From IMG/VR virus record IMGVR_UViG_3300034198_018123, positions 1 to 38,404 of that record: a DNA stretch of 38,404 nucleotides; one strand, 5' to 3'. The stretch comes from a virus. Position numbers and translations under genes: made by a program. Every line of letters starts with the position of its first letter. The first letter of the stretch is position 1. Below, one piece after another: positions 1-38,404 of this stretch. The notes beneath the pieces are model-generated. The model was not told where the DNA came from, did not search any database, and was given only the letters and a program-made list of their open reading frames with translations.

Positions 1-323
1 GCACATTCGAAGCTCCTACAAACACCAAGTTTGTTGGTACATTGAACGGTGCAATGCGTGTGTTTGTTGACTCTTACGCTAGTGACACAACACCTGTGTT
101 GGTTGGCTACAAGGGTTCATCAGAAGCTGACGCAGCTGCGTTCTATTGCCCATACATTCCGTTGATGAGTTCTGGTGTTGTGTTAGATCCAACAACATTC
201 GAACCAGTAGTTTCGTTTATGACGAGATACGGATACGTCGAGCTCACGAACACTGCATCATCGTTCGGGAACGCAGCTGATTACCTTGGCGAAATCGCAG
301 TACAGAACCTTAGCTTTTCGTAA
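1..323 (+). CDS. 23: Major capsid protein gp23, C-terminal fragment
   Basis: This is the 3' end of the T4-type major head protein; the gene enters from the left edge, so its N-terminus and start are not visible. The open frame runs from base 3 to the TAA at 321-323. Diagnostic C-terminal motifs of the gp23 family are present: VGYKG, then FYCPYIPL, then FMTRYGYV near the end. gp23 forms the hexameric lattice of the head and in T4 is matured by the prohead protease gp21. A strong terminator follows 43 nt downstream, as expected for the most abundant late transcript. Family assignment is firm. Confidence 0.93.
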   Translation, partial: TFEAPTNTKFVGTLNGAMRVFVDSYASDTTPVLVGYKGSSEADAAAFYCPYIPLMSSGVVLDPTTFEPVVSFMTRYGYVELTNTASSFGNAADYLGEIAVQNLSFS

Positions 324-365
324 GAAAATCGAAGTTTATTTTTCTCAGGGATGGGAAGAAGCAAG

Positions 366-390
366 AAAACCACTGCAAAGTGGTTTTTTT
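366..390 (+). terminator. Rho-independent terminator after gp23
   Basis: A 9-bp stem (366-374 with 379-387) with loop GCAA runs directly into a T tract. It separates the capsid gene from the homing endonuclease downstream. Confidence 0.88.
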
Positions 391-422
391 GTGACTATAA
401 TATTAAGTGAATGACAAATTTT

Positions 423-430
423 GATAAATA
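423..430 (+). promoter_or_regulatory. T4-like late promoter, leaderless type
   Basis: The octamer GATAAATA is followed by exactly 5 nt and then ATG at 436. With T4 late-promoter geometry (octamer at -13 to -6), +1 falls on the A of the start codon. Confidence 0.7.
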
Positions 431-435
431 ATAGC

Positions 436-1185
436 ATGAGCAAATATAATACTTGGTACAACAACATAACAGAAAATGCAAAAACTCGCTCTCTCAATGG
501 ATATAAGGAACGACACCATATTATTCCTCGCAGTTTAGGCGGGTCTAACGATAAAGAAAATTTAGTAGATCTTACAGCCAGAGAACATTTTATATGTCAT
601 TGGTTATTGATAAAAATGTATTCTGGAGAATCAAAAGCCAAAATGGTTTATGCATTAAATGGTATGAAAAGAAATGGGCAATATACCAAAAGATACGAAA
701 CTAAAATAACTAGCAGAGTTTACGAAAATCTTAAAAAAGAATTCTCTCTTATACACTCCACTACAATGAAAGGTCGTCCTGCGCATAACAAAGGAGTGCC
801 GGCCACAGAAGAACAAAAAGAAAAAAATAGAAAATCTGCATTGGGTAAAAAAATGAGTTCAGAATCTATTGCTAAAGGTGTAGCTAAACGCACAGGGCAA
901 AAGCGAACAGAAGAACAAAAAGCAAGAATGAAGATAGCAATGACTGGTATTAAAAAAGGGCCAATGAGTGACGCAGAAAAAACTAAACGATCAGTGGCGT
1001 TAAAAGGTACAAAGAAATCTGTCGAACACGGGGTTGCAATCAGTGCCACTGTAGCAAAACAGCGAGCAGAAGGTACACACTACAGTCAAATAAAAATACA
1101 ATGTCCGCATTGTCCAGTTAAATCTGCAAAACATAGATACAATGCTTTTCACGGTGACCGTTGCAAGCACAAACTCACGCCCTAA
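436..1185 (+). CDS. HNH homing endonuclease with NUMOD3 repeats
   Basis: This is a probable site-specific DNA endonuclease of the phage homing type. From the ATG at 436 it has 249 residues. The HNH core is visible as H27-H28, a GG turn at 35-36, N42-L43, and H51/H55. It is followed by Lys-rich NUMOD3-type DNA-binding repeats (NKG...EEQK...S motifs, residues about 110-215). A C-terminal CPHC...H...C finger (about 222-245) resembles those at the end of other phage homing enzymes. The frame also opens upstream with TTG at 421, but that codon lies at the late-promoter octamer, so ATG 436 is preferred. No Shine-Dalgarno is seen. The gene sits just after gp23, a common free-standing homing location. 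Its A-rich codon use differs from its neighbours and suggests independent mobility. Confidence 0.88.
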   Translation: MSKYNTWYNNITENAKTRSLNGYKERHHIIPRSLGGSNDKENLVDLTAREHFICHWLLIKMYSGESKAKMVYALNGMKRNGQYTKRYETKITSRVYENLKKEFSLIHSTTMKGRPAHNKGVPATEEQKEKNRKSALGKKMSSESIAKGVAKRTGQKRTEEQKARMKIAMTGIKKGPMSDAEKTKRSVALKGTKKSVEHGVAISATVAKQRAEGTHYSQIKIQCPHCPVKSAKHRYNAFHGDRCKHKLTP

Positions 1186-1187
1186 CC

Positions 1188-1195
1188 GATAAATA
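1188..1195 (+). promoter_or_regulatory. T4-like late promoter, leaderless type
   Basis: GATAAATA ends exactly 5 nt before the ATG at 1201, the same geometry as at 423-430. Confidence 0.68.
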
Positions 1196-1200
1196 TTGCC

Positions 1201-1341
1201 ATGATCACCAGCATTAGATTTTCAAACTTTGTAGCAGAACCCCCACCACCCTCACCTATAGGCAACCCAGTGGGCTATGGCACAATCAAGCCAACAAATC
1301 CTGTGCCTGTGTACAACAAGAAAGTTAACACAAATGGCTAA
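1201..1341 (+). CDS. 46-aa protein with capsid-targeting-like N-terminus
   Basis: This small gene of 46 residues was found by reading the frame directly downstream of a late promoter. The N-terminus (ITSIRFSNFVAE) resembles the T4 internal-protein capsid-targeting sequence, which ends in FIAE. The remainder is Pro-rich with a basic C-terminus (YNKKVN). Its stop codon overlaps the start of the next gene by 8 nt (ATG 1334, TAA 1339-1341), so the two are probably translationally coupled. No homologue is recognised. It may be an internal head peptide or a leader peptide controlling the following gene. The residue after the putative cleavage Glu is Pro, which is unusual for gp21. Confidence 0.55.
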   Translation: MITSIRFSNFVAEPPPPSPIGNPVGYGTIKPTNPVPVYNKKVNTNG

Positions 1342-1633
1342 TCCACCCCCACCATACGCAGACATCACAGGCATCAGTCGTGCTGTGATGAAAGACAACG
1401 CACAGGCCAACATTGTGGCCTACAATGGCAATGCTCGCCCCAGCGAGCTAGTGGTCAGCCAAGCGGATCAAACAATCTATGTGGGCAACGTCAACGGCGC
1501 TCTCAACAAAGTCATACAGTCGTCGGGCACAGGTGTATTCTTGGGCAATGTCAGAGTGGTCGCCAATGTCTCGGGATTGGTCTCACTGTACCTAGATCCT
1601 GCCACAGGCGAAGTAGTGGCCTACCAGCCTTAA
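1334..1633 (+). CDS. Small virion/fibre-like protein, 99 aa
   Basis: This 99-residue protein starts at ATG 1334, inside the end of the 46-aa gene. An upstream in-frame start (1277) would add 19 residues that lack structural-protein character and would overlap the 46-aa gene deeply. The middle part (RPSELVVSQADQTIYVGN, followed by Asn/Val/Gly-rich beta repeats) is like the short modules of the fibre proteins in this window, so a virion surface or fibre-associated role is inferred. It ends tail-to-tail with the glycosyltransferase gene: the stop codons overlap at 1630-1633. The precise function is unknown. Confidence 0.6.
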   Translation: MANPPPPYADITGISRAVMKDNAQANIVAYNGNARPSELVVSQADQTIYVGNVNGALNKVIQSSGTGVFLGNVRVVANVSGLVSLYLDPATGEVVAYQP

Positions 1634-2787
1634 ACCTTGTAACAGCCAAGATGTTGGTTGATCTTTTCTGTCACTGATTGCCAATCGCCCATCCGAGGCT
1701 GTCGGAACAGTGTGGCACTTGAATACCAAGGACTGTCATCTCTGTTCAACAACCAGCGCCAGTCCAGCGCAAACTGACTCAGCATAACACCGGTGGGTCT
1801 ACCCAAGGCCCCAGCCAAGTGTGCCACAGCAGTGTCCACTGCCAATATCACATCCGTGTTCATCATCAAGGCTGCTGTGTCAGCAAAGTTTTTGATACTG
1901 CCCGGATAAGCCCGTACTCCGGCCCGAACCAATGCCAATTCTTCCTCTGCAGTGCAGTCGCACTGTAAGTTGATCCATTCATACGTGGGATTCTGTTGGA
2001 TCAAGGCCAACATGGTGTCAAACGGCATGCCTTTGTGACGATTGATCCAGGTGTCTCTACGACCCGACCAACAGAATCCCACACGCAATCGTGTTTTTGG
2101 ACCCAGTTTGGTCAGCCAGGCCTGTTGCAGTTCAGGATCAGCGCCGAGATAACAAGGTACCAGTGCAAGATTTTGCAAGGTTGATCCAATGATGCCGGGA
2201 ATACTCATGATTGGAGTCCAGTAATCAAAAGGCGGCAACGGTTGATTAAATGCCACAATGTCGGAGATGGCCGCAATTCGGAACAGTGGTATCAATGCAG
2301 GATCAACCACTAGCACAACCTTTGCTCCGCGAGCCGCAACGTCGCCCACAAATCTCACAAATTGTATGTTGTCGCCGTGACCTTGTTCACCAACAATCAA
2401 CACTGTTTTGCCCTGTATGTTTTGACCAGTCCAGCGTGGTTGTTCAAATTGGGGCAGTGCACCGGCCAGGTGTTCAAAATTCCATCGATGTTCATACTGT
2501 GCCCAACCACGCTCATAGTCTCCGGCCAACAAATAGGCCACAGCCAAGTTAAACTGTGTTATTGAGTTAGTGGGATCCAACTGTATGCTTCGTTGTAAAA
2601 ATGGTATGCCACCCTGGGGATCTCCACACTCGCGCAACACATTGCCGTAGTTGCAAAATGCTCCAGCATGGCCACGGTCTTCAATCATGACTTGAGCGTA
2701 GCATCTCAACGCCAACTCTGGATTGTTTTCGGCTCTGGCTGTGTTGCCTTGATTGATCAAGTGCTCTAGTTCTAATTTGGTACTCAT
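1630..2787 (-). CDS. TPR-domain glycosyltransferase (GT9/heptosyltransferase-like)
   Basis: This 385-residue protein has TPR helices at about residues 5-110 (motifs such as GNVLRECGD and NLAVAYLLAGDYERGW). They are followed by a GT-B-type domain. The C-terminal half contains VGFCWSGRR and the signature VDTAVAHLAGALGRP, which matches the nucleotide-sugar site of ADP-heptose/GT9-like enzymes found in bacterial TPR-glycosyltransferases. The probable role is sugar transfer to a phage structural protein, host surface glycan or another acceptor; the substrate cannot be read from the sequence. It is encoded opposite to the flanking late genes but has its own late-type promoter. It looks like a bacterial gene acquired by the phage. 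Confidence 0.8.
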   Translation of the reverse strand: MSTKLELEHLINQGNTARAENNPELALRCYAQVMIEDRGHAGAFCNYGNVLRECGDPQGGIPFLQRSIQLDPTNSITQFNLAVAYLLAGDYERGWAQYEHRWNFEHLAGALPQFEQPRWTGQNIQGKTVLIVGEQGHGDNIQFVRFVGDVAARGAKVVLVVDPALIPLFRIAAISDIVAFNQPLPPFDYWTPIMSIPGIIGSTLQNLALVPCYLGADPELQQAWLTKLGPKTRLRVGFCWSGRRDTWINRHKGMPFDTMLALIQQNPTYEWINLQCDCTAEEELALVRAGVRAYPGSIKNFADTAALMMNTDVILAVDTAVAHLAGALGRPTGVMLSQFALDWRWLLNRDDSPWYSSATLFRQPRMGDWQSVTEKINQHLGCYKV

Positions 2788-2792
2788 AACTT

Positions 2793-2800
2793 TATTTAAT
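2793..2800 (-). promoter_or_regulatory. T4-like late promoter for the glycosyltransferase, leaderless type
   Basis: On the minus strand ATTAAATA is followed by 5 nt (AAGTT) and the ATG at 2787. It diverges from the plus-strand promoter at 2833-2840. Confidence 0.62.
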
Positions 2801-2832
2801 TAACACCTAACTGACTAAAATATTTGTCCAAC

Positions 2833-2840
2833 CATAAATA
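2833..2840 (+). promoter_or_regulatory. T4-like late promoter, leadered type
   Basis: CATAAATA with predicted +1 near 2846 gives a leader of about 85 nt before ATG 2931. Confidence 0.7.
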
Positions 2841-2846
2841 CTTGTC

Positions 2847-2930
2847 AACGCAATTCGGCGTTTTATGCAGGCTTCGAACCCCTGCGTACCGGCTAGAACC
2901 CGGATCGGACTTCTTTAAGGAGAAAACAAA
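2847..2930 (+). promoter_or_regulatory. Structured 5' leader of the 252-aa structural gene
   Basis: Three consecutive inverted repeats are seen. AACGC/GCGTT (2847-2851 with 2858-2862) is followed by T's and looks like a weak terminator. GCAGG/CCTGC pairs 2867-2871 with 2881-2885. A CCGG/CCGG pair lies at about 2889-2902. A strong Shine-Dalgarno (TAAGGAG) precedes the ATG. The leader may stabilise or attenuate the transcript. Confidence 0.45.
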
Positions 2931-3689
2931 ATGGGTCGTCCTCTAAAAATCAAAAAATCTACAACCAGTGACATTGGTTTCAATGCATTAGCCGGGCTAA
3001 CAGCTCCAGTATTACCATCACCAGTGTTTGACAACAACACAGAATATCTTGGTGTTGTTGGTGGTTCAAACACAGTGGACACAGCCACATATCCCACAGT
3101 CAAATGCCGTGTGTTCATCACTGGCTTTGCCGAAGAAGATGGTTATATTATCCGTCAAAAAGGCTCACACAAGTATCTAGTGGGCGGAATCACAGCTCGT
3201 ACAGCATTGGTCGCAGGATCAGCTTATCGTGTCACTGTGGTTGGTGACACAAACTGGGCAACTTATGGTGCCGGTAGTGATGTAGCAGCAGGCGATGTGT
3301 TTACTGCCACAGCAGCATTGGCCAACACAGGAACAGGTCGTGTGAACGCAGTGGGTCAGTGTGTATTGACCAGTGACTTGACGCCAACAGCTGGCAACAT
3401 GAGTATCAGTTACTTCAGCAATGACTCAACAGAAACAGCAATCAGCAAGTTGACCAACAAGTTCTTGCAAAACTTTGCTGGTGGTGCTGTGGGTGGCAAT
3501 GCAGACACAGGTGATGTATGGGCAGCAACAGACACAGTTGACAACGTGGCATTTGCAGCCAACTTCTTCAGTGACGAAGGTACAACTGTCAAGTCTGGTG
3601 CCGAAACAGACACATGGGGCACCAACGGTTCAGAGCAATTGGCCAATGGTAACTTAGATCTAGCAATTGTAGAAAACTACAACAGCTAA
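2931..3689 (+). CDS. Probable virion structural protein, 252 aa
   Basis: The sequence is rich in Ala, Thr, Gly and Asn, with no membrane segment or signal peptide. It begins MGRPLKIKK. A central module (about residues 103-142: YRVTVVG...NWATYGAG...GDVFTATA...GTGRV) resembles a short beta module seen in many phage fibre and decoration proteins. It has its own late promoter, a structured leader, a strong Shine-Dalgarno and a strong downstream terminator, which is the layout of a highly expressed single-gene unit. A capsid decoration, head fibre or tail accessory protein is therefore plausible. Related proteins occur in marine T4-like phages without an agreed function. The structural role is inferred. 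Confidence 0.65.
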   Translation: MGRPLKIKKSTTSDIGFNALAGLTAPVLPSPVFDNNTEYLGVVGGSNTVDTATYPTVKCRVFITGFAEEDGYIIRQKGSHKYLVGGITARTALVAGSAYRVTVVGDTNWATYGAGSDVAAGDVFTATAALANTGTGRVNAVGQCVLTSDLTPTAGNMSISYFSNDSTETAISKLTNKFLQNFAGGAVGGNADTGDVWAATDTVDNVAFAANFFSDEGTTVKSGAETDTWGTNGSEQLANGNLDLAIVENYNS

Positions 3690-3705
3690 TTTTGACCAAC
3701 CAAAC

Positions 3706-3737
3706 AATCCCCACAATAAGTACTGTGGGGATTTTTT
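3706..3737 (+). terminator. Rho-independent terminator overlapping the next gene's ribosome binding site
   Basis: A 10-bp stem (3706-3715 with 3724-3733) has an 8-nt loop and a T run to 3737. The next start codon, ATG 3738, follows immediately, and the only purine-rich Shine-Dalgarno candidate (GGGGA, 3727-3731) lies in the stem. Confidence 0.85.
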
Positions 3738-4322
3738 ATGACCACAGCATTTGTACTAGGCAACGGAGTGAGCAGGCAAGCAGTTGATTTGGCACTGTTG
3801 CGCCCGCTTGGAAAAATTTATGGGTGTAATGCTTTGTATAGAGATTTTGTGCCCGATGTATTGGTTGCCACAGATCGCCCTATTTCCGCAGAAATACAAA
3901 ATTCTGGATATGCTATCAACAACAAATTTTACACACGAAAACCCACGGAAAATCAAGGTGCATTAAAAGTTCCACACGAATACTACGGCTACAGTTCCGG
4001 TCCGTTGGCCACAGGCATAGCAGCCATAGATCAACATCGTGTAATCTACATGATTGGGTTTGACATGGGTCCAGTGAACAATCGATTCAACAACGTATAT
4101 GCTGACACCGACTTTTACAGAAAGTCTGATGCAACCCCGGTGTTCACCGGCAACTGGACCAAACAAATACGTCGAATTTGTGAAGATTTTCCCCAAACAC
4201 AGTTTGTGCGAGTGCAAGGCAAAACCACAGCGGACATAGCGGAATTTGCCACTATCAAAAACCTTGTGCATTTGCCCATGCACACTTTCTTGGACCGCAT
4301 AAATAATCAAAAGGATCTTTAA
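3738..4322 (+). CDS. MptE/DUF115-like protein beside fibre genes
   Basis: This 194-residue protein begins FVLGNGVSR, a Rossmann-like glycine-rich start, followed by IYGCNALYRDF and PDVLVATD, then IYMIGFDMG. This pattern resembles the 6-hydroxymethylpterin pyrophosphokinase MptE-like / motility accessory factor (DUF115) superfamily, whose members bind nucleotides or activated sugars. The substrate is unknown. Its start codon abuts a terminator, so it is probably made only from read-through transcripts. It is followed directly by a short fibre gene. A second protein with a similar IFMIGYN motif lies at 16194-16859, also right after a fibre gene. A role in modifying fibres or host glycans is inference. 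Confidence 0.5.
   Translation: MTTAFVLGNGVSRQAVDLALLRPLGKIYGCNALYRDFVPDVLVATDRPISAEIQNSGYAINNKFYTRKPTENQGALKVPHEYYGYSSGPLATGIAAIDQHRVIYMIGFDMGPVNNRFNNVYADTDFYRKSDATPVFTGNWTKQIRRICEDFPQTQFVRVQGKTTADIAEFATIKNLVHLPMHTFLDRINNQKDL
4298..4305 (+). promoter_or_regulatory. Intragenic T4-like late promoter for the small fibre operon
   Basis: CATAAATA lies in the last codons of the MptE-like gene. Predicted +1 is near 4311, with an AAAGGA-type Shine-Dalgarno (4310-4316) and ATG at 4323. Confidence 0.6.
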
Positions 4323-4925
4323 ATGGCAAGTTACAAAAATCTCAGCTCAGACTGGTACATCGACGTTGATGGCGGCACCGGAACAGTCTACATCAACGGC
4401 AGTGTAGATATCACTGGCAATGTTACCACTGTCAGTGAGTTGGCGGTGGATGATGCTTTTATTATTGTGGCTGCCAACAACACTGGTACTGTAACAGACA
4501 TGGGCATTGTGGCTCAAAAAACTGTCAACACCTATGCAGGACTGAGATTTGATACCGTGGCCAGTGCCTGGCAAATCAGCTCCAGTGTAAATCAAGATGG
4601 TACACCAATTGCGGCCTATGCAAATTTGGCTTCAGGAGGCACAGGTATTCCTGGAGGAAACGTCAACGACATTCAGATCAACAACGGCTCTGGTGGATTT
4701 ACTGCCAGCAACAATTTTGAGTTTGACATTGCCAACAATCGAGTGATTTTGAACGGACATCAAGTACTGGGCAATCAGCCCAAACCAAACAATGTGGCCA
4801 ACAGTGTGGCTATTTACAGCAACGCAGTTGGATCTGGAGGCACAGGTCTGTATTTTACCAGTTCGGCTGCTGCAGATGAATTGGTCAGCAAAAGCGCGGC
4901 CATAGTTTTTAGCATTATATTTTAA
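4323..4925 (+). CDS. Short tail-fibre-like protein, 200 aa
   Basis: This beta-rich fibre-like protein starts directly after the previous stop. Its features are an N-terminal SSDWYIDVDGGTGTVYINGSVDITGNV stretch split by Gly/Asn repeats, DDAFIIVA at about residue 40, a GGNVNDIQINNGSGGF linker near 112, and a C-terminal ADELVSKSAAIVFSIIF tip. The same kinds of linkers occur in the large fibre at 36488. It is co-transcribed with the two small genes that follow. It is probably a trimeric adhesin or fibre-tip component; the receptor is unknown. Confidence 0.65.
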   Translation: MASYKNLSSDWYIDVDGGTGTVYINGSVDITGNVTTVSELAVDDAFIIVAANNTGTVTDMGIVAQKTVNTYAGLRFDTVASAWQISSSVNQDGTPIAAYANLASGGTGIPGGNVNDIQINNGSGGFTASNNFEFDIANNRVILNGHQVLGNQPKPNNVANSVAIYSNAVGSGGTGLYFTSSAAADELVSKSAAIVFSIIF

Positions 4926-4934
4926 GGAAAAATC

Positions 4935-5249
4935 ATGACGATTCAAGTAGCAAACGTAACCACAGCAGCCTCTGCAGTGTATACCAGCACAGGAAATACA
5001 GCTATCACATTTGCAAGTCTGTGTAATTATTCCACAGGCAACATCACGGCCAATGTGTACGTGGTACCCAACGGTAACGCAGTGGGCAACCTTAATGTGA
5101 TCATTAAAAATTTAGAGATCACACCCGGTGACACCTATCAGTTGTATGTTGGTGGGGAAAAACTGTTGTTGTCCAACGGGGACACATTGCAGGCCAATGC
5201 CAATGTGAATAATTCAGTTACCACTGTGGTCAGCTTCACAACAATTTAA
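4935..5249 (+). CDS. Small virion-associated beta protein, 104 aa
   Basis: This small protein is dominated by beta-forming residues: TSTGNTAITFASLCNYS, then ANVYVVPNGNAVGNLN, then GDTYQLYVGGEKLLLSNGD. This layout resembles small accessory structural proteins encoded beside fibre genes in aquatic T4-like phages. A distant resemblance (STGNTA(I/V)TF near the N-terminus) to the 98-aa protein at 35063 suggests a shared family. A clear AAGGAAA Shine-Dalgarno precedes the ATG. Its stop overlaps the next start by 1 nt. The function is unknown; a fibre chaperone or decoration role is possible. Confidence 0.6.
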   Translation: MTIQVANVTTAASAVYTSTGNTAITFASLCNYSTGNITANVYVVPNGNAVGNLNVIIKNLEITPGDTYQLYVGGEKLLLSNGDTLQANANVNNSVTTVVSFTTI

Positions 5250-5644
5250 TGGGCTATTTTGTAAAAAATCGTCAGTTGCAGAGTGGCAGCACTGGTGTGG
5301 TAATACCCACAGGATCAACAGCACAACGACCAGATTACCCAACGTTTGGCCTGATACGATTCAACACCGACACCGGATTCTGCGAATTTTTCAACGGCAC
5401 AATATTTCAAAATATGGGTGTAGGCGGAGTTGTAAGCTATGATGTAATCACAGCCACTGGCAACGGTTCAACTGTGGCCTTTACCTTGGATTACGAATAC
5501 TCAGATCCCACACAGTTGATTGTGTTTGTGGGATCAATCTATCAAGAACCCACAGTGGCCTACACAGTCAGCAGTTTTACATTGACGTTTACCAGTGCTC
5601 CTGCGGCAGGCATACCGATCAACATCATTCAAACCCAAAATTAA
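5249..5644 (+). CDS. Two-module fibre protein, 131 aa
   Basis: The protein consists almost entirely of two modules that recur in the larger fibres here. Module A (residues about 18-55) is VIPTGSTAQRP, then GLIRFNTDTG, then EFFNGTIF. Module B (about 65-130) is ATGNGSTVAFTLD, then LIVFVGSIYQEPTVAYTVSS, then LTFTSAPAAG. Both are typical of phage tail-fibre proteins and are likely small beta domains. The start overlaps the upstream stop by 1 nt (TAATG), so translation is coupled. As a stand-alone copy of modules otherwise fused to long fibres, it may be a minor tip or adaptor subunit. Confidence 0.68.
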   Translation: MGYFVKNRQLQSGSTGVVIPTGSTAQRPDYPTFGLIRFNTDTGFCEFFNGTIFQNMGVGGVVSYDVITATGNGSTVAFTLDYEYSDPTQLIVFVGSIYQEPTVAYTVSSFTLTFTSAPAAGIPINIIQTQN

Positions 5645-5647
5645 TCA

Positions 5648-5655
5648 ACTAAATA
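5648..5655 (+). promoter_or_regulatory. T4-like late promoter, leadered type
   Basis: ACTAAATA starts 3 nt after the previous stop. Predicted +1 is near 5661, followed by an AGGAT Shine-Dalgarno (5666-5670) and ATG 5676. Confidence 0.68.
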
Positions 5656-5675
5656 CCCTATCACTAGGATAATCT

Positions 5676-7619
5676 ATGGCAATAAGTCGCGTTGCAGGTC
5701 AAATGTTAAAAGACGTACTCGAAAGAGGTGGCGTCAATATTTCCTTTGCCAACGCCAATGTGGGTATCAACACAGCAACGCCATCATCGGCTTTTGAAGT
5801 AGCTGGTGTTGTCAAAGTTGGCAATGTGACTATTTCCAACATTGGCAATATCAGTGCTGGCAATGTCAATATCAACAACTTGGCTCAACCAGTGGCCAAC
5901 TCAGATGCCACTACTAAATTTTATGTAGATCAAGCAGTGGGCAACGTTGGCGGCAGTGTAATAGGTAATGCCATTATACTAGGTACACCCAGTGCCGGAA
6001 ACTTGATCAGCAATGCAGTCACTCTCACTGCCAATACCTACATCACAGACGGTATGGTTCAAATCAACACAGTGTTGGGAAAACTAGTTCCGCAGAGTCC
6101 CAGCAATTTTCCCGGCGGTCAGACTCTTTCAATTGCCAGCCTTGCTAGCTACAGAATGGCCAACATTGTTCAAACAGACAATACTCCGGGTGCAAACAAA
6201 TCTGTTGCAGCCGGAGCTACAGTAACGTCGGTTCGTCGAGCCGCCACATATTCCACAAACACTGTCAGCACAGTGGGTCCGGGAGACTCTGGCACAATCA
6301 CTGCTGTGCGCAATGGCGCCAACGTTGGCAACGTTACACTAAACACCAATGCCAATCCCAGTGCCAATGGTACCTATGGTGGCAATTTGGTTGTAACCAA
6401 CAACTTTGATTACAATTCAGCCAATGCCAACATTGCCGCGGGTTTTTGGTATGTGTTTTCTGCTTCTGTGTCAGGAGTCTCTGCTCCGGCTGGGTGGAAC
6501 GAACTTTACATTGCTGACTCAGCCACAGGCAATACCAACACACCTGTTTGGTACTACGACAACAGCAGTCCCAGCACACCAAGTTTTACCAGTACCACAA
6601 TGACTCCACCCGGGTCAACAACATTATTGTACTCCAGTACAATTCCTCATTATACCAGTGTCAATCAATTTGCCATTGGCACCACAGTGGCCAATGTGTC
6701 CGGCAACACTTACCCAACATCAAATGTGTTGGCCAGTGGTACATCGGGCGGAAGTTTCGCAGCACCGGCCAGTGTGAACTACAATGCTTCAAACATTGGC
6801 AGTAACACCCTAAATGCTTTTCAGTCAGCCAGCTTTACTACCACAGCCGCAGTGACCACTGGTTTTGGTGCCAGTGCCACCGGGCCACAACTCAGTGTCA
6901 ACAACAGTTACGCCACAGGCACCTTGACCTTGACCACGGCTCTTGCCAACATTGTGCTGTACAAATCAGGCAACGCAACTGCCATTGATGAAGGCAACAT
7001 TGTGGTAACCGGTGTGGGTACCGGAAGTGGAAATGCCATACGTATTGTAAATCCTGGCTCAGGAAATACTCCGCCCTATACTGCTAACGCAACTGCTTTT
7101 AACAGTCAGTCCGGCACACTACAAATCTATGATGCCACAGTAGTTGGCAGCGGAGTACAGGGTATACTCAAGCATGATCAAACCAACTATGCCACTGGCT
7201 ATCTTCCTGCAGGACCCAATCTCAGCGCCGGTCGATCAGGCACACAATATTTTACTATCAAGTTTGTGAGATCCGACGTATCAAAATTTAACATTACCTA
7301 TGCTGGCAATGTGGCCGGTATGTGGGTAGCACTACCCGGATCAGTAATTGATTCCAGTTCTGGAGCCAATGGATGGATGGATATGACTGCAGCCTACAAC
7401 GGAGCAGGCTATCCGGGAGTCAATGCACCCGGAAATGGATCTGATGGCTGTAGTCTTGGCGGTGCCGTGATACCCAATGTGTTCACAGCAAGTACAAACA
7501 AAACGTGTACTTTTGGTACAGTTTCAAGTTCTAGCACAGCAACAAACGAAATTTATGTAAGAATAGCTCTTACGTCCGGCCAATCAGTGACTGGCTTATC
7601 AATGAATCCGAGTACATAA
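5676..7619 (+). CDS. Large tail-fibre/adhesin protein, 647 aa
   Basis: The N-terminus (about 1-95) has a VGINTATPSSAFEVAG-type segment and a DATTKFYVDQAVG motif, both common in fibre shafts of T4-like phages of aquatic bacteria. The middle (about 160-430) is Ser/Thr/Asn-rich beta structure. The C-terminal domain (about 520-647) contains QYFTIKF, GMWVALPGS, GWMDMTAAYNGAGYPG, CSLGG and a final EIYVRIALTSGQSV. It resembles a conserved terminal domain of marine myovirus fibre proteins and is the best receptor-binding candidate. It has its own late promoter and Shine-Dalgarno, and its stop overlaps the next start (TAATG). Ligand specificity cannot be read from the sequence. Confidence 0.78.
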   Translation: MAISRVAGQMLKDVLERGGVNISFANANVGINTATPSSAFEVAGVVKVGNVTISNIGNISAGNVNINNLAQPVANSDATTKFYVDQAVGNVGGSVIGNAIILGTPSAGNLISNAVTLTANTYITDGMVQINTVLGKLVPQSPSNFPGGQTLSIASLASYRMANIVQTDNTPGANKSVAAGATVTSVRRAATYSTNTVSTVGPGDSGTITAVRNGANVGNVTLNTNANPSANGTYGGNLVVTNNFDYNSANANIAAGFWYVFSASVSGVSAPAGWNELYIADSATGNTNTPVWYYDNSSPSTPSFTSTTMTPPGSTTLLYSSTIPHYTSVNQFAIGTTVANVSGNTYPTSNVLASGTSGGSFAAPASVNYNASNIGSNTLNAFQSASFTTTAAVTTGFGASATGPQLSVNNSYATGTLTLTTALANIVLYKSGNATAIDEGNIVVTGVGTGSGNAIRIVNPGSGNTPPYTANATAFNSQSGTLQIYDATVVGSGVQGILKHDQTNYATGYLPAGPNLSAGRSGTQYFTIKFVRSDVSKFNITYAGNVAGMWVALPGSVIDSSSGANGWMDMTAAYNGAGYPGVNAPGNGSDGCSLGGAVIPNVFTASTNKTCTFGTVSSSSTATNEIYVRIALTSGQSVTGLSMNPST

Positions 7620-8623
7620 TGTCAGTATCAATTGCACAATACGTTGACCTACTGTTTAAAGAACTGCAAGGTGTTGCAAAAACAGCCAATGCCGCAACTA
7701 AAAGTGCGTCAAACGAAAGTATAGCATCGCCGGCATTCCTGCGCGGTGACATTATTTGGATGGAAAGTAATCAAATACCCGCAACGGCTCAAGCTGTGCC
7801 AGGAATTTCAAACGCTCGAATAAACAGTAATTCAGTACAGTGTGTGGCAGATACTACAGTTCCACTCATTGGCGGGATTCGCCCTACTTGGCTGTCCAAT
7901 GTAACTTATTGGATTCCACAACAATTTGGATCCACTTGGTTGCCAAAAGTGTATGTTGGCCCAGCTGCGGCCGCTAACATACAAGCAACAGGTACACAGA
8001 TATTTTCTGCAGGTATCGGCGGTATTGGTGCATATCATTTTGACACACAGGCCGGGGTACTGAACTTCATTGGCGAAACCATTCCCACAGTGTTGACCGC
8101 AGGAAATGTGGTTTACGTTTCTGGCTATGAATATGTGGGTGCGTTAGGAGTAACAAATCAACCCGGAAACGTCAATATTGGTAATTTACAAATTGCCAAT
8201 ACCACAATAACCACAGATGGAACAATAGGCAATATCACGATTGAACCCACTGGTAATGGAGTAGTGATCATTGACACAACCACGGGGCTAGTACTACCGG
8301 TTGGCAACACTGTTCAACGTCCATCACCGGGCACCACTGGCACACTGAGATTCAACACAGATTATACCAGAATTGAATATTATGATGGCACCGAATGGGA
8401 TGTAGTTGCTGGCGGAGTTACCAATGAAACATTCAACGGTGACGGAAGCACTGTTGCTTTTACACTGGCACGCAAATCCACCACCGGAGCAACTTTGGTC
8501 ATGCTCAACGGTATTGTGCAGTTACCTACTGCATCATATGTTGTGTCCGGAGTAGGCAACAATATCCTCACTTTCAACGAAGCACCCGCGGTTGGTGATG
8601 TCATAGACGTGCGATTCTTGTAA
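7619..8623 (+). CDS. Tail-fibre protein with TAQRP and GNGS modules, 334 aa
   Basis: The N-terminal 60 residues are helical (IAQYVDLLFKELQGVAKTA), as in attachment regions. The region to about 180 (including PTWLSNVTYWIPQQFGSTW) shows no recognised domain. The C-terminal part repeats the window's two standard fibre modules: LVLPVGNTVQRP...LRFNTDYTRIEYYDGTEW at about 221-260, then FNGDGSTVAFTL...MLNGIVQLPTASYVV...EAPAVGDVIDVRFL to the end. Its start overlaps the stop of the 647-aa fibre by 1 nt, so the pair are made together and may assemble into one fibre. Confidence 0.75.
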   Translation: MSVSIAQYVDLLFKELQGVAKTANAATKSASNESIASPAFLRGDIIWMESNQIPATAQAVPGISNARINSNSVQCVADTTVPLIGGIRPTWLSNVTYWIPQQFGSTWLPKVYVGPAAAANIQATGTQIFSAGIGGIGAYHFDTQAGVLNFIGETIPTVLTAGNVVYVSGYEYVGALGVTNQPGNVNIGNLQIANTTITTDGTIGNITIEPTGNGVVIIDTTTGLVLPVGNTVQRPSPGTTGTLRFNTDYTRIEYYDGTEWDVVAGGVTNETFNGDGSTVAFTLARKSTTGATLVMLNGIVQLPTASYVVSGVGNNILTFNEAPAVGDVIDVRFL

Positions 8624-8658
8624 AAATCTCAGCTAACTCACTGAATTTATGATCTAAC

Positions 8659-8666
8659 GATAAATA
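8659..8666 (+). promoter_or_regulatory. T4-like late promoter of the giant fibre
   Basis: GATAAATA with predicted +1 near 8672. This leaves a leader of about 197 nt before ATG 8869, by far the longest in the window. Confidence 0.68.
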
Positions 8667-8868
8667 TATTGCACCCTCAAAGACCACCGCTGTCTAGTCA
8701 GTAACACCAATTCACTCCAGAGCAAATATCACCAAAATACAATCAGCATAGCTCAAAATCACCAGGCCATGGTAAATAAGTCATAGCCGCGAATTTTCAC
8801 GGCAAAGGATTTTAACAAACTAGCTCAAAAAGCTAGTATAGTAGGAAACGCCAACTGGAGACTATAAA
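8667..8868 (+). promoter_or_regulatory. Long structured 5' leader of the giant fibre gene
   Basis: No gene is seen in this roughly 200-nt stretch. It contains a GCCG...CGGC inverted repeat near 8786-8803 and a 7-bp hairpin ACTAGCT/AGCTAGT (8819-8825 with 8831-8837). A GGAG Shine-Dalgarno lies at about 8857-8860. Confidence 0.5.
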
Positions 8869-11800
8869 ATGGCCGTCACAAGAATTAAAAATAATCAGAT
8901 CACCGACTCCTCAGCCGGTAATGCAATTGTTGGTATCAATGCCAGCACAAAAATTCAAGATAACTCAATTACTGCTGGCAAAATTGCCAACAATTTGACA
9001 TACGGCAGTGATTTAACCATCACTGGTAACTTGACAGTCAACGGTCAAACCACAACCATTGACACAGTCAGTACTGTTATTGAAGATCCAATCATTGTAT
9101 TGGCTTCAAATCAAACAGGAAGTCCTACTGTTGACATTGGTTTTATTGGCGAGCGTGGTACATCTGAAAATATTGCATTTGTTTGGGACGAAAGCGCCGG
9201 CGAATTTGTGACAGGCTTCACAACAGATTTGATCACAAATACTGTAGTTACAATCTCCAGTTATGCAAACTTTCATACCAACAATGCCAACGTTGCTGGT
9301 AATTTAGTAATCAATGGCACAACAAGTTTGGTAGGCAACGTCACAAGTGCATTAAACGTAACAGGCAGTATCACAGGCGGCAACTTATTGACAGCCGGAT
9401 TGGTTTCCGCAACTGGCAATATCACAGGCGGTAATGTATCAGCAGGCAGTGGTCTTATTGCCACAACTGGCAACATCAACGGTGCAAATCTAAATGCCAC
9501 AACTGGTGTAACTGCATCAACTGTAAGTGCCACAAGTACAGTAACTGGCGGCAACTTAGCCACTGGCGGTACTGTAAGTGCCACAAGTACAGTAACTGGT
9601 GGCAATATTGCCACTGGCGGTACTGTAAGTGCTGGTGGTAATATCACAGCCAATCCTTCCAGTTTCTTTATTGGTAACGGATCACAATTAACAGGCGTTG
9701 TAGCTAGCTCAGCCAATGCTGAAACATTGACAGGTGTATTCCTTGCACCCAATGTACTTGCATCAAGTTTGACCAGTGTTGGTGCATTGACAAGTTTGAG
9801 TGTTGTCGGTACAACACAAACTGGTAACTTGGCCACAGGTGGTACAGTAAGTGCCACTGGTACAGCCACAGCAGGTAACATTGCAACAGGTGGAACAGTA
9901 AGTGCTACCGCAACAATCACTGGCGGCAACTTAGCCACAGGTGGAACCGTAAGTTCTACTGGTACTGTTACTGGCGGTAACGTTGCAACTGGCGGTACTG
10001 TGAGTGCAACATCAACTATTACTGGTGGTAACGTCGCCACAGGTGGTACAGTAAGTGCTGCAGGCACAGCTACTGTGGGTAATTTAGCCACGGGCGGTAC
10101 AGTAAGTGCTACTGGTACAATTACCAGTGCCGACACAATCACTGGTGGCAACGTTGCAACTGGTGGTACAGTAAGTGCCACAGGCAATATCACAGGCGCC
10201 AATGTTTTAACAGGCGGCCTAGTAAGCTCAACTGGTACTGTAACTGGTGGCAACATAGCCACAGGTGGTACAGTAAGTGCCACAGGAACAATCACTGGTG
10301 GTAACGTAGCCACAGGTGGTACAATATCTGGCACAGGAACAATCACTGGCGGTAACTTGGCCACAGGTGGTACTGTAAGTGCTGCAGGTACAGCCACAGC
10401 AGGTAATATTGCAACGGGTGGAACAGTAAGTGCAACATCAACCATCACAGGTGGTAACATTGCAACAGGTGGCACAGTAAGTGCAACTGGTACAATTACC
10501 AGTGCCAATACAATCACTGGTGGCAATTTGGCCACAGGTGGTACAGTAAGTGCTACTGGCAACATTACAGGTGGTAACATTTTAACCAGCGGTGCTGTTG
10601 ATACTAATAGTTTGAGAACTCTTAATGGCCTTGGCAACCTAACAATTACAGCTGGTAACATCGTATTGGCCAGTGCCAATTCCTTGATTGAAGTCAATAA
10701 CGCACACATCCACGGTGTTGCAACTCCAACAGACGACAGCGATGCCGCAAACAAAGCCTATGTTGACAATAAAGTAACCACTGGAATTTCTTATCATGAT
10801 GCAGTGTTGGCAGCCACCGTTGGCAATCTAAACGCAGCCACAGGTGGTACTGTGACCTATGCTCAGCCCAACGGAGCCGGCAACGGACAAGGAGCCACAC
10901 TAACTACCACAGGTACATTCAATCTCATTGACACAGCCAACATACAGACTGTGGGAACACGTATCTTGGTCAAAAATCAGGCCAATGCTGTGCAAAACGG
11001 TGTTTATGTTTGGTCAAACTCCACAACCATTGTTCGTAGTACAGACACAAATACCTATGGTCCGGCTGATGCAAATGCTCTCAGTATCAACGACTACTTC
11101 TTTGTACAAAGCGGTAACGTGAACGCAGGATCAGCCTATATTGTTGACGCACCCACAGGCACTATCACATTTGGTACCAGCGACATTGAATTTGCTCAGT
11201 TCAGCAGTTCACAAATTTACACAGCCAACACCAGTGCTGGTTTGAGTTTGATTGGTACAGTATTCAATGCCAAAGTAGACACAACTACAATAGCATTTAA
11301 CGGCTCTGGACAGATCAGTATTCCAGCTGGTGCTACCTTGACTACACCCAACATTGGTGCGGCAACCGGTACAAGTGTAAGTGTGACTGGTACAGTAACA
11401 GCCGCTAGTGTGGTTGGTGGAGTAATCACAGGCACAAGTGCTAGTGTAACTGGCACAATCACAGGTGGCGACACAATCACAGGCGGCAATATTGCAACAG
11501 GTGGTACAGTAAGTGCTGCTGGCACAGCCACAGTAGGCAACATTGCCACTGGTGGAACAGTAAGTGCTACTGCAACAATCACTGGTGGTAACATTGCCAC
11601 TGGCGGTACAGTAAGTGCTACTGGTAATGTAACTGGTGGTAACGTATTAACAGGCGGATTGATCAGTGCCACTGGTTCAATCACTGGTGGTAGTCTTGTA
11701 ACCAGTGGTACAGCCAATGTAACTGGCACGGTCACCGGCGGCAACATTTCAAGTCTTGGTTTCTTGTCAGCAGTTGGAACAGCCACAGTTGGTAATTTAG

Positions 11801-13989
11801 CAACTGCCGGTACAGTAAGTGCCACAGGCACAGCCACAGCAGGCAACGTTGCAACAGGTGGTACAATAAGTGCAACTGGTACAATCACCAGTGCCGACAC
11901 AATCACTGGTGGTAACATTGCCACAGGTGGAACCATATCAGGCACAGGCAACATCACTGGTGGAAATGTATTAACAGGCGGATTGATCAGTGCCACAAGT
12001 ACAGTAACTGGTGGTAATTTAGCAACTGGTGGTACAGCAAGTGTAGGTGGCAATATCACTGGTGCTAACTTATTAACCGGCGGATTAATTTCTGCAACTA
12101 GCACAATTACAAGTTCTGCTACTATTACAGGTGGCAACATTGCCACTGGCGGTACTGTAAGTGCTGGTGGTAATATCACAGCCAACCCTTCCAGCTTCTT
12201 TATTGGTAATGGTTCACAGTTGACAGGTGTTACAGCCAGTTCAGCCAATGCTGAAACATTGACAGGCGTGTTCCTTGCACCAAATGTGCTTGCTTCAAGC
12301 CTAACCAGTGTTGGTGCATTGACAAGTTTGAGTGTTGTTGGTACAACAACCACTGGTAATTTGGCCACAGGCGGAACGGTAAGTGCAACATCAACTATCA
12401 CAGGCGGTAACGTTGCAACAGGTGGAACAGTAAGTGCTACCGCAACAATCACTGGTGGCAATGTAGACACAGGTGGAACAGTGAGTGCCACTGGCAACAT
12501 CACTGGTGGCAATATTGCAACAGCTGGTCAATTAAAAGGTGGCAACATTGTAATCTCAGGTGATGATATCACTGACACCAATGGTCGCGTAAACTTCAAC
12601 ACAGCCGGTGGTGATGTTGACTTTGCTGTCAACGGCGACACAGTGGCCAACGTGTTTTATATTGATGCAGGTACAGGAACAGCAAGTTTTGGTTCAGCAA
12701 CACAAACCACAAACTCTGTTGTGGCGTTCAATGCAACCAACTCAATCTTGATGCCGGTTGGTAACACTCAACAACGTCCAGCAGGTGTAACAGGTCAGTT
12801 CCGTTTCAATACCACAATCAACAGTTTAGAATTGTATGACAACAGTGCTTGGGTAGCAGTTGGACAACCTGACTTTACATTGATTACTGATCAACAGTTC
12901 AACGGTGATGGATCCACTGCGGTGTTCACACTCAGTGCCAACGCCACAACAGCTGGATCGATTGTCAGTATCAACGGTGTACAACAGATTCCAACCATAG
13001 CCTATGCTGTAACAGGTACAACATTGACATTCACCGAAGCTCCTGCTGCAGGTGACTTGATTGACGTTCGTGTGTTGGTAACAACAACGCAAGTCTACAG
13101 TATCAGCAACAGTGCCGGTACAGCAGTAGTAGCCGTACAAGACGGTAGTAACGTTGTTGCAGTTACTGGAGACCTTAGTGTTGCTGGCACCATTATAGGC
13201 GGAAACATCAATAGTACTGCTATCACGTCTGGCACAAGTAACATGACAGTTGTTTCCAATGGTGGCAACATCCGCGCCAACATAGCAGGCACAACTGTAC
13301 AAACAATCAGCGCAGGATTGGTAGCAATTCAAGGTGATTTGAGTGTGACAGGTAATGCAACGCTAAGTGGAAACATCTTGGGCGATCGTATCCAAAACGG
13401 TACAACCAGCTTTGATATCCAAACTGCCAGTGGCAATGCCAATATCAGTGTTGGTGGCACAAGTAACGTAGCAGTGTTCTCTACTGCAGGTTTAACATTG
13501 GGCACTGGATCACTCACAACCGGAAGTATTGTTAATGCTAATGCCAACGGTGTAGGTAATATTGGATCATCAACTAATGCTTTCAACACTGTATTTGCCA
13601 AAGCAACATCAGCACAATACGCTGACTTGGCTGAGAAATACACAGCTGACGCAGAGTATGCACCAGGAACAGTGGTATCGTTTGGCGGTGATGCTGAAGT
13701 TACTTTAGCTTCCGCAGATGCAGACCGCAAGGTTGCTGGCGTGGTGTCTACAAATCCAAGTTACATCATGAACAGTGAATGTGCTGGTGAGTTTGTTGCA
13801 ACTGTAGCGTTGACAGGTCGTGTACCATGTCAAGTCACTGGTTCAGTCAAGAAAGGTGATTTGATGGTTGTTGCTGGAAATGGTAAGGCTCGTGCCGAAG
13901 CAGATCCAAAAGTTGGTACTGTGATTGGTAAAGCTCTTGCAGACAGCGAAGGCGATGCAACAATAGAAGTGGTAGTTGGACGCTTCTAA
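8869..13989 (+). CDS. Giant tail-fibre protein with 17-residue repeats, 1706 aa
   Basis: This is the longest gene in the window. The N-terminus (1-130) carries segments typical of aquatic T4-like fibres (NITVNGQ-like, VIEDPIIVLASNQ). Two long shaft blocks (about 220-575 and 865-1220) are made of a 17-residue repeat of form GGN(I/V/L)ATGGTVSATGTIT; ATGGTVS occurs 20 times exactly. Between them lie DSDAANKAYVD (about 625) and a GTRILVKNQ...QNGVYVW module. Further on are the TQQRP/RFNT module (about 1287-1325) and a GDGSTAVFTL module. The last 125 residues (from QYADLAEKY, about 1582) resemble the Peptidase_G2-like C-terminal domain of phage fibres, with GRVPCQV and KGDLMV. It probably forms a trimeric long fibre. 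It has its own late promoter, a long leader and a strong terminator. Confidence 0.85.
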   Translation: MAVTRIKNNQITDSSAGNAIVGINASTKIQDNSITAGKIANNLTYGSDLTITGNLTVNGQTTTIDTVSTVIEDPIIVLASNQTGSPTVDIGFIGERGTSENIAFVWDESAGEFVTGFTTDLITNTVVTISSYANFHTNNANVAGNLVINGTTSLVGNVTSALNVTGSITGGNLLTAGLVSATGNITGGNVSAGSGLIATTGNINGANLNATTGVTASTVSATSTVTGGNLATGGTVSATSTVTGGNIATGGTVSAGGNITANPSSFFIGNGSQLTGVVASSANAETLTGVFLAPNVLASSLTSVGALTSLSVVGTTQTGNLATGGTVSATGTATAGNIATGGTVSATATITGGNLATGGTVSSTGTVTGGNVATGGTVSATSTITGGNVATGGTVSAAGTATVGNLATGGTVSATGTITSADTITGGNVATGGTVSATGNITGANVLTGGLVSSTGTVTGGNIATGGTVSATGTITGGNVATGGTISGTGTITGGNLATGGTVSAAGTATAGNIATGGTVSATSTITGGNIATGGTVSATGTITSANTITGGNLATGGTVSATGNITGGNILTSGAVDTNSLRTLNGLGNLTITAGNIVLASANSLIEVNNAHIHGVATPTDDSDAANKAYVDNKVTTGISYHDAVLAATVGNLNAATGGTVTYAQPNGAGNGQGATLTTTGTFNLIDTANIQTVGTRILVKNQANAVQNGVYVWSNSTTIVRSTDTNTYGPADANALSINDYFFVQSGNVNAGSAYIVDAPTGTITFGTSDIEFAQFSSSQIYTANTSAGLSLIGTVFNAKVDTTTIAFNGSGQISIPAGATLTTPNIGAATGTSVSVTGTVTAASVVGGVITGTSASVTGTITGGDTITGGNIATGGTVSAAGTATVGNIATGGTVSATATITGGNIATGGTVSATGNVTGGNVLTGGLISATGSITGGSLVTSGTANVTGTVTGGNISSLGFLSAVGTATVGNLATAGTVSATGTATAGNVATGGTISATGTITSADTITGGNIATGGTISGTGNITGGNVLTGGLISATSTVTGGNLATGGTASVGGNITGANLLTGGLISATSTITSSATITGGNIATGGTVSAGGNITANPSSFFIGNGSQLTGVTASSANAETLTGVFLAPNVLASSLTSVGALTSLSVVGTTTTGNLATGGTVSATSTITGGNVATGGTVSATATITGGNVDTGGTVSATGNITGGNIATAGQLKGGNIVISGDDITDTNGRVNFNTAGGDVDFAVNGDTVANVFYIDAGTGTASFGSATQTTNSVVAFNATNSILMPVGNTQQRPAGVTGQFRFNTTINSLELYDNSAWVAVGQPDFTLITDQQFNGDGSTAVFTLSANATTAGSIVSINGVQQIPTIAYAVTGTTLTFTEAPAAGDLIDVRVLVTTTQVYSISNSAGTAVVAVQDGSNVVAVTGDLSVAGTIIGGNINSTAITSGTSNMTVVSNGGNIRANIAGTTVQTISAGLVAIQGDLSVTGNATLSGNILGDRIQNGTTSFDIQTASGNANISVGGTSNVAVFSTAGLTLGTGSLTTGSIVNANANGVGNIGSSTNAFNTVFAKATSAQYADLAEKYTADAEYAPGTVVSFGGDAEVTLASADADRKVAGVVSTNPSYIMNSECAGEFVATVALTGRVPCQVTGSVKKGDLMVVAGNGKARAEADPKVGTVIGKALADSEGDATIEVVVGRF
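9523..10602 (+). repeat. 51-bp (17-residue) repeat block 1 in the giant fibre
   Basis: This is a tandem array of degenerate 51-bp units encoding GGNxATGGTVSATxTxT. A few units are lengthened by insertions such as SADTI or SANTI, and one is replaced by the unrelated segment at 9601-9816. Confidence 0.85.
9601..9816 (+). repeat. Internal duplication, copy 1
   Basis: This segment encodes AGGNITANPSSFFIGNGSQL followed by a Leu/Ser/Ala-rich stretch. It is repeated nearly unchanged 2532 bp (844 codons) downstream at 12133-12348. Confidence 0.88.
11455..12531 (+). repeat. 51-bp (17-residue) repeat block 2 in the giant fibre
   Basis: This is a second array of the same 17-residue unit, with more GLISAT and TANVTG variants than block 1. 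It ends at the GQLKGGNIVI transition. Confidence 0.85.
12133..12348 (+). repeat. Internal duplication, copy 2
   Basis: This is the partner of 9601-9816. Differences are scattered and mostly synonymous, which suggests an older duplication or conversion within the gene. Confidence 0.88.
13552..13607 (+). repeat. 56-bp direct repeat, copy 1 (giant fibre)
   Basis: A 56-bp stretch identical to 15748-15803. It lies in a longer, less conserved repeat of about 400 bp that precedes the conserved C-terminal domain. Confidence 0.9.
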
Positions 13990-14007
13990 ACTAGAATTAA
14001 TCTAGTC

Positions 14008-14038
14008 AAAATAGGACTCTTCGGAGTCCTATTTTTTT
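14008..14038 (+). terminator. Rho-independent terminator after the giant fibre
   Basis: A 12-bp perfect stem (14008-14019 with 14024-14035) with a TTCG tetraloop runs into T's. It is a textbook strong terminator. Confidence 0.95.
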
Positions 14039-14039
14039 G

Positions 14040-14047
14040 ACTAAATA
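14040..14047 (+). promoter_or_regulatory. T4-like late promoter
   Basis: ACTAAATA with predicted +1 near 14053 and ATG at 14070. It lies directly after the terminator. Confidence 0.65.
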
Positions 14048-14069
14048 TATCATAACATGGTGAAAAACA

Positions 14070-15203
14070 ATGGCATTAACTAGACCCCGTGCTTCGCAAA
14101 TCTATGACATAGATTACAAGCAAGCCACTCGAGTAATCACAGTCTCTAACATTGCTCTCAGTGGAGGAGCACCCAGTCTGGTTGACGGAGTCAATCTTTC
14201 CGTAAACGACCGCGTGTTGGTCACTGGTCAAACAACTCAATCACAAAATGGTATTTACGATGTTGACACAGTAGGATCTGGTTCCAACGGTACCTGGACT
14301 CGAAGTTCTGACACTAACGTCACTGGTGAATTACTGGCCGGAACCATTGTGATGGTCACAGAAGGATTGACATATGCTGACACACAGTGGAAACTGATAA
14401 CCAATGATCCGATTATAATCGGTACATCATCGTTGGTATTTCAACAGAATTCGGCGTTTGCGTTCGGTAATGTGTATGCCAACAATACAGCAGTGTTGGC
14501 CACCGGTGTGGGCGATGTACTAACACTGTCAGCAGGCAACAATATCAGTATTGTTGGTAACAACACTAGTAAAACAGTTACAATTGGTGTAACTGGCATC
14601 AGTTTAAATTCAATATCTAACGGAACCTCCAATGTCAATGTTGTTAGTTCCAATGGTAATGTTACAGTCGGAGTCAACGGTGTTGGCAACGTAGCAGTGT
14701 TTAGTCCCAGTGGGATGTCAATAACTGGTAATATTTCCAGTGCTGGACTGTCTGTAACAACTGTAGTATCTGATCTTATACCAAAACAAGACGTAACCTA
14801 CAGTTTAGGAAATGCCACGAATCGATGGGCAAACTTATATCTTTCTGGTAATACAATTTATCTAGGCAACAGTATTATTACTGAATCGGCAAACGGTGAC
14901 CTGATCATTGACAATTCTGGAAGTTTTGCAGTACCCGTCGGAACAACCGCACAACGAAGCGAAGTGCTGGGTGCTATTCGATACAACACAACAGTGGGTG
15001 TATTTGAAACTTTTGACGGTGCTGGGTGGAATAGTTTAGCCTACGGCACAATTACTGATTTTCCGTTTGGCGACTATGGTGATTTACAGGGAGTAACCAC
15101 AGATGCATTTGGTGTTTCGTTGGCACAAACATTTGATTGTAACAACGAAGGCACTATTTCTGTGACCAATCTTGGTGAAGGTGAACCCTATGTGGGCAGC
15201 TAA
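14070..15203 (+). CDS. Tail-fibre protein, 377 aa
   Basis: The N-terminus has the DRVLVTGQ...QNGIYDV...TWTRSSD module (about 48-80), the same type as found inside the giant fibre. A TSNVNVVSSNGNVTVGVNG segment near 195 parallels the pre-terminal segment of the giant fibre and the 323-aa protein. Next come SLGNATNRWANLYLSGNTIYLG and a PVGTTAQRSEVLGAIRYNTT module (about 290-320). The last 50 residues (from GTITDFPFGDYGDLQGV) lack the Peptidase_G2-like domain of the neighbours and may be a distinct tip. The stop codon lies inside the next gene's late promoter. Confidence 0.75.
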   Translation: MALTRPRASQIYDIDYKQATRVITVSNIALSGGAPSLVDGVNLSVNDRVLVTGQTTQSQNGIYDVDTVGSGSNGTWTRSSDTNVTGELLAGTIVMVTEGLTYADTQWKLITNDPIIIGTSSLVFQQNSAFAFGNVYANNTAVLATGVGDVLTLSAGNNISIVGNNTSKTVTIGVTGISLNSISNGTSNVNVVSSNGNVTVGVNGVGNVAVFSPSGMSITGNISSAGLSVTTVVSDLIPKQDVTYSLGNATNRWANLYLSGNTIYLGNSIITESANGDLIIDNSGSFAVPVGTTAQRSEVLGAIRYNTTVGVFETFDGAGWNSLAYGTITDFPFGDYGDLQGVTTDAFGVSLAQTFDCNNEGTISVTNLGEGEPYVGS

Positions 15204-15206
15204 ATA
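15199..15206 (+). promoter_or_regulatory. T4-like late promoter embedding a stop codon
   Basis: GCTAAATA contains the TAA stop (15201-15203) of the upstream fibre. Predicted +1 is near 15212, with an AAGGGG Shine-Dalgarno and ATG 15226. Confidence 0.66.
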
Positions 15207-15225
15207 TAAGATATAAGGGGAATTT

Positions 15226-16197
15226 ATGCCAACAGTTGTACAATTCAGACGGGGAACAACCGCACAAAACAACAATTTTACCGGAGCTAATGGTGAAATT
15301 TCTGTAGACACTACTGATTTAACCTTGCGAGTTCACAATGGCAGTACTGTTGGCGGAAACCCATTGGCAACACAAACATACGTTAACAATGCCATTGGTG
15401 CGCTCAGTGCCAACTCAATCAGTTCCGGAACATCAAGTGTATCTATTATTGCATCAAACGGCAATATCCGTGCCAACATTGCTGGCACAACAGTACAGAC
15501 TATCAGCACCGGACTGGTTGCAATCACTGGTGATTTAAGTGTATCGGGTAACGCAACGCTAAGTGGTAATATTCTTGGCGACAGAATACAAAATGGTACA
15601 ACCACAATTGATATTCAAACACCTAGCGGCAATGCCAATATTAGTGTGGCCGGTACAAGTAACGTAGCAGTGTTCTCTACTACAGGTTTAACATTAGGCA
15701 CTGGATCACTTACAGCTGGAAGCATTGTTAATGCTAATGCCAATGGCGTAGGTAATATTGGATCATCAACTAATGCTTTCAACACTGTATTTGCCAAAGC
15801 AACTTCTGCACAATACGCTGACTTAGCCGAAATGTATGTCAGTGATCAAGATTATCTTCCGGGTACTGTGGTGGAGTTTGGTGGCACACAAGAAATCACA
15901 ATCACAACCCGCAGTCACTCAACAGCAGTGGCCGGTATTGTTTCTACCAACCCAAGTTATCTAATGAATTCAGCTCAAGCCGGGGACTATGTGTTGCCGG
16001 TAGCATTAACTGGTCGGGTTCCATGTCAGGTTCAAGGACCTGTACGCAAAGGTGATGTTTTAGTGTCATCTGCTACACCTGGTGTAGCACAACGTATTGG
16101 TGCAAATTGGCAACCCGGATGCGTACTGGGCAAAGCCATGGAAGAAATTGATTCATCCACGATTGAAACCATTGAAGTGGCTGTTGGACGTCTATGA
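15226..16197 (+). CDS. Tail-fibre protein with Mtd-N-like domain, 323 aa
   Basis: Residues 3-60 (VQFRRGTTAQNN...GEISVDTTDLTLRVHNGSTVGG) match the N-terminal domain of major tropism determinant-type receptor proteins, a small beta domain also found at the base of many fibres. The middle (about 65-200) is a close copy of the region before the C-terminal domain of the giant fibre. The C-terminal 120 residues (from QYADLAEMY) are the same Peptidase_G2-like domain, with GRVPCQV and RKGDVLV. It reads as a short fibre sharing its tip with the giant fibre. Its TGA overlaps the next ATG (ATGA). Confidence 0.8.
   Translation: MPTVVQFRRGTTAQNNNFTGANGEISVDTTDLTLRVHNGSTVGGNPLATQTYVNNAIGALSANSISSGTSSVSIIASNGNIRANIAGTTVQTISTGLVAITGDLSVSGNATLSGNILGDRIQNGTTTIDIQTPSGNANISVAGTSNVAVFSTTGLTLGTGSLTAGSIVNANANGVGNIGSSTNAFNTVFAKATSAQYADLAEMYVSDQDYLPGTVVEFGGTQEITITTRSHSTAVAGIVSTNPSYLMNSAQAGDYVLPVALTGRVPCQVQGPVRKGDVLVSSATPGVAQRIGANWQPGCVLGKAMEEIDSSTIETIEVAVGRL
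15748..15803 (+). repeat. 56-bp direct repeat, copy 2 (323-aa fibre)
   Basis: Identical to 13552-13607, 2196 bp upstream. Recombination between the copies would swap or delete fibre C-termini. Confidence 0.9.
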
Positions 16198-16859
16198 TCT
16201 CTCAGCGTTATCGTGCTGACTACACTGGCGAATTTCTTGTAACACAATCAAAGTGGGCTGCAGGAAAAAAAAGCCAGACACGAGAGTGGGTCGAAAACCC
16301 AATTGAAAATCAACACATAAGTGGTCGTGCTGTGTGTATTGGGTCTGATCACGACGCCGATCAATTTGATTACACACGACTACAGCGTCATCGTGGTGGA
16401 CTGCTTGGCAGTAAAAAATTACAAACCTACGGGGTGGGTTTGGTTGCTAATCAAATGAGATTGGATTTTGCTGTTGAGACCGACGATCAGAGTCTCAAAG
16501 AGATCATTGATACTGACTACCATCAAGACAATGTGGTCTATACAACTCCTCGTAACTGTTTAAAATATCCTGGATTTTTTTATCTAATACCCCACAGTCC
16601 GGGTGTGGTCAAACAGGCCCTGGCATTGTATCTGGCTGCATTTGATGGACACAAAGAAATATTCATGATTGGTTATAATCAATATACCGCAGCTGGAAAC
16701 TCAGCCTGGCAATCACAGGTAGCACAAGTGATGTCGGCATATTCAGGAACCAGATTTGTCATAGTTGGCATGCTACATCACGCACCGGATGCATGGTTGG
16801 AGTTTGCCAATGTGGAAAGAATGACCTACAGAGAATTTATTTCACACTGTGATGTGTAA
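16194..16859 (+). CDS. MptE/DUF115-like or sugar-enzyme-like protein beside fibres
   Basis: A 221-residue soluble protein coupled to the 323-aa fibre by an ATGA overlap. Visible features are RAVCIGSDHDADQFD (about 45-60), LQTYGVGLVANQMRLDFAVETDD (split into two motifs near 75-100), YLIPHSPGVVKQAL and EIFMIGYNQY (about 155-165). The last motif is like IYMIGFD of the gene at 3738. Together they suggest a Rossmann-like fold related to the MptE-like/DUF115 group or to sugar-processing enzymes, but no catalytic motif is decisive. Its 3' end overlaps the convergent Nudix gene by 34 nt. The function is unknown; the link to fibres is positional. Confidence 0.45.
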   Translation: MISQRYRADYTGEFLVTQSKWAAGKKSQTREWVENPIENQHISGRAVCIGSDHDADQFDYTRLQRHRGGLLGSKKLQTYGVGLVANQMRLDFAVETDDQSLKEIIDTDYHQDNVVYTTPRNCLKYPGFFYLIPHSPGVVKQALALYLAAFDGHKEIFMIGYNQYTAAGNSAWQSQVAQVMSAYSGTRFVIVGMLHHAPDAWLEFANVERMTYREFISHCDV

Positions 16860-17284
16860 ATTGACTGTTCTATAGTTTCAATTTTACCACGAACCGCATC
16901 AAAATTCAGTGTTGACCACAGTCCAGGATGCATAGGTTTGGGCCATGAACCAGTGGCAATCCATGCCCATCCATGATGCTCTTCATTCAATGTAGGACAA
17001 AATTCTTTGGCTACACTGCAAAAAAATGTATGATATACAAATCCTGCATCCGCTGAAGTAAACTTCTCCACAGGAACAAGACGTAGATATTCGGGCATAG
17101 TACCCATTTCTTCTGTACATTCTCTTGTGATAGCTCCAATCAATGTTTCGCCATCTTCAATCTTGCCACCGGGTAACCCCCAAGTGTCTGGATGACGTGG
17201 ATCATTGCGCAACAAATATAGATAACGTTGGGTAACAACAGAATAAAACCAAACACCCACTGCGTTTACAACACTAGACTCCAT
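16826..17284 (-). CDS. Nudix hydrolase
   Basis: A 152-residue pyrophosphohydrolase of the Nudix superfamily. From the chosen start the Nudix box is complete: G40, E46, R54-E55, E58-E59, G61. The EE pair binds the metal. Family substrates include (d)NTPs, oxidised nucleotides, NDP-sugars and capped RNA; the exact one cannot be read here. The start at 17284 is chosen because GGAGG (complement of 17288-17292) sits 3 nt upstream. A longer frame from 17338 would add 18 residues encoded within gp15. It overlaps gp15 by 19 nt, so it is translated from the gp14-gp15 transcript. T4 also carries a Nudix enzyme, NudE. Confidence 0.88.
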   Translation of the reverse strand: MESSVVNAVGVWFYSVVTQRYLYLLRNDPRHPDTWGLPGGKIEDGETLIGAITRECTEEMGTMPEYLRLVPVEKFTSADAGFVYHTFFCSVAKEFCPTLNEEHHGWAWIATGSWPKPMHPGLWSTLNFDAVRGKIETIEQSIYTSQCEINSL

Positions 17285-18660
17285 GTGCCTCCGGGGTATA
17301 AGCCTTGGTAACTCTTGATCCATACAGTACCATTCCATTCGTATTGAATACTGGTTGTGATATTTGTGACATATTGTACATTGCTGGGTGAATTTTCACT
17401 GTCAAAGCTGACTATCCATCGTTGACCGTCATACTCAACAATGTCGTTGGCCTGTGCTACCAAGGGTTGGCCACCTGTGCCTGCCCAGGAATCAGCATAG
17501 CCGTTGTCACTACCGGTGTCTTCGGTCAATAGATAACGTTGACCCGTTGCAGGTGCAACTAAACCAGCTCCGGGACCAGATCTTAATGGATCAATAACAG
17601 CCGTTACCGCAGACAATGTATTGGCCGGAATAGTGTCTTGATTGATACTGTACAACAAAAAGCGATCATCTGTGGGGTCAAATGCAACAGTTCCTGTTAC
17701 TTCGGTTCCGTCTTCTTGTTCCAGTGTAATATAACTAATCCCCGGACGTATCACTCCAAAGTCTCCAATCACAGCCGACCATAATAAATTACTAGGAGGT
17801 GAGTCGGCTGGAGTCAAGCTGGTATTTGATTGGTCAACCACTTGTTGTGGACGTAAGGCCTGTAGTTTGTTGCCAATCAACAACACCTGATAGTTGTAAG
17901 GTGTAAACACCTGTCTGGTGCCCAACAGCAAATCGTTGTCCATTACAGCGTTTGACGCATCGCCGTTGGCATCATATACCGAAGCAATAATACGTTCTAC
18001 CACACCCAACTTTTTAACTTTGGCCGGCGCTGAAATCCATATTGGCAAGGCAAATGTTAATGTGGCAATGTCTATGGGATTTTCTGTACCCACTGGTATG
18101 ACCCTTGAAGTCCATTGAGTGCTTTCTAATTCAACCACACTCAAACTGGTCCAATCAATGTAGTTGTCTGTGCTTTGTATTTCCAGTGCAGGATTGAACA
18201 AGGTCAGCATCTGCTCCAACAATTGCATTTTTTGATTGGTGTTGGATGTCCAGATATCCAGTTTGATCGTGAGTTTGTAAGGCACTGGCATCAAACGTTC
18301 TATGGTAAATGCATTGCCTTGAGTGACTTCGTATGTGTCTGTGGCAGTATCATAGGTGCGTTGTCTTACAGCAATCTTACTGATATGATAGGGCTCTTGC
18401 ATTCTAGGTCGATCATAGTCCAACCCGGAAATATAAAAAGTCATTTGCGGAGTGCTGGGCATAAATCCTGCAGAGTTATTTTGCACCACTGTTTGGGCCT
18501 GTCGTGTAAAGTCACCATACTTAACCGGAACACGAATCAATGTATGTGCAGTGCCTTCTTCGTTGCGACCGTATTCAACTTCAAAGTTGTTGAAAATTCT
18601 TGCAAACTGCAACAAGAATCTTCGTATTTGTTCATCATAAAAAAAGTTTGGACCTGCCAT
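17266..18660 (-). CDS. 15: Tail sheath stabiliser / tail completion protein gp15
   Basis: This is a T4 gp15-like protein that caps the tail tube and sheath and joins the tail to the neck. The N-terminal 230 residues carry the family pattern: FFYDEQIRRFLLQFARIF at 6-23, LIRVPVKYGD near 41, QMTFYISGLDYDRPRMQ, then KLTIKLDIWTSN, a QLLEQMLTLFNPALEIQ stretch and ATLTFALPIWIS. At 464 residues it is much longer than T4 gp15 (272). The extra C-terminal part (about 260-464) is beta-rich, with GTGGQPLVAQANDIVEYDGQRW and a Trp-rich end. It starts 2 nt after gp14. The core assignment is confident; the extension's role is unknown. Confidence 0.82.
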   Translation of the reverse strand: MAGPNFFYDEQIRRFLLQFARIFNNFEVEYGRNEEGTAHTLIRVPVKYGDFTRQAQTVVQNNSAGFMPSTPQMTFYISGLDYDRPRMQEPYHISKIAVRQRTYDTATDTYEVTQGNAFTIERLMPVPYKLTIKLDIWTSNTNQKMQLLEQMLTLFNPALEIQSTDNYIDWTSLSVVELESTQWTSRVIPVGTENPIDIATLTFALPIWISAPAKVKKLGVVERIIASVYDANGDASNAVMDNDLLLGTRQVFTPYNYQVLLIGNKLQALRPQQVVDQSNTSLTPADSPPSNLLWSAVIGDFGVIRPGISYITLEQEDGTEVTGTVAFDPTDDRFLLYSINQDTIPANTLSAVTAVIDPLRSGPGAGLVAPATGQRYLLTEDTGSDNGYADSWAGTGGQPLVAQANDIVEYDGQRWIVSFDSENSPSNVQYVTNITTSIQYEWNGTVWIKSYQGLYPGGTWSLVL

Positions 18661-18662
18661 AA

Positions 18663-19964
18663 TTAACCGCCGTTGTCTGCTCTAGGTTTAAGTATTTCAG
18701 AAAGACTCTGTCTACTTGGAATTGATCCACGATCAGTTGTGGCCACGTTGCCTGTGTTGTTGACAAAACTTGCACGCTGTGTCTGTGCACCAGTTGCATA
18801 GTTAAGATCAGTGCGTACCTTTTCTTCAATCTTGATCCATGTGCGACCGTTGAATCTAAACAATCGATTTGGAAAGTAATCCAAGCGTAAGGCATAATCT
18901 CCGGCAACTGGATTTGTGGGAAAACTTACTCCCGGAGTCACGGGTAATCCATTGGGCGCAATGCCGTCCCCAGTTAAGTATCCTAATGTGTATCCATCTG
19001 CTCGGGGAGTAGTACCTTCTGCACCTTCGGTACCATCAACTGTGACTCTTGTGTTATCTACTGTGGCACCAGCCTGTGCAGGTTGGCCATCCACTGTGGT
19101 TGGAAGAATATAGAACTTGACAGTGTCGTATCCACTGAGTGGAAGTTCGGCATAGGCCTGTGTGATAATAGCATCGTTGATGGCCAAATCTCTTGGACGA
19201 GTGCTGGTTTGTTCTCCCTGTGTTGGAGGATCAGTTGGGCGCCAGTAATCGGTATCGGTAATATCTGTGCCAGGTGGAACAGGTTGCGTACTGATGTACC
19301 ATGTATCACCGTTGTTGACAATAGTTCCACCAGGATAGAAATTACCAGGATCCCATATGTTGTCTGGTCCAGCCGGTTGATTGATAATGTCCTGATATTC
19401 TTGAGCATTGACCATGGGTGTGGCTTTTACACGCCATAGATGAGGCAACCATGTTTGACTAAATCCTTCAGAGGCATAGGCAGCATCTTGTATCACATAG
19501 TACCTTGGCACAGCTTTGTAAATACCAGCCGCATCCAACGGATAGTAATCTTTTAAGTTTGGTACTTCTATCACATCACCGCTCATGAGCTTACGACCAA
19601 ATGTGTCAATCATGTCGTTGAAGTGGAATGTGATAAACAATGTGTCGTTGTTTAAAAATAAACCAAACTGTGTTAAATCAAAGTCAACATCTTGTGTTCT
19701 ATAAACGCCGCGCAGGATGTAAATGTCAGGATCGTATGCGCGGTCTCTGTTTTCCCCCAACAACAAATCTTCAATGAACAGGGGATTTTGCTCATCGTAC
19801 ACAGGTATGGTAGCATCGTTGTCTCCTACATCGCCTGTTTTTGGACCTAGATATTTGTGGATATAAAGATCCAGTCCGCCCACGGTGTACATTTCACTGA
19901 TAGTACGATCTAAGAACTTATAGTCGTTGGTTCTGTTGGGACGGTAAAGGCTAAGTCTTGGCAT
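18663..19964 (-). CDS. 14: Neck protein gp14
   Basis: This is a probable T4 gp14-like neck protein, which with gp13 forms the collar that closes the packaged head and binds the tail. Supporting features are PDIYILRGVYRTQDVDFD, then LFLNNDTLFITFHFNDM, then LMSGDVIEVPNLKDYYPL and WLPHLWRVKATPM (about 80-185). The position next to gp15 is also typical. It has 433 residues against about 256 in T4. An inserted region (about 200-245: NIWDPGNFYPGG, NNGDTWYIST, DYWRPTD) looks like a small carbohydrate-binding-type module. A second Trp module (LFRFNGRTWIKIEEK) lies near the C-terminus. It is first in a gp14-gp15-Nudix operon with its own late promoter. Confidence 0.72.
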   Translation of the reverse strand: MPRLSLYRPNRTNDYKFLDRTISEMYTVGGLDLYIHKYLGPKTGDVGDNDATIPVYDEQNPLFIEDLLLGENRDRAYDPDIYILRGVYRTQDVDFDLTQFGLFLNNDTLFITFHFNDMIDTFGRKLMSGDVIEVPNLKDYYPLDAAGIYKAVPRYYVIQDAAYASEGFSQTWLPHLWRVKATPMVNAQEYQDIINQPAGPDNIWDPGNFYPGGTIVNNGDTWYISTQPVPPGTDITDTDYWRPTDPPTQGEQTSTRPRDLAINDAIITQAYAELPLSGYDTVKFYILPTTVDGQPAQAGATVDNTRVTVDGTEGAEGTTPRADGYTLGYLTGDGIAPNGLPVTPGVSFPTNPVAGDYALRLDYFPNRLFRFNGRTWIKIEEKVRTDLNYATGAQTQRASFVNNTGNVATTDRGSIPSRQSLSEILKPRADNGG

Positions 19965-19971
19965 AGTACAC

Positions 19972-19979
19972 TATTTATG
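19972..19979 (-). promoter_or_regulatory. T4-like late promoter of gp14
   Basis: On the minus strand CATAAATA is followed by 7 nt and ATG 19964. The predicted leader is only 2 nt, with no Shine-Dalgarno. Confidence 0.66.
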
Positions 19980-19985
19980 GGCAGA

Positions 19986-20014
19986 TTGACCAGTAATGAC
20001 AAACTATGTATAAT
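19986..20014 (+). promoter_or_regulatory. Consensus sigma70 promoter, leaderless type
   Basis: TTGACC, a 17-nt spacer and TATAAT (20009-20014), a near-perfect sigma70 promoter. The start codon at 20021 is 6 nt after the -10, so the transcript should begin at or next to the AUG. It is divergent from the gp14 late promoter 6 nt away. Confidence 0.8.
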
Positions 20015-20020
20015 TACAAA

Positions 20021-20269
20021 ATGGACTACGATAAACGCATAGATGTTGCCTACAGCCAAATTGGCTCTGTAAAAAGCAAGGTAGCTCGTAGAGATTTGTT
20101 GATCATGCTGAGATCCACAGAAGCAGCTTATACTGAATTGGACAAAGAAAGTGTGGAGTGTCGTAGACTCCGAAAAGAAACTATCAAATATCAAGAACTG
20201 CTTCAAAACTTTGAAGAATTACTGGCTCATTTGGAAAAGCATATTACCTTTGCTAGTTTACTAAATTAA
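20021..20269 (+). CDS. Small coiled-coil protein, 82 aa
   Basis: An 82-residue, highly charged and mostly helical protein. Leu/Ile/Val residues between RRDLLIMLRSTEAAYTELD and YQELLQNFEELLAHLEK suggest a coiled coil. No catalytic motif or membrane segment is present. An in-frame ATG at 20006 would add 5 residues but overlaps the -10 hexamer, so ATG 20021 is chosen. There is no Shine-Dalgarno. The consensus host-type promoter suggests early or middle expression, unlike the flanking late genes. The function is unknown. Confidence 0.68.
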   Translation: MDYDKRIDVAYSQIGSVKSKVARRDLLIMLRSTEAAYTELDKESVECRRLRKETIKYQELLQNFEELLAHLEKHITFASLLN

Positions 20270-20285
20270 CATAATCAAGTATAAT
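20257..20285 (+). promoter_or_regulatory. Sigma70-like promoter, leaderless type
   Basis: A -35-like TTTACT (20257-20262), 17-nt spacer and TATAAT (20280-20285). The start codon at 20293 follows after 7 nt. Confidence 0.62.
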
Positions 20286-20292
20286 ACAAACT

Positions 20293-21438
20293 ATGATCAA
20301 ATCTAAAACACAACAAATCAAACTTCTTAACCCAAAAGGCGCAGAGATCAAATATACCGGCGGCGAACCCGAATGGAGAGTTCAGCCTGAAGACAACCGA
20401 GTCAGTGCATTGTCGGCGGGATTTGCCTGGTACAACTATCACTATGGCAAGAAAGATGCCAAAGACATGATTGTGCATTGGTTGGAACACAACGATCGTT
20501 CCAAAGATGCTCGAAAGATCAGAGCAATACCAGACAGCCAAATAAGACTGACTCCGGCCTGGGTGTGTCGAATGAATTTAGTTGGTTTGAAGTTAACGGA
20601 TCGTGAGTTATTGCAAATCAATGAACAAATTGACACCATGCTCCGAATCAAAGACGAAGTCAAGATTGTGGTCACCGAAGAAGAAACAGAACAGAACCGA
20701 GTGACCATTCAAGATCGTCTTAAAGAAAAAGTTAGTGAGTGTGCTGGCGAACTTGAAGGTGTGTTTGATGAGTTTGTGGCCGATGGTGCAAAAATGTCTG
20801 CAAACATCAAGCCCATTGCTACCATTCGCGGAATGAATGTGGCACCACAGATGATCAGCAATATCAGCAATATTTGGAAACAACGTCTGTCAGAATTTGA
20901 AGAAGCAGTAGAAGGTCGAGACAGCGACCTAGTAGAAGGATATTCAAACTTTTCAAAAATACAGTTACGCAACATGATCAAATTCTGTGAAACAGTGATC
21001 AATGATTGTAACGCATATGTACAGATCAAAAAAGTAGAACGCAAACCACGTGCCAAAAAAGCAGTGAGTCCAGAAACGCAAGCACGCAAGTTCAAATACC
21101 TAAAAGCATTCGAAGAACTCAAACTTGAAAGCGAACCACCAGCACGTTTGGTTGGAGCAAACGAAGCTTGGTTGTACGACACTAAAAAACGCAAGCTGAT
21201 CTACGTTGTAGCAGACACACACATTGGTGAAATTACAGTTAAGAACAATATGTTGTTGGGATTTGATGCAGCCGTCACAGTACAAAAAACTCTACGTAAG
21301 CCAGCAGATCAAATACGAGCATTGTTAGCAGGTGGAAAACCAGCGGCTCGCAAGTATTTCAAAGATATCCGAGCCACAGATACCAAATTCAACGGTAGAG
21401 GCACTGAGAACATGATCATCCTTAGAGCTGGTAAATAA
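20293..21438 (+). CDS. Conserved phage protein of unknown function, 381 aa
   Basis: A 381-residue soluble protein, Lys/Glu-rich and largely helical. Visible features are SAGFAWYNYHYGKKDAKDM near 38-56, a long helical middle (110-250) and a basic stretch KKVERKPRAKKAVSPETQARK at about 245-265 (split by the linker). The C-terminal domain contains WLYDTKKRKLIYVVAD, a LRKPADQIRALLAGGKPAARK segment in two helices, and the end NMIILRAGK. Similar unassigned proteins occur in marine T4-like phages. The basic regions and host-type promoter suggest a DNA- or RNA-associated role during replication rather than a virion part; this is inference. No Shine-Dalgarno precedes the start. Confidence 0.7.
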   Translation: MIKSKTQQIKLLNPKGAEIKYTGGEPEWRVQPEDNRVSALSAGFAWYNYHYGKKDAKDMIVHWLEHNDRSKDARKIRAIPDSQIRLTPAWVCRMNLVGLKLTDRELLQINEQIDTMLRIKDEVKIVVTEEETEQNRVTIQDRLKEKVSECAGELEGVFDEFVADGAKMSANIKPIATIRGMNVAPQMISNISNIWKQRLSEFEEAVEGRDSDLVEGYSNFSKIQLRNMIKFCETVINDCNAYVQIKKVERKPRAKKAVSPETQARKFKYLKAFEELKLESEPPARLVGANEAWLYDTKKRKLIYVVADTHIGEITVKNNMLLGFDAAVTVQKTLRKPADQIRALLAGGKPAARKYFKDIRATDTKFNGRGTENMIILRAGK

Positions 21439-21456
21439 TAGGAACTGGAGTTCCTA
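21430..21456 (+). promoter_or_regulatory. gp13 ribosome-binding-site hairpin and possible late promoter
   Basis: TAGGAAC/GTTCCTA (21439-21445 with 21450-21456) forms a 7-bp hairpin whose loop and stem hold the GGAG Shine-Dalgarno of gp13 (ATG 21461). Just upstream, GGTAAATA (21430-21437) overlaps the previous stop and is one base off the late octamer used elsewhere. Confidence 0.5.
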
Positions 21457-21460
21457 ATAT

Positions 21461-22228
21461 ATGTCTTTACCTGAATCAACACTTGATACCCTAAAACAAA
21501 ATCTCATTGAGTATGTACGACTACAACTTGGAGATCAAATTGTTGATATTGAGTTAGATGCTGAACATTTTGAAGCGGCCTATCAAAAGACTATTGGAAC
21601 TTATCGTCAGCGTGCCCAAGCAGCCTATGAAGAAAGTTACAACTATTTAGAGCTTGTAAAAGACGTAAGCATCTATACATTGCCCCAGGAAGTCATTCAA
21701 GTACGTCAGGTTTTCCGTAGGACATTTGGTGACTCAACCGGACCGTTTGCATCAAACTTTGATCCGTTTACACAGGCCTCAATGAACGTTTATTTAATGA
21801 ACTTCAACGTAGCTGGCGGACTTGCCACCTACGATTTCTATACACAATATGTAGAACTGGCAGCACGTATGTTTGGTGGCTATATGAATTATACCTGGAA
21901 TCCAGTGACCAAAAAAATTCAACTGATTCGAGACCCTAAAGGCTCAGGAGAAAATGTCTTGCTTTGGACCTACAACCTAAAACCAGAAATCAACTTGCTC
22001 AGTGATTTTCAAATCAGCCAGTGGATCCGGGATTATATGGTTGCTAATTGCAAATACATCATTGGCGAAGCTCGTGAAAAGTTTGGTACTATTGCTGGTC
22101 CACAGGGCGGTGGTACACTAAACGGTTCTGCTATGAAGTCAGAAGGACAGATGGCCATGGATAAGTGTCTTGAAGATCTTAAAAATTATGTTGATTCTTC
22201 ACAGCCACTGACCTGGGTAATCGGCTAA
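21461..22228 (+). CDS. 13: Neck protein gp13
   Basis: This is a T4 gp13-like neck (head completion) protein of 255 residues that works with gp14 to seal the portal after packaging. The N-terminus LKQNLIEYVRLQLGDQIVDIELDAEHFEAAY is in the family pattern, followed by YTLPQEVIQVRQVFRRTFG. The C-terminal helical part WIRDYMVANCKYIIGEAREKFG is typical, as are the glycine-rich AGPQGGGTLNG turn and the ending LTWVIG. It is transcribed opposite to gp14 and gp15. Its Shine-Dalgarno (GGAG) is placed in a small hairpin. Confidence 0.8.
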   Translation: MSLPESTLDTLKQNLIEYVRLQLGDQIVDIELDAEHFEAAYQKTIGTYRQRAQAAYEESYNYLELVKDVSIYTLPQEVIQVRQVFRRTFGDSTGPFASNFDPFTQASMNVYLMNFNVAGGLATYDFYTQYVELAARMFGGYMNYTWNPVTKKIQLIRDPKGSGENVLLWTYNLKPEINLLSDFQISQWIRDYMVANCKYIIGEAREKFGTIAGPQGGGTLNGSAMKSEGQMAMDKCLEDLKNYVDSSQPLTWVIG

Positions 22229-22235
22229 CGCACTC

Positions 22236-22270
22236 TAGACACAGAACTAAAACAGTGCTACAATAGCACT
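22236..22270 (+). promoter_or_regulatory. Sigma70-like promoter with palindromic operator-like -10
   Basis: TAGACA (22236-22241), 17-nt spacer, TACAAT (22259-22264), then 6 nt to ATG 22271. A perfect 7-bp inverted repeat, AGTGCTA-CAA-TAGCACT (22254-22270), spans the -10 and ends at the base before the start codon. Confidence 0.68.
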
Positions 22271-22795
22271 ATGAGTTCACATTTAATGATTGACATCGAA
22301 GGCCTGGGCACTGGTCCAGATGCCGCTATTTTGACCATAGCTGCCCAGAGCTTTGATCCTTTTGGAACTGGTCATTATAACCGTCATTATTATGCTCGTA
22401 TCACTTTGGAAAGTCAGGAAAACCGTTGTATACAGGATGATACCCTGGCTTGGTGGGCAACTCAACCTCTAGCACAAGCTGAAGCATTTGCCGAAGAGGA
22501 TCGTGTTCCATTGGATCAAGCTCTAGACGAACTATATCGGCTAGCCTGGCAACACGATTATATCTGGGCACAAGGCCCTACATACGATATAAACATCCTG
22601 GAACATGCGTACAAAAGTTACAATAAAACACAACCGTGGAAGTTTTACCGTATTAGAGACAGCAGAACAGTGTTGAGCCTTTGGCCAGACCGTCCTGTAC
22701 CTCCTACCAGTCACCACGCTCTAGAAGACACTCGCAAGCAAATTGATATTTTACAACAAACATTCAAACATTTAAACGTCAAGGGGATGAGATGA
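22271..22795 (+). CDS. DEDDh 3'-5' exonuclease (DexA / Rv2179c-like)
   Basis: A 174-residue exonuclease of the RNase T-like DEDD superfamily. Catalytic residues are visible: D8-I-E10 in MIDIEGLGTG, D106 in QGPTYDINIL, and H148...D153 in HHALEDT. A conserved WWATQP near 61-66 is similar to the WWxxQ of T4 DexA and Rv2179c-like enzymes. The likely activity is 3'-5' degradation of DNA or RNA; in T4 DexA acts on DNA. It heads an operon with an SGNH-like gene and a dNMP kinase, each overlapping by ATGA, consistent with host DNA being cut into monophosphates for re-use. It has a sigma70-like promoter and no Shine-Dalgarno. Confidence 0.85.
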   Translation: MSSHLMIDIEGLGTGPDAAILTIAAQSFDPFGTGHYNRHYYARITLESQENRCIQDDTLAWWATQPLAQAEAFAEEDRVPLDQALDELYRLAWQHDYIWAQGPTYDINILEHAYKSYNKTQPWKFYRIRDSRTVLSLWPDRPVPPTSHHALEDTRKQIDILQQTFKHLNVKGMR

Positions 22796-23439
22796 TTCAG
22801 ACAATGGTCAATGGCTGTAGTCATATTGCTGGCACAGAGTTGGATCCTAATTTAGATCTAGCTTGTAAACTGACCTGGCCAAATCTAAACAAAAATTGGT
22901 CGATTAATAATATTGCTCATGCTGGTTCTTCTAACGATGCTATCACACGAACAACTATTGATTATTTAGAAAAAAATCCAGTTGATTTTGTTTGTATACA
23001 GTGGGCCATCTTTGAAAGAATAGAATTACAAATCCCCTTTTACAAAGAACATCAAGTACATGAACCTTGGTTTAGTATCCATAGCAGAGATGCTGAACTT
23101 GATCAAGACATTAATCGCAATGGCAAATTTATGAAAGACATTGCTAGAAACATATTTTTAAAACAATTTGATACAGATTGGTTTTTTAATTACAATATGT
23201 ACAGTATTTTGGCCATGCAACAGTATCTTGTTAACAATCAAATTGATTATATTTTTGTATTCACAGATTGGCCTCAGAAAAGAACAGATCCGCGATTTAA
23301 GTTATTAAACAAAGAGAAAGTTTTCAATCAGTCATGGTATGATTTTTGTAGTAATGGACACTATAACAAATTAGATGGTATGCATTATGAACTTAAAGCG
23401 CACCAAGATTTTTATCAGTCAATAGAAGGATTTTTATGA
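22792..23439 (+). CDS. SGNH hydrolase-like protein (DUF6071-type)
   Basis: A 215-residue protein with the block order of SGNH hydrolases: NGCSHIAG with candidate nucleophile S10, AGSSND with G45 and N48, and C-terminal LDGMHY with D195 and H198 (DxxH). The usual GDS box is GCS here, as in a group of unassigned marine-phage proteins that also start with a GCSxxxG motif and WP.L. Enzymes of this fold remove acyl or acetyl groups from lipids, glycans or peptidoglycan. It overlaps both neighbours by ATGA and lies between two nucleotide-metabolism genes. Aromatic and Asn/Asp-rich composition sets it apart. Substrate and even activity are uncertain. Confidence 0.62.
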   Translation: MIQTMVNGCSHIAGTELDPNLDLACKLTWPNLNKNWSINNIAHAGSSNDAITRTTIDYLEKNPVDFVCIQWAIFERIELQIPFYKEHQVHEPWFSIHSRDAELDQDINRNGKFMKDIARNIFLKQFDTDWFFNYNMYSILAMQQYLVNNQIDYIFVFTDWPQKRTDPRFKLLNKEKVFNQSWYDFCSNGHYNKLDGMHYELKAHQDFYQSIEGFL

Positions 23440-24080
23440 TTATTGGAGTATGCGGATTTATAGGCACAGGCAAAGATACTATTGCAGACTATCTTGTAAA
23501 TATACATCAATTTAGACGAGAGTCATTTGCCAACACTCTCAAAGATGCTGTAGCCTCGGTGTTCGGATGGGATCGTGAGCTTATTGAAGGGCGTACTAGA
23601 CAAGCACGTGAATGGCGCGAACAAGTGGATCCTTGGTGGGCCTCCCGGTTGGACATGCCCAACTTGACTCCACGGTGGGTACTGCAATACTGGGGCACAG
23701 AAGTATGTCGTCGAACATTTCACGACAATATCTGGATTGCCAGTTTAGAAAACAAACTACGTAACAGTAGCGATGACATTGTGATCAGCGATTGCAGATT
23801 CCCCAACGAAATCAACAGTATTAAAAATGCCGGCGGAATTGTGGTGCGTGTTGCCCGTGGACCAGATCCAGCCTGGTACAACACTGCTGTAGGCGCCAAC
23901 GCTGGAATTTCGTCCGATCAAGCACTGCTCAAACAGCTAGTAGTTCATGCTTCTGAAACTGCATGGGCTGGAACAGACTTTGACACAGTGTTGGACAACA
24001 ACGGATCTCTAGATCACTTGTACACTCAGATCACAGATCTGGTTCAAGGTCTCCGGGTCGCCAAGTCAAATCCTGCCTAG
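23436..24080 (+). CDS. 1: Deoxynucleoside monophosphate kinase (T4 gp1-like)
   Basis: A 214-residue P-loop kinase. The Walker A motif GFIGTGKDT lies at 7-15. LKDAVASVFGWD, VLQYWGTEVCR, a VISDCRFPNE segment (Walker B/switch-like) and IVVRVARG match phage dNMP kinases of the T4 gene 1 family. The enzyme phosphorylates dNMPs to dNDPs for phage DNA synthesis. It is last in the exonuclease operon, which fits recycling of dNMPs released from host DNA. Start ATG 23436 overlaps the upstream stop. The 3' end overlaps the convergent zinc-protein gene by 50 nt. Confidence 0.87.
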   Translation: MIIGVCGFIGTGKDTIADYLVNIHQFRRESFANTLKDAVASVFGWDRELIEGRTRQAREWREQVDPWWASRLDMPNLTPRWVLQYWGTEVCRRTFHDNIWIASLENKLRNSSDDIVISDCRFPNEINSIKNAGGIVVRVARGPDPAWYNTAVGANAGISSDQALLKQLVVHASETAWAGTDFDTVLDNNGSLDHLYTQITDLVQGLRVAKSNPA

Positions 24081-24378
24081 GAATCTCAATGGTACAATTC
24101 AAACACACAGTTTTTAAGTTTCGCAAATTGGCATTGTGCAAATTGCCATCCACATAGTAAACCAACAACTGTGCTGAATATTTTGCTCTAAAGCCACATC
24201 GATCACATGTGGTTTTTTTCTTATAGCCTGCTGCTTGCCACGTGGGAGTCGGCGGCTTGATTTTTTTATTCTTCTTGACGCAGGTCTCGCACCTACTGCG
24301 ATAGTGTGGTATACCAACGCTATAGTAGTTTACAGCACACAATCGTTGCTGACAAGCCGGGCACAAAGGTCTTTTCAT
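24031..24378 (-). CDS. Cys4-type zinc protein, HNH-like
   Basis: A 115-residue basic protein with two zinc-binding sets: C6-x2-C9 with C30-x2-C33, and C58-x2-C61 with C92-x2-C95. Between the last two pairs, LLVYYVDGNLHNANLRNLKTVC resembles the HNH nuclease pattern (split here: VDGN at 76-79, NL at 87-88), but the usual first His is Tyr. Similar small proteins occur in cyanophages. A DNA-binding or nuclease-derived role is likely; catalysis is doubtful. It is transcribed from its own late-type promoter, against the dNMP kinase gene. Confidence 0.65.
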   Translation of the reverse strand: MKRPLCPACQQRLCAVNYYSVGIPHYRSRCETCVKKNKKIKPPTPTWQAAGYKKKTTCDRCGFRAKYSAQLLVYYVDGNLHNANLRNLKTVCLNCTIEIPRQDLTWRPGDLEPDL

Positions 24379-24382
24379 GCTG

Positions 24383-24390
24383 TATTTAAC
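24383..24390 (-). promoter_or_regulatory. T4-like late promoter, leaderless type
   Basis: On the minus strand GTTAAATA is followed by 4 nt (CAGC) and ATG 24378. It diverges from the gp18 promoter. Confidence 0.55.
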
Positions 24391-24440
24391 ACAAAACCTT
24401 TGGCAAAGGGCAACAATACATCACTCTTTTGAGACGATAC

Positions 24441-24448
24441 GATAAATA
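24441..24448 (+). promoter_or_regulatory. T4-like late promoter of gp18
   Basis: GATAAATA with predicted +1 near 24454. It is followed by an AAAGGA Shine-Dalgarno (24463-24468) and ATG 24475. Confidence 0.75.
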
Positions 24449-24474
24449 TCTATAACTTAGAAAAAGGAATTACC

Positions 24475-27400
24475 ATGGCACTATTATCACCAGGCGTAGA
24501 AGTAACAGTTATTGACGAAAGTCAATATATCCCTGCAGCTACCAACTCGGTCCCCTATATTTTAATCGCCACTGCACAGAACAAAATTTCTGGCACAGGC
24601 GCAGGTGTTGCCGCAGGTACATTGGCCGCCAATGCTAACAGAGTGTACTTGATTGACAGTCAACGTGATTTGGCTGCTACATTTGGCAATCCATTCTTTT
24701 ACAAAACCACAGCTGGTACACCAATCAACGGTTACGAGCTAAACGAATATGGCTTGTTGGCCGCGTACTCAGCATTGGGTGTAACTAATCGTGCTTACGT
24801 TCAACGTGCAGACATTGATCTAGCAGAACTTACTGCTACACTAACACGTCCAACAGGTAACCCTGATAACGGAACATACTGGCTAGACACAGCAAATACT
24901 GTGTGGGGTATTTTTCAGTGGAACATTACAACTGGTGCATTTACCAACCAAGTACCTCTAGTTATTACCGACTCAGCAGATTTAGTACCCAGTTCAACTG
25001 TGCCTTTACAAAGCATTGGTAGCATTGGAGATTATGCAATCACAGCAACCAACTTGAACAATCCTGGATATTTCAAACGTGGCGGCCCTACTTCTAGTCA
25101 AACCAGTGCCACATCAATTAGTGTTTTATACAATACCTGGGTACAAGTTGGCAGCAATGAATGGAAAACATCATGGCCTACAATCCAAGGCACATTGGCT
25201 CCATCAACTCTCAGTGCTGGCAGTATCATCATCAATGGAACTACCGTTACTATCACCAACGGTTCTACAGTAAACACTTTGGCAAACTCAATCAACTCTG
25301 CCAGCATCACTGGTGTATATGCTGCCACAATTGATGGTAAATTAACAATCTATGCAGACTCAACTGCTCAAGCAGATGGCAGTACATTAGGCGAAGGCAT
25401 TGTTGAAATTGACAACGGATCAGGAACACCTTTGGCAAGTTTGGGTATTACAGCCACTGCCAGCTCAACTTATTATTTTGCTCCTGCATTCCAGGCCAGC
25501 CCACACTACACAGTACCACGCTGGGGTTCTAGTCAAACAACTCCGGAGCCAACAGGATCAGTATGGCAAAAAACAACCAATGTAAATCTTGGTGCAAACA
25601 TTGTGATCAAGAAGTTCAATTCAACGCTTGGAACATTTATTCAACAATCGTGTCCAATCTTTGCTACTCAGCACGAGGCATTGTATGTTCTTGATCCTGC
25701 AGGTGGCGGAGTCAATATTCCAGTAGGTACAACTTTTGCAAGATTAAATCCAACATTTGCTAGCCCTGATACATTGGGTTTGATAATTCTTGAATCGTTT
25801 GCCACCGGGTCTGTGAACATCACTGGGTCTAACACAGCTCCTACATTTGTATCTGGTAACCGGTTCACAATTACAGCCAGTGTTCCGGGGGTATCGGCAC
25901 TACCGTCACCGGTCACAGCCATACTGAGTGGAACTACAGCCTCTGCGTTTGTGACAGCAGTGTCGGCTGCTGTGGGAACCACAACATTTGCACCATATGT
26001 AAGCGCAAGCGTCAACAGTGATGGGGCCATTGTATTCACTCACAGTGCAGGCGGCGAAATTGTGTTGACTCCGGTAGCAGGCCAAGGCACACCAATTTCA
26101 ACAGCAGGATTCAATACTAGTATTGAAGGAGTCCGAGTAGGTGGTTCCACAGCTGGCCAGTTGGTTCTTTCTAATTTTACAGACTCTACCATTGGATTTT
26201 CCTACACTGCTAGTTCAACAGCACCAGATCAAGATCCAGCCGACGGACGTCTGTGGTACTATTCAGCAACAAATCAAGCTGATATCATGATTCAAAACAA
26301 CGGAGCATGGTTTGGCTATCAAAACGTTGTAAACGATGTGCGTGGTGATAATTTGAGTTTAACCAATGCCTCAGGACCACAGTTCAGTGCAACAGCACCA
26401 ACAACTCAAAACAACACAGCACAGAGTCCATTGCAATATGGCGACTTATGGATTGATACCAGCGATTTAGAAAACTATCCAGTGATCAATCGTTGGAGTT
26501 TGGTTGATGGAGTTGACCAGTGGGTAACTTTGGACAACACAGATCAAACCACAGAAAATGGTGTGTTGTTTGCAGATGCACGTTGGGCAACCAATGGCAC
26601 AACCGATCCAATCACAGGAGCTATTCCAACAATCACAAGTTTGTTGACTTCAAACTATTTGGACCTAGATGCACCGGATCCTTCACTATTTCCACAGGGC
26701 ATGTTGTTGTTCAACACACGCCGTTCAGGATTCAACGTCAAATCATTCCAGGTAGATTATTTCAATGCCACTGCTTTCCCAGATGATGTATTGCCCACAC
26801 AAACCAATGCATGGGTAACAGCATCAGGCAACAAAGCCAATGGATCACCCTACATGGGTCGTCAAGCTCAACGTGCTTTGATAGTGTCGGCTCTCAAAGC
26901 CGGTATTGATGCCAACATTGAGGTTCGTGAGGAACAACGTCAGTTTAACTTGATTGCATGTCCGCAATATCCAGAACTAATGATCAACATGGTTGCACTC
27001 AACAACGAACGCAACAACACAGCATTTGTAATTGGTGATACACCATTGAGATTGGGCCCAGACAGTGCAGAAATTACCAATTGGGCAACCAACAATGGCG
27101 GAGCTGGTACTGCAACAGAAGACGGCTTAAACGTTTCTGATGTGTATTTGGGAGTGTTTTACCCAAGTTGCCAAACAACAGATTTATCAGGCTCACCGGT
27201 GGTACAACCACCAAGCCACATGATGATCCGTACTATTATTCGCAGTGACGAAGTGGCATTTCCATGGTTGGCACCGGCCGGTACACGTCGTGGAGTGATT
27301 GACAATGCTGCACGTATTGGTTATGTTAACTCTGCCACAGGTGAATTTGAATCAATTGGTGTACGTCAAGGTCTACGTGACGTGCTGTACGAACAAGATA

Positions 27401-27822
27401 TCAATCCAATTACATTTGTACCGGGTATTGGTATCACCAACTTTGGTAACAAGACTGTCACTAATGTGGCCACAGCGATGGATCGTATCAACGTAGCACG
27501 TTTGGTAGCATTTATTCGTGGTAGATTGACAGAAATTGCCAAAACATTCTTGTTTGAACCCAACGATCAAATCACTAGAAATGAGATCAAGAACTCCATT
27601 GATAGTTTGATGATTGACTTGGTAAACAAACGCGGTATCTATGATTACCTAGTGGTCTGTGACTTGACCAATAATACACCAACACGTATTGATGCCAATG
27701 AATTGTATGTTGACATTGCAATTGAGCCAGTCAAAGCAGTTGAATTTATCTACATTCCATTGCGCATCAAGAACACTGGAGAAATTTCAAGTAGCTTGTC
27801 AACAGTGGCTACAGCGAGTTAA
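24475..27822 (+). CDS. 18: Tail sheath protein gp18, expanded
   Basis: This is the contractile sheath subunit. The N-terminus MALLSPGVEVTVIDES and the C-terminal third (RRGVIDNAARIGYVN, VLYEQDINPITFVPG, ARLVAFIRGRLTEIAKTF, EPNDQITRNEIKNSID, ELYVDIAIEPVKAVEFIYIPL) are clear gp18 signatures. At 1115 residues it is far longer than T4 gp18 (659). The extra middle includes a segment at about 240-330 like the flagellin hook IN motif (ING..VTI..GSTV..LA.SIN followed by DGKLTIYA), a second related segment at about 445-555, and Trp-rich DGRLWYYS and GDLWIDTSD modules (590-680). These would project from the sheath surface. It has a strong Shine-Dalgarno, late promoter and terminator. Confidence 0.93.
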   Translation: MALLSPGVEVTVIDESQYIPAATNSVPYILIATAQNKISGTGAGVAAGTLAANANRVYLIDSQRDLAATFGNPFFYKTTAGTPINGYELNEYGLLAAYSALGVTNRAYVQRADIDLAELTATLTRPTGNPDNGTYWLDTANTVWGIFQWNITTGAFTNQVPLVITDSADLVPSSTVPLQSIGSIGDYAITATNLNNPGYFKRGGPTSSQTSATSISVLYNTWVQVGSNEWKTSWPTIQGTLAPSTLSAGSIIINGTTVTITNGSTVNTLANSINSASITGVYAATIDGKLTIYADSTAQADGSTLGEGIVEIDNGSGTPLASLGITATASSTYYFAPAFQASPHYTVPRWGSSQTTPEPTGSVWQKTTNVNLGANIVIKKFNSTLGTFIQQSCPIFATQHEALYVLDPAGGGVNIPVGTTFARLNPTFASPDTLGLIILESFATGSVNITGSNTAPTFVSGNRFTITASVPGVSALPSPVTAILSGTTASAFVTAVSAAVGTTTFAPYVSASVNSDGAIVFTHSAGGEIVLTPVAGQGTPISTAGFNTSIEGVRVGGSTAGQLVLSNFTDSTIGFSYTASSTAPDQDPADGRLWYYSATNQADIMIQNNGAWFGYQNVVNDVRGDNLSLTNASGPQFSATAPTTQNNTAQSPLQYGDLWIDTSDLENYPVINRWSLVDGVDQWVTLDNTDQTTENGVLFADARWATNGTTDPITGAIPTITSLLTSNYLDLDAPDPSLFPQGMLLFNTRRSGFNVKSFQVDYFNATAFPDDVLPTQTNAWVTASGNKANGSPYMGRQAQRALIVSALKAGIDANIEVREEQRQFNLIACPQYPELMINMVALNNERNNTAFVIGDTPLRLGPDSAEITNWATNNGGAGTATEDGLNVSDVYLGVFYPSCQTTDLSGSPVVQPPSHMMIRTIIRSDEVAFPWLAPAGTRRGVIDNAARIGYVNSATGEFESIGVRQGLRDVLYEQDINPITFVPGIGITNFGNKTVTNVATAMDRINVARLVAFIRGRLTEIAKTFLFEPNDQITRNEIKNSIDSLMIDLVNKRGIYDYLVVCDLTNNTPTRIDANELYVDIAIEPVKAVEFIYIPLRIKNTGEISSSLSTVATAS

Positions 27823-27843
27823 TCAACGATGACAGTAAAGAAG

Positions 27844-27872
27844 ATAGGGCCTATTTTGAGCCCTATTTTTTT
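27844..27872 (+). terminator. Rho-independent terminator after gp18
   Basis: A 7-bp stem ATAGGGC/GCCCTAT (27844-27850 with 27860-27866) with a 9-nt loop is followed by a T tract. Confidence 0.88.
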
Positions 27873-27886
27873 CCGGCCACAAAGGC

Positions 27887-27894
27887 CATAAATA
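27887..27894 (+). promoter_or_regulatory. T4-like late promoter of gp19
   Basis: CATAAATA with predicted +1 near 27900, then an AGGAG Shine-Dalgarno (27905-27909) and ATG 27916. Confidence 0.75.
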
Positions 27895-27915
27895 AATGTA
27901 TAACAGGAGAACAAA

Positions 27916-28533
27916 ATGGCCGTTTCATCACTAACTAGAATGACAGTGCCTTTGGCAAGTGATCAGAGTAATCCAACCCAAGGTCTGTTGATGCCTAAAC
28001 TAAAATATCGCTTTAGAGTGATATTTGAAAACTTTGGTGTATCAACACCAAGAACAGAATTAACCAAACAGGTTATGGATTTCACACGTCCTTCAGTAAG
28101 TTTTGAAGAAATGGTGTTGGACATTTATAACTCAAAGATTAAATTAGCCGGTAAACACTCATGGGACGATTTAACATGTAATTTACGCGATGACGCAGGC
28201 GGCCAAGTCAGCCGTTTGGTTGGTGAGCAGTTGCAAAAGCAATTGGACTTTATGGAGCAAGCATCGGCTGCCTCAGGTATTGACTATAAGTTCTTGACAC
28301 GATTTGAAGTGTTGGATGGTGGCAATGGCACATTTGAACCAGTGGCGTTGGAAACTTGGGAAATCTACGGTTGCTATGTTAAAGCAGTCAACTACAACGA
28401 CATGAATTATGCATCAAGTGAAGCTGCAACAGTGTCAATGACCATTGCATTTGACAACGCTGTACAGACTCCGCAAGGTCAAGGTGTTGGTACACTGGTT
28501 GGTCGTACCATTGGCGATGTTGCCACAGGCTAA
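27916..28533 (+). CDS. 19: Tail tube protein gp19
   Basis: A 205-residue inner tube subunit. The family pattern is visible in MPKLKYRFRVIFENFG, KQVMDFTRPSVSFEE, SKIKLAGKHSWDDLTCNLRDD (two motifs) and the C-terminal WEIYGCYVKAVNYNDMNYASSEAATVSMTIAFDNA region. T4 gp19 is 163 residues; the surplus is mostly in the middle helix and C-tail. It lies directly downstream of gp18, with its own promoter and a perfect Shine-Dalgarno, as expected for a high-copy virion protein. Confidence 0.93.
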   Translation: MAVSSLTRMTVPLASDQSNPTQGLLMPKLKYRFRVIFENFGVSTPRTELTKQVMDFTRPSVSFEEMVLDIYNSKIKLAGKHSWDDLTCNLRDDAGGQVSRLVGEQLQKQLDFMEQASAASGIDYKFLTRFEVLDGGNGTFEPVALETWEIYGCYVKAVNYNDMNYASSEAATVSMTIAFDNAVQTPQGQGVGTLVGRTIGDVATG

Positions 28534-28539
28534 TAGCCG

Positions 28540-29712
28540 ATGAGCTTTGGGCAAGACTTTTTAAAAGGATTTATTGGCGCAGACGGATTAAAAGATTACG
28601 CCCACGCCAGTAAAACCTTTTTAACCAATGGATACGAACTTGCCCCTCGTACCAAGTTCTTATTTCATGTTTACTTCACAATCAACACAGCAGTTCCAGA
28701 GTTGCGAGCCATATATGGTGGTCAAGAATCTGCCACAATTGGATTGCTGGTCAAAACAGTACAGCTTCCAAACTACACAATTCAAGTAGACACCTTAAAT
28801 CAATACAATCGCAAGCGTTTAGTGCAGAGCAAGATTGATTACAATCCTGTCACAGTTGAGTTTCATGATGACGGCGGTGACGTAGTTCGTACCATGTGGT
28901 ACAACTATTTCTCATACTATTACAAAGATCCAAGTCAAAAATACGACAACGTGACCAATACCAATGGTGTCATGGCACAGTTGTTTGGCACACCAGCTGG
29001 ATTCAACTACAACTCCAGAGACATCTACGACAACAGCCGTACAGTCAACGACTGGGGCTATATTGGCGAAAGTTATGCAGATGGCTACAGCTTTCCTCCT
29101 GGTGGCTCATTGAGCAATGCTGGAAAACCACCGTTCTTTAGAGATATCAGAATTTACGGACTAAACCAGCGAACTTTTGCCGAATATGTTTTGATCAACC
29201 CAATGATTACTGAGTGGCAACACGACACCTATGATTACAGTCAGGGCAACGGCATGATGACTCATCGCATGACTATGCGTTATGAAACTGTGAAATACAT
29301 GAGTGGTGCTGTGGGCGGCGTCAGACCTGATACCAACGTTGTGGGCTTTGCAGATCCTGCCTATTATGATACTGTGCGTAGTTCAATTAGTCGTCTGGGT
29401 AGCAATGCCACAGTGTTAGGTCGCGGTGGATTGATTGATGCCGGAGTGGGCATCGTTACAGATTTACAGAGTGGTGGTGTTGCTGGCATTGTGGGAGCGT
29501 TGCAAAAAGCTGGCACAGCATACGGAACATTCAAAGACAAAAACATTCGTAGCATAGTTAACCAAGAAGTCAAAGACAGTGCAAGAACAATTCTCAAAAC
29601 AAGTCTGCCCGGAGCAACTAGAGCTGCTATTGGCACAACAGCAACCAGCAGAAGTCCGGCTCAACGCGGCTTGCTGGATGGTATATTTTTCCCAACTCCC
29701 CCTCGAGGTTAA
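28540..29712 (+). CDS. Second tail-tube-fold protein (gp54/gp48-like position)
   Basis: A 390-residue protein that shares the layout of the tube fold. It has KFLFHVYF at about 39-46, VKTVQLPNYTIQVDTLNQYN at 76-95, KIDYNPVTVEFHDDGGD and TMWYNYFSYYY at about 103-130, then ITEWQHDTYDYSQGNGMM and MRYETVKYMSG at about 222-255. These correspond to the strands gp19 uses. In T4, the tube-initiating baseplate proteins gp54 and gp48 have this fold, so a tube-baseplate adaptor is the likely role; a minor tube protein is the alternative. The C-terminal 130 residues are Gly/Ala/Arg-rich and of unknown function. It is separated from gp19 by 6 nt. Confidence 0.65.
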   Translation: MSFGQDFLKGFIGADGLKDYAHASKTFLTNGYELAPRTKFLFHVYFTINTAVPELRAIYGGQESATIGLLVKTVQLPNYTIQVDTLNQYNRKRLVQSKIDYNPVTVEFHDDGGDVVRTMWYNYFSYYYKDPSQKYDNVTNTNGVMAQLFGTPAGFNYNSRDIYDNSRTVNDWGYIGESYADGYSFPPGGSLSNAGKPPFFRDIRIYGLNQRTFAEYVLINPMITEWQHDTYDYSQGNGMMTHRMTMRYETVKYMSGAVGGVRPDTNVVGFADPAYYDTVRSSISRLGSNATVLGRGGLIDAGVGIVTDLQSGGVAGIVGALQKAGTAYGTFKDKNIRSIVNQEVKDSARTILKTSLPGATRAAIGTTATSRSPAQRGLLDGIFFPTPPRG

Positions 29713-29715
29713 ACC

Positions 29716-30075
29716 ATGAGTACCATAAACGAAGTCAACCCAAAAATTGATCAAACTGTTGAAATATTTGATCGATTCTACGACTACAGTGCCAATGTAC
29801 CTGCCATGGAATACGACATTGTGTTGAGCTATTTTCGTAGTGTGTTTACCACAACCTTGGCTGCTGAGAATTTTACCACGTCGCTGTTTAGAGTGGCTGA
29901 AGAAAGCAACACACCGGTGCTCACTCTGCTTCAAAGCATGGAAGGTCAAAACTCAGTGCAATTGACCATTTCCATGGCCTATTACTTGAACAGTCTTCGT
30001 AGCCCAGCTACCTTGTTGGGAGTATTACAACCCACAACGCCAAACTACTACACAGCTAGAAATGTAAGACAATGA
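29716..30075 (+). CDS. Small helical tail/head-assembly protein, 119 aa
   Basis: An all-helical, acidic protein of 119 residues with no known catalytic motif. Segments such as IDQTVEIFDRFYDYSANVP, MEYDIVLSYFRSVF and NSVQLTISMAYYLNSLRSPA are typical of a conserved small protein in aquatic T4-like phages near gp19. It starts 4 nt after the tube-like gene and overlaps gp4 by ATGA, so it is made with tail and head-completion factors. A structural chaperone or minor tail role is inferred from position only. Confidence 0.6.
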   Translation: MSTINEVNPKIDQTVEIFDRFYDYSANVPAMEYDIVLSYFRSVFTTTLAAENFTTSLFRVAEESNTPVLTLLQSMEGQNSVQLTISMAYYLNSLRSPATLLGVLQPTTPNYYTARNVRQ

Positions 30076-30503
30076 GCAAGTTTGCACAAGGCGCCTACGT
30101 AGTCAAAAACAAACAAAAGTATGTGGGCAAAGGCGCACCTCGTTATAGATCTGGTTGGGAACATGCATTTATGAGATTTCTTGACAACAACGACAACATA
30201 CTACAGTGGGCCAGTGAGTCAATTTCAATTCCTTATCGTAACCCCATTACAGGCAAACAAAGTATCTATGTTCCGGACTTCTTGATTACCTACAAAAATC
30301 GCAACAATCAAATGATAGCAGAAGTAATTGAGATCAAACCCAAAAAACAAAGCATAGTTGAATCAAAAATGAAAGCCAATGAGCGTGCTGTTGTGGCCGT
30401 GAATTATGCCAAATGGGATTCTGCAACCAAGTGGTGTAAAAAGCAGGGGTTGATATTCCGAGTCATCACCGAAGATGACATGTTCAAAAACGGCAACAAA
30501 TAA
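30072..30503 (+). CDS. 4: Head completion protein gp4 (PD-(D/E)XK nuclease-like)
   Basis: A 143-residue T4 gp4-like head completion protein. Family features are YRSGWEHAFMRFLD (25-38), ILQWASESISIPYRNP (43-58) and a nuclease-like core with P68-D69, then E87-I-K89 in VIEIKPKK, which fits a TnsA/PD-(D/E)XK fold with E30 as a further candidate acidic residue. In T4, gp4 acts after DNA packaging with gp50 so that tails can attach. It has an ATGA overlap with the upstream gene. Assignment is strong by motif and length. Confidence 0.82.
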   Translation: MSKFAQGAYVVKNKQKYVGKGAPRYRSGWEHAFMRFLDNNDNILQWASESISIPYRNPITGKQSIYVPDFLITYKNRNNQMIAEVIEIKPKKQSIVESKMKANERAVVAVNYAKWDSATKWCKKQGLIFRVITEDDMFKNGNK

Positions 30504-30524
30504 GCATAACCCATATTATACCAC

Positions 30525-30532
30525 AATAAATA
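30525..30532 (+). promoter_or_regulatory. T4-like late promoter of the small terminase, leaderless type
   Basis: AATAAATA is followed by 4 nt (TGGT) and ATG 30537. No Shine-Dalgarno is present. Confidence 0.6.
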
Positions 30533-30536
30533 TGGT

Positions 30537-31043
30537 ATGACAAGAAAATTAGAATCGTTGTTTGATTTACCCCCCAGCGGATTTGATTCTGAAACTCCAG
30601 CGGATACTGTGGTCGTTCCTGTGACAAAAACTGCTCTAGCAGAAATTGACGATACCATTGACAAAATTGATGCGGCTTTGCCCAGTGTGCAGGGCCTGGA
30701 CAGCAGTGACGAAGAAATGGATGAACTTGCCAAAAAAGCCACGGAAACATTTGATGATTTGATGGATCTTGGAATGCAGGTTGATAGCCGTTATGCCAGC
30801 GAAATCTTTGCTGTGGCTGGTGCTATGTTGGGACACGCACTCACAGCCAAAACTGCCAAACTAAACAAAAAACTAAAAATGGTTGATCTACAAATGAAGA
30901 AACTAAAACTAGATCAAGACCGCGAAAAAAATGCCAATGCAGATGGCAATGTCCCAATGGAAACCGCAGAAGGACAAGTACTGAGTCGCAATGATCTACT
31001 GGAACGCTTGATTGGCAACAGAGATCAAAAGTCAAAAGACTGA
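30537..31043 (+). CDS. 16: Terminase small subunit gp16 (probable)
   Basis: A 168-residue protein with an acidic N-terminus (IDDTIDKIDAAL; SSDEEMDELAKKATETFDDLMDLG in two stretches) and a long basic coiled-coil helix (GHALTAKTAKLNKKLKMVDL, then QMKKLKLDQDREKN, about 100-135). Size and layout match the small terminase gp16 of T4-like phages, in which a central coiled coil oligomerises and regulates the large terminase gp17. Aquatic relatives share the DLGMxVxxR...GxxLGHAxxAK pattern. The terminal segments bear no HTH. An alternative is a scaffold-like helical protein. It is preceded by a late promoter so close that its mRNA should be leaderless. Confidence 0.68.
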   Translation: MTRKLESLFDLPPSGFDSETPADTVVVPVTKTALAEIDDTIDKIDAALPSVQGLDSSDEEMDELAKKATETFDDLMDLGMQVDSRYASEIFAVAGAMLGHALTAKTAKLNKKLKMVDLQMKKLKLDQDREKNANADGNVPMETAEGQVLSRNDLLERLIGNRDQKSKD

Positions 31044-31049
31044 TAAATA
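31042..31049 (+). promoter_or_regulatory. T4-like late promoter overlapping a stop codon
   Basis: GATAAATA shares bases with the TGA stop (31041-31043) of the small terminase gene. Predicted +1 is near 31055, with a short AGGAAA leader and ATG 31067. Confidence 0.68.
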
Positions 31050-31066
31050 TCGTATAGGAAACTGAC

Positions 31067-31675
31067 ATGAAAAAATTTAACGAATACCTTGCAGAATCAC
31101 AAAGAGTCTACAATTATCGCATCAAAATTGTAGGGGACGTACCATCGGGCTTTGTCAAAGCACTGGAAGAGAAACTCAAGCAGTTTGATCCTGCCAAGAT
31201 CTCTGATGTAAAGACAACTCCAGTACAACTTAACCCAGCAGAATTTCCAGCCTACAACAACGAGCGTGTGAGCCATATGGATTGTGAATTCCGCTATCCT
31301 GCGATTGAGCCACAGATACAACAAATTGCTCAGTTGTTGGGACTAGATCCTAATCGTATTCGTATGTTGACAGTTCCATACGAAGATTCCATGAATCAAG
31401 AGCGTGTAGATGTTGAAGAACAAAACAAAGATTTGTTGACAGACACAGACTATCCTGCTCCCAACAAAGAACAAAAAGCTCTAAGCAAAGATTACTCAAC
31501 TGGTCCTTATGATCATGCTGTGTTGAAAAATGCTTATCGTAGCAACTTTGAAATTGCTGGAGGCAAGACTCCACCTGCAACAACAACAAACGATTTACCC
31601 ATGGGCGACACAAGCCCAATGAGCACAATCAAGCGCCCAGCACGGCCACTAACTGGTAGAAACCCAAGAGGATAA
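31067..31675 (+). CDS. Putative internal head protein with capsid-targeting N-terminus, 202 aa
   Basis: The N-terminus MKKFNEYLAES is very close to the capsid-targeting sequence of T4 internal proteins (MKTYQEFIAEA), including a gp21-type cleavage site LAE|S. The rest has a compact domain (about 14-110) with YRIKIVGDVPSGFVKALEEKL, HMDCEFRYPAIEPQIQQIA and LLGLDPNRIRML. A disordered tail rich in Pro, Thr and Arg follows. Similar proteins are seen in aquatic T4-like phages without a function. Packaging into the prohead core is inferred from the N-terminus. It starts the operon with the two following genes. Confidence 0.68.
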   Translation: MKKFNEYLAESQRVYNYRIKIVGDVPSGFVKALEEKLKQFDPAKISDVKTTPVQLNPAEFPAYNNERVSHMDCEFRYPAIEPQIQQIAQLLGLDPNRIRMLTVPYEDSMNQERVDVEEQNKDLLTDTDYPAPNKEQKALSKDYSTGPYDHAVLKNAYRSNFEIAGGKTPPATTTNDLPMGDTSPMSTIKRPARPLTGRNPRG

Positions 31676-31680
31676 TTGAT

Positions 31681-33651
31681 ATGACATTTTTTTACGACCT
31701 AAACAAACGCATGGCTGAATTGGCCACTAAACAAAATTTAGCAGAAGGCAAACAGGCCAAGCCAGACTTCTTGGACATTGACAAAGACGGCGACCGTAAA
31801 GAGCCAATGAAAAAAGCTGCCAAAGAAAAAGATCTTGACGAAGCCAGTTACAGTGCTACGTCTGCTCGTGCCGGCAAAGACATTGGTAAGCCAGGCAAAG
31901 CATTTGGTACTATTGCCAAAGATGCAGCTGGACGTTATGGTTCAAAAGAAGCTGGTGAGCGTGTGGCTGGTGCTGTGTTGAAAAAACTACGTGCCAAAGA
32001 AGATGTCAGTGAAGCTGAAATGGACGAAAGTGCATTGCAAGCATATTTGGGCAAGAAAAAATACGGTGAGCAAGGTATGAAGGCCTTGCAACAGGCTGGC
32101 CGTGATGGAGCCAGCAAACAAAAGATGGCCAGCATTCGTGCCAAGCACAACAAGATGGATGAAGCCGAGATGGAAGAAGGCAATGAGTTTTCAGGCGAGT
32201 TGGTCAAGGCACGTGCTCAAGGTGCCAAGGAATTTGAAGTAGATGGCAAAACATATCCTGTCAAAGAAGCCAAAGCCAAAAAAGACAAACCAAAAAATGT
32301 ATTTGATCCAGAAGTGGCACGTAAAATGTTTGAACCTGAAAAAGGCACTGGCAAATTTGACAAGAAACAAATTTCCACAGGTACAGTGTACACTCGTCGC
32401 TACGAGGAAGAGCCCGACGAGGACGAAGACAGTGATACACCAAAGAAAAAAGGTCGCAAGACTGTGGGCGCAGGCAAAGGCAAGAAGCTTGGTGCCAAAA
32501 GCCGCGGCACAAGCAAGTTGGCCAGCAAAGGGTCAATTGCAGAAGATAGCACTATGAACTTGGTAGTTCGAGCCACTGGTTATGCAGCAGACTTGATCAA
32601 CCGTATGCAACAAAACGGTCAAGTTGAGCCCAAAGAACTAATGACTAAATTGCGTGCAATACACAAAATTCTCAGTCAAGTTCAAGGCGGTAATGCAGTG
32701 ACTATTTCCGAAGACGACACAATTCCTTTGGTAGACAAAGGCGAATATGATCGTGAAGGCGAAATGGCCAAACAACAGATTCACACTATTATGCGTGCGG
32801 CCAAACAATTGCACGGTATGTTGGGTGATGACGACAATCTGCCAGAGTGGGTACAAAAGAAAATTACGTTGGCACAAAACTACATTGATGGTGTAAGTGA
32901 TTACATGACCAGTGTTGATGCTGAACGTGACGAAGAGCAACCCATTGCAGAAAAAGCCGTGAGCCAGGCACAACGCAAAGCCGCTGGCATTGCCTATGCT
33001 GCTGCCAAAGGAGAAATTCCTAAATCAGAATTGCGTGGTGCATCAAAAGAAATGGCCAAGATGCCTGCTGGTGAATTAAAGAAATTTGCCACAACCAAAG
33101 AAAAAGATTTGCCAAAGAAAGTCAAAGAAGCTGATGCAGAACCCAAAGCCAAAAAAACTGGCGGTATTGAATTTGGCAAAGGTGTTTACGAAAGCATCAA
33201 CAGCCGTGTTGAAAACATGATTGCCGAAGGCATGAATGTGTCAGTGAACATGAGCATGGGTTCAGATGGAGAACCAACTAAAAATATCACCGTCAGTGCC
33301 GAAGGTGCTGAAGCTGAAACATTGGCACAGTTGTTGAATTTGGCTGGTATGAAATCCAGCAGTTGCGGCTGTGGTCAAACACCATGCGGTTGCGACAAAG
33401 TTGAAGAAGCCTATGGCAACACAGATCCAACTGAAAATGCACCTGACTATCCTACAGATGCAGAAACCACAGGTGAGGATGATGCGCTGTTACGCCGTTG
33501 GGCAGGTGGATTGAACAAGCCTAAGTCAACAGGTCAAACAACTATCCCAGTGATTGCCAGTCAAACTGATCGTCAAGTCAGCGAACAAGCTGTTGCTGAC
33601 AAGTTGGGCATGAACCTGTATGCAGAACTAAAGCAGTTCAAGGCCCGTTAA
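31681..33651 (+). CDS. Large Lys/Ala/Glu-rich internal head or core protein, 656 aa
   Basis: A highly charged, low-complexity protein of 656 residues with many Lys- and Glu-rich repeats. The first 30 residues (ending in KQNLAEGK) include a possible targeting/cleavage site LAE|G. Next come DFLDIDKDGDRKEPMKKAAKE and ARAGKDIGKPGKAFG, a KKYGEQGMKALQQAGRDGASKQKMASIRAKH segment (about 127-157), helical 300-430 and basic stretches. Many xxE|(A/S/G) sites (SEAE, DESA, AEGM) fit processing by the prohead protease. A Cys cluster CGCGQTPCGCD lies at about 562-572. It is probably a scaffold/core or packaged internal protein. A Shine-Dalgarno (AGAGGAT) precedes ATG 31681. Confidence 0.62.
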   Translation: MTFFYDLNKRMAELATKQNLAEGKQAKPDFLDIDKDGDRKEPMKKAAKEKDLDEASYSATSARAGKDIGKPGKAFGTIAKDAAGRYGSKEAGERVAGAVLKKLRAKEDVSEAEMDESALQAYLGKKKYGEQGMKALQQAGRDGASKQKMASIRAKHNKMDEAEMEEGNEFSGELVKARAQGAKEFEVDGKTYPVKEAKAKKDKPKNVFDPEVARKMFEPEKGTGKFDKKQISTGTVYTRRYEEEPDEDEDSDTPKKKGRKTVGAGKGKKLGAKSRGTSKLASKGSIAEDSTMNLVVRATGYAADLINRMQQNGQVEPKELMTKLRAIHKILSQVQGGNAVTISEDDTIPLVDKGEYDREGEMAKQQIHTIMRAAKQLHGMLGDDDNLPEWVQKKITLAQNYIDGVSDYMTSVDAERDEEQPIAEKAVSQAQRKAAGIAYAAAKGEIPKSELRGASKEMAKMPAGELKKFATTKEKDLPKKVKEADAEPKAKKTGGIEFGKGVYESINSRVENMIAEGMNVSVNMSMGSDGEPTKNITVSAEGAEAETLAQLLNLAGMKSSSCGCGQTPCGCDKVEEAYGNTDPTENAPDYPTDAETTGEDDALLRRWAGGLNKPKSTGQTTIPVIASQTDRQVSEQAVADKLGMNLYAELKQFKAR

Positions 33652-33652
33652 T

Positions 33653-34360
33653 ATGAAAAGTCTACGAGACTATCTAGCAGAGTCAGAATATCGCGCACTC
33701 AATCCTGTCAAGGGTGATGACTTTGTGTTTGAGTTTGATGATGGTACTGCGGTTGAAACTTATATTCTTGAAGCGTCAGCTGATGAAATTTTGGTGGATG
33801 CCACAGAAGAAACCTGGGCTGTGATGGAACAGTGGATGGGCTTTGAACACATCCTGTCTGAAGGTATCCAGTGCGAAGCAGAACTAGAGGATGATTCAAT
33901 AACCGAAGGTGCTGTAAAACACATGATGCACAAAGACGCGGAACAGATGAGTCGTGATGAATTTGTGGACAAGTACGGTGAAGAGAACGGTGAGTTTTGG
34001 GACAACATCAATGCAGAGTTAGATGAAGATCAAGGTGCCGGCGAAGTCATGGCCAAAGCTGCCGACGAAGCTCCAGTGGACACCATGGAAGCTGAATATC
34101 AAGGTCGTAGTGTCACACTCAACAAACCCACTAGAGGGGACCAAAAAAAATTCAAGGTCTATGTTCGAGATCCAAAGACTGGCAATGTCAAAAAAGTAAA
34201 CTTTGGACACGGTGGCAAAACAGCCAAACGACTTGGTCAAAAGACCATGAAGATCAAAAAGTCTAACCCTGCACGACGTAAAAGTTTTAGAGCAAGACAC
34301 AACTGTGCCAATCCAGGTCCTCGTACAGGTGCCAGATATTGGTCTTGCAGAGCTTGGTAA
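33653..34360 (+). CDS. Putative internal head protein with RARHNC module, 235 aa
   Basis: It starts MKSLRDYLAES, a second T4-like capsid-targeting sequence with an LAE|S site. Several more xxE|(A/S/G) sites follow (ILEA, LSEG, ITEG). Residues 15-70 are an acidic beta domain (FVFEFDDGTAVETYILEAS). The C-terminal 85 residues form a conserved phage module: KFKVYVRDPKTGNVKKVNFG, then SNPARRKSFRARHNC, then GPRTGARYWSCRAW. Two Cys (HNC, WSC) and many Arg/Lys suggest a nucleic-acid-binding or zinc-stabilised fold. The same C-terminal module occurs in other aquatic T4-like phages, unassigned. It follows the 656-aa gene with a 1-nt gap. Confidence 0.66.
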   Translation: MKSLRDYLAESEYRALNPVKGDDFVFEFDDGTAVETYILEASADEILVDATEETWAVMEQWMGFEHILSEGIQCEAELEDDSITEGAVKHMMHKDAEQMSRDEFVDKYGEENGEFWDNINAELDEDQGAGEVMAKAADEAPVDTMEAEYQGRSVTLNKPTRGDQKKFKVYVRDPKTGNVKKVNFGHGGKTAKRLGQKTMKIKKSNPARRKSFRARHNCANPGPRTGARYWSCRAW

Positions 34361-34383
34361 ACTAAAGCAAGTTATTGGAATAG

Positions 34384-34391
34384 ACTAAATA
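34384..34391 (+). promoter_or_regulatory. T4-like late promoter, leaderless type
   Basis: ACTAAATA is followed by exactly 5 nt (ATAGT) and ATG 34397. The HNH gene at 436 has nearly the same junction (ATAGC, ATG). Confidence 0.7.
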
Positions 34392-34396
34392 ATAGT

Positions 34397-35029
34397 ATGA
34401 AAACATACTATGTCTATCTCTTAACCGATCCTCGAAATAATCACGAAGTTTTTTACTGTGGCAAAGGCACCGGCGATCGGTGGAAAAGTCATCTTGGCCA
34501 TTGGTCAGGTAACGGTAAAAATAATCCAACAGAAAATAAAATTAAAAAAATACAAGCAGAAGGATTACAACCTGGTGTGATGCTTCTACATGAAAATATT
34601 GTAGATGAGAATGAAGCCTACCGTCTTGAAGAAAACTACATTAGAGATCATTTTGATAAACTTACAAATCTTAAAATAGAAGCAAAACCGCCATCATGTA
34701 AAGGAAGACCAGGTTGGAACAAAGGTAAACAACTTTCTAAAGAACATAGAGAGAATATATCTAATGGTTTACTTGGAACTAAACGTGGTAGTTATTCTAT
34801 TGAACACAAAAAAGCAATAAGCGAAAGTTTAAAAAAAGAAAAACATCCTATGTGGGGTAAGCCAGCACTAAATCGCAAAACTATTATTGAAAAGACTACT
34901 AACACAGTTTACACTGATCAAATAACAGCATCAAAAATTTTAGGATTACGGCAGGGAGATATTGCTAACTGTTTAGCTGGCCGCCAAAAGAGTACCAAAG
35001 GTTTTAAGTTTGCGTACCAACACAACTAA
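34397..35029 (+). CDS. GIY-YIG homing endonuclease with NUMOD domains
   Basis: A 210-residue endonuclease. The GIY-YIG core shows Y5-V-Y7 and Y20-C-G22-K-G, then R28 in GDRWKSHL and the acidic EEN near 78-80, in the LEM-3-like subfamily pattern. NUMOD3-type repeats (KGRPGWNKGK...SKEH; GTKRGSYSIEHKKAIS) span 102-145, and a NUMOD1-like C-terminus (YTDQITASKILGL...GFKF) spans 172-205. It is A-rich compared with its neighbours. It interrupts the run of internal-protein genes, as expected for a mobile element. No Shine-Dalgarno is seen. Its stop codon lies inside the next late promoter. Confidence 0.88.
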   Translation: MKTYYVYLLTDPRNNHEVFYCGKGTGDRWKSHLGHWSGNGKNNPTENKIKKIQAEGLQPGVMLLHENIVDENEAYRLEENYIRDHFDKLTNLKIEAKPPSCKGRPGWNKGKQLSKEHRENISNGLLGTKRGSYSIEHKKAISESLKKEKHPMWGKPALNRKTIIEKTTNTVYTDQITASKILGLRQGDIANCLAGRQKSTKGFKFAYQHN

Positions 35030-35032
35030 ATA
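35025..35032 (+). promoter_or_regulatory. T4-like late promoter embedding a stop codon
   Basis: ACTAAATA contains the TAA stop (35027-35029) of the homing gene. Predicted +1 is near 35038, with an AAAGGA Shine-Dalgarno and ATG 35063. Confidence 0.7.
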
Positions 35033-35062
35033 AACAACATTAGAGAACAAAGGAATAAATTT

Positions 35063-35359
35063 ATGCCACAAGCCAACGTATATACATCAGTAGCAAATGC
35101 TCAATGGTACACAGACAAAGCCAGTATCAGCACTGGCAACACCGCAGTTACGTTTAATGTATATGCTACTGCATTGGGCACTGTAGCAGCTGTGGGCAAT
35201 ATCTACTCAAATGCTGTTAGCGTTCCTGCGTCAAGCACACAAGAAATTTATGTTGGCGTTGGCAATCGTTTGACAGTAACCGGAGCAAACTTCACAGCAC
35301 AAGAACTAGGCACAGCCAGTTCAGCACAGGCCGGAGTTATTGGTCAAGGCAGTTACTAA
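35063..35359 (+). CDS. Small virion-associated protein, 98 aa
   Basis: A 98-residue beta-type protein rich in Ala, Thr, Val, Gly and Ser. The N-terminus (MPQANVYTSVANAQWYTDKA) is followed by STGNTAVTFNVYATAL and QEIYVGVGNRLTVTGANF. It resembles the small protein at 4935 in the STGNTA(I/V)TF segment and in length, so the two may be members of one family of capsid or tail decoration proteins. It has a strong leadered late promoter. No known family can be named. Confidence 0.58.
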   Translation: MPQANVYTSVANAQWYTDKASISTGNTAVTFNVYATALGTVAAVGNIYSNAVSVPASSTQEIYVGVGNRLTVTGANFTAQELGTASSAQAGVIGQGSY

Positions 35360-35362
35360 CCG

Positions 35363-35746
35363 ATGAGAGCTGCGGAATTTATTACGGAAGATACAGTACA
35401 TAATGGGTTTACTCCTCGCCTAAGTGCGCATCATGCTATGCCAGGAGCTCATAGAGTGGGCGGTACTGCAGATAGATTGTATGATTTAAATAGAATTATG
35501 ATGTATGTGGCCAGTTCAGATGGTGACAATGAAGTGGACTTAGACTATGAATCTTGGGCTGGAAAAAATACATTGGCATTTCCGTACACAGAACATGAGC
35601 TCAAGATGTTGAAAAAAGCATACAAGCACTTGGGTATTAGGTGGGATGATGTATTGCACCCAAATCCAGATAATCAAAGTCAGGAAGTACCTGGCAAAAT
35701 ACAGACCCAAAGCCCGGTCAAAGGATTCAAAGGATACCCAAGGTGA
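35363..35746 (+). CDS. Small protein with capsid-targeting-like N-terminus (MRAAEFITE), 127 aa
   Basis: A 127-residue protein whose N-terminus MRAAEFITED resembles the T4 internal-protein signal (QEFIAE). The body carries RLYDLNRIMMYVASSDGDN (38-56), a YESWAGKNTLAFPYTEHEL segment (about 62-80) and KKAYKHLGIRWDDVLHPNP. It ends QTQSPVKGFKGYPR. The same end motif closes the next protein, and its codons carry the Shine-Dalgarno AAAGGA for the next gene. It overlaps the next gene by 4 nt (GTGA). Head cargo or core role is inferred. Confidence 0.62.
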   Translation: MRAAEFITEDTVHNGFTPRLSAHHAMPGAHRVGGTADRLYDLNRIMMYVASSDGDNEVDLDYESWAGKNTLAFPYTEHELKMLKKAYKHLGIRWDDVLHPNPDNQSQEVPGKIQTQSPVKGFKGYPR

Positions 35747-36129
35747 GAGCTAGAGAATTTATTACAGAACAGGCCAATCTTCCTCCCGAGCTGGCCGAAC
35801 CAATGCGTTACACCTATGTACTTCCAGGACTAAGTGCTGCTGATCCTTACAAAAACTATCGTTTTGGAGTGGCCCTGGCTCGAGCAAGAAGTGATGCTGG
35901 TACCGACGGGTTAACCAAAGATATGCCCAAGTGGACACCTGAAACAGCATTTGGAGAACACGGTGTCGTGGTTGGAATGAACAGTAGTATTGAACAGGTG
36001 ATTGATCAAGCATTGGCAATGACCAACACTTCAGGCGGAAAGCATTTAGTGTCAAGTTCAAAAAGTGAAGAACCCCAATCAGTGTTAACTCAAAGTCCCA
36101 TAAATAGTTTCAAAGGATACCCAAGATGA
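35743..36129 (+). CDS. Small protein with MRAREFITE N-terminus, 128 aa, GTG start
   Basis: A 128-residue protein starting at GTG 35743, overlapping the previous TGA (GTGA). The N-terminus MRAREFITEQ parallels the upstream gene. The body contains PLPPELAEPM-like text (NLPPELAEPMRYTYVLPGLS at 11-30), YKNYRFGVALARARSDAG and AFGEHGVVVGMNSS, a pattern seen in conserved small proteins of aquatic T4-like phages. It ends LTQSPINSFKGYPR. The GTG start is supported by AAAGGA 8 nt upstream and by similarity of the two N-termini. A packaged head protein is suspected; function unknown. Confidence 0.66.
   Translation: MRAREFITEQANLPPELAEPMRYTYVLPGLSAADPYKNYRFGVALARARSDAGTDGLTKDMPKWTPETAFGEHGVVVGMNSSIEQVIDQALAMTNTSGGKHLVSSSKSEEPQSVLTQSPINSFKGYPR
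36099..36106 (+). promoter_or_regulatory. Intragenic T4-like late promoter
   Basis: CATAAATA lies within the last codons of the 128-aa gene. Predicted +1 near 36112 begins right at the AAAGGA Shine-Dalgarno of ATG 36126. Confidence 0.58.
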
Positions 36130-36476
36130 AAGTCAATGATATTTTACAACAGTTAGCAGACTTTGTTAACAACCGCCAAACAGCTCAAGAGCCCAAGCAC
36201 AATGTTCAACACAATGCTGAAGGACAAGAGTTGGCCCGAGAGCCAGACGATTTGTTTGTTCCTCCACTACAACAGAAAATTGAATTGTTGAAAAAAGCAG
36301 TGGGTGTTGAAAATATCTATGACGAAGATCAAGTCGCCCGAGCCGAAGAAGAAGCAGAGGCCAAACTACCCACAGCCGAAGAAGAAGACGAATTAGAACG
36401 TATGAAGCGTGCAGCTGGCATTCCCAGTGCGGCTGTCGTTCAAGAATTGAGCAATGACGAAGTGTTTGACGACTAA
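36126..36476 (+). CDS. Small acidic helical protein, 116 aa
   Basis: A 116-residue acidic, helical protein. It has MKVNDILQQLADFVNN, then DDLFVPPLQQKIELLKKAVGVENIYDED (about 40-70, in two segments) and an acidic stretch EEEAEAKLPTAEEEDELERM (about 78-97). The PPLQQKIELLKKAVGV segment resembles one seen in small unassigned proteins of marine T4-like phages. It lacks the xxE targeting motif of its two upstream neighbours. Possible roles are prohead core or scaffolding; this is inference. The start overlaps the previous stop (ATGA), and an intragenic late promoter can also drive it. Confidence 0.6.
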   Translation: MKVNDILQQLADFVNNRQTAQEPKHNVQHNAEGQELAREPDDLFVPPLQQKIELLKKAVGVENIYDEDQVARAEEEAEAKLPTAEEEDELERMKRAAGIPSAAVVQELSNDEVFDD

Positions 36477-36487
36477 GGGGCTCTGAT

Positions 36488-38404
36488 ATGAGCTTCATTC
36501 AAAATCTTTTTACCAGCCGCGATAACAACGCCAACGCCGCCACTTATGTGGGTCAACAAGATCGTCTTTGGTGGGACCCAGTAACCAACGCATTTTACTC
36601 CAGCAACGGTAATACCCCGGGTGGTATTCCAGTGTCACTAGGTGGTGGAGCCGGACAACCCGGAGGTGTTGCCAACACTGTGCAATACAATGCTGGCAAT
36701 GGTGTGTTTGGTGGCTCCTCATTCTTTACAGTAGATCCTGCCAATGTTACCGTGCAGATTGGCAACATTACCCTGACCAGTTCAACTATAACTGGTATAT
36801 TGGCCAATACCGATCTTGCCATTGGTGTCAATGAACCTGGCTCTGGTATAGTTCAACTATTTGGCCCAGTCAGTGTCTATGCCGACAGCAACGTTGCCAA
36901 TGTTGCCACATTTCAAATAGCCAATGATGGCCAAGTCAAGATGTTGGTGCCTACGCCTGACATCAATGTTGGTGCAGTAGAAATTGTAGGCAGTGCCAGT
37001 GGCCTAAGTGTTGCTCCAGGCAATCCGGGTGGCATGCTACACGTCACTGGACAGAACAACGAAGCCAGTAGAATTTACAACGATGGCATCAACAACTATT
37101 CTGTGTATGTGGGTCGCCGCTACAACGGCCTGGCTTCTGCACCTACTCCAGTTTTGGCCAATCAAGTGGTCAGTCGTCTGGGTGCCAATCCTTATCTCAG
37201 CACCGGGGTGTTCACCTCTCTTGGATTTGCCAAGATTGACTTTGTGGCCACCGAAAATCAAACCCCCACTGCTCAAGGCAGTAAAGTACAGATCTACACC
37301 ACTCCTGATGGCAGCAACACACAGGTCATAACAGCCACATTCCAACCTGAAGGCATTGACCTTGGTGGCAATCTCATACCCACAGTAAACAATCTTTATC
37401 AGCTGGGCAATGCCACCAACAAGTGGAACAGTTTGTACATTGGTCCTGACAGCATATACATGCAAGATCAGACATTGGGCACCAATGCTGAACTCACAGT
37501 TGACAATGGTGCCTTGCTGATCAACGGCACACAAAAAATACAAATTGGCAACATGCAGATGACCACCACTGGCATCAGCTTGTTGGCTGCCGATTCTGGA
37601 GCCAATCTCATAGTGGGTGCAGGAACCAATACCGGCTACATGGAAATAGACATGGTGGGCATCAAGTTCAAAGACGCCACACTACAAACCACAGCAGCCA
37701 TTCCGCTAACACAACGAGGCACGGCCAACGGTGTGGCCACCTTGGACGGATCGGGCAAAGTTACTGCTGCACAACTGCCAGCCGGTGCTGTGATATACAA
37801 AGGTTCCTGGAGTGCCGCAAACAATACTCCTACATTGACCAACGGTGTGGGTTCAGCTGGTGACGAATATTCAGTCAGTGCCGCTGGCACTGTGAACTTT
37901 GGAGCAGGACCTATCACTTTTGCTGCTGGCGACTTTGTGATCTACAGTGGTGCAGTTTGGCAACAGATACCCGCAGCCATTGGCGTGGCCAGTTTCAACA
38001 CCAGAACAGGGGCTGTCACTCTGACCAGTGGTGATGTAACCAATGCTCTAAGTGCAGGCAGTATTGTCAACAGCAAGTTGGCCAATCCTGCTTGGACATT
38101 AACAACAGGTCAAGGTATCGGACTCACTGGTTCTGGAACAGTGGCACTGGGCAACTCAATCACCTTGACCAACACAGGTGTAATAGCAGCCATTGCTGGT
38201 ACCGGTGTCGCAGTCAGTGCCGCAACAGGCAATGTAACGTTCAGTATTGGCCAATCAGTAGCCACCAATGCCACTGTGCAGTTTGGTGCTGTATCAACAA
38301 CCACTACCATACAGGCCACTGGCAACATCACCGGCGGAAACATTGCAACAGGTGGTCGTATTGTGGCCACAGGTAATATTCAAACTGACGGTTACTTTAA
38401 GACC
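36488..38404 (+). CDS. Large tail-fibre protein, N-terminal 639 residues (truncated by window end)
   Basis: The frame opens at ATG 36488 (AAGGGG upstream) and stays open to the window end. The N-terminus (MSFIQNLFTSRDNNANAATYVGQQDRLWWDP) is followed by FYSSNGNTPGG and Gly/Asn-rich beta repeats. Later segments are typical of fibre shafts: LYQLGNATNKWNSLYIG (about 300), GIKFKDATLQTTAA, RGTANGVATLDGSGKVTAAQLP and a GSWSAANNTPTL-type module, FNTRTGAVTLTSGDV. The last visible residues (ATGNITGGNIATGG) match the 17-residue repeat of the giant fibre at 8869, so a second giant repeat fibre probably continues to the right. Confidence 0.82.
   Translation, partial: MSFIQNLFTSRDNNANAATYVGQQDRLWWDPVTNAFYSSNGNTPGGIPVSLGGGAGQPGGVANTVQYNAGNGVFGGSSFFTVDPANVTVQIGNITLTSSTITGILANTDLAIGVNEPGSGIVQLFGPVSVYADSNVANVATFQIANDGQVKMLVPTPDINVGAVEIVGSASGLSVAPGNPGGMLHVTGQNNEASRIYNDGINNYSVYVGRRYNGLASAPTPVLANQVVSRLGANPYLSTGVFTSLGFAKIDFVATENQTPTAQGSKVQIYTTPDGSNTQVITATFQPEGIDLGGNLIPTVNNLYQLGNATNKWNSLYIGPDSIYMQDQTLGTNAELTVDNGALLINGTQKIQIGNMQMTTTGISLLAADSGANLIVGAGTNTGYMEIDMVGIKFKDATLQTTAAIPLTQRGTANGVATLDGSGKVTAAQLPAGAVIYKGSWSAANNTPTLTNGVGSAGDEYSVSAAGTVNFGAGPITFAAGDFVIYSGAVWQQIPAAIGVASFNTRTGAVTLTSGDVTNALSAGSIVNSKLANPAWTLTTGQGIGLTGSGTVALGNSITLTNTGVIAAIAGTGVAVSAATGNVTFSIGQSVATNATVQFGAVSTTTTIQATGNITGGNIATGGRIVATGNIQTDGYFKT

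Follow-up and report, generated by a model that had tools for sequence, protein, structure and literature searches.

Leaderless mRNAs, made from promoters so placed that the RNA starts on the AUG and lacking a Shine-Dalgarno (SD) sequence, are familiar from the cI gene of phage lambda and from mycobacteria. To our knowledge, those known in phages are single genes. Mapped start sites of the jumbo phage AR9 correspond to leaders of 26-491 nt (PMC5312081). The late octamers of T4 occupy positions -13 to -6, their first two bases being numbered -13/-12 (PMC2988020), so that +1 follows a gap of 5 nt, and a gap of 5 to the start codon would put +1 on the A of AUG. Late promoters of Aeromonas phage Aeh1 have a/gC at -13/-12 (PMC2988020), which parallels a position-2 C variant described below, while those of the cyanophages S-PM2 and Syn9 are NATAAATA (PMC2984593), the consensus common to most of our sites. 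The original prediction, that several late genes of the phage analysed here yield leaderless mRNAs, held that there was no known account of such a systematic arrangement in T4-like phages. The literature that we could search, in which many subscription papers are lacking, likewise contained no account of late mRNAs without leaders in either T4-like or jumbo phages.

The window analysed, 38,404 bases long, takes up the whole of an IMG/VR record (IMGVR_UViG_3300034198_018123). Its genes include those for structural parts of a contractile phage of the T4 type, namely a sheath, two tube-like genes, a gp14-like neck/structural protein, a sheath stabiliser and a head-tail adaptor. The cultured phages closest to it, sharing 30-43% protein identity, are the jumbo phages Atu_ph07, Phosso, PA5oct, 121Q, RaK2 and Munch. 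Three scans of viral contigs produced around 240 loci at higher identity than these, some of them in contigs of 317-353 kb, and this set is the clade referred to hereafter. A homologue of the late sigma factor gp55 (phrog_12791) is encoded in eight of nine large clade contigs; the window is a fragment, and no gp55 gene was seen there.

Seven late octamers in the window end 4, 5 or 7 nt before an ATG, and re-checking of the sequence bore out both their positions and the claim that none of the seven genes has an SD (0/7). The gap is 5 nt from GATAAATA at 423..430 (+ strand) to ATG 436 of an HNH homing endonuclease (436-1185), from GATAAATA at 1188..1195 (+) to ATG 1201 of a 46-aa ORF (1201-1341), from the variant ATTAAATA at 2793..2800 (-) to ATG 2787 of a 385-aa protein (2787-1630), glycosyltransferase-like according to the original prediction, and from the variant ACTAAATA at 34384..34391 (+) to ATG 34397 of a GIY-YIG homing endonuclease (34397-35029). 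It is 4 nt from AATAAATA at 30525..30532 (+) to ATG 30537 (ORF 30537-31043) and from the variant GTTAAATA at 24383..24390 (-) to ATG 24378 of a zinc/HNH-like protein (24378-24031). Finally, it is 7 nt from CATAAATA at 19972..19979 (-) to ATG 19964 of the gp14-like neck/virion structural protein (19964-18663), whose leader is probably either ACU or none. Four of the seven match NATAAATA, those at 2793-2800, 24383-24390 and 34384-34391 differing from it at position 2. The product of 30537-31043 had been called small-terminase-like; it belongs to phrog_16202, of unknown function.

With 35 octamers where chance alone predicts 31, the window is not enriched in them, and position rather than abundance was therefore taken as the evidence. 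The hexamer TAAATA lies 4-8 nt before an ORF of at least 40 aa eight times, as against 0-4 times for 14 other hexamers of the same composition, the highest control count (4) being that of ATAAAT, which overlaps the TAAATA motif. An RNA was considered at the octamer at 2833; ARAGORN found no tRNA anywhere in the window.

Other late octamers in the window, all on the + strand, stand further from their genes and are followed by SD leaders. They are CATAAATA at 4298..4305 (gap 17 to ATG 4323), at 27887..27894 (gap 21 to ATG 27916; tail tube) and at 36099..36106 (gap 19 to ATG 36126), GGTAAATA at 21430..21437 (gap 23 to ATG 21461; head-tail adaptor), and GATAAATA at 24441..24448 (gap 26 to ATG 24475; tail sheath) and at 31042..31049 (gap 17 to ATG 31067). 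The gene at 35063 also has a late octamer with a normal SD leader. The phage thus uses both modes.

Distances were counted over the roughly 240 related viral contigs together with three genomes of 317-345 kb. A flat distribution in relatives would have spoken against the original prediction and a peak at 5 nt for it; the TAAATA-to-ATG distance proved to be two-peaked, with 395 sites at 4-8 nt, 544 at 16-30 nt and 28 at 9-15 nt. Counted with the box NNTAAATA, these classes comprise 67, 82 and 25 protein families, respectively. Across 68 families the commonest near-class gap is 5 in 26, 4 in 18, 7 in 10, 6 in 9 and 8 in 5, a modal gap of 4 or 5 thus being found in 44. The strict octamer NATAAATA, scored in 80 relatives, gave 47-48 sites at 4-8 nt, about 121 at 16-30 nt and two at 9-15 nt, permuted octamers giving about four in the 4-8 nt bin. 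This strict form missed three of the seven window sites, and single-substitution variants were then scored. Position 2 proved to be free in the relatives (sites at 4-8 nt: C 88, G 124, T 45), unlike the situation in T4 late promoters. Most substitutions elsewhere abolish the near peak, smaller peaks remaining for ATAATTA and ATAAGTA, and AAAAATA, ACAAATA, ATAAAAA and most permutations show none. With position 2 left free, the boxes correspond to the T4-type late octamer TATAAATA/NATAAATA, their position relative to the transcript start being a predicted one.

The two distance classes differ sharply in their potential for SD pairing. Nine of the 395 near-class sites have an SD-like motif at -18..-5, as against 440 of the 544 far-class sites, and pairing with the 16S tail (anti-SD) at or below -4 kcal/mol is found in 11% of the near class, 85-91% of the far class and 20% of random sequence, so that SD pairing in the near class is below random. 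At 4-8 nt the box is followed by ATG in 395 cases, against 15 GTG and 14 TTG, the last two being near the background set by non-start codons (CTG 12, ATC 19), although leadered genes also begin mostly with ATG. In about 90% of gap-7 genes the three bases before the ATG are ACT, which suggests that the RNA starts at this A and so keeps a leader of 3 nt. More generally, genes with a gap of 6-8 nt probably carry leaders of 1-3 nt, and in view of the ACT the class is best described as having 0-3 nt leaders. 'Leaderless' is used here on the strength of promoter geometry, from which the 5' ends are predicted.

The same start-codon placement is seen in a second, independent promoter class. Divergent from the gp14-like gene in the window is an early sigma70-type promoter, TTGACC-N17-TATAAT (19986..20014, +), whose TATAAT ends 6 nt before ATG 20021 of an 82-aa ORF. 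Two further early leaderless genes follow on the same strand, one with TATAAT at 20280..20285, 7 nt before ATG 20293 (381-aa protein, phrog_11903), and an exonuclease-like one with an extended -10 box (TGCTACAAT, 22259..22264) 6 nt before ATG 22271. Across the clade, the gap between TATAAT and an ATG without an SD is 6 nt in 98 cases, 5 nt in 21 and 7 nt in 24; the TATAAT-N6-ATG arrangement occurs in 44 families, and the gap-6 peak is absent from the control phages. The core of the original prediction, leaderless late mRNAs, is supported by the gap peak and the lack of SDs, but the mode is neither confined to late genes, since sigma70-type promoters share it, nor common to all of them, since about half of the late-promoter families keep a gap of 16-30 nt with an SD. 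Both the normally leadered octamers and the early-type leaderless promoters of the window had been overlooked previously.

The near class appears to be specific to this lineage. Nine cultured T4-type phages (T4, S-PM2, Syn9, KVP40, 121Q, Munch, PA5oct, Atu_ph07 and Phosso) lack the excess at 4-8 nt: each has 0-6 near sites, at or below the control except in Phosso (2 vs 1.0). In contrast, the clade genomes G001, G003 and G005 have 28, 34 and 34 where 6-9 are expected. Like T4, with its gp55/gp33/gp45-dependent late promoters, the clade has TAAATA-ending octamers roughly one turn of the helix ahead of the predicted start and encodes a gp55-family sigma factor. However, a box at 4-8 nt, at background in T4 and the eight others, is found in nearly half of the clade's late-promoter families. 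S-PM2 and Syn9 have only the leadered class where the clade has both, and in PA5oct and Munch the gp14-like gene follows an ordinary SD-containing leader. As in lambda cI and mycobacteria, promoter spacing in the clade would put +1 at or next to the AUG of SD-less genes, but here in a genome-wide class on both early and late promoters rather than in single phage genes.

Leader-bearing relatives of two leaderless genes, the gp14-like and terS-like ones, often begin at AUU behind a good SD. Among 101 gp14-like sequences, 78 are leaderless with AUG; other starts are six of SD+AUU (consensus GGAGAA.CAAA-AUU), two of SD+GUG and one UUG, and a seventh AUU case (L054) was seen once shorter matches were admitted. 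In a tree built by a quick method, with SH-aLRT support, the AUU state arose by at least five independent changes from a leaderless background. SD+AUU is found three times in the terS-like family. No nearby alternative start exists in six of the seven gp14-like cases, the only other candidate in L146 being a TTG at -84, or in two of the three terS-like ones, L174 having a TTG at -57; L054 and L035 are less certain, as other start candidates are present. Nearly all scorable sequences of the sheath (92), the tube (98) and the family of the gene at 31067 (67) have SD+AUG. In Escherichia coli infC and T4 26*, which are likewise AUU-initiated behind an SD and are discriminated by IF3, this combination keeps initiation low. 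The clade differs from them in that AUU starts repeatedly replace a leaderless AUG in orthologues of one phage gene. IF3 both antagonises leaderless initiation and represses initiation at AUU (PMC4611024). Since it acts against both, the two devices may be equivalent in control.

These observations are best explained by a clade-wide programme of leaderless expression, with 0-3 nt leaders and weak initiation, in an uncultured T4-type jumbo-phage lineage, to which we assign a probability of about 0.85. From sequence, this reading is supported by the position of the box, the absence of SDs, the lineage specificity and the exchange with SD+AUU. We infer the 5' ends, the route of initiation and any low-dosage purpose, with the start point taken from T4 by analogy. 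In one class of genes, the gp55-type late box NNTAAATA or, for early genes, the sigma70 -10 box TATAAT would be held at a short, constant distance from the start codon. As RNA polymerase normally starts some 5-6 nt downstream of such a box, the first base of the transcript would be the A of AUG or lie no more than 3 nt ahead of it. The resulting SD-less mRNAs would be loaded by AUG-first initiation, either 70S or IF2-assisted. In a second class the box would stay 16-30 nt away and the SD leader be kept, intermediate spacings being avoided as too long for leaderless initiation and too short to fit an SD.

Could TAAATA at 4-8 nt before the ATG be no promoter but an A/U-rich translation element, such as an S1-type enhancer, carried by a longer mRNA read through from upstream? 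SD-less initiation can indeed be aided by A/U-rich sequence ahead of the start codon, and ribosomal protein S21 is encoded in five of the nine large clade contigs. We nevertheless consider this very improbable. What is required is the late-promoter sequence rather than A/U content, as the peakless A-rich variants above indicate; the same box also occurs 16-30 nt away with an SD; and sigma70 -10 boxes are placed likewise, at the 6-nt spacing expected for +1. In addition, the zinc-protein gene has a terminator-like hairpin, CCTTTGCCAAAGG followed by TTTT (24397..24409, -), just upstream of the octamer at 24383..24390. The arms of this hairpin change together in relatives (CCTTTG/CAAAGG, CCTTAC/GTAAGG, CCTACT/AGTAGG, CCTATA/TATAGG), and 65 of 102 zinc-protein genes have a matched-arm hairpin with a T-run, which in most cases precedes the box by 5-8 nt. 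Transcripts reading through from upstream should terminate at this hairpin, which makes the octamer the likely source of the zinc-protein mRNA; a leadered read-through RNA would not fit in the space left. Still less credible is a miscalling of the ATGs, with translation really beginning further downstream behind ordinary leaders. Automated gene calling frequently misplaces start codons in phages, but conservation of the gp14-like protein begins right after the ATG, with P2, R3 and L4 nearly invariant, most of the first in-frame downstream ATGs would remove conserved residues, and the peak spans about 67 families.

Two other explanations accept the promoters but question their meaning. Placement could mainly reflect genome compaction in short intergenic regions, with no regulatory significance: the gp14-like promoter and a consensus early promoter share a stretch of some 60 bp, facing away from each other, and the zinc gene is squeezed between hairpin and start. 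This seems rather unlikely to us, given that a single genome contains both leadered and leaderless genes, divided largely by function, that the cultured jumbo relatives do not have the leaderless mode, and that orthologues regaining a leader often exchange AUG for AUU, GUG or UUG, which compaction leaves unexplained. Alternatively, the host lineage may itself use leaderless mRNAs heavily and be matched by the phage, as might be suspected from the use of the same placement with both host-type (sigma70) and phage-type (gp55) promoters. This is conceivable but doubtful, since strong SDs on about half of the phage late genes point to a host with ordinary SD initiation. A search for the host with the gp14 alignment in a genome collection gave five matches, all distant and in metagenome-assembled genomes of different phyla.

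Returning to the leaderless programme, its late genes tend to divide by function. Near-class late families with a functional call include portal, terminase large subunit, terS-like, gp14-like neck and baseplate wedge proteins, as well as homing and HNH nucleases, radical SAM and nucleotidyl-transferase-like enzymes, while far-class families include sheath, tube and virion structural proteins, endolysin and ribonucleotide reductase. In all three complete clade genomes the portal gene is near-class, its 121Q counterpart being SD-led, and the major capsid gene is preceded by AAGGAG. The trend in this limited sample is for late leaderless genes to encode mostly low-copy or catalytic products, and for capsid, sheath and tube to be SD-led. 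Exceptions are the leadered state of one terminase large subunit and some homing endonucleases, and the location in operons of the second tube gene, among others. Judged from these sequences, the chances are about even that the leaderless mode limits the translation of proteins of which little is needed, such as portal, terminase, neck, baseplate wedge and nucleases, with capsid, sheath and tube on strong SD leaders. Counting against this, leaderless mRNAs can be well expressed in some bacteria (PMC4611024). A broader scheme of two channels can be offered only tentatively: SD-led starts would serve abundant proteins and IF3-discriminated starts (leaderless AUG or SD+AUU) many early and late genes, dosage following the IF3/70S state of the infected cell. 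A phage-encoded IF3, sought as a possible switch, was found in none of the nine large clade contigs but is present in phage 121Q.

The individual elements are known; what would be new is their organisation as a lineage-wide programme, one undescribed in the papers searchable here. Previously known leaderless mRNAs come from single phage genes and from some bacteria, but here a large share of both late and early promoters would sit on the start codon. Dozens of natural gene pairs, in the form of leaderless, SD+AUG and SD+AUU orthologues, are available for testing promoter placement against protein dosage. It may also be predicted that SD-based gene finders misannotate starts across much of this abundant environmental lineage. 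In the window, the -10 box of the early promoter divergent from the gp14-like gene lies inside an ORF listed from 20006, so that the proper start should be the ATG at 20021.

Two of the genes that are leaderless with AUG in some members of the clade start instead, in relatives' loci from the viral-contig scans, with AUU behind a strong Shine-Dalgarno sequence. This is the case for the gp14-like neck gene at L112:10001, L127:6137, L146:1194, L152:10001, L156:4374 and L176, and for the small-terminase-like gene at L174, L035 and L171, the pattern in both being GGAGAAnCAAA-AUU. In the family tree of the gp14-like gene the AUU start arose independently at least five times. Ribosomal protein S21 is encoded in five of the nine large contigs of the clade (G001, G002, G005, G007 and G008), and may have a bearing on the choice of phage mRNAs.

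In the window, the stretch 19986-20021 (+) holds a consensus early promoter, TTGACC-N17-TATAAT, and the gp14-like gene's late promoter adjoins it, facing the opposite way. Since the ORF listed from 20006 takes in its -10 box, the true start is probably 20021. A terminator-like hairpin (24397-24409, -), both arms of which covary across relatives, stands immediately upstream of the zinc-protein promoter.

Two good octamers, at 2833-2840 and 8659-8666 (both +), have no gene start within 80 nt, the next being at 2931 and 8869, respectively; they may serve small genes missing from the gene list, give rise to small RNAs, or begin mRNAs whose leaders are long. ARAGORN found no tRNA in the window. Within 35485-35498 (+), TTTAAATA lies 5 nt before an in-frame ATG internal to the gene at 35363, and could mark an internal leaderless start or be there by chance.

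In G005 the terminase large subunit occupies two separate frames about 1 kb apart (C1:332623-335114), a split which suggests that something has been inserted there, for instance an intron or a gene for a homing nuclease. The window's tail sheath gene (24475-27822) is of unusual length, at 1,115 residues compared with around 660 for gp18, the T4 sheath protein.
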